40,445 bases of DNA from an uncultured Lachnospiraceae bacterium (GTDB taxonomy: Bacteria > Bacillota > Clostridia > Lachnospirales > Lachnospiraceae). This document shows, in pieces, positions 1 to 40,445 of the stretch. The position numbers were made by a program, and so were the translations under genes. Positions within the stretch are counted from its first letter, which is position 1; the number at the start of each line of letters is the position of its first letter. The notes below the pieces were generated by a model that saw nothing but the letters and a program-made list of their open reading frames with translations, was not told where the DNA came from and searched no databases. The DNA lies in contig CADABA010000018.1 of assembly GCA_902785985.1 (NCBI GenBank), positions 1-40,445 of the forward strand. Direction: 5' to 3'.

Positions 1-839
1 CTCAGTCCTTCATCCCTGCCGTCACCATGAAGAAAATACTGATCGACAGGCGGCAGATCCGTACCGTTGTACCCGCACGCTTTATAACCAATCGCACAGA
101 CACGGAAGAAATCGTTCGCCGTCATGCATTTCAGTCTTCCGATACGATCCCTGCCGTTTATGCCGCTGTTTAACAGCGCACGGAATTCACTGATCGTCTC
201 TGCCGGAAGTCCTTCCAGATCGCTTTCCTTCCATTCCGGTTCCCTTTCCCAAAGAACCGCCCGGGGAATTACGCCTGTTTTAAACGAATAAGGCAAGTGG
301 GTTTTTACAAATTCATTGTAAGTGCCTTCCTTCAGCTTCTGCATGGATTCTCCAGCTGCTTCCGTCAGGAGAGAACAGAGTGCAATGGCTGCTTCCTCCC
401 TGTTAGTGAATCCGGTTTTCTCATCATCGTCATAATCAAAGTGCGCATTGATGATCGGTTTGTCGCCAAAGTGAACTGCTCTGAACCATCTGGAACCGTC
501 TTTATGAAAGGCTTCCGCGATGACCAGTTCATACCAGCAGACAGGATCCGGGTATTCCTCCAGCCAGTACTGTTCATATTCTTCACGGTTCTTTACATCA
601 CCCCACTCCAGCATGTCCTCGTAAGAACCAAAGTCTTCAATAGAGCCTCTTGGAATTGTGATCCAGATTGCCTTGGCTTCGTTATTTTTTCGCAGTGGAG
701 CCAGATCCCGCAGCATCTCAAACAGCGGATCCATTGCTTTACACAAACTCTCTGACGGTGCAGAGGGATTCAGGAATCCCCGCTCAAAACAATTCAGAAG
801 GCTGTCTATATCCGCTGCCACCAGTTTATAATCATTCAA
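1..839 (-). CDS. Hypothetical protein, 3' end outside window
   Basis: An open minus-strand frame runs without a stop from a TTG codon at 839 to the window edge, giving at least 279 residues. TTG is chosen because an AGGTG ribosome binding site lies about 7 bases upstream, and the nearby ATG is in another frame that stops at once. The protein is soluble, acidic and rich in Trp, Tyr and Glu, with no signal peptide or membrane segment. Its middle part (an IPRGSIEDFGSY stretch and a WYELVIAEAF stretch) is not one I recognise. It is the last of a run of small minus-strand genes, only 19 bases after the gene ending at 859, so they are probably cotranscribed. Function unknown. Confidence 0.75.
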   Translation of the reverse strand, partial: MNDYKLVAADIDSLLNCFERGFLNPSAPSESLCKAMDPLFEMLRDLAPLRKNNEAKAIWITIPRGSIEDFGSYEDMLEWGDVKNREEYEQYWLEEYPDPVCWYELVIAEAFHKDGSRWFRAVHFGDKPIINAHFDYDDDEKTGFTNREEAAIALCSLLTEAAGESMQKLKEGTYNEFVKTHLPYSFKTGVIPRAVLWEREPEWKESDLEGLPAETISEFRALLNSGINGRDRIGRLKCMTANDFFRVCAIGYKACGYNGTDLPPVDQYFLHGDGRDEGL

Positions 840-858
840 TGAAATCACCTCTTCTTAA

Positions 859-1467
859 TCAGTCCCCGTCCCAGACCCCGTCCGGACGGAGTTTCGCCAT
901 CGCTATAAGTTGATACAACGGCCGGATAGCATTCGCAGCTGTTGCTTCCCAATAATCATCACAAGGACCTTCGCTGATATCTTCTGTATAATCCTCACTG
1001 GTACATTCATCCCTATGATGAAGTGCATAATAGAAATCAACTTTCTTACCGGACTTGTCCCAGTATCTTGTTCGTTCCCTGGGGGTGATCAACCATTCCC
1101 CATCCGGCCGGTATTTTGCTTTGATCCTATCGATCATATCCTCCAGCATTGCAATACTTTCTGCCCCTGTCTTACCGTAAATTCCGCGGATGCCATATTC
1201 TGTTTTAACAGGGCCTGTTGTCCCATCTGCATAGTGGGCAGAGATTTCATCGTGAGCGAATCGGGGATCTCCGTCTGTAGCTTCATAGTAATAGTGACCG
1301 TAGTTATACGTGATGTTCAACCATGCTTCGCTGATGGGTTTGGGGGAAAACGTCCTTGTCTGTTCATCATAGTCTGCCTGGTATGTCCCTCCGGTCATAA
1401 CATGTTTTAAAGGCAGGTCCAGTGTCTCGTCTGTAACGGGATCTTTTAATCTGATATCATAGCTCAT
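859..1467 (-). CDS. Hypothetical protein, 202 residues
   Basis: A complete soluble protein that starts MSYDIRL and is rich in Tyr, Asp and aromatic residues. It has no signal peptide or transmembrane segment. The start overlaps the end of the preceding small gene by 11 bases, which suggests translational coupling, and the next gene follows 19 bases downstream. Proteins starting MSYDIRLKDPVT occur as hypotheticals in Firmicutes, often beside immunity or phage-like genes, but I cannot assign a domain from the sequence. The frame is intact and codon use matches its neighbours. Confidence 0.7.
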   Translation of the reverse strand: MSYDIRLKDPVTDETLDLPLKHVMTGGTYQADYDEQTRTFSPKPISEAWLNITYNYGHYYYEATDGDPRFAHDEISAHYADGTTGPVKTEYGIRGIYGKTGAESIAMLEDMIDRIKAKYRPDGEWLITPRERTRYWDKSGKKVDFYYALHHRDECTSEDYTEDISEGPCDDYWEATAANAIRPLYQLIAMAKLRPDGVWDGD

Positions 1468-1642
1468 TGCCGGTTACCTGTTCCTTTCTCTCAAAAAGCC
1501 GCTCATAGAGTTTATATGTCATGCAGACGAGCAGCTGTCCGTCATTTGTATGAATACATACCGGGTTCCCGTATCGGATCGGGAAATCATCATCCTCAAT
1601 ATGCTCGCAGAATTCCTTCTCTGAAATCATCGGCAGCATCAT
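1457..1642 (-). CDS. Small protein, Phd antitoxin-like, 61 residues
   Basis: Starts MMLPMISEKEF and contains PIRYGNPVCIHTNDGQLLV followed by MTYKLYERL. The layout (short helix, two strands around a G-P-V turn, then a Y-x-x-L helix) resembles Phd/prevent-host-death antitoxins. The open frame extends upstream, but the ATG at 1642 is preferred: GGAAGG lies 7 bases before it, and the upstream stretch is the coding and terminator sequence of the deleted regulator. It overlaps the next gene by 11 bases. No RelE-like or Doc-like toxin is adjacent, so the antitoxin reading is tentative. Confidence 0.5.
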   Translation of the reverse strand: MMLPMISEKEFCEHIEDDDFPIRYGNPVCIHTNDGQLLVCMTYKLYERLFERKEQVTGNEL

Positions 1643-1657
1643 GGCCTTTCCTTCCAT

Positions 1658-1693
1658 AAAAAACCGGCTCACCGCAAATCTGCGACGGGCCGG
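1658..1693 (-). terminator. Rho-independent terminator after the XRE remnant
   Basis: On the minus strand CCGGC pairs with GCCGG, and TCGCA with TGCGG across a GATT loop, followed by six T. It lies after the stop of the regulator remnant (1725) and just before the start at 1642, so it may attenuate read-through into the small genes downstream. Confidence 0.65.
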
Positions 1694-1724
1694 GGATAAG
1701 TCTTTCTGTATGATCCTTACTGAT

Positions 1725-1953
1725 TCAGACTGCCATGTATTCCTGTATGAGCCTGTAGTACCGGAAGAGGCGCTCCGCACTTTCCGGTATATCCTTCTTC
1801 GGATCATAACGCCGGTTTCCGCAGACCAGCATATCCAACACTCTGCACGCAGGCCAGTGAAAGCGCGTTTTTCACGTCTCTTACCGTTACCCCGCGTTTT
1901 TTCATCAGCAGACGGATCTGCTGTCCTGTTTTTGCTTTATCAATTGTTGTCAT
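1725..1953 (-). pseudogene. XRE-family HTH regulator with internal deletion
   Basis: The minus-strand frame from ATG 1953 reads as the start of a short Cro/C1-type regulator: MTTIDKAKTGQQIRLLMKKR, then GVTVRDVKNALSLACVQS. It then changes frame near 1838-1846. The other frame supplies a normal family C-terminus (VLDMLVCGNRRYDP to a TGA at 1725). The recognition helix and the following helices (about 25-30 residues in the family) are missing, so this looks like one out-of-frame deletion joining the N- and C-terminal parts. The product cannot form a full HTH. The remnant is followed by its own terminator. The family match is from pattern recognition only. Confidence 0.6.
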
Positions 1954-2296
1954 GACGATTCTTCTTTCTTTTTGGCGCTGTATGCGCAAGGCCTTTGCAG
2001 GAGAGGCCTGTCATTGAACTTGTCGTTCAATATTGACACCTCACAGGACCTTTCACATGTTCCTTGCGATGTCAGACAGCTGGCTGATGACCTGGTGTTT
2101 TACTCATTCACGAAGTCAAGAATCGGAGTATACTCATGCCTAAAGCATAGTTCATAAAGCGTATGGCAAAAATATAAAGCATGTGCTACATTTATCTGGT
2201 AACCCGTCAATCTCAGCATCCAATCGCCGCAGATTTTCCCTGCGCCTCCGGTGCTGTCTCTTTCAGCTGAACTTATGACAAGGAGAAGACCTCTAA
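1954..2296. other. Intergenic region between XRE remnant and pepC
   Basis: About 340 bases separate the divergent XRE remnant and pepC. I find the AAGGAG ribosome binding site of pepC near 2280 but no convincing sigma-A promoter, hairpin or ORF. An isolated TTGACA at about 2034 has no good -10 partner. Confidence 0.4.
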
Positions 2297-3622
2297 ATGA
2301 ATAATGTATCTTTAAGCCTTATCGAAAAATTCCGGGACCAAACCGAAAACTCCGCGTTCGACCGCGCCATGACGAACGCGCTGACTAAGCACAATGTGAA
2401 GGATGTCGCCTTCACGAACAGAGGACTTGAGGAGGCGCAGTTCGCGTTTTCAGTCAATGTTCCGACAATGGAAGTAACGAATCAGAAGCAGAGCGGGCGC
2501 TGCTGGATCTTCGCCGCGCTCAATCTCTTCCGTGAAGAGATCGCTGAGAAATGCAATATTGAAAAGTTCGAGCTCTCCCAGAATTATATCGCCTTCTGGG
2601 ACAAATTTGAAAAGATCAACTTTTTCTATGAATCGATGATCGAGCTCGCTGACAGACCTCTGACAGATCGACTCGTCATATATCTTCTCGATTCCGGAAT
2701 CGGCGACGGCGGTCAGTGGAATATGCTCGTCAACCTCGTTGAGAAGTATGGTCTTGTGCCGAAAGCAGCCATGCAGGAGACGTTCCAGAGCAGCCATACA
2801 CGGGACATGAACCGTCTGATCAACACGCTGCTGCGGAAGGGCGCGCTGGATCTTCGAAAAGCTTACAGCGAAGGCAGCGATGTGATGCAGGTCAAGGAGA
2901 AATACCTTCTCGACGCTTACCGGCTTCTCACCATGTGCTTCGGCGTCCCGCCGAAGAGCTTTGATTTTGAGTACACCGACAAGGATGATGCGTATCATAT
3001 CGACCGCGGTCTCACACCGATTGAATTTGCCCGAAAATATACCAGTCTGAATCTCCGCAGCGACTATGTGGGAATCATCAACTCCCCGACAGAGGACAAG
3101 CCGTTCTATCAGCAGATCACGATCGACTATCTCGGCAACGTCGCAGGCGCTCCGCCCGTCACTTACCTGAATCTTCCCATGGAGGAGATCAAAGATCTGA
3201 TCGTGAAACAGCTTCAGGACGGAAAGCCGGTCTGGTTCGGTTCTGACGTCGGCTCCATGGGCGAACGCAGTATGGGAATCTGGAGCGATAAGATCTATGA
3301 CTTTGACGGAACGCTGGGGATCGATTTCTCCATGACAAAGGAAGAAAGGCTGAACATCCGGGAGAGCGCCATGAATCACGCGATGGTGATCACCGGCGTG
3401 AACCTTGACGAGAACGGCGTGCCGAACCGCTGGAAGATCGAGAACAGCTGGAGCGATCAGAACGGAGAAAAGGGATACTATGTAATGAATGCCGGCTGGT
3501 TCGATAAATTCGTGTATCAGGCAGTCATTGAAAAATCTTATCTAAATGAAAAGCAGCTCGAAGCGCTCCAGACAGAGCCCATGCATTTTATGCCGTGGGA
3601 TCCGATGGGAACGCTCGCGTGA
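2297..3622 (+). CDS. pepC: Aminopeptidase C (bleomycin hydrolase family)
   Basis: A 441-residue C1-family cysteine aminopeptidase, the usual length for PepC. It removes N-terminal residues from peptides in the cytoplasm. The catalytic Cys lies in QSGRCWIF (Cys about 69), the catalytic His in NHAMVITG (about 361) and the Asn in ENSWSD (about 382). The protein starts MNNVSLSLIEKF and has no signal peptide, as expected for a cytosolic hexamer. An AAGGAG ribosome binding site precedes the ATG. It stands alone, divergent from the genes to its left and convergent with the GH5 gene. The large ORF on the opposite strand is a shadow. Confidence 0.97.
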   Translation: MNNVSLSLIEKFRDQTENSAFDRAMTNALTKHNVKDVAFTNRGLEEAQFAFSVNVPTMEVTNQKQSGRCWIFAALNLFREEIAEKCNIEKFELSQNYIAFWDKFEKINFFYESMIELADRPLTDRLVIYLLDSGIGDGGQWNMLVNLVEKYGLVPKAAMQETFQSSHTRDMNRLINTLLRKGALDLRKAYSEGSDVMQVKEKYLLDAYRLLTMCFGVPPKSFDFEYTDKDDAYHIDRGLTPIEFARKYTSLNLRSDYVGIINSPTEDKPFYQQITIDYLGNVAGAPPVTYLNLPMEEIKDLIVKQLQDGKPVWFGSDVGSMGERSMGIWSDKIYDFDGTLGIDFSMTKEERLNIRESAMNHAMVITGVNLDENGVPNRWKIENSWSDQNGEKGYYVMNAGWFDKFVYQAVIEKSYLNEKQLEALQTEPMHFMPWDPMGTLA

Positions 3623-3736
3623 CCTGAAATCTCGCTGCGACAGGACATATGAATACCAAAAGTGCTGTCGACTGAGACTGTTTCATGTTTTGCGCAGACC
3701 CGTAAGACCGAGAAGAGATTTGTCATAAAATAACGA

Positions 3737-3764
3737 GAGCAGAGCCGGAGATCCGGTTCTGCTC
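3737..3764. terminator. Hairpin between convergent pepC and GH5 genes
   Basis: GAGCAGAGCCGGA pairs with TCCGGTTCTGCTC apart from one G-T pair. It lies between two convergent genes. There is no long T-run on either side (TTATTTT about 6 bases after the stem on the minus strand), so termination is plausible but not certain. Confidence 0.5.
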
Positions 3765-3879
3765 TTGCCTGCATTACAGCGAAGATCTTTCGATCGTCAA
3801 ATATTCTGTGTTTGTATTCGTCCAATAATTCTCATTTTTGGACGAAAAACCAATCGTTATTTGCCGTTTCCCTCTCCGG

Positions 3880-4908
3880 TCACAGCACTTTGAGGATTTC
3901 AGGAAGCACCGGCTTCATGTGCTCATCAATCAGCCCGAAGTCCATCTCCTTATAACTCCAGGCAGCTCTGCCGATGCCATATTTTTCAAATGTTCCTCCG
4001 ATCAGCTGATACCATGTGAGCGTGTCTTCCGGCGAGGCAAGATTGATGACTCCGTACTCTCCGCAGTAGAGCGCGACATTTCTCTCTTCCGCAATCTGTA
4101 CAGCCTCGGAAAAATACTTTTCAAAGTACTCCGGACCGAGCGTACCGTTCTCGGGAAAACCGTCGAAGCCGACTGTACCCATATGGATATACTTTGCAGT
4201 CATCTGTGCCATCTCTTTGTAGGTCGCATTCAGGGACATGCGAAAACTCGTATCCATCCCCGGTGCCCAGTACGCACCCTGATGAGTAAAGATAACCGGC
4301 TCATAGCAGTGGAAATTGTAGATAATATTTTCATCCAGGGGCATGGGCAGATCCTTCAGAGCCTCGATACTGTTGTTGTAGTATCCTCCGATCAGGATGC
4401 TGATCTCAGGGGAGATTTTCCGGATCCGTTTGATACAGTCCGTTGAAATCCGATTCCAGACATCACTGACCTCTTTCTCCGTCACCTCGTTCAGAAGTTC
4501 AAAAGCCAGCATATCCTGATCCTTTGAAAAACGGCGGGCGAACTCCTCCCAGAGTTTCATAAAGCGTTCCTGATAGGCTTCGTTTTCAAAGAAGCCGCTC
4601 TCTCCCTCGCCCACGTCAAAGGAATACCCGTATGTCTTGTGCAGATCGAGAATCATATTCAGCCCGTACTTTCTGCACCAGCCGATCGCCTTCTCTATAT
4701 ACGAGAAGCCATCCTCCTTATAGGTGCCGTCCTCTTCCTCTACCAGATCATAGTCGACCGGGATGCGGATGTGGTCAAGACCGAAACTTTTGATCTTTTC
4801 AATATCTGCTTCAACGATAAAGTTGTCATACCTCTCCTTCGTATGATCGCACTGAGACAGCCAGCCGCCCAGATTGATACCGTGTTCAAACCCTTCCCAT
4901 CTTTTCAT
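3880..4908 (-). CDS. Glycoside hydrolase family 5 beta-glucanase
   Basis: A 342-residue TIM-barrel glycosidase with GH5 hallmarks: GINLGGWLSQ near the N-terminus, IRIPVDYDLV, LDLHKTYGYSFD, the acid/base Glu in FELLNEV (about 138) and the nucleophile Glu in LYCGEYGV (about 283), then AAWSYKEMDFGL. The fold is that of endo- or exo-glucanases of GH5. There is no signal peptide, so it probably acts in the cytoplasm on imported oligosaccharides. The ATG at 4908 is preferred over upstream starts because GAGGAGG lies directly before it and conserved sequence begins there. It is monocistronic. Exact substrate cannot be told. Confidence 0.88.
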   Translation of the reverse strand: MKRWEGFEHGINLGGWLSQCDHTKERYDNFIVEADIEKIKSFGLDHIRIPVDYDLVEEEDGTYKEDGFSYIEKAIGWCRKYGLNMILDLHKTYGYSFDVGEGESGFFENEAYQERFMKLWEEFARRFSKDQDMLAFELLNEVTEKEVSDVWNRISTDCIKRIRKISPEISILIGGYYNNSIEALKDLPMPLDENIIYNFHCYEPVIFTHQGAYWAPGMDTSFRMSLNATYKEMAQMTAKYIHMGTVGFDGFPENGTLGPEYFEKYFSEAVQIAEERNVALYCGEYGVINLASPEDTLTWYQLIGGTFEKYGIGRAAWSYKEMDFGLIDEHMKPVLPEILKVL

Positions 4909-5255
4909 TTTTACCTCCTCATGCGTACCATCCTGATCCGTTCGGATCCAATTTTCGTATTCCGGTCTGAAAGCCGCTTTGCGCACTCCGGATCCTCTCC
5001 GGCCGGCAAAACAGCTGTTATTCGCAAACACACAGCAGTTTCTTTAAGTATACATCTATTATAACGAACACGCTCCCAAATTCCATGTATTTCTTTTCCT
5101 TAGCTGCTCTTCTGCCATTTTTTCTGCACCCGGGCTGTTTCTTTTTTATCGCCGTCTGTAAACGACCCATCCGATACGAGGAACGGGTTCCGGCGTTGTA
5201 AAGAGCAATGGCAAACAGGCTATTCCATATTGCCGCACCGTTGTAGTACAATTGT

Positions 5256-5326
5256 CATCAGGAACGCCCCCGGTGTTCTTAGTGTGCAGTACATGCTGCA
5301 AAGCACCTTTCCCATTGTACGACTGC
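5256..5326 (+). repeat. Dispersed palindromic repeat, copy 1 (diverged)
   Basis: Reads ATCAGGAACGCCCCCGGTGT and later AAAGCACCTTTCCC. It aligns with the better copies at 5341-5410 and 37848-37917, with indels in the middle. It lies in the 523-base region between the GH5 and esterase genes, which otherwise holds only the esterase ribosome binding site and one further repeat copy. Confidence 0.5.
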
Positions 5327-5340
5327 GATCCGCTTTGTAT

Positions 5341-5410
5341 ATCAGCAGCAACCCGGTGTTCCTGCCGCGCCTTGCAGGGTGCTAAGCACCTTCCTCTTTG
5401 CACGGCATCT
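5341..5410 (+). repeat. Dispersed palindromic repeat, copy 2
   Basis: Contains GTTCCTGCCGCGCCTTGCAG, then GGGTGCTAAGCACCTTCC and TTTGCACGGC. The GCCGCGC/GCACGGC outer arms and the AGGGTGC/GCACCTT inner arms form a two-part hairpin. It matches the copy at 37848-37917 over almost its full length. Confidence 0.7.
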
Positions 5411-5431
5411 GCCTGATGAAAGGAGAATACA

Positions 5432-6217
5432 ATGACAGATCTTACGATCCGCTTTCAATCATACTGTCTCGGAAAATCGACCCCTACGATCATGGATCCG
5501 TTGGAACACCCGGGCCGGATCTCCTTTAAAGGACCTTTCCGGACTCTTTACTTCCTGCACGGCGCGCAGGACGATCCGGAGGATGTCATTGCCCGGACCC
5601 GGATCGGCGACTATGCCATGGAGAACAACACAGCTGTCGTCCTGCCCGAAGGGGATAACGCCTTCTACCTTGACCAGGTCCCGGGATTCGGCTATGAAAG
5701 CTTCGTGACAGACGAGCTCATCGAAGTGACCCGGGAACTTCTCCCGCTCTCCACAAAACGCGAGGATACCTTCATCGGCGGCTACTCGATGGGCGGTTAC
5801 GGATCTGTGCGCGTATCGCTGCTGCACCCGGAAAAGTTCGCTGCGTGCATCTGTCTGTCCGGTGCGCTCGAAATCAAGCGGACGGCCTATTTTATCCGGG
5901 CGCTGACTCCTCTGATTCCGGAGCAGCTTCGCGAGCCAAAGGCGCTCCCCGGCAGCGAGTACGATCTTCTCCATCTTCTGGATACGATACGAGCTTCCGA
6001 AAGGAAAATGCAGATCGCCTATCCGTCCTTCTATATCGCCTGCGGCAGTAATGACCCGTTCGTTTCCCAGACAAGAGCTTTCTTAGAGGCCGCTTGTGAC
6101 AGTCCGCTTCGCATAGAGAGCCAGATTACGCCCGGCGGGCATGACTGGTCATACTGGAATACAGCTCTGGCCGGGGCGATGCAGTGGCTAAGTTCAGGAT
6201 TCGGCGTCAGAGATTAA
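5432..6217 (+). CDS. Esterase, alpha/beta hydrolase fold (esterase D-like)
   Basis: A 261-residue serine esterase of the putative-esterase family (relatives include tributyrin esterases, S-formylglutathione hydrolase and acetyl-xylan esterases). It shows LYFLHGAQDDPEDVI (oxyanion region), the nucleophile elbow GGYSMGGYG (Ser about 118), an acid Asp in CGSNDPF (about 206) and the catalytic His in GGHDWSYW (about 236). No signal peptide, so cytosolic. AAAGGAG lies 7 bases before the ATG. It is flanked by dispersed repeats on both sides and convergent with the long operon to its right, so it is a separate transcription unit. Natural ester substrate unknown. Confidence 0.85.
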   Translation: MTDLTIRFQSYCLGKSTPTIMDPLEHPGRISFKGPFRTLYFLHGAQDDPEDVIARTRIGDYAMENNTAVVLPEGDNAFYLDQVPGFGYESFVTDELIEVTRELLPLSTKREDTFIGGYSMGGYGSVRVSLLHPEKFAACICLSGALEIKRTAYFIRALTPLIPEQLREPKALPGSEYDLLHLLDTIRASERKMQIAYPSFYIACGSNDPFVSQTRAFLEAACDSPLRIESQITPGGHDWSYWNTALAGAMQWLSSGFGVRD

Positions 6218-6230
6218 AGCCTCCGGCGGA

Positions 6231-6290
6231 TCGCAGCCGCGTAGGGCCTCCCTGCGCGGCGCGGCAAGAACGCAGAGGCGTTCCTGATCG
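6231..6290 (-). repeat. Dispersed palindromic repeat, copy 3
   Basis: On the minus strand it reads GATCAGGAACGCCTCTGCGT, then TCTTGCCGCGCCGCGCAGGG and a TACGCGGCTGCG end. GAACGC/GCGTTC forms the first hairpin. It lies between the esterase and the last gene of the long operon. Its hairpin may help end that transcript, although only two T follow it. Confidence 0.75.
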
Positions 6291-6314
6291 TCAGCAGACT
6301 GCGAGGCTGCCGCA

Positions 6315-7745
6315 TCAGCCCCATTTCACATTTGTGACATCTATTTCAACATAATTTCCACCAAATCCAAAACTCGACCCTACTCCCGCAAACGTTCCGC
6401 GTACCGTTAATTCATCCTCTTCCAACACTCTCTGGCTCAGACCTGAACTATCTTTCATTTCGAAGTGTATGTGCTCTGTATACCCGTTCAAATTCATATA
6501 GAAACTTAAACTTCCGTCTGAGCGATAGCCTACCCCGCTTACCCTGCCTGTATATTCCAGTTCTGTTCCCTTATATTCTTCCGGATATCTTAACAGACGT
6601 TCATATGTAATGTCAGTTTCGGAATAAGCCACGGCAGTACGGTTTACGAGCTCATCAACATTGATCAACACATAATCTCCACCAAATCCGAAGCTCGTCT
6701 CTACTCCCGCAAACGTTCCGCGTACCGCTAATTCATCTTCTTCCAACACTCTGGCGCTCAGACCTGAACTGTTTTTCATTTCGAAGTGTATATGCTCTGT
6801 ATACCCGTTCAAATTCATATAGAAGCTCAGTCTTCCGTCTGAGAAATAGCCAACTCCGCTTGCCCTGCCTGTATATTCCAGTTTTTTCCCGGTATATTTT
6901 TCCGGATATCTTAACAGACGTTCATATGTAATGTCGGTTTCAGAATAAGCCACGGCAGTATGGTTCACGAGCTCTTCTACATTGATTTTCACATAATCTC
7001 CACCAAATCCCCAACTCGTCTCTACTTCCTCAAACGTTCCGCGTACCGTTAATTCATCTTCTTCCAACACCCTTGCGCTCAGACCTGCACTGTCTTTCAT
7101 TTCGAAGTGTATATGCTCTGTATACCCGTTCAAATTCATATAGAAGCTCAGTCTTCCGTCTGAGAAATAGCCTACCCCGCTTACCCTGCCTGTATATTCC
7201 AGTTCTGTTCCCTTATATTTTTCCGGATTTCTCAGCAGTTCTTCATATGCAATTTCTGCAGCTTCAGCAGATTCCGTGCTGTGATCTTCTTTCGTTGCCG
7301 CACTGACATTTTTTTCTGTTTCTGCAGCTCTGGTTCCCTCAGTCACTGATTCTGACGCCGGTCTGCTTTCTGCAATTTCTGACGTTTCTTCTATCTTTTT
7401 TTCCTTAACCGTCGGTCTCGGCGCTGATTCACCTGATTCATTTTCTGCAGTTTCCGATACAGCACTCTGTGCAGCTTTCTCTTTGGCCGTCCCTGGAACT
7501 TTTTTATTTTCGGGAATCTCATTCTTTGATATGGAAGTCATCCCAAATGCGATAATGCATATACCCAAAAAGACCGTCAGTATAACAGACGCTCTCCGTA
7601 ACAGAACTAAACGCCTCTTTTTCCATGATGCATCTTTATGCGTCACATCCCTTTTATTCTCTTCGACATCCCGAACTCTTTTACCGCAATACGGGCAGTA
7701 AATCTGATCATCTTTTACCGGTTTCTGACAATGCGGACAAATCAT
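6315..7745 (-). CDS. Zinc-ribbon membrane protein with three OB-like repeats
   Basis: A 476-residue protein. It begins with a zinc ribbon (CPHC at 3-6, CPYC at 17-20), followed by a basic stretch, one transmembrane segment at about 47-69, and a low-complexity Glu/Ala/Ser/Thr linker to about 166. Three tandem repeats of 107, 107 and 96 residues follow (167-273, 274-380, 381-476). Each opens YERLLRYPEKY or similar and continues LEYTGRVSGVGY and FYMNLNGYTEHIHFEM, a pattern like tRNA_anti-like/OB-fold modules. The repeats probably lie outside the membrane. ATG 7745 is chosen for its GGAGGG ribosome binding site. It is the last gene of the long operon, 116 bases after the vWA gene. Its role there is unknown; a membrane sensor or effector is a guess. 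Confidence 0.75.
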   Translation of the reverse strand: MICPHCQKPVKDDQIYCPYCGKRVRDVEENKRDVTHKDASWKKRRLVLLRRASVILTVFLGICIIAFGMTSISKNEIPENKKVPGTAKEKAAQSAVSETAENESGESAPRPTVKEKKIEETSEIAESRPASESVTEGTRAAETEKNVSAATKEDHSTESAEAAEIAYEELLRNPEKYKGTELEYTGRVSGVGYFSDGRLSFYMNLNGYTEHIHFEMKDSAGLSARVLEEDELTVRGTFEEVETSWGFGGDYVKINVEELVNHTAVAYSETDITYERLLRYPEKYTGKKLEYTGRASGVGYFSDGRLSFYMNLNGYTEHIHFEMKNSSGLSARVLEEDELAVRGTFAGVETSFGFGGDYVLINVDELVNRTAVAYSETDITYERLLRYPEEYKGTELEYTGRVSGVGYRSDGSLSFYMNLNGYTEHIHFEMKDSSGLSQRVLEEDELTVRGTFAGVGSSFGFGGNYVEIDVTNVKWG

Positions 7746-7861
7746 TTCTTTAATCCCTCCCTTATTCACTGCACTCCCATCCATGAAAAGATCAGACAGG
7801 GTATATATAGATCGCCACGGCGTCCCTGCCCCGTCCTGCAAATACCAGGTACAGGGATGCG

Positions 7862-8557
7862 TCAGGACTCAGTAAAATCACTCCAGACTGTTATTCCTTC
7901 AAGATCCAGTTTTACACTGTCGCCGGGTGTGGACTGTGATGTGGTGGAAACACTCTTGCTTAACCAGGCAAAAAAATCCTGGAATTTCAATCCCTGAAGC
8001 TTCAAAGGAGCTCTCTTTGGTGAAAACTCACCCAGGACCTTCATATCCGCATCGCTTCCGATGCCGATCGGGAAAATGGTAAGCTTCCTGCTGTTGACAG
8101 CTTCTGTTGTCCGGGCAATTGCTCTGCTGAGCTCTCCTTTATCACCATTTGGAGCACCGTCCGTCATTAATACGAGCCAGGGCTGATAATAATCTACACC
8201 ATTGCTCTGGTACTCCTTTTTTCTCTGATCAAGCAGGTCCAGAGCCATATTGACCGCCTCCCCCATCGGAGTCATTCCACTCGCCTTTAATACGGGCGGG
8301 TCCGGCTGAATATCCAGGCTCGCAAAGTCACAAATGCACTCTGCCCGGCGTCCCCCAAAAGTAACAATACATATCTCCGCAGAATACAATGCAATATCAT
8401 CTTCCCGAATCGCCTCATAGAAAAGCCGGACTCCTTCATTTAACTCCTGAATCGCCTTGCCTGACATGGAGCCGCTGACGTCCAGACAAAGACAAACCGG
8501 AACCCTCGCGGTCGGATTATTCACTAAATCTTCCAGTCTCAAAAATAAATCAGTCAT
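7862..8557 (-). CDS. TerY-like vWA domain protein 2
   Basis: A 231-residue von Willebrand A protein. The metal site is visible: DVSGSMSG (Asp 26), a Thr in SGMTPMGEA and the Asp of LMTDGAPNGD. Such MIDAS proteins bind partners through a divalent metal. It is clearly a paralogue of the vWA protein at 21257-22036: both share NPTARVPVCLCLD at the start and FFAWLSKSVS, QSTPGD and VKLDL at the end. It lacks the insert of about 30 residues seen there. AAAGGAGG precedes the ATG by 7 bases. It lies near the downstream end of the long operon, after a gap of 124 bases. Probably an adaptor whose partner is phosphorylated by the kinase; this is inference. Confidence 0.9.
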   Translation of the reverse strand: MTDLFLRLEDLVNNPTARVPVCLCLDVSGSMSGKAIQELNEGVRLFYEAIREDDIALYSAEICIVTFGGRRAECICDFASLDIQPDPPVLKASGMTPMGEAVNMALDLLDQRKKEYQSNGVDYYQPWLVLMTDGAPNGDKGELSRAIARTTEAVNSRKLTIFPIGIGSDADMKVLGEFSPKRAPLKLQGLKFQDFFAWLSKSVSTTSQSTPGDSVKLDLEGITVWSDFTES

Positions 8558-8681
8558 TTTAATGCCTCCTTTTATCTTAAATCTTTTATCAATTTTCAGG
8601 CAATCGCAGAACAGACGGTGAGTGTCCGATCTGCTTATTCACACAATTCCATTTCGCACAGAGTATAAAATCACCTGCTGA

Positions 8682-10718
8682 TCAGGTGCGTAAAGAGCGA
8701 AGTTTTTCAGATGCTTTCCCATATCCCAATGATGATGCTTTTTCCAGCAGCGAACGTGCAGCAGTATCGTTTTTTTCCACTCCGACCCCGGCATAATACA
8801 ACATCCCCAAATTATATAATGCAGGCGGGAAATTCAATGCGGCTGCGTCTCTGAAATATCTTACAGCCTCCGCCAGATTTCCCGGGTCAGTTCCGATGCC
8901 GTTGTAACAGATCACAGCCAGACTGTACATTGCATATGCATCCTTTTTATCAGCAGCCTTTTTCAGCCAGTACTTTGCCTTCGATATATCTTTTGCATAA
9001 TATTTCCCCTCATGATATAACAATCCGATCGTTCTTAAGGCATAAATGTATTCCGCCCGGGCAGATAATTCCATCCAATATAATTTTGTACGGTCCCTGA
9101 CATGCAGCATTTCTGTGTTGAACAGCAGGTACGACAGCCTGTACTGCGCTGCAGGATCTCCCTCTGCCGCCCGGCAGAAAGCTGCAAAAAGAATGATCCA
9201 TTTGCTCCTGATCTCATTGACGCTCTGATTCAAATCTATCTTTCTGATGTCAGTATTGGGAGATAATGTATAAAGAATCCTTTTTGCCAGTTTTAAAGCC
9301 GGATCATATGCAGCCTCTTTATTAACGGCATATAAATCCAGATAACATTCGAAAGCCTTCCTCTCATTCCTGTCTTTATCCGCCCCTGATTCATACATCC
9401 CTGCTCTTTCAAGAAGTGCCTTCTCAGGATCTGACCGTTCATCATCTATGGTTTTTGCATGCTTTATTTCGGACTGCCGGCCGTAACTGTCTGTGTTCCT
9501 ACCGGCCGTCTTCAGCGGCTTGTTCAAGCCGCTCACCTGTTCAAGGACACGTCTCTGATCCGTTGATAACCTGACATGCAGCAGCTTTCCAATTTCCCCC
9601 GTCTCAAGGCAGAAGAGCGTATTGTTCAGAAGCCATTTGATCGGTGAAGCATTCCGGGTCCTGCGATATTCATCCGTCAGTTCTTTTATCTGCAGGTCCG
9701 TAATATTCCAGCAATAATTTCCGGTCCCGGGTTCCTGCGTTATGCCTGCTCCCAACGCACCGTCTTTTCTCAGGTATGTATTCGACTTATTTCCCGATCT
9801 GAATTTATATTTATAAAAGGGATGTTCTATAGTCCTGCTGTTTGTTCCGGATAAAAAAAGCCCCATAAAATCCCGAATCCCTGCATATTCACTGCCTGCA
9901 TACAGTTCTGTCAGTCCTTCAATTTCTTCCCCCATATCCATGCTGTAGGCACGGTACATAACCTCTTTGCCGGCAGAAAACACACCCAGATAATATGGAA
10001 AGAACATGGGCTCGGGAATTTCATGATCAGTCAGCGAGATCGAGATCTTCCCCTGCGGCAGCCCCAGTTCAATCGCCTTTTTCCCGGAATACGACGTTCT
10101 TTTTAATAATTCATTTATTTCCGGGAGCAGATTGGCTTTTTCCGGTCTCATAGGGATCCAGATTGATTTCAGATCATTTCGTTCTGTAATGTCCGTGTCA
10201 TCGATGGTTCTTGCCAATCTTATTATTCTTTCAAACGATTCAGGCATGATCTGCAGGGAGTATTGGTCAAAAATCTTCATCTCTTCGACTAACGAGGAGT
10301 GAACCATCTCATTTAACCTGACCGATTCGAATGCAGGGGTTGTCCCTTCCAGATATCTCCCCAGCTGAGAGTCGACCACCCTGAAATGCCCGCTCTCATA
10401 CAGATCCCTGAAGTATTCATCTGCAATCTGCGACGCTCTCCCCGACAGACCCAGTAATTGATACAGTTCCTGACGGCTCCTGACATAATGTTTTCTTTCA
10501 TTCTTTTCCGGAAAACGATCGCCCTGCGAATACCCGCAGATAAGCATATCCATATACCGTTCGATAATATGATAGCTCGGGTCATGATACTCAACATCAA
10601 TATTCACATGCATTCTGTATACCGGATGATATACCCTGAATATCCTTATTAAATTGGTGTTTTCTGACAGCAGATTGGCTAAGTAATTTATACCTACTCC
10701 AATATTTTCAGTAGTCAT
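8682..10718 (-). CDS. HTH-containing Sel1-repeat protein
   Basis: A 678-residue protein in two parts. Residues 1-420 are a region I cannot name; within it SRQELYQLLGLSGRASQIAD and the following helices look like a winged-helix or HTH element. After a linker (about 420-450), the C-terminal part (about 510-675) has Sel1-like repeats such as AKYWLKKAADKKDAYAMYSL and YNLGMLYYAGVGVEKND, which form helical protein-binding scaffolds. The start overlaps the helicase gene by 11 bases, so the two are probably made together and may form a complex. A short hairpin (CACCTG/CAGGTG) covers the stop codon. No enzymatic motif is evident. Confidence 0.75.
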   Translation of the reverse strand: MTTENIGVGINYLANLLSENTNLIRIFRVYHPVYRMHVNIDVEYHDPSYHIIERYMDMLICGYSQGDRFPEKNERKHYVRSRQELYQLLGLSGRASQIADEYFRDLYESGHFRVVDSQLGRYLEGTTPAFESVRLNEMVHSSLVEEMKIFDQYSLQIMPESFERIIRLARTIDDTDITERNDLKSIWIPMRPEKANLLPEINELLKRTSYSGKKAIELGLPQGKISISLTDHEIPEPMFFPYYLGVFSAGKEVMYRAYSMDMGEEIEGLTELYAGSEYAGIRDFMGLFLSGTNSRTIEHPFYKYKFRSGNKSNTYLRKDGALGAGITQEPGTGNYCWNITDLQIKELTDEYRRTRNASPIKWLLNNTLFCLETGEIGKLLHVRLSTDQRRVLEQVSGLNKPLKTAGRNTDSYGRQSEIKHAKTIDDERSDPEKALLERAGMYESGADKDRNERKAFECYLDLYAVNKEAAYDPALKLAKRILYTLSPNTDIRKIDLNQSVNEIRSKWIILFAAFCRAAEGDPAAQYRLSYLLFNTEMLHVRDRTKLYWMELSARAEYIYALRTIGLLYHEGKYYAKDISKAKYWLKKAADKKDAYAMYSLAVICYNGIGTDPGNLAEAVRYFRDAAALNFPPALYNLGMLYYAGVGVEKNDTAARSLLEKASSLGYGKASEKLRSLRT

Positions 10719-13700
10719 TATACTGTTTTACCTTTTCAATCGTGTCGGCCTTTATGCGATGCATGCCTTTATAGTTAATCAAATTGTCAAAATACCATCC
10801 GGCGGTATGATCCGGATCATGAACGGTCGGTTTTTTTGAAGAAATAAGCGTATTGGCATCCCCTACCATGATTAATAACGACTTCGCCCTTGTCATCATT
10901 ACATTTAATCTTCTGACTTCATTTAAGAATCCGATTCCACCCTTTTGATGATCCATATGGCTTCTTACAAACGAATAAATAATGATCTGATTGTCCCGGC
11001 CCTGAAATGAATCCAGGGTCTCTATCGCAAGATTGTTAACGAGCTCTTCTGTTTTTCCTTTATTATTCGCAAAATAAGGGTTCCGGCTTTCAATCGAGGT
11101 AAGGCTTTCCATTAAGAACTGTCCCGTATACTTACGGATCTTAGCAATCTGCGGGGAGTATGCTGTTATAACTCCTATATCACAGGTAAGCCGCCTTGCA
11201 TCAAAGACTTTTCCATATCTTCTGTTCTTTTCCGGCAATGCTGCATCTGTCAGCAGATCACAAATGATTTTACATAAGATCACTGCACATAATTTCGCCT
11301 CATACTCGTTGAAATAGGAGGTATTCTCTCTGCTTTCCGCCTTCTCTTTTGAAAGACCGGTATCAAAAAAATACATATTGTGATGAAATCCGCCAATTAC
11401 AATGCATTTGTTTTCCGGCTTTACAAAATCACTCTGATACTGTCCCTCATAAAAATACTCTTTAATAAATTCTGCGATGACAGGATGCATTCGGAATTGC
11501 TGATCCAGGACAACAATGTTCTGCGATTTTCCATTCTTTCGAAAATCCCTGAACAGTCTTTCAAATAAACTCTGCGAATAATTTTTTCCAATGAACTTCG
11601 ATATATCCTTTACTTCTTCAAAATATTCGCTCCTGTCAAATATCCGATTATTCTCGACATATTCGCAAAATTCCTGTTCCCCCATGGGAGGCAGCTGCAT
11701 ATGATCACCGATCAGAATAATTTTTTTCGCTTTCACCAGTGGAACGAACAGATTTTCCATCGGGATCTGGCCCGCCTCGTCCACAATCACGACATCATAT
11801 TCAACATTCTTAAAATGCGGATTTGTCTGTGCTCCGATACAGGTCGCGCCTATGATCTTAACGATTCTGAGCAGCGTTGACTCAAAACTGGACTGGTCCT
11901 GCTCCAGCTCACTGACCCAGTTGGCGAGTATTTTATTAAAGACGATGAGTCTTGCAGAGGCATTGTTATTTACCTGCTCAATCAGACCCGGATAATGCAG
12001 TAAATATTCGACCATCTGTTCTTCCGGCAGCGACGGGAACGGCAGCCAGGAGTAGAACGGATTCCCTTCATAATTTTCCAGAGCAAACCAGGCTGTATAA
12101 ATTTTTTTCCTGTTCAGGATACTTTTTTCGATCTCGCTGATTATTTCCTGTCTCTGCTGCCCCAGGATCAATGAAAAGCGCACCCTGTTATCTGTAATAT
12201 AATTGTACAGGACAGCCATGCTTTCAAATAAGCCGTCAAGAATCCGGGCCTGCTCCCTCAGAGCATCCCCGCGAACAGATATCTTTCCCTTTTTCACCAG
12301 ATCGAGAACAATTTGCTGATATCCGGAAACTATAGTGAGACCACCGGATACTTTATTTATTATATCAGACAGCTTCTCCCTGCCTAACAATAAAGAAAAT
12401 ATGCTGTGCCTGTCCAAAGCCTCAGAGACCACTCTCAAAGTCCGGCCCAATGAAACGAAGTCCTCCACTGCATTACATAACAGCACCGTATTTCCGTATG
12501 CTTTCTGCAGCATACGGATCTCTTTTTTTACGTCTTCCATATAAGCAGCCGCTGTTGTTCTGCTCTCGTGCATGATCTCTTTTTCAAGCTGCTCCGTAAT
12601 ATATCTGGGCAGCAGCTGCCTGACAGAATCCAATCGAATATTTTCTTCGTTCCCCAACCGCAGACACAGCATGTCTCTCTCATTGCACTTTTCCAGAACG
12701 TTGTCAACAGCCAGATTATTCTGCGAACAGACCAGTACCCGTTGTCCGTCTTTTACGAACTCTCTGATCATTTCAGTGATGATGGTTGTTTTCCCGGTAC
12801 CGGGCGGTCCCTGAACCAGCAGAAAATCATCGACCTCGAGAGCTCTCTGTACAGCCAGCTTCTGGCTGTCCGTCAATGCGTCAACATCCGAAGGCTTTTT
12901 ATAAGGGACATGCCGTACAATTGGCATGGTCGTTCTCTTTACCAGAATATCCAGCAGGTGCGTATTGACACTTTCACCCTTCTCAAGGCTTCCCAATGCG
13001 GATAATTTGTATCCGTAATCCGGACCGAGAAGCTCCAGGATGTATCCGTTCGGCGGAACATCGATGCGTGCAAGATTATTAAACTTGACAAAAAGCTCTG
13101 TCCCCTCTTTGCGTACAACAGTGCCTTTCGTTAATTCCCGCTCTTCCTGAAAAGTGATCTTTTTCCGTGTGCTGAAGGCGACTTTTGCACCCACGTTAAA
13201 ACGGTTCCATGACTCTGTATCACTGTTAAAAATCTGAAATGCCCTTACAGTCCCATCCTGCCGGCTTTCTCCCGTGCTTTTCCAGGCCGAGTACTGAAGT
13301 GCTTTTAAGAACTCCCTGTCATATTCCTTTTTAGCGGTAATAATCTCTTTCTGCCGCAGCAGAAAATTCATCTTTTCCGCTGCTTCCTGTCTTTTTATTA
13401 CAATGTCTTCCCTGTCCGGATGTTTATAAGAGAGTGCATTCCGTTCTATATAAGCCAGGAATTTTCCAAACCCATTCCTGTCAATAGGTCTGTTCTTCCC
13501 TAATACACATATATTTTCAGTCAGGACTCCTGTCACCAGAACTCTTCGAACTGAGGAATCGAGCGTATCCTCCTGCGAAACAGGCTTAAAGCTGTTGACC
13601 ATGAATCCGATCGCCGTATTTTTATCATCACGATCATATTTTTTATTCGCCGCAAAAGAGTATGATTCTGTGAACAGCCTGTAATACGGACGACCGTCGT

Positions 13701-13872
13701 TCCCTATTTTAACGACAACGCCAAACCCTTTTTCTGCATTGAAGGTATCCAGAAAAGCTCTGTACATTCCGCGGATCCTGTTTATTCGACCCTGATTATC
13801 GAACGCATTCTCATCTGGAAAGAAAATATAAAATTGTTCATTTGTCGAAACAATATATGTTTTCCGATCCAT
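10708..13872 (-). CDS. UPF1/DNA2-type superfamily 1 helicase
   Basis: A 1054-residue SF1 helicase. The N-terminal 330 residues are family-specific and end in a beta-rich region, LPPNGY-like, typical of UPF1 relatives. Motif Q/I is LTDSQKLAVQRAL plus VQGPPGTGKTT (about 345-360), motif II VDEAGQIP (about 696), motif III GDHMQLPP, motif IV DQQFRMHPVI (about 792), motif V LDSFQGRDNQ (about 955) and motif VI MMTRAK. About 330 mostly helical residues separate motifs I and II. All catalytic motifs are intact, so an active NTP-driven RNA or DNA translocase is expected. ATG 13872, with GAGGA before it, is preferred to the TTG at 13896. It follows the Csm4-like gene by 62 bases and overlaps the next gene. 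Confidence 0.9.
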   Translation of the reverse strand: MDRKTYIVSTNEQFYIFFPDENAFDNQGRINRIRGMYRAFLDTFNAEKGFGVVVKIGNDGRPYYRLFTESYSFAANKKYDRDDKNTAIGFMVNSFKPVSQEDTLDSSVRRVLVTGVLTENICVLGKNRPIDRNGFGKFLAYIERNALSYKHPDREDIVIKRQEAAEKMNFLLRQKEIITAKKEYDREFLKALQYSAWKSTGESRQDGTVRAFQIFNSDTESWNRFNVGAKVAFSTRKKITFQEERELTKGTVVRKEGTELFVKFNNLARIDVPPNGYILELLGPDYGYKLSALGSLEKGESVNTHLLDILVKRTTMPIVRHVPYKKPSDVDALTDSQKLAVQRALEVDDFLLVQGPPGTGKTTIITEMIREFVKDGQRVLVCSQNNLAVDNVLEKCNERDMLCLRLGNEENIRLDSVRQLLPRYITEQLEKEIMHESRTTAAAYMEDVKKEIRMLQKAYGNTVLLCNAVEDFVSLGRTLRVVSEALDRHSIFSLLLGREKLSDIINKVSGGLTIVSGYQQIVLDLVKKGKISVRGDALREQARILDGLFESMAVLYNYITDNRVRFSLILGQQRQEIISEIEKSILNRKKIYTAWFALENYEGNPFYSWLPFPSLPEEQMVEYLLHYPGLIEQVNNNASARLIVFNKILANWVSELEQDQSSFESTLLRIVKIIGATCIGAQTNPHFKNVEYDVVIVDEAGQIPMENLFVPLVKAKKIILIGDHMQLPPMGEQEFCEYVENNRIFDRSEYFEEVKDISKFIGKNYSQSLFERLFRDFRKNGKSQNIVVLDQQFRMHPVIAEFIKEYFYEGQYQSDFVKPENKCIVIGGFHHNMYFFDTGLSKEKAESRENTSYFNEYEAKLCAVILCKIICDLLTDAALPEKNRRYGKVFDARRLTCDIGVITAYSPQIAKIRKYTGQFLMESLTSIESRNPYFANNKGKTEELVNNLAIETLDSFQGRDNQIIIYSFVRSHMDHQKGGIGFLNEVRRLNVMMTRAKSLLIMVGDANTLISSKKPTVHDPDHTAGWYFDNLINYKGMHRIKADTIEKVKQYNDY

Positions 13873-13934
13873 AGCCTTTTCCTCATCAACCTTCAATTAG
13901 CGCATTCATCTCCTGACTGAAATCACGGAGGATT

Positions 13935-14720
13935 CTAAAAAACAAGTGCGTAAGGCAGAATTGCAGTTGTCTCAGACTGATATATTGATGGGTAATCCTC
14001 CATTGACAGGACGCTTCCCGCATTTATATATTGCCTTTTTCGGACCGGATCATACTTACACCTGAAAACAGCCTTCTCAAAAGCGGCGATATTCCTGGCC
14101 GCTTCTGCAGGCAGATCCCCCTGCAGCACAAATCTCATGCCCGCGGCAATCGGTTTTGAAATATTCACTGTTTCTGCAACATCAAACCGGTTCCCGTTGA
14201 TCGAGAAGGTCTTTCCCTTCAGGTATGACTCACGGACTTCTCCGGCAGTACACAGATAGATGTCATACTGTCCGTTCGGCACCATGACAGTTTCATACGG
14301 ATTCTTTTTCCGGGGATTAAAATACACTGCCTCGTCAACCTGATCCAAACCCGAAACGATGTATTTATATCCATGCTCAAAAGGAATACCGGCGGCATTT
14401 GTATTCAGTTTTCTGAACAGCTCTGAACCGTCTCTGTAATTCTTCAGCAGTTCAAGGCTGATGTATTTAGCGGCTTTTATTTTTTTTAGTTTTCGATAGT
14501 TCTCATCCCCGTCTACGATCATCGAGTCATATAAATAGGGTTTATACACAAACCCATGGGGAAACAGATCACTGACAGAGATCACTTTATGACCCGAAAA
14601 ACTGCGCACTATTGATTCCGCAATATCATCCGCCTTCGGAAAACTTCGATCTGCATGAATTTCTGATAATTTAAGAGTAATTCTCAGCTCAATATGATTA
14701 ACCGATTGATTTGACAGCAT
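13935..14720 (-). CDS. Csm4-like RAMP (Cas5-group) protein
   Basis: A 261-residue protein with features of the type III Csm4 (Cas5) group. It has an N-terminal strand-helix unit, SVSDLFPHGFVYKPYL (about 48-62) corresponding to the Csm4 S-D-x-F-P...P-K-P segment, KLKKIKAAKYISLELL (about 77-92) corresponding to the K-K-x-K stretch, and a late INAGSVLSMEDYP that matches the glycine-containing C-terminal loop. In type III complexes Csm4 binds the crRNA 5' tag and the Cas10 palm. Here it overlaps the Cas10-like gene by 23 bases, which fits a tight heterodimer. ATG 14720, with GAGG 6 bases before it, is chosen over a TTG at 14750. There is no Cas7-type partner nearby. The assignment rests on motifs and context. 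Confidence 0.62.
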   Translation of the reverse strand: MLSNQSVNHIELRITLKLSEIHADRSFPKADDIAESIVRSFSGHKVISVSDLFPHGFVYKPYLYDSMIVDGDENYRKLKKIKAAKYISLELLKNYRDGSELFRKLNTNAAGIPFEHGYKYIVSGLDQVDEAVYFNPRKKNPYETVMVPNGQYDIYLCTAGEVRESYLKGKTFSINGNRFDVAETVNISKPIAAGMRFVLQGDLPAEAARNIAAFEKAVFRCKYDPVRKRQYINAGSVLSMEDYPSIYQSETTAILPYALVF

Positions 14721-15888
14721 TCCATTCCTCTTCTGTGCAGTACCTGCCAAGCAGATCCCTCATTCGAATAATATTCACAGGGATACTGTTTCGTTCCTCA
14801 GGTGACAGCTTACTGAAACATCGCATATAAACGTCATGGAGTACAGCAATCTGCTCCCACTGCAGTGTAATTACCCGTCCGCCCGATCTCATCGCAACGG
14901 AATTTTTCCCGGGAACGGTCTTCGCTTTTTCAAGCATCTCTTCGCCTTCATTGTAATAATAAAGCAGTGGGACCGCTCCCAGATCATTTCTTATCTCAGT
15001 CACACTTCCCGATATTCCAACGAAATCCTTATATAAAGACAGATATGGGTTTTCAGAAATTTCATTCAGAATACGCGATCTTACACGGGTAATTACTCCC
15101 AGATAGTCTTCAATGGCCGCAATGGCAAAAATATCATCCCCACCGACAAAAATTATTGAGGCATTCTTCTCATTGGCGAACGAACTTTTTAAAACTGTAT
15201 CCAACGCCCCGCTGACCTGCTTACTTCTGTCTACAGTGTGTATTCCTCTGAAGAACAGCCCCAGATTATCGAGATCGAATTTCAAGGCTGCTGTCCTTTT
15301 ATTTTTCGGCCTGATTTCTGATTCTTCAGAGCCCGGCATTCTCTCAGGAGCGAATTCAGATCCGTCTACATCTTTCTCATCTATGAACAGTGTATTCACA
15401 CAGTGATATTTCTGGAATGAAACAGCTCTTCCCAGCTGTGATAAAACATTCCCATCAGTATATAAACGCTCATCAAATTTACGGACTACGGCCTCACAGA
15501 GCCCGTAGAACATTTCCAGCTGACCCTCCGTCGCCTTATACACTTTCAGCTGGATCTCTTTTACAGCGTTATCGATCTCGTCCATTGAGATCTTTCTTCT
15601 GACGGCACATATGATTTTTCCACTTGAGCTCTGAACCGGGTAGAAATTCTTCCCGCCGAATCGGGTGCAAAGATTTTCCTCGATGGTTCCTGTAAGCCAT
15701 TGAATATATTCTGATCTCCTGCTTACACCGGAAACCGTTGAATCTGTACCAATGCTTCCAAAAATGAAGGATTGTATACCCGACAGTTCTATCTCCAAAA
15801 TGGTATTCTTTTTGTGGAACATAAACCACTTTGGTACTGCCTCGTAAAACAGATACTTCTCTGCACCCATAGAATTCACCCGTTTCAT
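14698..15888 (-). CDS. Cas10/Csm1-like palm protein (putative nucleotide cyclase)
   Basis: A 396-residue protein with the two palm-like halves of Cas10. LEIELSGIQSFIF (31-43) is the Cas10 first-palm signature, followed by SRRSEYIQWLTGTI. The second palm has KFDLDNLGLFF (203-213) and FVGGDDIFAIAA (247-258): the GGDD at 249-252 and Asp 205/207 are the expected metal ligands of a cyclic-oligoadenylate synthase. FVGISGSVTEI, then GEEMLEKAK and GKNSVAM complete the palm. It is half the size of Csm1 (about 750-850 residues), with no N-terminal HD nuclease and little room for the zinc and helical domains. It starts directly after the Sel1 gene stop; ATG 15870 is an alternative start. The conserved GGDD predicts an active cyclase or polymerase. 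Confidence 0.8.
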   Translation of the reverse strand: MKRVNSMGAEKYLFYEAVPKWFMFHKKNTILEIELSGIQSFIFGSIGTDSTVSGVSRRSEYIQWLTGTIEENLCTRFGGKNFYPVQSSSGKIICAVRRKISMDEIDNAVKEIQLKVYKATEGQLEMFYGLCEAVVRKFDERLYTDGNVLSQLGRAVSFQKYHCVNTLFIDEKDVDGSEFAPERMPGSEESEIRPKNKRTAALKFDLDNLGLFFRGIHTVDRSKQVSGALDTVLKSSFANEKNASIIFVGGDDIFAIAAIEDYLGVITRVRSRILNEISENPYLSLYKDFVGISGSVTEIRNDLGAVPLLYYYNEGEEMLEKAKTVPGKNSVAMRSGGRVITLQWEQIAVLHDVYMRCFSKLSPEERNSIPVNIIRMRDLLGRYCTEEEWNAVKSIG

Positions 15889-18800
15889 TTATGAAAACAA
15901 TTTGAACCACAATCCGCCTGTACGCCTGCCGGCCTCTTCATCACCGTTTTCAGCCGCATTGACCAGCCATGTTCTTGCAAGTTTTTTATTCCTGGCTACA
16001 CCTTTTCCTTTTGCATACATATCTGACACCTCTAACATGGCATCCACATCACCTCTGGACGCAGCTTCCAGATAATACTGAAAAGCACGGGCATAATCCT
16101 GAGAGGCAAATCGTCCCTCAGCATAGATCGTACCGACCAAGAACATCGCATCCACCACGCCCGCATCGGCAGCCTTTTCAAGATACTTGACAGCCTTACC
16201 CGAATCATGATTTTTGCACTCATTCTCAAGAATCATTTTACCCAGCCTGTAGCAGGCACCTATATGACCTGAATCTGCTGCAACCGTCAGCAGTTCCTCA
16301 GCCTTCCCGAAGTCCTGCTCAATGTGTTTGCCCTGCAGGTACATGATCCCCAGTCTCCAGGAAGCCTCCACATGTGCGGCATCCCGTTCAAGTGCCTTTC
16401 GGTACCATTCTATTGCCTTCCTGGCGCTTTGATCGGTTCCATGTCCCAGATAGTACATTTCCGCAAGATTAAATCGGATCTGCGCATCTGATTCGTCTGC
16501 ACACACACTGTAATACCTGAATGCTTCAGCATAATTCTGTTCAACATGTTTCCCGTAAAAGAACAGATCTCCAAGACACCGGCCGGCCCGGATCATCACT
16601 TCGTTATCCGAATTTTCCTGAGCTTTTTTGTACCATACTACAGCATTTTCAAAGTCGGACAGTTCATCTGATGCATACAGTGCTCCAAGATTCAACTGTG
16701 CTTCTGCCAAAAAATGGGGACTTGAAGCTGCCTTTGTATACCACCGGACAGCCTCATCGAGATTCTTCTCAACACCAACCCCCAATTCATACATAGCGCC
16801 GACTTTATTACATGATTCTTTATGCCCCTTCAGAGCCGCCTGAAAAATATAATGAAAAGCACGGGTATAATCCTGAGGGACCAGTTTTCCCGCACCATAT
16901 ATCATACCTGTCCTGAACATTGCCTCCGCCACGCCTGCATCGGCAGCCTTTTCAAGATACATCCTGGCCTGGCCCGGATCATGGTTCCTGCACTGATCCT
17001 CAAGAATCATCACACCCAGCCTGCAGCAGGCATCCGGATCTCCTGCATCCGCCGCAACTGCCAATAACTCCTCTGCCTTCTCACAGTTCTGCTCAACGTG
17101 TATGCCTTCCAGGTACATTACACCCATTCTCCGGGAAGCCTCCACATGTGCGGCATCCTGGTCAAGCACCTTTTTGTACCAGTACACTGCTTTCTCTGCG
17201 TTCTTACCGTTTCCCAGTCCCAGGTAATACATCTCTGCCAGATTAAACTGAATCTGAGCATCCGATCTGTCTGCACACACACTGTAATATCTGAAGGCTT
17301 CAGAATAGTTCTGCTCAACATGTTTCCCATAGAAGAGCAGATCACCCAGGAATCGGCTGGCCTTCACTGTCACATCTTTGTCTGAATTAGCCTGGGCTTT
17401 TCTGTACCAGACTACAGCATTTTCAAAATCAGACAGTTCCTCTGATGCATACAATTCTCCAAGGCTCAGCTGAGCTCTTGCCATATTATGGGGACTCGAA
17501 GCCGCTTTTGTATACCATCGGACAGCCTCGTCGAGATTCTTCTCAACACCCCGTCCGATTTTATACATGAAGCCAACCTGATCACACGCCAATTTATGGT
17601 CCTTCCCGGCAGCCTGCATAAAATAGCGAAAAGCTTTTGAATAATCTTTTATTAAACCGCTGCCTTCATAGTAGCACCGACCCAGATTCCATAATCCGGG
17701 CGCATATCCCTGGCTTGCAGCTAACGTGTAATATTCAACTGCCTGAACGTTATTTTTCCGAATTCCTGTGCTCCAGCCTTCCTTATAGAATCGTCCGCAC
17801 ATATTCTGTGCTTCTGCCAGGCCCTGCTGCGCAGCCTTCTCGTAATATTGAAAAGCCAGGTCATATTCTCTCCTTGCATGGTAGATACCGGCGAGTTCAT
17901 ACTGTGCATCCCTATATCCCGCTTCAGCCGATAATCTGAACCATTTCTCCGCATCCGCCTTTGACTGAGAGATATGAAATCCGTTTTTATACATGACACC
18001 CAGGTTATATGCACTGCGGGGTATTCCCTGATTGGCGCCGGACAGCACATATTTATATGCCGTTTCATAATTCACTTCCGTCCCCAGGCCGTACAGATAC
18101 GCATTCCCCAATTCATCCCCGGCCAGATCATTTCCCGCTTCTGCTGCAATTTGAAAATATGGTATCGACTTAACTGCGTCTTTTGAGACTCCGGCGCCCT
18201 GCGCAAGCATAGACCCTGCTTTGTAAGCGGCTTCAGCATGTGTGCTTTTATACTCCGCATCTGCATTCTTATGATCTGCCGCTTTGGAATACCAGCGAAA
18301 TGCTGCCGAAAGGTCCTTTTCAGTGCCGGCACCCTCCTCATACATTTTTGCAACCATATACTGTGAAGCTATGCCGTTCGGATCCTGTGCCGCAGTATAA
18401 AATAAGTCGAACGCCTTTGCCGGATCCTTCTCAACGCCCTGTCCGCAGTAATAGTCATACCCCAGCGCATGATATGCTCTTAAAGAACCTTTTGAGACTC
18501 CCCGCCTGTGATAGTTTACAGCCAGTTCGTAATTCGGTCTTCCATCACCTGTACCGGATCCTTCCTGATACATGGAGCCCAGGGCGAGGATCGCTTCCAG
18601 GTAATCTTCTTTCGCAGCTTTTTCATACCATATAAGAGCAGCACTTTCATCTTTCTGCACACCCTTTCCATAGCGCAGAAAATCTGCGACCCGGTAAGAA
18701 GCCTCCACATGTCCCTGTTCTGCCGCTTTTTTGTACCAGGCATACGATAATTCATAATTCTCTGTAATACCGAATCCCCCAAGCCTCAGCACTTCACCGG

Positions 18801-20247
18801 CTGCTGCCTGACTGGCGGCCGTATCACACGCGGGCTTTAAGGATGCGATCCGTATCACTGAGGAATAATCTTTGTCTCTGTTGATTCCGAATCTGTAAAT
18901 CTCAATCAGTTTCTGCTGCGCGTCCCGGTTTTCCCTTAATGCGCATTGTTCATACCAGCCGATAGCAGCTTCTATGTCTTTCGTTCCATTGAGGCCGTTC
19001 CACAGGATTTCCGCTGTTTCAAACATTGCGTCACTGTGTCCGTTCTCAGCTGCAATAAGAAAATAAGGATATGCCCTGATAAAGTCCGATTCAGATGAGA
19101 GAACTTTCTGTTTATACAGCATAGCCAGATTATACGCAGCCAGCGCATGGTTCTGGTCAGCTGCCATTTTAAAATACACTGCAGCCTTTTTATAATCTCG
19201 TTCGACCCCTATGGATGCATTGCCGATGCAGTAGATACCTGCCACCATATATTGTGCAGCAGCATCTCCATGTTCCGCGGCTTTCTGATACCACTCAAAA
19301 GCCTTTGAGCCATCTTTAGGCATACCATAGCCATGAAAATAGAACTCTGCTACATTTCTCTCAGCTTCTACGCTGAAACTGGCTGCTTTTAAATAATAAT
19401 CGAATGCCTGCCTGCAGCCTTCGGGCGTGTTTTGGTTTTTATATATCTGCGCCAGCTCAATCAAAGCAGGATTATAGCCCTGCTCCAGCGATAAGCAGAG
19501 CCAGCGAATTGCTTCCTGTTCATCTGCCTTTACTCCCCGGCCTTCCAGAAATAAAAGTCCCAATTCATACTGCGCCGCATAATGCCGGTTGCCGGCAGCT
19601 GCCAGATAATATTCATACGCCCTGTCATATTCGCCTTGTTGTGCATAAATCTGCCCTAATGCATACTGTGCCTCTTCATTGTCTCTGTCTGAAGCATTCT
19701 CATACCACTCAATTGCATTCTGAAGATCCTGCTCAACACCGTTTCCATCATAATAAAGATCCGCAAGCTTCTTCTGACCATCCGCATTGCCGAGAACAGC
19801 TGCTATGGCATAATACTTTACTGCTTTTTTTAAATCGGCCTCCGGGACATCATGATCAGGATTTAAGAACCCGCTCTCCAGGAATCGGGCCATGGAATAA
19901 TATGCACTGTCATTCCCTCCCCTGGCAGCGCGTTCATACCAGCCATAGGCCCTTTCATAGTTCTGATTGTCTTCAGAAAACGCTCCCATTCTGTACTGAG
20001 CTTCTCTGTCTCCTTTTTTGGCAAGCTCTAATGTCTTTTTGAACTCGTTGTACCTTTTTTTATGATGCTTATCGGAAGAAGCCGATTTTACAGATTCCGT
20101 CAGAACGGCAGACGCATCTCTGTCTGATTTGATCTGTCCGTTATTCAACGAAACATGCGCGTTCACATCTGCTTTTCTGTTCTCCCTCTGATCCGTCTGC
20201 TTCTGACCGGAAATATTCAGCTCCTCCGTCAATTCAGGTATCTTCAT
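15889..20247 (-). CDS. Giant Sel1-repeat protein (1452 residues)
   Basis: Apart from a polar N-terminus of about 65 residues, the whole protein is a chain of Sel1-like (TPR-related) helical repeats of about 36 residues, roughly 36-38 copies, each of the form A-x-x-W/Y-Y-x-x-A-A-x-x-G-x-x-x-A-x-Y-x-L-G. Such proteins are protein-interaction scaffolds; no catalytic motif, signal peptide or membrane segment is seen. Residues about 880-1400 hold a recent tandem duplication with a period of 258 residues. GAGGAAG precedes the ATG. It follows the PP2C gene by 14 bases and abuts the Cas10-like gene, so stoichiometric production with the Cas10/Csm4 pair is likely. It may bind the phosphorylated or nucleotide-bound components; this is inference. 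Confidence 0.9.
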   Translation of the reverse strand: MKIPELTEELNISGQKQTDQRENRKADVNAHVSLNNGQIKSDRDASAVLTESVKSASSDKHHKKRYNEFKKTLELAKKGDREAQYRMGAFSEDNQNYERAYGWYERAARGGNDSAYYSMARFLESGFLNPDHDVPEADLKKAVKYYAIAAVLGNADGQKKLADLYYDGNGVEQDLQNAIEWYENASDRDNEEAQYALGQIYAQQGEYDRAYEYYLAAAGNRHYAAQYELGLLFLEGRGVKADEQEAIRWLCLSLEQGYNPALIELAQIYKNQNTPEGCRQAFDYYLKAASFSVEAERNVAEFYFHGYGMPKDGSKAFEWYQKAAEHGDAAAQYMVAGIYCIGNASIGVERDYKKAAVYFKMAADQNHALAAYNLAMLYKQKVLSSESDFIRAYPYFLIAAENGHSDAMFETAEILWNGLNGTKDIEAAIGWYEQCALRENRDAQQKLIEIYRFGINRDKDYSSVIRIASLKPACDTAASQAAAGEVLRLGGFGITENYELSYAWYKKAAEQGHVEASYRVADFLRYGKGVQKDESAALIWYEKAAKEDYLEAILALGSMYQEGSGTGDGRPNYELAVNYHRRGVSKGSLRAYHALGYDYYCGQGVEKDPAKAFDLFYTAAQDPNGIASQYMVAKMYEEGAGTEKDLSAAFRWYSKAADHKNADAEYKSTHAEAAYKAGSMLAQGAGVSKDAVKSIPYFQIAAEAGNDLAGDELGNAYLYGLGTEVNYETAYKYVLSGANQGIPRSAYNLGVMYKNGFHISQSKADAEKWFRLSAEAGYRDAQYELAGIYHARREYDLAFQYYEKAAQQGLAEAQNMCGRFYKEGWSTGIRKNNVQAVEYYTLAASQGYAPGLWNLGRCYYEGSGLIKDYSKAFRYFMQAAGKDHKLACDQVGFMYKIGRGVEKNLDEAVRWYTKAASSPHNMARAQLSLGELYASEELSDFENAVVWYRKAQANSDKDVTVKASRFLGDLLFYGKHVEQNYSEAFRYYSVCADRSDAQIQFNLAEMYYLGLGNGKNAEKAVYWYKKVLDQDAAHVEASRRMGVMYLEGIHVEQNCEKAEELLAVAADAGDPDACCRLGVMILEDQCRNHDPGQARMYLEKAADAGVAEAMFRTGMIYGAGKLVPQDYTRAFHYIFQAALKGHKESCNKVGAMYELGVGVEKNLDEAVRWYTKAASSPHFLAEAQLNLGALYASDELSDFENAVVWYKKAQENSDNEVMIRAGRCLGDLFFYGKHVEQNYAEAFRYYSVCADESDAQIRFNLAEMYYLGHGTDQSARKAIEWYRKALERDAAHVEASWRLGIMYLQGKHIEQDFGKAEELLTVAADSGHIGACYRLGKMILENECKNHDSGKAVKYLEKAADAGVVDAMFLVGTIYAEGRFASQDYARAFQYYLEAASRGDVDAMLEVSDMYAKGKGVARNKKLARTWLVNAAENGDEEAGRRTGGLWFKLFS
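16030..17600 (-). repeat. 774-base tandem duplication inside the Sel1 gene
   Basis: Two long copies, offset by 774 bases (258 residues), are nearly identical over stretches. For example GACAGCCTCATCGAGATTCT near 16747 recurs with one change near 17521. Both copies encode EKNLDEAVRWYTKAASSPH, ELSDFENAVVWY and YGKHVEQNY. The limits given are approximate. Confidence 0.8.
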
Positions 20248-20261
20248 GAGTTCTTCCTCTC

Positions 20262-21242
20262 TTATTTCGAGCGGCGATACATCCCGCTGTCCACTGTCAC
20301 AAGTCCCTTCTGAACGAGTCTGCTCATTCGCTTCTTTACATGTTTCTCCTTAACATGAAGAAATCCCTGCAATTGATGCACATTCTTTGGAGTATCCAAA
20401 AAATCAAGCAGTGCACTGTATCTTTCAGCCTGTTTCCCGGCATCTTTACCGGGCTTCAGCCCGAGCAGTCTTATCAGATCTCCGGTTTCAATGGCTGTCC
20501 GCTGATATTTTGTCGGATCGACCATGATCATCAGGCTGCAGTCGTCGGTCGTTTTCCTGGTAAAAAGCTCTCTTACAATCTCGTCTATATTTTTCTGCGC
20601 TGCTTCGTCGGTACAATAAGCGCAGCTTGATGCGATCCTGCTTACGACAGGCGCAAGAGTTCTGTTTCTTTTATCATATAAGCTGTTCTCTGTCCCATCG
20701 GACATCAAAATAAATGCCTGAATTTCTGATGCACTTCCCTTTGCCAGCCGCATCATTCTTTCCGCATTCTCTGAGGTAGTAAAATATGTTTCGTTTAAAA
20801 ATTCTCCGTTATCAGGATGTGTTGCTACTCTCAGCTCATTGTTTTTGATGTAGCCGATTACACCGTCCCCCAAATGAATAAGTATATACTTTTCATTTTT
20901 AACACCGGTCACTAATAAGGTAGAGGCCAGATCTCCCGGTTCGCAGCCCATCCCGCTGCTGATTTCATTTATTTTGGTCAAAACCGTTTTCATGAGTATC
21001 TGCCTTACCTCTGCGGTATTCTCATTGGCATAAATCTCATCAAAGTGGTCACACATATACGCACAGATATGTCTGGCGATCCCTTCCGCTCCGAACTGAG
21101 AGTATCTGGCGGATCCTGCTCCATCTGCAAGCGCTGCCACCTGACAGTCTGATTTATTCAGATGCGCTACTCTGTCCTGACACGGAATATCACTTTTTTT
21201 ATGTCCGCTTCCCTGTGAACAGCTTCCTGTTGATTTCCACAT
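20262..21242 (-). CDS. PP2C-type protein phosphatase with C-terminal wHTH
   Basis: A 326-residue PPM/PP2C phosphatase. Metal-binding motifs are present: an Asp in CQDRVAHL, LADGAGSARYSQFGA (the D-G-x-G of the family), HLGDGVIGY and LMSDGTENSLY. The active site should dephosphorylate Ser/Thr targets of the kinase encoded two genes upstream. The last 55 residues (LLDFLDTPKNVHQLQGFLHV and the KRMSRLVQKGLVTV stretch) form a winged-helix-like element. ATG 21242, with GGAGG 6 bases before it, is preferred over an ATG 30 bases upstream. Gaps to both neighbours are 14 bases. Kinase, vWA and PP2C together make the TerY-P triad. Confidence 0.9.
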   Translation of the reverse strand: MWKSTGSCSQGSGHKKSDIPCQDRVAHLNKSDCQVAALADGAGSARYSQFGAEGIARHICAYMCDHFDEIYANENTAEVRQILMKTVLTKINEISSGMGCEPGDLASTLLVTGVKNEKYILIHLGDGVIGYIKNNELRVATHPDNGEFLNETYFTTSENAERMMRLAKGSASEIQAFILMSDGTENSLYDKRNRTLAPVVSRIASSCAYCTDEAAQKNIDEIVRELFTRKTTDDCSLMIMVDPTKYQRTAIETGDLIRLLGLKPGKDAGKQAERYSALLDFLDTPKNVHQLQGFLHVKEKHVKKRMSRLVQKGLVTVDSGMYRRSK

Positions 21243-21256
21243 AATTCGCCTCCGCG

Positions 21257-22036
21257 TCACAGTTCTCCCCAACCGTTATCACCTAAAATACCTTGGAGGT
21301 CGAGCTTTACTGTATCTCCCGGTGTGGATTGAGATGTCTTTGAGACACTCTTACTCAGCCAGGCAAAAAACTCCGAAAATTTCAATCCCTGCAGTCTTAA
21401 CGCCATTCTTCCCGGTGAAAACCGATTAAGCGTCTCCAGATCGGCTTCTTTTCCGATTCCGATAGGGAAAACGGTCAGTTTTTTTTCGTTGACCATTGAT
21501 GCCGTACGGGAAATTGCTCTCTCCAATTCTTCAGCGGACCCATTCGGTTCGCCATCGGTCATCAATACAAGCCATGGCTGATAGTAGTCTACTCCGGCAT
21601 CCTTATATGCCTGCTTTCTTTGCTCCAATAAATCCAAAGCAAGATTGACTCCTTCACCCATGACCGTATCGCCTTCGGCCTTAAGCTTCGGCACACTCTC
21701 CACACTGCTTAACCCCATGAAATCCATCATGCATTTCGCAGTGGAATCAAAAGTAACAATACAGACATCTGCAGCATAAAGAGCAATATCATCCTCCTTG
21801 ATCGCCTCAAAAAACTGATCAATCCCTTTCTCCATTTCAGAGATCCGGGTAACAACGTCACCGGTAACTACATTATATGTCTTTCCATCCCTGAACACCG
21901 TCCTGCCGGTCCTGGTGTATTCACCGCCTTCAACGGTTCCCATGGAGCCACTTGTATCAAGGCATAAACAGACCGGTACTCTTGCAGTCGGATTATCCAC
22001 CAGTTCCTGAAAACCTACAATTCCTTCGTTATTCAT
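21257..22036 (-). CDS. TerY-like vWA domain protein 1
   Basis: A 259-residue vWA protein with an intact metal site: LDTSGSMG (Asp 27), a Thr in GDTVMGEG and the Asp of LMTDGEPNG. After the first motif there is an insert of about 30 residues (GGEYTRTGRTVFRDGKTYN) that the paralogue at 7862-8557 lacks. TerY-type vWA proteins occur with a kinase and a PP2C phosphatase, as here, and probably present or assemble their targets. The second of two close ATGs (22036) is chosen because AGGAGG then lies 8 bases away; from 22042 the spacing would be too short. Gaps of 14 bases to both neighbours indicate one operon. Confidence 0.92.
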   Translation of the reverse strand: MNNEGIVGFQELVDNPTARVPVCLCLDTSGSMGTVEGGEYTRTGRTVFRDGKTYNVVTGDVVTRISEMEKGIDQFFEAIKEDDIALYAADVCIVTFDSTAKCMMDFMGLSSVESVPKLKAEGDTVMGEGVNLALDLLEQRKQAYKDAGVDYYQPWLVLMTDGEPNGSAEELERAISRTASMVNEKKLTVFPIGIGKEADLETLNRFSPGRMALRLQGLKFSEFFAWLSKSVSKTSQSTPGDTVKLDLQGILGDNGWGEL

Positions 22037-22050
22037 TTCCATCTCCTCCT

Positions 22051-23148
22051 TTAATAATAGCCATAGCCTTTATACTGGGTCGGATATAACTCCAGCGACT
22101 CGGGATCATAACTTTCTATAGCACCGCTGTCAAAATCCGTCAGATAGGCCGTAAAGATATCTAACCATTCATAAGCATCCAATCGGGTCCGTTCTTTTGC
22201 ATATTTCCCATCTTTCAAAAACGTCTCTGCAAAAGCCGTTTTTACATAGGGCATTAAGTGACTCCACATGTATGACCAGCCGCCTACCGGAGCCGAATCC
22301 TTATAAGAATCACCTATTCTTCCATAAGGAAAGTCCATGTTCTTTATGTTTTCCGCCTGGTCTTCTCCGCCCTGCTGTGCATACGGCGTTTTTCCCATAA
22401 GCATGATCATAAAAAGCAAGGTTGCGATCGAAAATCCCTCATGCCCTTTTGTTCTCAAAAAAGAACCAAAGTGTATACCCTGTATTTCAGGAGCGGTAAA
22501 CGGTACCGTACCTACCGGACAGGGAAAGCCCTCGATCTGATAACTGTCTGTATCGACAAAATAGATTTCTTCCGGCGACCTGACTAAAATATTATTTTCG
22601 TTAATGTCGCCGATAATGATATTCCTGTCATGCAGATATTTGATTTTTTCCAGAACAGATACACACAGACGAACCAGGTCGCGTCTGTTCCAATCAGGGA
22701 AGAACTTTTTCTGAAGAGGCCTTACAAACAGCTTTTTTAGTATCTGCCCGTCCCCTTTGGGCATTAAATAGCCTGTGAACTGCTGATGCCGATTGAAGAG
22801 CATGGCAACCGGATAACAGATACCATCGCATTCAATTCGTTTGCTGAGCATTAATTCTATTTTCTCTTTTGTCCTCAGCGTAGTATGATCCGCATGGTAG
22901 ATCTTTGCCAGAAAAGGAGTATTCGTTTCATAGATCGTTCCCTCCCCTCCTTTAGAGACCTTTTTCCCCAAACGGATCTTAATAGTATCCCCCGCGAGCA
23001 CAATGCTGCCTTCGTCAGGAACTTCTTCCTCCAGAGGAATTACCGAATTGTCACCCGGTATAATCTCAGAGGAAATCAGGTAACGTTCTTCGGGAAAAGC
23101 CGTTGTCATATATGCTTCTCTTACTCTTTTTCTGTCAAATCTATACAT
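22051..23148 (-). CDS. TerY-P-type Ser/Thr protein kinase
   Basis: A 365-residue soluble kinase. From the ATG at 23148 it has a glycine loop SKGGEGTIYE (GGEG 67-70), the ATP-anchoring Lys in FLAKIYH (82), a catalytic loop written GDINENNILV (180-189) in place of HRDxxxxN, DTD (199-201) in the DFG position and TAPEIQG (219-223). The GD[IL]N-x-x-N form is typical of kinases coupled to TerY vWA and PP2C proteins. There is no membrane segment. The frame is open up to a TTG at 23232; ATG 23148 is chosen because AAGGA lies 7 bases before it. First gene of the operon. Confidence 0.88.
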   Translation of the reverse strand: MYRFDRKRVREAYMTTAFPEERYLISSEIIPGDNSVIPLEEEVPDEGSIVLAGDTIKIRLGKKVSKGGEGTIYETNTPFLAKIYHADHTTLRTKEKIELMLSKRIECDGICYPVAMLFNRHQQFTGYLMPKGDGQILKKLFVRPLQKKFFPDWNRRDLVRLCVSVLEKIKYLHDRNIIIGDINENNILVRSPEEIYFVDTDSYQIEGFPCPVGTVPFTAPEIQGIHFGSFLRTKGHEGFSIATLLFMIMLMGKTPYAQQGGEDQAENIKNMDFPYGRIGDSYKDSAPVGGWSYMWSHLMPYVKTAFAETFLKDGKYAKERTRLDAYEWLDIFTAYLTDFDSGAIESYDPESLELYPTQYKGYGYY

Positions 23149-23383
23149 ATACTTATCCTTATGATCAGTAACTGAAACCGGCCATTTTTCACCTGTTTCA
23201 GCTGCCTTTACCCTTATCTCATGGGCACGCAAAAGAACCCCAGCCTTTGTAATGCCAAGATACCTGTTCTATATTGTCTGTTAAAAAAATGGAAACTTTA
23301 CTTAGATAATTTTTCAAAAAGAAATGCGTTTTTTGATCCGATATTCATGGCGCACCACTCTATCCCCCTCATCGGAATACTTC

Positions 23384-23412
23384 AGAATATCACTTGCGTT
23401 TTTCCGTGTCAA
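23384..23412 (-). promoter_or_regulatory. Sigma-A promoter of the kinase/Cas10 operon
   Basis: On the minus strand: TTGACA (23412-23407), a 17-base spacer, TATTCT (23389-23384). The predicted start near 23378 gives a leader of about 230 bases before the ATG at 23148. It lies just downstream of the bidirectional terminator at 23465-23509. Confidence 0.7.
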
Positions 23413-23464
23413 TCTTTTTTGAAAGTATCTCGGTAAAAATCTGCATCAAACGTCGGGAACACCG

Positions 23465-23509
23465 AAAAAAAAACGGATTATCTCATGAATCTGAGATGAT
23501 CCGCTTTTT
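23465..23509. terminator. Bidirectional terminator between suf and kinase operons
   Basis: CGGATTATCTCA (23474-23485) pairs with TGAGATGATCCG (23492-23503) with one G-T pair and a 6-base loop. T-runs flank both sides: six on the plus strand, nine on the minus strand. It should insulate the long operon from read-through of the SufB-like gene. Confidence 0.85.
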
Positions 23510-23594
23510 TGACTGCAGCGTTATACAACTGTCGATCAGTTCATTCGCTTAATCTTTTTTTGAACACAGATCCGTTTTACCGGACTTTTATGAT

Positions 23595-23655
23595 CGCAGA
23601 CGTGTGCAGTGGAAGGCACTGACACGCCGCGGCAAGATCGCCGAGGCGTTCCTGA
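23595..23655 (-). repeat. Dispersed palindromic repeat, copy 4
   Basis: On the minus strand CAGGAACGCCTCGGCGATCT is followed by TGCCGCGGCGTGT and a diverged second half. It lies between the SufB-like gene and the operon's promoter, in the same orientation as the copy at the operon's other end (6231-6290). The rest of the gap 23510-23777 shows nothing else I can name. Confidence 0.7.
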
Positions 23656-23777
23656 AATGCTCTCTTCAAGGCAATTTCAGGTTCTTTCTCCACAAAATAT
23701 GCTGATCTGCTGAAGCTCACGGCGGATCTCTGCCATATGAAGTACTTATTGTTGTCGTAAGCTCAGCTATTCGATCC

Positions 23778-24688
23778 TTATCTGAGGAAGCCCTGAATAA
23801 TCGTCTCCTCCGCCTCCTTCTCGGACAGGCCGAGAGTCATGAGCTTCATCAGCTGATCCCCGGCGATCTTTCCGATCGCGGCTTCGTGGATCAGGGAAGC
23901 CTCCACGTTGGTGGCCTTCAGCTGCCCAGAATCACGCCGTGGTCCATGATGATGGAATCGCACTCGGCGTGGCCGGAGCAGGCCGCGTTTCCTGAGATTC
24001 CAAGGACCACTTCCTGATAGCTCTCATCCTTGGCGACGCCGCGGCTTATGATATCACAGCTGCTGCCGTCCCCGTTCATCTCGACATTGATCTGGGCAAC
24101 AGCTTTCTGATCCTTGTTCGTCAGGATCTTGTCGTGGATGATCAGGGATGCGTTCTCTTTCATCGCTGCGCGTGTGATACGCGTGGTGTCATCGATTCCG
24201 CCGATCTGGGATGTCTCCATCTCCATCGTTGCGCCTTCCTCCAGCTCAACGACCGTGGTCGGATTCATAAGGCGCTTTCCGGTGCCTGTTCCTTCCCCGT
24301 AATGCTTCTCGACATAGCGGACCTTCGCATTCTTTCCGACAAAAAAGCTGTGCACGCCGTCATGCTCGGAGTCCCCGCCGCCGCAGTTGGAGATACCGCA
24401 TCCGGCGATAATGGTCACGTCCGAATCCTCTCCGATAAAGAAGTCATTGTAGACCAGCTCCTTGAGCCCGGTCTCACTGATGATGACCGGAATGTGCACG
24501 CTCTCCTTCTTTGTCCCGGGCTTGATAATGATATCGATGCCCGGCTTGTCGTCCTTGGTGACGATATCGATATTGGCCGTAGTATTTCTGGCCGCGCTGA
24601 CACCGTTGCTCCTGATATTGTATGCGCCCTGCGGCAGAGCGTCGAGCGCCGCTACCTCACGCAGCAAATTCTTCTGAATCGCGTCCAT
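23778..24688 (-). pseudogene. sufB: SufB/SufD-like Fe-S scaffold (SmsB type), frameshifted
   Basis: Encodes the scaffold partner of the SufC ATPase. The first frame (24688 to about 23925) reads MDAIQKNLLREVA through GCGISNCGGGDSEHDG and HAECDSIIMDHG, about 250 residues, then stops after a changed frame. The second frame resumes with KATNVEASLIHEAAIGKIAG and LGLSEKEAEETIIQGFLR to the normal family C-terminus. Roughly 5-10 residues and the reading frame are lost at 23922-23932. Its length of about 300 fits the short SufB-like proteins of two-gene SufC/SufB (SMS) loci. It starts 3 bases after sufC. If the break is real the scaffold is truncated; a sequencing or assembly error is equally possible. 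Confidence 0.75.
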
Positions 24689-24691
24689 ATC

Positions 24692-25423
24692 TTAAGCCTC
24701 CTTTCCTGCCTTCGGACCCTTCTCATTCAGGATCTCACAGCCCGGTCCTACGATGTTGATGGAGGTAAGCACCTTGTCCCGCTCATCGTACATCTCGACC
24801 CTGCCGTCCCTCAGATAAATGATCTTATCCGCGATCCCGAGGATCCTTTCCTGATGGGAAATGATAACGATACTTCCCGATGTCTTCTCGTACAGATTCT
24901 CAAAGATATGGATCAGGCTCTGGAAGCTCCAGAGGTCAATTCCTGCTTCCGGTTCGTCAAAAAGGGAGAGCATCGATCCTCTGGCTGCGGTCATGGCGAT
25001 CTCTATGCGTTTCATTTCCCCGCCGGAAAGCGTTGAATTGAGCTCTCTGTAAATATAATCCTTGGCGCATAAGCCGACATCGCTCAGGATCCCGCACGCC
25101 TTTTTAAATGATCTGGCATCCTTATTCGCAAGCTCCAGAATATCCTTCACGCGCAGACCTTTAAAGTGTACCGGCTGCTGAAAAGCATAGCTGATCCCGA
25201 GCTGTGCTCTCTCATTGACAGGCATCTCCGTAATATCCTGTCCGTCAAAAAAGATCTGACCGGAGGTCGGCTGAATGATCCCCATAACGATCTTGAGCAG
25301 CGTGGACTTGCCGCTGCCGTTCGGTCCTGTTACCGCCACGAAGCGGTCATCGATCGTGAGGTTGATATCCTTCAGGATCTCCTTGTCATCCACAACATAG
25401 TTGATATTTTTCAGTTCAAGCAT
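24692..25423 (-). CDS. sufC: SufC-type Fe-S assembly ATPase
   Basis: A 243-residue ABC-type ATPase of the SufC family: Walker A GPNGSGKSTLL, Q-loop YAFQQPVHFKG, signature LSGGEMKRIEI, Walker B LSLFDEPEAGIDLWSF and H-loop IIISHQER. SufC drives conformational change in the SufB/D scaffold during Fe-S cluster assembly in the cytosol. It is first in a two-gene unit with the SufB-like gene, with no SufS, SufU or SufD nearby, matching the minimal SMS arrangement. A strong promoter with a dyad at the transcription start lies upstream (25531-25593). Confidence 0.9.
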   Translation of the reverse strand: MLELKNINYVVDDKEILKDINLTIDDRFVAVTGPNGSGKSTLLKIVMGIIQPTSGQIFFDGQDITEMPVNERAQLGISYAFQQPVHFKGLRVKDILELANKDARSFKKACGILSDVGLCAKDYIYRELNSTLSGGEMKRIEIAMTAARGSMLSLFDEPEAGIDLWSFQSLIHIFENLYEKTSGSIVIISHQERILGIADKIIYLRDGRVEMYDERDKVLTSINIVGPGCEILNEKGPKAGKEA

Positions 25424-25530
25424 TTTTCCATTCCTTCAAGCAAACATCCTGAATGATCCCGCATTGAAACGTCCTGTGCTCCCGGATCAAATGATTCCGA
25501 ACGCCAAAAACTGCTGTCTGCGAGATGCTT

Positions 25531-25593
25531 CAGTAAGTATTCCAGTATATTTACTGCGCTCTTTATTATACGTAGAGAACCGGCCGGATTCAA
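25531..25593 (-). promoter_or_regulatory. suf promoter with operator-like dyad
   Basis: Minus strand: TTGAAT (25593-25588), 17-base spacer, TATAAT (25570-25565), start near 25558. Directly downstream an inverted repeat (25531-25556) has arms CAGTAAGTAT and ATATTTACTG, matching at 9 of 10 positions around a 6-base centre. Its place over the start site suggests a repressor site, possibly for an Fe-S or iron-sensing Rrf2-type regulator; the regulator is not in the window. Confidence 0.65.
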
Positions 25594-25594
25594 G

Positions 25595-25628
25595 TAAAAA
25601 AACCCCGTGCGCATTCAAGCGCACGGGG
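25595..25628 (-). terminator. Rho-independent terminator of the trehalose operon
   Basis: On the minus strand CCCCGTGCGC (25628-25619) pairs perfectly with GCGCACGGGG (25612-25603) around a 6-base loop, followed by seven T. It lies 84 bases after the hydrolase stop and just before the suf promoter. Confidence 0.93.
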
Positions 25629-25711
25629 CTTAAGTCCCTGATCTCCCCGGAGCCACGGTGACCGGAGAGCAGTCCGGCGCATTCTTTCCGCGCACGGAGC
25701 AGGGTCTTTTC

Positions 25712-27235
25712 TCACTTCTTTATCACCAGAAGCTCGTAGGGCTTCAGCAGTCTCGCGCCTGCCGGGATATCGCCCTCCATCCCATAATTTGAAAGGAACA
25801 GTCTTCCGCTCTCCGGGATCATGACAGTCTTTTCCTCCCCTGTCAGGTTCGCCCGGACGAAGAGCTGTGTCTCTTCATACGAACGTCTGTAAGCTATGAC
25901 GCCATACGGCACTTCCTCATCAAAGTCGATCCGGCCGTCCGAAATGACCGGTTCCTCCTTCCGAAGCGCCACCAGCTTCCTGTAAAATGCCAGAATCGAA
26001 TCCGGATCCCGTTCCTCATCTTTCACATTGATCGTCCGATGATTCTCCGGTATTCCAAGCCACGGTGTACCGGTCGTAAAGCCTGCTTTCTCCGTTCCGT
26101 CCCACTGCATGGGGGTCCGTCCGTTATCACGCGACCGCTCACCGATGATCTCCAGGGCTTCAGCCTCCGTCTTTCCCGCTTCGAGCAGGATCCTGTAATA
26201 GTTGAAGCTTTCCACATCCCGGTAGGAATCAATATCCGTAAATCCCGCGTTGGTGATGCCGATCTCCTCTCCCTGGTAAATGTAAGGTGTACCGCGCATC
26301 AGATGGATGAGTCCACCCAGCATCTTTGCGGATTCCTTGTGATAGGAGACAGCATCTGTGAAACGGGAAACAGCTCTCGGCTGATCATGATTATTCAGGA
26401 ACAGCGCGTTCCATCCGTCCGCTTCCTGCATTCCCTCCTGCCAGGTCTTATACAGACTGCGAAGTTCGTCGAAATCCGGCGCTTTCAGCGCCCATTTATC
26501 GCCATTTTTGTAGTCGACCTTGAGATGATGGTCCTTCGGATTCGTGTAACGAATACAGTTCGCAAGAGAGGTGGAAGACATCTCACCGACAGTGATATAT
26601 CCTTCCAGCCCGCCTTCTGCCGACAGGCCCTTGAGATACTCATGAACGTGTGGACCATCCGTGTAAAAACGGCGGCCATCCCCTTCATAATCGTTCTCAA
26701 ATACCGCCGGTTTGGAAATCAGATTCACGACGTCGAATCGGAATCCCTTTATCCCCTTGCCCTTCCAGAACCGGATGATATCTGCGAGCTCTGCACGGAC
26801 CTCGGGGTTATCCCAGTTGAGATCCGCCTGGCTGACGTCAAAGAGGTGCAGATAATATTTGCGCCCCCATCGGTACCGTCCCGGAAAATATAATAGTTCA
26901 TGTATTTCGGATCGCCATTCAGCGCCTTCTGAAACCACTCATGATGTGTCGATGTATGATTGAAGACCATGTCGAACATGAAGCCCATGCCAAGACGGTC
27001 TGCTTCGGCTATCATTTTCTCACAATCTTCCATCGTTCCGAAAAGAGGATCCACGGCCCTGTAATCGGCAACATCATATCCGTTGTCGTTAAGCGGAGAA
27101 ACAAAGAATGGCGTCGTCCAGATGTAATCCACCCCCAAAGATTTGAGGTACGGAAGCTTCTTCGTAATGCCGTTAAGATCTCCGATCCCGTCTTACATAG
27201 ATCTGATAAACTGTGCTTTTTCTAAAATTGTCCAT
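25712..27235 (-). pseudogene. treC: Trehalose-6-phosphate hydrolase (GH13) with two deletions
   Basis: Would split trehalose 6-phosphate to glucose and glucose 6-phosphate. It starts MDNFRKSTVYQIYV (ATG 27235, AGGAG upstream), then loses frame near 27190-27196, where about 8-9 residues before DGIGDLNGITKKLPYL are missing. The second segment carries YIWTTPFFVSPLNDNGYDVA and FMFDMVFNHTSTHHEWF, then breaks near 26861-26868, where about 20 residues are missing before YYLHLFDVSQADLNW. The third segment has the nucleophile Asp in GFRFDVVNLIS, the acid/base Glu in VGEMSST and NNHDQPR, and runs intact to the stop. Family length is about 550 residues. Two independent deletions make it very unlikely to be functional as read. 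Overlapping antisense ORFs are shadows. Confidence 0.85.
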
Positions 27236-27440
27236 TGCGTTCTCCTGATCCTTTCCTGTGAGATACGCTCTGCTGCCGTCGGCGCAGCCCGAATATTCTG
27301 CAGACATTCAAGCGTCCTCGCGTGTCGGGCACGCTTCCCTTTTGCTTCAATCGGGCAAAAGTGCAGTGAATGCGTTCATCTCAGTGGAAGTATCCACTCC
27401 CACTGAGACAGATTTCCAGGTACAAAAAGCATTTACTTTT

Positions 27441-29258
27441 TTATCCGATCGCTCCGAGCGTATCCGTTCCGGCCTTCACCGTCTTGCCCGCTGTAAAGGA
27501 AATATTGTTGTCCGCCGGATCCGTCACGACAAGCATCGTGATCGTCGGATGCCCGGCTGCCTTGATCACTTCCGGATCGAACGTGATGAGTTTCTCACCG
27601 GCTTTCACTTTCTGCCCGTTCTTTACATGGCAGGTAAAGCCCTTGCCGTTCATATTGACTGTGTCGAGACCGATGTGGATGAGCACATCCGCTCCGTTCT
27701 CAAGCATGAAGCCGACTGCATGATTGCTCTCATCCATCGTCACGGAGATGACGCAGTCCGCAGGAGCAATGACAACATTGTCTGTCGGCTCGATCGCGAT
27801 TCCATCGCCGAGTGCCTTGGATGCGAATACCTGATCCGGGACATCCTCGATAGCGACTGTCTTTCCGGACAGGAATGCGCGAAGTTCTACCTTCTTTGCC
27901 ACGCGTTCGGCTTCTTCCTCTGCTTCCGGTTCCGGAGCCTTATCGACGCCGCGTGCTTTTCCTAAAACATATGTGCCTGCAAACGGAACGCCGATCGCGA
28001 TTACCATAGCGATTGCAAAAAATACCATCTTATCCGGCTTTATGGAGAGAATGCCGGGAAGACCGCCGACACCGATACCGAACGCCTCTACACCGGTAAG
28101 GACTGAGAAGATTGCTGCGAGAGCAGAACCTGTCATAGCGCATATGAACGGGAACAGGTACTTCAGGTTGACACCGAAGATAGCGGGTTCCGTGACGCCA
28201 AGGTAGCAGGAGATGCAGGACGGAACGTTGACTTCCTGTGCCTCTTCATTCTTTCTCTGAAGAGCGATCATGCCGAGAACAGCAGATCCCTGCGCAATAT
28301 TGGAGAGCGCGATCATCGGCCAGAGCATCGTTCCGCCGAACTCGGCGACTGCAGACCGGTAATGACGAGCGGTGCGTAGACAAAGCCGAACAGCGCTCCG
28401 AAGAGTACACGTGCCGGTCCCGTAATTCCCATATAGACGACTTTGGAGATGACAGAGCCGATCTTCCAGCCGATCGGGCCGAGGACAAAGTGGGCTGCCA
28501 TGACCGCCAGTGTGATACTGAAGAACGGAACAAAGATCATGGATACGACCGGCGGAATGATCTTGCGGAAGAACTTCTCAAGATAGCTCAGAACAAAGCC
28601 TGCCAGCATTGCCGGGATGACCTGTGCCTGATAACCGATCATATTGACCTGGACAAATCCGAAATCCCACTTGGGAATATCCGCTGCCGCCGTACCGGCA
28701 ACTGCATACGCATTGAGCAGCTGGCCGGAAACAAGTGTGAGACCGAGGATAATTCCGAGCATTTCCGTTGTGCCCATCTTCTTTGCTATGGACCAGCAGA
28801 TACCCACCGGAATACCGACGTGGAAGACCGCCTCACCGATGAGCCACAGGAAATGGTCAAGACCTGCCCAGAACTGGCTCAGCTCGACAAGCGTATGACC
28901 GCCCCGGGAGGAGCGGAGTAAAGATCTCCGCGAGGACCGTTGCGACCCTCTGCAGCGGATTCTGGTTCCTCTTCGCCGCCTGCTTGACCTCCGCCTTGGA
29001 AACGCCGGATACTCCGGCTACAGCCGTAAAATCGTTATAAAAATCTGATACTGTGTTGCCGATGATGACCTGGAACTGGCCGGACTGAGTGAATGTTCCC
29101 TTGACGACCTTCATTGCCTCGATCTTCTTGATGTCCGCCTTCTTCGGGTCATTCAGAACAAAACGCATACGCGTCATACAATGTGAAACGGCGCCGATAT
29201 TCTCTTTGCCACCCACATATTCCAGAAGTTCTCTGGAAGCATCTGTATACTTACCCAT
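27441..29258 (-). pseudogene. treP: Trehalose PTS EIIBCA with two deletions
   Basis: Would import and phosphorylate trehalose. The IIB domain (start MGKYTDASRELLEYVGG, phospho-Cys in SHCMTRMRFVL) runs into TVLAEIFTPLLP, then the frame changes near 28899, where about 25 membrane residues are missing before GHTLVELSQFWAGL. The IIC domain follows (GICWSIAKKMGTTEMLGI and VAMAAHFVLGPIGWKIG-like segments) to YAPLVITGL, and breaks again near 28347-28354 with about 10 residues missing before VAEFGGTMLWPMIAL. The rest, including a C-terminal IIA domain with the phospho-His in DVLIHIGLDTV, is intact. AGGAGG precedes the ATG. It is first in the operon with treC, 205 bases apart, under TreR-type operators. 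Confidence 0.85.
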
Positions 29259-29602
29259 TTTTTCCTCCTATTTTACTCCTTCTGAACCCCTTTTTGATCG
29301 TGAAAATGCCGACTTCATCGCTCCTCGTTGTTTCCCGCTGCTTCTTTCTGTCTGCCTGTATGATCGGAGCACCCGGTGTCACGGCCGGTCCGCCTGTCGG
29401 CGTAATGTAAGGGTTCAGGTGCTGCTCTCAGTACACCTGTTTACATGAAAGAGATCTGCCTGCTTACTCATCTAGTGTCATATAGCTGCGTTTTTAAATG
29501 CTTTATGCTTTATGCCTTATGTCTCGTATTTCACGTCTCTTATTTCATGTCTCGTGCTGCATTATTCATCAGGATACAAGTTACAAACCTTCCGCGGCAA
29601 GG
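29259..29602 (-). other. Long leader of the trehalose operon
   Basis: About 345 bases separate the tre promoter from the PTS start. It holds the AGGAGG site near 29265 and a short degenerate direct repeat at about 29515-29565 (TTATGTCTCGTATTTCACGT, then TCTTATTTCATGTCTCGTG). I see no ORF, terminator or riboswitch. A leader this long may be another deletion product. Confidence 0.4.
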
Positions 29603-29672
29603 TTGTTTATACAAGTATCTGATGAGCCTAGTGTACCTTGTTCAAACAAGTTTGTCAACATGTTTATACAAC
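29603..29672 (-). promoter_or_regulatory. Trehalose promoter with three TreR-type operators
   Basis: Minus strand: TTGACA (29658-29653), 17-base spacer, TACACT (29635-29630). Three operator-like dyads surround it: TTGTTTATACAA at 29603-29614 (one change from the Bacillus TreR site TTGTATATACAA), CTTGTTCAAACAAG at 29637-29650 filling the spacer, and TGTTTATACAAC at 29661-29672 just upstream of the -35. Binding to any of them would block polymerase. A TreR homologue is encoded at 38019-38741. Confidence 0.8.
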
Positions 29673-29742
29673 TTTTTTTATTCGCCAGAAAACTGCTGCA
29701 CCATTTAACATTCTCAGTAAGGCCGTAACTTAGCCTCCCAAA

Positions 29743-29786
29743 AAGGAAGGACAAGAAGCGATAAGAACGCCGAGGCGTTCTTGATA
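29743..29786 (-). repeat. Dispersed palindromic repeat, copy 5
   Basis: Minus strand ATCAAGAACGCCTCGGCGTT, then CTTATCGCTTCTTGTCCTTCC. The GAACGCC/GGCGTTC hairpin is perfect; the second half is diverged. It lies just before the orphan TPR/coiled-coil gene. Confidence 0.65.
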
Positions 29787-29840
29787 ATTAATCTGAAAGT
29801 GTTAGTATATCAAATGGATATTAGATTGGAGGGCCATAGT

Positions 29841-31016
29841 ATGGGACAGTTAGTTTTTGACATTCTTAAGAATGCAGACACAGCATTTGATAATCGGAAT
29901 TACAGATACGCCTTTGATTTGTATTCACAAGCCTTAAATATTGACTCCGAAAATATACATGCTATCTTGTATCGTGCTTTAGCTTCTGCCTGGCTCAGTA
30001 CTATGCAGGATCTTCGAATCAGTCAATTAGGCGCGGAAGGGGAGAAAGCATTCTATTTAGAGCACAGTCAGGTCGGTGACAGCCGGGATTATTTTATCTT
30101 TGCTGAGGATGCCTTAAATAAAGTGTCAGAAGTAACATATGCAGTTTTTAATTTGTATTATCAAAAATATTTATTGGAATTGGCTCAATTGGAAAATAAT
30201 ACGTCCTTTAGAGGTACTAATACAGCTCCATCAAGAATAGAAAAGGATATCTTAACAGATAAAGCTGAGAGGGAGATGGCAACCGGTGCTTTCGATTGTT
30301 ATGCAGTTTCGAATGATTTTCTTTCCTTTATACTCTATTCTGTGGCGGATTATACCGAATCGTCTGACACTTTTTGGTATGCTATGGGCACTCTGATGAG
30401 AAATGCATTCAAATATCGGGAATTTGCGAGAACGGAGTATGATAATGGGCTTGACAGCAAGAGAGAGATAATTCTAAAACTGGAGAAATCCGTAAAAAAT
30501 CAAAAACGAAAACGCGAAGCTGAAAGGATAGAGAAGGAACATCTTGAAAGAAATGAAAAATATTGGGCTGAACATGCTTCTCTGAAGATGGAATTAGAAT
30601 CGGAAAAAGCCGCATTGGAATCGAAACTTGCTGAGTTGAAACCACAGTATGAAGAGATATTGATCATACGCAATGAGCGAGTCGAAGAGCTGAGAAAAAT
30701 CAGGGAGAAGAAGCTCCGGGAAGAGGAGGCATGTGATAAGCTGCAGGACCAGATAAGGGAAATGGAAAGACAAAGAGACAAACTCGGAATGTTTAAGCGA
30801 AATCAGAAAAAAGAGCTCCAAATTTGTATAGATCAGGATCAAAGAAAACTGGAAGATCTGAAAAAAGCTGCTCAGAAAGCAAAAGAAAAACATCGGGAGG
30901 CCATTAACGAACAGATTAAAGAGGCGCAACAATATAAAGAGGACACAGCTGATGAATACATTACAACTTTGAACCGGATCTCGGAAATAACGAACGAACT
31001 CACAAAGAACCGATAG
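29841..31016 (+). CDS. TPR and coiled-coil protein, AT-rich orphan
   Basis: A 391-residue soluble protein. Residues 1-60 hold a TPR-like pair (AFDNRNYRYAFDLYSQALNI). Residues 60-215 are helical with no known motif. About 225-385 is a long charged coiled coil rich in Glu, Lys and Arg (REAERIEKEHLERNEKYW and similar). No enzyme motif or membrane segment. ATG 29841 is preferred over the upstream in-frame start because GGAGGG lies 8 bases before it. Its codon and base use is clearly more AT-rich than that of neighbours, suggesting recent transfer. It stands alone between a dispersed repeat and a strong hairpin. Function unknown. Confidence 0.8.
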   Translation: MGQLVFDILKNADTAFDNRNYRYAFDLYSQALNIDSENIHAILYRALASAWLSTMQDLRISQLGAEGEKAFYLEHSQVGDSRDYFIFAEDALNKVSEVTYAVFNLYYQKYLLELAQLENNTSFRGTNTAPSRIEKDILTDKAEREMATGAFDCYAVSNDFLSFILYSVADYTESSDTFWYAMGTLMRNAFKYREFARTEYDNGLDSKREIILKLEKSVKNQKRKREAERIEKEHLERNEKYWAEHASLKMELESEKAALESKLAELKPQYEEILIIRNERVEELRKIREKKLREEEACDKLQDQIREMERQRDKLGMFKRNQKKELQICIDQDQRKLEDLKKAAQKAKEKHREAINEQIKEAQQYKEDTADEYITTLNRISEITNELTKNR

Positions 31017-31038
31017 ACTTCATCTCTGATAATTCCGG

Positions 31039-31115
31039 CACGCGAGAATTTGCGCGGGATTCGGGTCAGCGTAAGCTGACTCCTTCCGAATCGAATCCCT
31101 GCGCATCCTCGCGTG
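31039..31115. repeat. 77-base cruciform-like inverted repeat
   Basis: CACGCGAG at 31039 pairs with CTCGCGTG ending at 31115. Inside, TGCGC pairs with GCGCA, GGGATTCGG with CCGAATC/GAATCCC, and TCAGC with GCTGA around GTAA. It follows the TPR/coiled-coil gene stop by 22 bases and could end its transcript, but has no T-run. A related half (CCTCGCGTGTCGGGCACGC) occurs at about 27317. Confidence 0.7.
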
Positions 31116-31212
31116 TCTAAGCATGGAGGGAGCATATTATTTCTGAAGAAGAGGTCTTTTTAAGCACTTTTCGATACGACTTGCATCTTTCATTCCGAAC
31201 TTTACTTGTTTT

Positions 31213-31560
31213 TCAATCGTATCTGCGAAGAGAAAGACATTCTGAAAGGCCGATCTGCACTAAATTGTATTGACGTATACAGCATGCGTGAATCAGTTCG
31301 CGGTCATGCGTTACAACAAGAATCGTCCTCCCCATACATTGGGGCTGCTTCAAAAGACCCGCCGTCTCCATCATGTGTACATAGTCAAGTCCGCTGGTCG
31401 GCTCATCCAGCAGAAGGACCCTGCGTCCCGAAGCCAAAGCACAGGCAGTGGCAAGCTATCCTTTGACCTTCCAGCTTGCAGCCTCACGGCGCTCGTTGAT
31501 AAATCTCTTATAAATACCGTCCTGCTCCATCAGCTCCGAATGTGTGCCCTGCTCCTTATC
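31213..31560 (-). pseudogene. Fused remnants of two ABC transporter ATPases
   Basis: The minus strand from 31560 reads KEQGTHSELMEQDGIYKRF and INERREAASWKVKG, the usual C-terminal end of an ABC exporter. After a stop and frame change near 31455-31465 comes ACALASGRRVLLLDEPTSGLDYVHM and GRTILVVTHDREL, the Walker B, D-loop and H-loop of an ECF/CbiO-type ATPase, which then loses its C-terminus. No Walker A or signature is left for either. The two genes are probably an exporter/ECF pair reduced by large deletions. No start codon or ribosome binding site is associated. Confidence 0.7.
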
Positions 31561-31692
31561 CAAACTCGTCGCTTGCCTTCACGATTGAAAGCAGGCGATG
31601 TAGAAAATGAAATCAGCGAACAGACGACAGCGCGAAATGAGCATGGAGCGTAAGCGGAATGCGAATGGCACCGCCCGGTAACAAGATTCTGT

Positions 31693-32409
31693 TTATTTAA
31701 ATCCCCTGCCCTGCTCGAAAACAGGAGGCCAGTATTCCATAGGCTTCTCATCGATCTTCAGTTTGAAGTCGCAGTAGTCACCGTCCTCGAAACAGGTATG
31801 CTCACGGAACAACGGGACACCGAACACGCCGAACATCACATAGTCCAGATTGCATAGATACGGCATATATTCTTCATAACCCTGTTCCTTTGCAAAGCCG
31901 GACAGGGGGCATACCAGATTGTGATAACTGAAATCATAGCCATCTTCCGGTGGAATCATGGTCTTTGTCTCAAAGCTTCCGGGATTTTTTGCTGCATTCG
32001 CAGCGTTCCGGGCATCTTTCTTCTGATACTTCCTGTTAAGGGATTTGACGTTTGTAAAGGATCTGTGTGCAATCGCCTTTACGATCCCAGGCATACCGCT
32101 GAATTTGCGTTCATAGGCCAGAACCATCAAATATCCGATATCTTCCAAAGAAACGCCGTACCCTTTCAGGATCTCTCCCATGGAGACAAAGATGTATGCA
32201 CCGGTCAGATTCTTTGTACCGCTTACAGTATCGCCACCGATATATGGGAACTTTTCCAGCATATTCTTCTCATAGTGCTGCCAGATCTCTTCAAAGACCT
32301 CTCTATAGGATTTGCCGCTGTATTGCTCGAGCTCTTTCGTAACCGGCTTCAGGAATCCGTTCATCGACTTTTTGAACTTCCGGGCATTATTCTTATAGTA
32401 TTCGTGCAT
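31693..32409 (-). CDS. ATC hydrolase-family protein
   Basis: A 238-residue protein resembling the L-2-amino-thiazoline-4-carboxylic acid hydrolase family: an N-terminal helical region starting MHEYYKNNARKFKKSM, and a C-terminal block with CPLSGFAKEQGYEEYMPYLC, then LDYVMFGVFGVPLFREHTCF and GDYCDFKLK, including the conserved Cys and Asp residues. Enzymes of this family open a thiazoline ring to give S/N-carbamoyl-cysteine; members in gut Firmicutes are mostly uncharacterised. The start directly abuts the stop of the truncated hydrolase gene upstream, with GGAGGAG bridging the two, so they were one operon. The frame looks complete. Confidence 0.75.
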   Translation of the reverse strand: MHEYYKNNARKFKKSMNGFLKPVTKELEQYSGKSYREVFEEIWQHYEKNMLEKFPYIGGDTVSGTKNLTGAYIFVSMGEILKGYGVSLEDIGYLMVLAYERKFSGMPGIVKAIAHRSFTNVKSLNRKYQKKDARNAANAAKNPGSFETKTMIPPEDGYDFSYHNLVCPLSGFAKEQGYEEYMPYLCNLDYVMFGVFGVPLFREHTCFEDGDYCDFKLKIDEKPMEYWPPVFEQGRGFK

Positions 32410-32802
32410 CTATATTTCTCCTCCATCAGGCTGATTCCGCTTTCCCTGTTTTTTCGCCAACCGTATCATCATCTCCCAGCATTCCCTGCCTTCTTTGCAT
32501 ACAGGGAAAACCGGATCGCTTTTTTTGACGGAACCGGGTCGCGGTGCGCTGACCATCCCTCCGCCGATCAGGAAGAGATTGACCTTATCTGTCTTTTTCC
32601 TGTGGATCAGTTTCAGAACGGGACAGCCCATGATTTCAATACGGCATATATCAAACGAATCGTCTCTAAGATCCGGGATCCGGTTCTTTGCATTCTGCTT
32701 TCGCCGGTTTTCCAGAAGCTCTTCCGTACTCATTCCGGTCCACATTTTCTTAATATTCACGGCTTTTACGAGCTGCTTCAGGATTTCATACTTAAAAGAC
32801 AT
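32410..32802 (-). pseudogene. Alpha/beta hydrolase with large in-frame deletion
   Basis: The 130-residue frame is open, but its content is only the two ends of an alpha/beta hydrolase of about 300 residues. Residues 1-90 (MSFKYEILKQLVKAV, LFLIGGGMVSAPRPGSVKK) are the N-terminus up to the oxyanion loop. From about residue 92, DPVFPVCKEGRECWEMMIRL is the segment that normally follows the catalytic His. The nucleophile elbow (G-x-S-x-G), the acid and the His are absent. The junction is at about 32512-32528. Cannot be catalytic as read. The stop overlaps the ribosome binding region of the ATC hydrolase gene. Confidence 0.65.
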
Positions 32803-32823
32803 AAAAAGCTCACGTTTCTTTTA

Positions 32824-32955
32824 AATTTTATTAGCTGACGCTAACCTGCGTATAAAAAAAAGAACATCCATCTCACCCCTCAGATTCTTCATCATCGGGA
32901 ACATGTTCAGGTCTTCTCCCAACACCATCAAAAGATCCCTCAGAACGAGACGCCG
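32824..32955 (-). pseudogene. Possible C-terminal remnant of a TetR-type regulator
   Basis: Between the operator-like dyad at 32959-32978 and the hydrolase remnant, one minus-strand frame is open for about 43 codons to a TAA at 32824: LVLRDLLMVLGEDLNMFPMM, then KNLRGEMDVLFFIRRLASAN. It has no start codon and no HTH. It looks like the helical C-terminus of a regulator whose N-terminal half was deleted between its operator and this point. Tentative. Confidence 0.3.
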
Positions 32956-32958
32956 GCC

Positions 32959-33013
32959 TGATTAGTTACCACTAATCAAACTCTATATTATATTCCACCC
33001 CGGAATAAATCAA
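32959..33013 (-). promoter_or_regulatory. Promoter with TetR/MarR-like operator
   Basis: Minus strand: TTGATT (33013-33008), 17-base spacer, TAATAT (32990-32985). Just downstream is a perfect 20-base dyad, TGATTAGTGGTAACTAATCA (32978-32959), placed to block elongation or initiation. It would drive the hydrolase/ATC hydrolase unit. Confidence 0.65.
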
Positions 33014-33061
33014 GTGGTACTTTAAAGAATTAAGCAGGGTTGGAAACAGCTTTTGACCGGA

Positions 33062-33091
33062 TTGATTATGGTTAAAAACGCATAGTATAAT
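33062..33091 (+). promoter_or_regulatory. Promoter of the ABC transporter remnant
   Basis: TTGATT (33062-33067), 18-base spacer, TATAAT (33086-33091), about 98 bases before the ATG at 33189. It is divergent from the promoter at 32985-33013. Confidence 0.6.
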
Positions 33092-33188
33092 TATGATGCA
33101 GAACGATCGGGATCTTCAAAATATGAAACAAAAATGAAAACCCGTATAGTGACGTAATAAGGGACATCCACGAAAAGGGGCAAAATTC

Positions 33189-33738
33189 ATGAACAGTAAT
33201 GCAATGCTTGAGATAAAGCACTATTCAAAATCTTACGGATCAGGAAAAAAAGCAGCGGATGACGTGTCTCTTCAGGTCATGCCGGGAGATATTTACGGCT
33301 TCATCGGGCACAACGGTGCGGGCAAATCCACGACGATCCGTGCGGTCGTGGAGGTTCTTGATTTCACGGAAGGTGACATCTTCATCGACGGCCATTCTGT
33401 GAAAGATGACCCGATGGCGTGCAAGCGGGTCACCGCATACATCCCCGATAATCCGGATCTGTATGAAAATCTGACCGGGGTACAGTATTTGAATTTCATT
33501 TCTGATGTGTTCGGCATCAGTTCTGTCGAGCGTGAGGCGGGCATACGAAAATATGCCGGTCTGTTCGAGATTATCAACAGCATGGGGATGCGTGTGCGGC
33601 ATCCGACACATACGACTGGAGTGGGAAAATGAAGTTGAAGTGATCAAGCAGGGTGCAGCGGTAGCTATCTATATGCTGCCCAATATGTTCATTGTGATGG
33701 GTCTCAGAGACCGTTTCAGGTTTTGTGTAAACCCATAA
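33189..33738 (+). pseudogene. ABC ATPase N-terminus fused to permease C-terminus
   Basis: The first 130 residues are an intact ABC ATPase start: MLEIKHYSKSYGSG, Walker A GHNGAGKSTT, Q-loop region YIPDNPDLYENL, then KYAGLFEI. At 33575-33590 the sequence leaves the family and the frame stops at 33632. Another frame downstream encodes LEWENEVEVIKQGAAVAIYM and LPNMFIVMG, typical of the C-terminal part of the ABC-2 permease normally found in the next gene, ending at 33738. Signature, Walker B and most of the permease are gone. This is one large deletion across two genes. AGGGG precedes the ATG, and the promoter is still recognisable. Confidence 0.75.
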
Positions 33739-33755
33739 AACCTGAAACGGTCTCT
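33706..33755. repeat. 19-base perfect inverted repeat
   Basis: AGAGACCGTTTCAGGTTTT (33706-33724) and AAAACCTGAAACGGTCTCT (33737-33755) pair without mismatch around a 12-base loop. It lies between the convergent permease and P-loop kinase remnants and overlaps the permease end. It may be a bidirectional terminator, but there is no flanking T-run. Confidence 0.85.
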
Positions 33756-33759
33756 ATAC

Positions 33760-34261
33760 TTAAGATAATTCATTCGAAGCAACAATATCCAAATAGTCTT
33801 CTGCATCCTCCCTTGACCGGAATATATGTATTTCCTTTTCCCCGCTGTACCGTTCCAGCAATTGATAGATTTGCGGAAGCTTGGTGTCAGGAAAATCAAG
33901 AATGCTCTGCCTGAGCCCTTCATCAAGTTCTTCTTCTAACCATGGCAGCTCTTCTCTCTGTCTTCCGATGCGTGCCTTTGCTCCCTCAAGACACACATCA
34001 GGAGGATAATCCAGCAGGAACACTGTATCACAGCAGCTGAGGCGCATTTCTATCGTTCTTCTGTAATTCCCGTCTATGATCCATTGATCTGTTTTCAGAA
34101 TATCAGCTAGTTTCTCATCAAACGCTTCCCTGCTTATATGCGTCCTGTCCGGCAGATGCCAGATTTTGCCAAGATAATACAAAGGAAGACCTGTCCCTGA
34201 GCTTTCTTGCGAAAGTACTTTTTCCTGCACCGGGGCTTCCAAGCACAATAACCCGCTTCAT
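33760..34261 (-). pseudogene. P-loop kinase (adenylate kinase/FlaR-like), frameshifted
   Basis: From ATG 34261 (GGAGG upstream) the frame reads MKRVIVLGSPGAGKSTFARK, a complete Walker A, then LRDRSS and a stop. From about 34195 another frame gives GTGLPLYYLGKIWHLPDRTH, then DQWIIDGNYRRTIEMRL, CDTVFLLDYPPDVCL and SILDFP to the stop at 33760, the normal remainder of a topology-modulation/adenylate-kinase-like protein of about 170 residues. Loss of 5 bases from a tandem AGGAC pair in AGGGACAGGT would explain the shift. Possibly a real slippage mutation or a sequencing error. Confidence 0.7.
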
Positions 34262-34308
34262 CAGTTGATCTCCTCCGTGTGTCATCAGATACTTCCAAAA
34301 ATCTTTTT

Positions 34309-34334
34309 CGTAAAACGCTCAGGCGTTCCTGATG
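34309..34334 (-). repeat. Dispersed palindromic repeat, copy 6 (short)
   Basis: Minus strand ATCAGGAACGCCTGAGCGTT, then TTACG. Only the first hairpin is present. It follows the larA stop directly and may act as its end hairpin. Confidence 0.55.
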
Positions 34335-34336
34335 TT

Positions 34337-35573
34337 TCAGTCCACGCCCTCGACCATCGGAACTACGCTTCCTCCGTACGGGATAATGTAAACTGTCTTA
34401 TCAGAAAAATCTATTCCTCTCATAAGCTCAGCAACATCAGTATATGCTGTCATGCCCATGGGGCGTGTGGTATCGTTATCTATTGTTGTAAGAACTCTGC
34501 ACTCTCCCTTTTTAAGGTTCTCTACAGTCAGGTAAAAAATAAATCCCCCTATAGTAAAGTCAGCCCTGAGGGCAGAATCAAGTCTTCCTTCCCTGAGAGG
34601 CTTAAGCCACGCTGTGTAGTCCGGCGCTCCACACCCTTCAGGACATTTTGCAAGCCAGATCATCCGGCCTCCCTCCTTCATGGCCCGCATTCCGTTGATC
34701 ATTCCCTTGCAGCCCTGATACAGGTTCATATCCTTTGGCGCTCCGCCGCTGGATACGATCACGATATCAGCTTCACCGGGGATCCATTTCTCATAGCACT
34801 TCTTCTGGAATTGGCAGCTCTCTTTCCAGCTTTCATAAAGGTCTCCGCCAAAGAGACCGCTGAATCTGCCGCTCGTGGCAACCACAATGTTGATGCCATA
34901 GGCAATATCAAGAAGGGCTGCTGCTTCATTCATATCTTCATTTACAGGATTGTTTTCCAGAAGAGCGCATCCGACCCTTGGATCTGTATGGGCAATATCG
35001 GGGTCCAGGGCCATTTCATGATTCTGTCTGATCGTCTTTCTTGACGCTGCTCCGGGAAGGATATTCTTCCTGCCCGATCACTTTTCGGCCGATCAGCAGG
35101 GGATTGACCTCGACATCGGTTCCTCTGCGTGTAGTTCCCACATACACATTCTCTCCGTCACAGTCATGGTCCAGGACCTGAACGTTTTCATACATATAAG
35201 AGCCGGCGATTATTTCTTTTTCATGCTCTGTAGATTTCCTGTGTGTGCCAAGAGCAATCAGGACAATGATGTTCTCAAAGGCCACTCCCATGTCGTCGTG
35301 CAGGTAATGTCCGAGGAATGTCATGATCTCTCCCTGATGCATCCAGCTTCTGGTGATGTCAGACACTACGATCGTGACCCTGTCCCCGGCATGGATCCTC
35401 TCCTTAAGGGGTTTTCCTCCGATTGCCCCCTCTTCGACGCACTGTCTGAAAGCTTCTACCACATCCTCTATTTCAGGCATAGGGTCAGGATTCAGCACCT
35501 CCACGGTCCTGGCGCCTTTCACCTCGATTTCCACTTCATCCGTTCCATATTTCATTCTGGCTGTATAATCCAT
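34337..35573 (-). pseudogene. larA: LarA-type lactate racemase with internal deletion
   Basis: Family DUF2088/LarA enzymes use a nickel-pincer cofactor to racemise lactate or other 2-hydroxyacids. The first frame (MDYTARMKYGTDEVEIEV at 35573, TIVVSDITRSWMH, LIALGTHRKSTEHE) covers the N-terminal domain to PLLIGRKVI. After a frame change at 35072-35078 the sequence resumes with GRKNILPGAASRKTI and MALDPDIAHTDPRVG through GGAPKDMNLYQG to the C-terminus. About 15 residues are missing (normally an S-x-G-G-T-x-H-H-L-M-x-G-Y-x-G segment, near the cofactor site). No larB, larC or larE is nearby, so cofactor supply would be elsewhere. Not functional as read. Confidence 0.8.
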
Positions 35574-35671
35574 GACCAATACTTCCCTAAGACCTTTCCG
35601 CCGAATCCGCGATAATATGATTGTTTTCGTAAAGCTCACGTTTAAAAACGCGAGAATGCGCCGGTTACTTT

Positions 35672-36064
35672 TCAGAAATCCACAAGGAAAATACCGATGC
35701 TTATCTGCGTAAAGCTCCTGCGCTTTTCAATCTTTGTGATCCTCGCAATGAGAAGTTTTCCCGCATCCATGAGCCGGGCAAAGATAATATTGTCCTTCTC
35801 CGGCACATAGCCCAGCTTCTTCCTCTCATCGGTCAGAATCATGACAGCGTTGCTGTCAAATTTGTTATTCTCCCGCATAAGGGACAGCTTATCGCCGACC
35901 CTGATCGTATCCAGAACAGAAGGGTCTGCCAGATGCGTCGTGCCGGCCACGAAGGAATCAAACAGATGGATCTCTTTTGTGAGCGGCTTGATGATATTCC
36001 CAAGATCACGTTCTTCTACAAGGGATATAAATCCATCCTCTTTTATGCTCAGTTCATTTTCCAT
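35672..36064 (-). CDS. HIRAN domain protein
   Basis: A 130-residue protein that is mostly one HIRAN domain: FDSFVAGTTHLADPSVLDTI, GDKLSLMRENNKFDSNAVMI and KKLGYVPEKDNIIFARLMDA. HIRAN modules bind DNA ends or damaged DNA and are usually attached to helicases or nucleases; standalone forms are common in Firmicutes. The start overlaps the J-domain gene by 16 bases, indicating coupled translation. Soluble; no catalytic motif. Last gene of a three-gene unit. Confidence 0.85.
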   Translation of the reverse strand: MENELSIKEDGFISLVEERDLGNIIKPLTKEIHLFDSFVAGTTHLADPSVLDTIRVGDKLSLMRENNKFDSNAVMILTDERKKLGYVPEKDNIIFARLMDAGKLLIARITKIEKRRSFTQISIGIFLVDF

Positions 36065-36828
36065 ATGATCTTCACCCCGCTTTTCAGTAATCCGTCGATG
36101 ACAGAATCCAGTTCTTTTTCATACTCCGTATAGCTCCTGATCTGTTCTTCAAGGTCCCGCCTTTTCTCCGCGACTAGCTCCGGATCTTCCAGAAGATATT
36201 TGTACTGATACGGATCCGTCTCACGGATCTTTTTGATTTCCGCCTCGACCGCCTCGATCTTTTCCGCAAGATTCGGAATCTCGATCTCCGTACAGCCCAT
36301 GTTGAGACGCTCAAGCGCTTTATTCACAAGGATCTCAAGTTCCTCCATATCCTCCAGATTGTTGCAGTTATAGGCTGTCATGACCGCATTCCACAGCTCC
36401 ATCAGTTCCGGAATCTCCGCTGTCATCGGATTAATATCCGGATGCAGCTGCTTTGCCAGCCTGCGGTAAATTCTTTTGATCTTCAGAAGCTTCACCGAAG
36501 TGATCTCCGTCATCTCTTTCGCAGCGCTGTTTTCTTTCAGCATATCCTGAAGCTTTTTCTGATATGCCTGCATTTCCTCCGCAAGCAGTGCCTCGATTTC
36601 CGCCTGATCGATCACCTCTCCGCAGTTGATCGCCATCTGATAGTATCCGATCAACTTTTTCTTTTTAATACAGGCGATCTGCTTCTCGAACAATGACAAA
36701 TGCAGCTCGCCGAATTCTCTCACATAAAGTCCGTGGTAGATGCGGGCCTCTTTGCGCAGCTGATCTCTCTCAAGGAGAAGCTCCTCATAGCGGGAATATT
36801 CCGCGTTTCTTACCTTAATGATCTCCAT
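36049..36828 (-). CDS. J-domain protein with coiled coil
   Basis: A 259-residue protein, largely helical. A J-domain-like segment is visible at about 110-165: LLKIKRIYRRLAKQLHPDIN, with the diagnostic H-P-D, followed by ELWNAVMTAYNCNN. This would stimulate a DnaK-type chaperone. The flanks (about 10-100 and 185-250) are charged coiled coils. It lacks the Gly/Phe, zinc and substrate domains of true DnaJ, so it is a dedicated co-chaperone. Its start overlaps the end of the Sel1-type gene when that gene's second frame is read, and it overlaps the HIRAN gene by 16 bases, so the three were one coupled operon. Confidence 0.8.
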   Translation of the reverse strand: MEIIKVRNAEYSRYEELLLERDQLRKEARIYHGLYVREFGELHLSLFEKQIACIKKKKLIGYYQMAINCGEVIDQAEIEALLAEEMQAYQKKLQDMLKENSAAKEMTEITSVKLLKIKRIYRRLAKQLHPDINPMTAEIPELMELWNAVMTAYNCNNLEDMEELEILVNKALERLNMGCTEIEIPNLAEKIEAVEAEIKKIRETDPYQYKYLLEDPELVAEKRRDLEEQIRSYTEYEKELDSVIDGLLKSGVKIIWKMN

Positions 36829-37614
36829 CTTCCATCTTCACCTCGAACCCGTAAAAGTCATCACAGACCGCAGTCAGCTTATTTCCGCCAAGAACGGCTT
36901 TCTGAAAGAAGTCATCTCTCGTGCGGTACCATTTATCGTTAAAATGAACGACGCACGCGCCTTCCTCCATCACCGATTCCAGATTCTGCTCTTCATCCTC
37001 ATAGAAAAATGATATTTTTGCCGGCCGATTGAGAACATAATAGAGATCATAAAAATCGACATAATCCGGATCTTATACAGATCATCGATCAGCCACTTCA
37101 TGATATTGAGGTTTCCGAAAAACGCATTATAAGAGATCCGCTGTGCCAGGAAATCCTTGGCTCTGAGGTATAGATCCGCCGCATCCTCCATGCGGCCCTG
37201 TTCTTTCCGGATGCGGGCAAGTCTTGTGAACACTTCCGGAAGCGGCGCTCCCAGATTCCGGGCATTTTTCACTTTCGGGTAAAGCTCCTCTATGATCTCC
37301 CTGTACTTCTCCGGATCCTTTTCGACGAAATATCCGTTCTTATACATATCAGCGACTTTATAGGTGCTGACAAGATTCCCTCTTTCCATGGACTTTACAT
37401 AGTGCCGGAATGCTTTCTCATAATCTCGTTCACCGGTCCGCCCGTAATACCAGATGTATCCGAGGCATTCGTCCAGCTGCATCATATCTTCCGGCAGATT
37501 CTCTTCCCGGATCAGGAAGTCCATCGCCTCCGTATACAGAAAATCATCTTCCTCCGAGGGATCAGACATCCCGTAATACCGCTCTTCGATTTCTCTTGCT
37601 TCTTTTACAGTCAT
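36815..37614 (-). pseudogene. Sel1/TPR-type protein, frameshifted near its C-terminus
   Basis: From ATG 37614 the protein reads MTVKEAREIEERYYGMSD, a Sel1-type helical repeat (LGYIWYYGRTGERDYEKAFR, KVADMYKNGYFVEKDPEKYR) and LNIMKWLIDDLYK. At 37066-37072 the frame shifts. In the original frame it ends at 36970; in the other it continues DPDYVDFYDLYYVLNRPAKI, FFYEDEEQNLESVMEEGACV, FNDKWYRTRDDFF to a TAA at 36815-36817 that overlaps the start of the J-domain gene. The good coding match and the overlap show that the second frame is the real C-terminus. A one- or few-base deletion, real or artefactual. Confidence 0.7.
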
Positions 37615-37847
37615 AAAATCCTCTTTATCGTCAGTTTCTTTCGAAAGTTCCTACAAGAAATATTGTATGCTGTAATAAGAACAATGTCAATTTTATGGTG
37701 TCGATGCCTGCCGACATTCATATACTATCTGTATCTTTTTAACAGACAGACCACAGACAGACCCACCGTAATGTGACAGACCCAAAAGACCAAACAGATC
37801 TTAATCCTGCAGGATCACCGAATCGTCAACATTTTTCGATCATCTGA

Positions 37848-37917
37848 GATCAGGAACACCTCGGCGTTCTTGCCGCGCCGCGCAGGGTACGAAGCACCTT
37901 CCTGTTTGCGCGGCTGC
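37848..37917 (+). repeat. Dispersed palindromic repeat, copy 7 (reference copy)
   Basis: Reads GATCAGGAACACCTCGGCGT, TCTTGCCGCGCCGCGCAGGG, TACGAAGCACCTTCCTG and TTTGCGCGGCTGC. Hairpin one is GAACACC/GGCGTTC; hairpin two has outer arms GCCGCGC/GCGCGGC. It lies in the 404-base gap between the Sel1-type gene and treR. The rest of that gap (37615-37847) shows no feature. Confidence 0.75.
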
Positions 37918-37934
37918 TATTTTCATCTCTGAAA

Positions 37935-37976
37935 ATGCCGCGGCCTCCTATCCATACAGATAAGAGACCGCGGCAT
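37935..37976 (-). terminator. Terminator of treR
   Basis: Minus strand ATGCCGCGGTCTC (37976-37964) pairs with GAGGCCGCGGCAT (37947-37935) with one mismatch around a 16-base loop, followed by TTTTC. It lies 43 bases after the treR stop. Confidence 0.75.
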
Positions 37977-38018
37977 TCATTTCAAAAACCGGATAAGAAA
38001 TGCTGGTGCTCGTCTTTC

Positions 38019-38741
38019 TCAGCCTTTCCTTCGCGCCTGTGAGTAAAATATAAATTTATCCGGGCGATGTCTTGACTCCGTGTACTCGAACATCAGCCCG
38101 TTCATATCGTATGTCTTCGATGACACGACCGCAACGCAGTCATAATCATTCATCTTCAGGATCTTCTCATCCGCCTCAGTCCGCTTCTCGACAGTCAGGC
38201 GACGAAGGGTCGTCAGGATCCGCACCCCAAGAACATTTTCTATATATTCATAGACTGAGCTCTCCGCAATCTCCTTCGTGAGACCCGGCACAGAAGAAGC
38301 CAGGAACCAGTTATTGTCGATGATCATCGGAATATTGTCGATGATCCTGATCCTCTGAAGATAGACGACCTTCTCTCCGACAGGAAAACCTGTCCTTCTG
38401 GCAATTCGCTGGTCGACCTCTGTCTCGAGAAATACACGCACCTTCGTCTCATAGCTCAGGTTATTTCTGGCTGCTGCCTCTCTCAGAGTCTCCACATCGC
38501 TGAACGCGAACTCTGACTGGACGGGACGGACCCATATGACGATCACGCCCTTTCCGCGCATACTCTGGACAAATCCCTCATCCGCCAGCTGACTGATCGC
38601 TCTCCTCACTGTGTTTCTCGAGCAGGAAAATTCCTCTATCAGCGTATGTTCGGAGGGGATGTAAGTTCCGTTCGGATATTCTCCGCTCAGGATCCTGTCC
38701 TTCAGTACTTTATATATGTTTGTAAATTTCTCTGTCGGCAT
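38019..38741 (-). CDS. treR: TreR-type GntR-family trehalose repressor
   Basis: A 240-residue regulator: an N-terminal winged HTH (IYKVLKDRILSGEYPNGTYI, PSEHTLIEEFSCSRNTVRRA) and a UTRA effector domain. The effector domain carries the TreR-like pattern LTKEIAESSVYEYIENVLGV and FEYTESRHRPDKFIF, seen in Bacillus TreR, which responds to trehalose 6-phosphate. GGGG lies 6 bases before the ATG. It is monocistronic and about 9 kb from the trehalose genes, but its likely operators are there (29603-29672) and in its own leader (38760-38770). The gene is intact while both target genes are broken. Confidence 0.87.
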   Translation of the reverse strand: MPTEKFTNIYKVLKDRILSGEYPNGTYIPSEHTLIEEFSCSRNTVRRAISQLADEGFVQSMRGKGVIVIWVRPVQSEFAFSDVETLREAAARNNLSYETKVRVFLETEVDQRIARRTGFPVGEKVVYLQRIRIIDNIPMIIDNNWFLASSVPGLTKEIAESSVYEYIENVLGVRILTTLRRLTVEKRTEADEKILKMNDYDCVAVVSSKTYDMNGLMFEYTESRHRPDKFIFYSQARRKG

Positions 38742-38759
38742 AGATGTCCCCTCTCATCC

Positions 38760-38791
38760 TGTTTAAACAATTTCCTGTGTGACTAATTATA
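38760..38791 (-). promoter_or_regulatory. treR promoter with TreR-like dyad
   Basis: Minus strand extended -10 TGCTATAAT (TATAAT at 38791-38786) with no good -35. A dyad TTGTTTAAACA (38770-38760) lies just downstream of the predicted start and resembles the tre operators, suggesting autoregulation. Confidence 0.55.
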
Positions 38792-38940
38792 GCACCATTT
38801 TCCGGAAATGCGATACCTGCCCTGAAATTTTGTAAAAAATCTCTGTAAATGTGTCCTTCCCCTGAATCATTATTTCAAGCCGGCAGATCATCGCCTCGGA
38901 ACATCTCCTGCAAGGATTTTCTGCGCTTTTCTCCCTGTTC

Positions 38941-39040
38941 TGTTCGCCAATCTTCTCCTCTGTTCGCCAATCTTCTCCTCTGTTCGCCAATCTTCTCCTC
39001 TGTTCGCCAATCTTCTCCTCTGTTCGGCAATCTCCTCTTA
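38941..39040. repeat. 20-base tandem repeat, four perfect copies and a fifth diverged
   Basis: TGTTCGCCAATCTTCTCCTC occurs at 38941, 38961, 38981 and 39001 without change, then a diverged TGTTCGGCAATCTCCTC at 39021. It lies between treR and the YtrA operon. The unit length is not a multiple of three, so the open frames through it are chance. The rest of 38792-39104 shows no gene. Confidence 0.95.
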
Positions 39041-39104
39041 ACTTCCACGGGCAGAAAGATTTCGGCGCTTCCAAGCAGAAATGATAAAATAACAAATAAT
39101 ACAC

Positions 39105-39162
39105 TTGACAACAGTTCTATACTGTTATACACTGTTTATAGCTTAAGCATAACTGTATACAG
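39105..39162 (+). promoter_or_regulatory. Promoter and operators of the GntR/ABC operon
   Basis: TTGACA (39105-39110), 17-base spacer, TACACT (39128-39133). AACAGT/ACTGTT arms (39110-39115 and 39121-39126) fill the spacer, and a perfect palindrome CTGTATACAG lies at 39153-39162 before the start codon. These are likely sites for the adjacent YtrA-type repressor. Confidence 0.75.
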
Positions 39163-39172
39163 GGGTTAATAT

Positions 39173-39544
39173 ATGAACATCATCATCAACTCATCCTCAA
39201 TGGTTCCGATCTATGAACAGATCGTCGAATCGGTCAAAAAATCAATCGCTTCCGGCGAACTTAAGCCGGAGGAGGCTCTGCCCTCTGTTCGCGGCCTGGC
39301 AAGAGACCTGAAAATCAGCGCTCTTACAGTAAAGAAGGCCTACGATCAGCTGGAGGAGGAAGGTTTTACCGTGACAGTTCACGGAAAAGGGACTTTTGTC
39401 CTCAATATAAATAATGAACGGGTCCGGGAAGAACAGATGAAAGAACTTGAAAATGATATGCAGGTCATTGTCGATAAAGCACGTCGATATGACATTTCCA
39501 TGGATGAATTGAGGGACTTGTTCCGTCTTGTTACGGAGGATTGA
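39173..39544 (+). CDS. YtrA-family GntR transcriptional regulator
   Basis: A 123-residue regulator: an N-terminal GntR winged helix (MVPIYEQIVESVKKSIASGE, LPSVRGLARDLKISALTVKK, GKGTFVLN) and a short C-terminal dimerisation helix pair with no effector-binding domain, the YtrA pattern. Such proteins repress the ABC exporter gene that follows, which begins 3 bases after this stop. AGGGG lies before the ATG. The dyads in the promoter are its probable operators. Inducers are often cell-envelope antibiotics, but nothing in the sequence shows which. Confidence 0.9.
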   Translation: MNIIINSSSMVPIYEQIVESVKKSIASGELKPEEALPSVRGLARDLKISALTVKKAYDQLEEEGFTVTVHGKGTFVLNINNERVREEQMKELENDMQVIVDKARRYDISMDELRDLFRLVTED

Positions 39545-39547
39545 ACT

Positions 39548-40414
39548 ATGCTTAAAATCAATGGTTTGAAAAAATCTTACGGAGACTTTCATCTGGATGT
39601 CTCCATGGAAGTTCCGACAGGAATGGTGGTCGGCCTGGTAGGCTCCAACGGAGCGGGGAAAAGTACCACTATAAAATCTGTGCTTCAGCTGATCCGGCCG
39701 GATGCGGGCTCGATCCTGTTCTGCGGTAATGAATGCGGAGCCGGCGGATCACTGCTTACAAAAAGTGAAAAAGAAATGATGGGCATCGTATTATCGGATT
39801 CAGGGTTCTCCGCCTACCTGACACCTTCAGATATCAAAAGTATCTGCGCTGCGATGTATACGAAATTTGATAAAAATAAATTTTCTGCCTTATGCCGTGA
39901 TCTTGAGATTCCTGAACGAAAGCAGATCCGGACCTTCTCCACGGGAATGAAAGCGAAGCTGAAGGTAGCCGCGGCACTCTGCCATGACGCGCGTTTTCTG
40001 ATCATGGATGAGCCGACTTCCGGCCTCGATGTAATCGTAAGAGACCATGTTCTGGATCTCCTCCGGGCTTATATGGAAGAAAAAGAGGACAGAAGTATTC
40101 TGATCAGCTCCCATATATCCTCTGATCTGGAAAGTATCTGCGATACCCTGTACATGATCAAAAAAGGACAGATCGTATTCCACGAGGATACTGATATCCT
40201 GCTGTCGAGGTACGGAATACTCAAGTGCAGTGAAGAACAATATAACGAGATCGACAGACAGTTTATCTGCCGCAGGATAAAAGAATCGTTCGGCTATACC
40301 TGCCTTACATCAGAAAAGCATTTCTATTTGGAAAATTACCCGAAGATGGTCATAGAGAACAGCGGAATCGATGATCTTATTCTGCTGATGGAGAAAGGAG
40401 AGGATGTTTCATGA
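39548..40414 (+). CDS. ABC transporter ATP-binding protein
   Basis: A 288-residue ATPase with Walker A GSNGAGKSTT, signature FSTGMKAKLK (a degenerate form common in YtrB-like proteins), Walker B FLIMDEPTSGLD and H-loop ISSHISSD, plus a C-terminal extension of about 70 residues (RRIKESFGYTCLTSEKHFYL). It powers the permease whose gene starts within its stop codon (ATGA overlap at 40411). It is cotranscribed with the YtrA-type regulator. Substrate unknown; envelope-stress export is typical of the family. Confidence 0.92.
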   Translation: MLKINGLKKSYGDFHLDVSMEVPTGMVVGLVGSNGAGKSTTIKSVLQLIRPDAGSILFCGNECGAGGSLLTKSEKEMMGIVLSDSGFSAYLTPSDIKSICAAMYTKFDKNKFSALCRDLEIPERKQIRTFSTGMKAKLKVAAALCHDARFLIMDEPTSGLDVIVRDHVLDLLRAYMEEKEDRSILISSHISSDLESICDTLYMIKKGQIVFHEDTDILLSRYGILKCSEEQYNEIDRQFICRRIKESFGYTCLTSEKHFYLENYPKMVIENSGIDDLILLMEKGEDVS

Positions 40415-40445
40415 AAGGCCTGCTGCTCAAAGATATGCTGCTCCT
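40411..40445 (+). CDS. ABC permease, N-terminal fragment at window edge
   Basis: An ATG at 40411 overlaps the stop of the ATPase gene (ATGA), with AAAGGAGAGG upstream. The visible residues are MKGLLLKDMLL, typical of the start of YtrC-like or ABC-2 permeases. The gene continues beyond the window. Confidence 0.7.
   Translation, partial: MKGLLLKDMLL

What the first reader, a model, noticed from the sequence alone, without database searches (positions are those of the whole stretch)
6315..23148. A ten-gene operon joins a TerY-P phosphorylation triad to a Cas10/Csm4 core
Kinase, vWA and PP2C genes (14-base gaps) are followed by a giant Sel1 scaffold, the Cas10/Csm4 pair, an SF1 helicase, an HTH/Sel1 protein, a second vWA protein and a membrane zinc-ribbon protein, all in one direction with overlaps or short gaps and one strong promoter. 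TerY-P triads are known to occur in predicted conflict and stress systems; direct union with a type III-like cyclase suggests a signal system controlled by reversible phosphorylation. All frames are open, in contrast to the decayed genes around it. This is my best candidate for an undescribed system.
Basis: partly seen in the sequence, partly recalled or inferred. Interest (0 to 1): 0.95.

Follow-up and report, generated by a model that had tools for sequence, protein, structure and literature searches.

The report
Guide-free Cas10 alarm with helicase sensor
A bacterium carries an operon in which a Cas10-like and a likely Csm4-like gene, with no Cas7 gene or CRISPR array detected beside them, sit with a UPF1-type helicase, a predicted winged-helix partner and a kinase/phosphatase/vWA module; relatives of the same four-gene core have CARF-HEPN genes (predicted RNases) nearby, so it is predicted to be a phage alarm that would need no guide RNA.

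Summary
In four relatives with DNA (Cas10L 27-33% identical to the window's) the same four genes stand in the same order: Cas10-like, likely Csm4-like, UPF1/SMUBP2-type helicase, and a protein with a predicted N-terminal winged helix ("wHTHX"). The vWA query finds nothing in those four genomes; all four have CARF-HEPN genes (Csx1/Csm6-type) within about 10 kb of the core, three a Csx20 ring-nuclease domain. No Pfam RAMP match (the family of Cas7) lies at the five loci; three of the five genomes, two of them 99% complete, have none at all, while the genomes behind ten canonical Cas10 loci all have one. Cas10L starts at palm 1 (no HD nuclease), keeps GGDD and falls in a separate clade. The helicase/wHTHX pair resembles the CnuH-CnuE pairing of CoCoNuT systems, some of which also carry TerY-P. 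Best reading: a guide-free cyclic-oligonucleotide alarm, likely helicase-triggered; here the TerY-P triad is an accessory and CARF effectors lie on another contig. Messenger, trigger and defence role are untested. I met no such system in the papers searched.

The parts
22051..23232 (-). Ser/Thr kinase of the TerY-P type, without fused zinc ribbon or OB fold in the Pfam scan (in-frame ATG at 23148)
   Evidence: PF00069 E 2.9e-8; GDINENN and DTDSYQ motifs; the two closest homologues, 83 and 93% identical, are 367 and 378 aa and carry PF00069 only
21257..22042 (-). vWA1, TerY-like, MIDAS DTSGS
   Evidence: PF00092 E 1.2e-7; motif
20262..21272 (-). PP2C phosphatase with a possible C-terminal winged-helix-like tail
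   Evidence: PF13672 E 1e-43; weak Csa3 hit E 0.0054 on residues 293-333
15889..20247 (-). 1452-aa Sel1-repeat protein, likely scaffold
   Evidence: 24 Sel1 stretches, E 1.1e-194
14698..15888 (-). Cas10L: palm1-palm2 Cas10 without HD nuclease, GGDD present
   Evidence: PF22335; two stretches align to Csm1 residues about 233-398 and 491-684; separate clade
13935..14750 (-). Csm4L: likely Cas5/Csm4-family partner of Cas10L
   Evidence: weak PADLOC/NCBIfam hits; Foldseek ranks 1-5 are Csm4 chains of Csm1-Csm4 structures (best E 8.1e-4, TM 0.35), on a low-confidence model, pLDDT 51
10708..13896 (-). UPF1/SMUBP2-type SF1 helicase with a long insert between Walker A (363) and Walker B (706)
8682..10718 (-). 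wHTHX: conserved ~400-aa N-terminal part (predicted winged helix) plus C-terminal Sel1 repeats
   Evidence: conserved in 5 of 5 loci; helix-helix-strand-strand at residues 82-125 of a pLDDT 61 model; profile match to the helicase-partner ORF of Azospirillum, rank 1 of 573, E 9.2e-5
7862..8557 (-). vWA2, TerY-like, 58% identical to vWA1
6315..7841 (-). zinc ribbon, one TM-like stretch, three similar C-terminal repeats
   Evidence: PF13240 E 9.2e-7; TM-like stretch at residue 86; repeats read in the translation
23384..23412 (-). promoter-like site upstream of the operon (consensus match only)
8672..8688 (-). terminator-like stem at the end of wHTHX (consensus match only)

Best explanation
The operon carries a four-gene core (Cas10-like, a likely Csm4-like gene, UPF1-type helicase, a predicted winged-helix partner), conserved in order in five loci with no Cas7 or CRISPR array detected beside it, that likely works as a guide-free alarm: the helicase pair would sense foreign or aberrant nucleic acid and switch on the Cas10-like cyclase. 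Shown: the genes, their order, the catalytic motifs, the missing HD nuclease, no RAMP-family match and no array-like repeats at the five loci, and CARF proteins near the core in 4 of 4 relatives. Inferred: Cas10L and Csm4L form the heterodimer seen for Csm1-Csm4 and make cyclic oligoadenylate; the helicase/wHTHX pair replaces the crRNA-target complex as trigger; CARF-HEPN proteins degrade RNA and Csx20 removes the signal. In this genome CARF-HEPN, Csx20 and Cas6 genes are on another contig, so the messenger would act in trans. The kinase/PP2C/vWA triad would set the threshold by reversible phosphorylation, with the Sel1 protein as scaffold; that part is the least supported.
For: Same four genes, same order in window, L003, L004, L020, L021. 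CARF-family proteins near the core in 4 of 4 relatives: CARF-HEPN in L004, L020 (two), L021, and L025 (same contig as L003, about 9 kb downstream of Cas10L); Csx20 in L003, L020, L021. RAMP PF03787 at E<=0.01: 0 matches in G434, G641, G710; in G000 and G433 only on other contigs; control: 10 of 10 genomes behind canonical Cas10 loci have RAMPs. No array-like repeats in the five loci. Cas10L aligns to Csm1 from palm 1 on; GGDD and DxDNLG invariant in 21 aligned sequences; one side of a 100/99-supported branch against 10 canonical Cas10s. Helicase-partner match.
Against: No biochemical or phage data. Csm4L rests on weak hits and a low-confidence model. PF03787 does not match Csm4L itself, so a diverged Cas7 could be missed too. 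The array test is weak: the same script found repeats in only 3 of 10 canonical Cas10 loci, and PMC12669027 says III-G loci show no array either. No CARF hit in the window operon. wHTHX matches only one of eight scored helicase-partner ORFs clearly; profile against the five-partner profile gave E 0.035, probability 1.5, and plain HMM search was not significant. G000 holds a type III-D-like set and G433 a RAMP locus with CARF-HEPN and repeats.
Confidence: 0.6

Rival explanations
1. It is a reduced type III CRISPR effector that borrows Cas7 and crRNA in trans from a CRISPR locus of the same genome.
For: G000 and G433 each hold RAMP genes on another contig; G000 has Cas6 and a 7-copy array-like repeat on C8.
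Against: G641 and G710 (99% complete) and G434 have the core but no RAMP match anywhere. No array-like repeats at the five loci (weak test). Cas10L is a separate clade from the ten canonical Cas10s tested.
Confidence: 0.12
2. One reading: a kinase/phosphatase-controlled Cas10 system in which the TerY-P triad is the essential sensor.
For: One operon, kinase, PP2C and vWA motifs present; vWA genes bracket the block; TerY-P accompanies UPF1-type helicase pairs in CoCoNuT Type II and III-A (PMC11090510).
Against: Triad hits beside the core in 0 of 4 relatives; vWA1 relatives in 0 of 4 relative genomes at E<=1e-8.
Confidence: 0.15
3. Inhibitory signalling as in Panoptes: Cas10L is always on and its product holds an effector in check until phage enzymes destroy the messenger.
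For: Panoptes uses a stand-alone Cas10-like cyclase (PMC12657230, passages); Cas10L also lacks guide parts.
Against: mCpol matches only at E 0.009, under its cut-off; Cas10L keeps both palms and a likely Csm4-like partner; relatives carry CARF-HEPN genes, whose known kin in type III are switched on by the messenger (PMC6452270).
Confidence: 0.08
4. A housekeeping stress or RNA-surveillance pathway, not phage defence.
For: UPF1 helicases act in RNA surveillance (PMC11090510); TerY-P was hypothesised to be a metal-sensing switch (same paper).
Against: Rare and patchy: 1 of 392, 1 of 42, 3 of 391 and 1 of 398 genomes, own genome included (in the large samples at most four candidates per genome were scored); Csx20 and CARF-HEPN neighbours are typical of defence (general knowledge).
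Confidence: 0.1

Closest known systems
Type III-A CRISPR-Cas (Csm)
   Same: Cas10 palm domains with GGDD, likely Csm4-like partner, CARF-HEPN effectors and Csx20 in relatives
   Different: no Cas7 match, no HD domain in Cas10L, no array-like repeats at the loci; helicase/wHTHX pair added
CoCoNuT Type II / III-A (CnuHE with TerY-P; PMC11090510, passages only)
   Same: UPF1-type SF1 helicase followed at once by a predicted wHTH protein; TerY-P triad; duplicated vWA genes around an insert
   Different: Cas10L-Csm4L where CoCoNuTs have McrBC-type CnuB/CnuC; no McrB/McrC hit among the ten operon proteins
Panoptes (mCpol; PMC12657230 passages; PMC12657218 seen in a listing only)
   Same: Cas10-like cyclase without CRISPR
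   Different: mCpol has a single palm, a 2TM-beta effector and makes c-di-AMP; here two palms, likely Csm4-like partner, helicase, CARF-HEPN in relatives
Mokosh (MkoA; PADLOC label)
   Same: helicase of the same family (PADLOC MkoA E 4.3e-112)
   Different: no phospholipase-D nuclease hit among the ten operon proteins (that MkoB is a PLD protein is recalled)
TerY-P triad
   Same: vWA, PP2C and kinase in one operon
   Different: kinase shows no fused zinc ribbon or OB fold; a separate zinc-ribbon protein closes the operon
vWA-kinase-phosphatase genes reported near CRISPR loci (PMC10910872)
   Same: vWA with kinase and phosphatase genes beside CRISPR-type genes
   Different: those are tied to CRISPR arrays; their gene sets were not compared here
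Postulated signalling ancestor of class 1 CRISPR (PMC6452270, passages)
   Same: Cas10-type cyclase plus CARF-HEPN, no guide
   Different: the core here already has a likely Csm4-like gene, so it may equally be a later reduction of type III

Membership tests
Type III CRISPR-Cas | Cas10 large subunit | tested here: met
Type III CRISPR-Cas | Cas5/Csm4 subunit | tested here: inconclusive
   weak profile hits; Foldseek ranks 1-5 are Csm4 chains, on a pLDDT 51 model
Type III CRISPR-Cas | Cas7 backbone | tested here: not met
   no PF03787 match at any of five loci; none in three of five genomes; control genomes 10 of 10. The model also misses Csm4L, so a diverged RAMP could escape it
Type III CRISPR-Cas | CRISPR array at the locus | tested here: not met
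   weak, since only 3 of 10 canonical Cas10 loci showed repeats in the stretch held
CoCoNuT | UPF1-like helicase (CnuH) | tested here: met
   family level only, no CnuH tree made
CoCoNuT | downstream elongated wHTH (CnuE) | tested here: inconclusive
   the CnuE sequences of the paper were not compared
CoCoNuT | McrB/McrC homologues (CnuB/CnuC) | tested here: not met
   no McrB/McrC hit in the Pfam scan of the ten operon proteins
Panoptes | single-palm mCpol with 2TM-beta effector | tested here: not met
   mCpol E 0.009, 16.8 bits against cut-off 26.4; palm 1 and palm 2 both aligned; the 2TM-beta effector was not searched for
Mokosh | MkoA helicase plus PLD nuclease | tested here: not met
   helicase met; no PLD hit in the ten operon proteins
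TerY-P | vWA + PP2C + kinase in one operon | tested here: met
TerY-P | kinase fused to zinc ribbon or OB fold | tested here: not met
   Pfam scan shows kinase domains only
cOA signalling | synthesis of cyclic oligoadenylate | not testable with these tools
   needs purified protein

The most novel reading that the evidence does not exclude
A guide-free branch of the Cas10-Cas5 machine: a UPF1-type helicase with its winged-helix partner does the sensing that crRNA does in type III CRISPR, the Cas10-Csm4 pair makes the alarm molecule, CARF-HEPN RNases execute and Csx20 resets. It would be a present-day counterpart of the signalling system postulated as ancestor of class 1 CRISPR, or its mirror image, a type III system that threw away its guide. 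In this genome it is placed under a TerY-P phospho-switch and feeds CARF effectors of a CRISPR locus elsewhere in the genome.
Probability: 0.35. Interest if true: 0.95.

Novelty: new variant of a known kind. Interest (0 to 1): 0.85.

Why it matters
In type III CRISPR, cOA synthesis by Cas10 depends on recognition of a cognate target RNA (PMC12657230, passage). A conserved Cas10-Csm4 core with no Cas7 or array detected at its locus, tied to a helicase pair and to CARF effectors in relatives, would show that the alarm can be run by an innate sensor. It would give a concrete, testable object for the open question of how class 1 CRISPR effectors began or how they shed their guides; the authors of PMC6452270 call the signalling ancestor the weakest part of their scenario (passage). 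It would also extend the UPF1-type helicase/wHTH pair, described with McrBC, to second-messenger signalling.

Tried and rejected
Plasmid and phage collections for Cas10L: no match. Viral contigs: none of 80 pattern-matched stretches encodes a relative. Contig-length fingerprints to link kinase or CARF clusters to the Cas10L clusters P0001-P0022: no shared longest-contig value among the rows shown (kinase: best 120 of 797), so nothing learnt. The 348-aa (L003) and 368-aa (L004) proteins beside the CARF genes are not alike and were set aside. Fold of wHTHX: the listed matches are to Sel1 and other helical-repeat proteins, so nothing for its N-terminal part.

wHTHX against helicase partners. Plain HMM search with the wHTHX N-terminal profile: best partner ORF (L029) rank 2 of 573, E 0.19; Azospirillum partner rank 6, E 1; the reverse search put the wHTHX ORFs of L020 and L021 at ranks 3 and 4 of 575, E 0.44 and 0.64; none significant. 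hhalign of the same profile against single ORFs: Azospirillum partner rank 1 of 573, E 9.2e-5, Vibrio partner rank 3, E 0.021; the other six partner ORFs listed ranked 19, 31, 33, 37, 83 and 109; the L030 partner was not picked up by my list filter. The same profile against a five-partner profile: E 0.035, probability 1.5. hhalign of the whole alignments A4 and A6: E 0.0029, probability 10.6; A4 against the DarT-bearing partner E 0.54 and against Csm4L E 0.75.

Array script. It also flags coding repeats (L024 14252-14413 lies in an ORF of repeated peptides), so its hits are 'array-like' only; it flagged L006, L010, L013 of the ten canonical loci, and L023 and L024. Chance adjacency of the core was rejected because of five-locus conservation.

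Literature: ten searches. Passages, not whole papers, seen from PMC10910872, PMC11090510, PMC12669027, PMC11229360, PMC12657230 and PMC6452270. No description of a Cas7-less Cas10-Csm4-helicase system was met there; supplementary files, most subscription papers and the 2012 TerY-P paper were not seen. The Csm1-Csm4 heterodimer as a unit is taken from PDB titles.
Full report
What is there. Ten minus-strand genes run from 23232 to 6315: kinase, vWA1, PP2C, a 1452-aa Sel1 protein, Cas10L, Csm4L, SF1 helicase, a 678-aa protein with Sel1 repeats at its end (wHTHX), vWA2, and a zinc-ribbon protein with one TM-like stretch. Family scans support these labels, except Csm4, which is weak, and the HTH, which no family model sees. 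Catalytic motifs are present.

Relatives. The Cas10L search gave 22 proteins in 5.8 billion. A scan of GTDB genomes gave 12 loci, of which L003 and L004 carry the Csm4L, helicase and wHTHX genes next to Cas10L; none of the other ten shows these genes, and all ten lie in genomes with RAMPs. Genome searches added L020 (G641) and L021 (G710). Counts, own genome included: 1 of 392 genomes in the order, 1 of 42 in the genus, 3 of 391 in the class, 1 of 398 in the phylum sample; 2 of 32 and 2 of 391 in the family and class of G641. These samples overlap, and in the large ones at most four candidates per genome were scored.

The conserved core. In window, L003, L004, L020 and L021 the order is Cas10L, Csm4L, helicase, wHTHX, on one strand. 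Csm4L of L020 and L021 is recognised by place and alignment; it has no tblastn hit to the window's. Identity to the window protein is 27-33% for Cas10L, 20-28% for Csm4L, 30-37% for the helicase and 20-34% for wHTHX. No hit of the window kinase, vWAs or PP2C lies in L003, L004, L020, L021 or L025 at E 1e-4, and the vWA1 query finds nothing at E<=1e-8 in the four relatives' genomes. So the pairing of triad and Cas10 is, so far, seen once in five.

No guide machinery found. PF03787 (RAMPs, including Cas7) has no match at E<=0.01 in G434, G641 or G710; in G000 and G433 the matches lie on other contigs, where G000 holds a type III-D-like set (L022); the G433 set was not typed. As control, 10 of 10 genomes behind the canonical Cas10 loci have RAMPs, with coordinates that fit the contig ranges. 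PF03787 does not match Csm4L, so the model can miss diverged RAMPs. No array-like repeats were found in the window, L003, L004, L020 or L021, but the same script flagged only 3 of 10 canonical loci (L006, L010, L013), so this is weak, and arrays elsewhere in the four relatives' genomes were not looked for except on L023 and L025.

The cyclase. Cas10L aligns to Csm1 of solved complexes in two stretches, about 233-398 and 491-684, so the HD end is missing. GGDD and DxDNLG are invariant in the 21 aligned sequences. In a tree of 26 Cas10L and 10 canonical proteins the two sets fall on either side of a branch with support 100/99; some end branches are long and the tree is unrooted. Csm4L modelled poorly (pLDDT 51), yet the five best Foldseek matches are Csm4 chains of Csm1-Csm4 structures and the sixth a chain of a Csm complex; only the first passes E 0.001.

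The effectors. L004 has a CARF-HEPN, a CARF and a 368-aa gene just upstream of Cas10L; L020 has a CARF-HEPN upstream and a CARF-HEPN-Csx20 downstream of the core; L021 has the latter; L003 has a CARF gene upstream beyond a run of other genes of about 7.5 kb, a Csx20 downstream on the other strand, and a CARF-HEPN further down the same contig. The window operon has no CARF hit, but G000 (78% complete) has a CARF gene, a CARF-HEPN, a Csx20 and a Cas6 on contig C8.

The sensor. The helicase belongs with SMUBP2 and UPF1. In plasmids 77 records hold a related helicase; I looked at nine, and in the eight annotated ones it is followed within 31 bases or with overlap by one ORF, unnamed in seven and DarT-bearing in one; the ninth, Azospirillum, is not annotated and shows the same by ORFs. 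[quoted passage not shown] The N-terminal profile of wHTHX picks the Azospirillum partner first of 573 ORFs (E 9.2e-5) and the Vibrio partner third (E 0.021), over 115 and 117 columns of the same region; the other listed partners score like background, and the comparison with a five-partner profile is weak (E 0.035). I take the kinship as likely, not proven.

Mechanism. Sensor (helicase pair), signal maker (Cas10L-Csm4L), executioner (CARF-HEPN) and reset (Csx20) form a coherent chain in the relatives. The order of events is inferred. In the window genome the triad, the Sel1 protein and the zinc-ribbon protein are added, and the executioners would be shared with a CRISPR locus elsewhere.

Novelty. 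The 2025 classification (PMC12669027, passages) lists reduced type III forms, some without arrays, but none without Cas7 in the passages shown; Panoptes (PMC12657230) is a CRISPR-less Cas10-like cyclase of a different build; vWA, kinase and phosphatase genes near CRISPR loci were reported in PMC10910872. PMC6452270 postulates a Cas10 plus CARF-HEPN ancestor without guide. I therefore call it a new variant of cyclic-oligonucleotide alarm systems, with the bolder reading kept in the section on the most novel reading.

Noticed in passing
G000 contig C8, locus L024 5622-11352 and 15853-16290: Cas6, CARF, Csx20 and CARF-HEPN genes with a 7-copy array-like repeat in the window's genome, apart from its Cas7-type genes on C85.
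   Followed up: partly
L003 2585-9887: A run of genes that reads like a Tad-pilus cluster (by eye, not scanned) lies between the CARF gene and Cas10L.
   Followed up: no
L004 18484-20937: TIR-domain protein with TPR stretches on the opposite strand beside the core.
   Followed up: no
L003 16360-18528: BspA-type leucine-rich repeats fused to an AAA ATPase directly downstream of wHTHX.
   Followed up: no
L028 3280-17039 (Azospirillum lipoferum plasmid): UPF1-type helicase and partner ORF beside ORFs that read as PP2C/NERD/kinase, kinase, BrxL-like and PglZ-like (by eye, not scanned).
   Followed up: partly
L034 3592-10340 (Nostoc plasmid): Helicase of the family with a DarT-bearing partner inside an annotated BREX locus.
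   Followed up: no
L026 9238-10542 (Aliarcobacter plasmid): Helicase partner with a phospholipase-D-like hit (PF13091 E 4.6e-6, just under cut-off).
   Followed up: no
window 25712-29258: Neighbouring genes split over overlapping frames (they read as a sugar hydrolase and a PTS permease, by eye), unlike the open frames of the operon.
   Followed up: no
G000:C21:16990-17538: A third TerY-like vWA gene in the window's genome, 37% identical to vWA1.
   Followed up: no
window 7862-8557 and 21257-22042: Two vWA paralogues, 58% identical, bracket the PP2C-Sel1-Cas10L-Csm4L-helicase-wHTHX block.
   Followed up: partly
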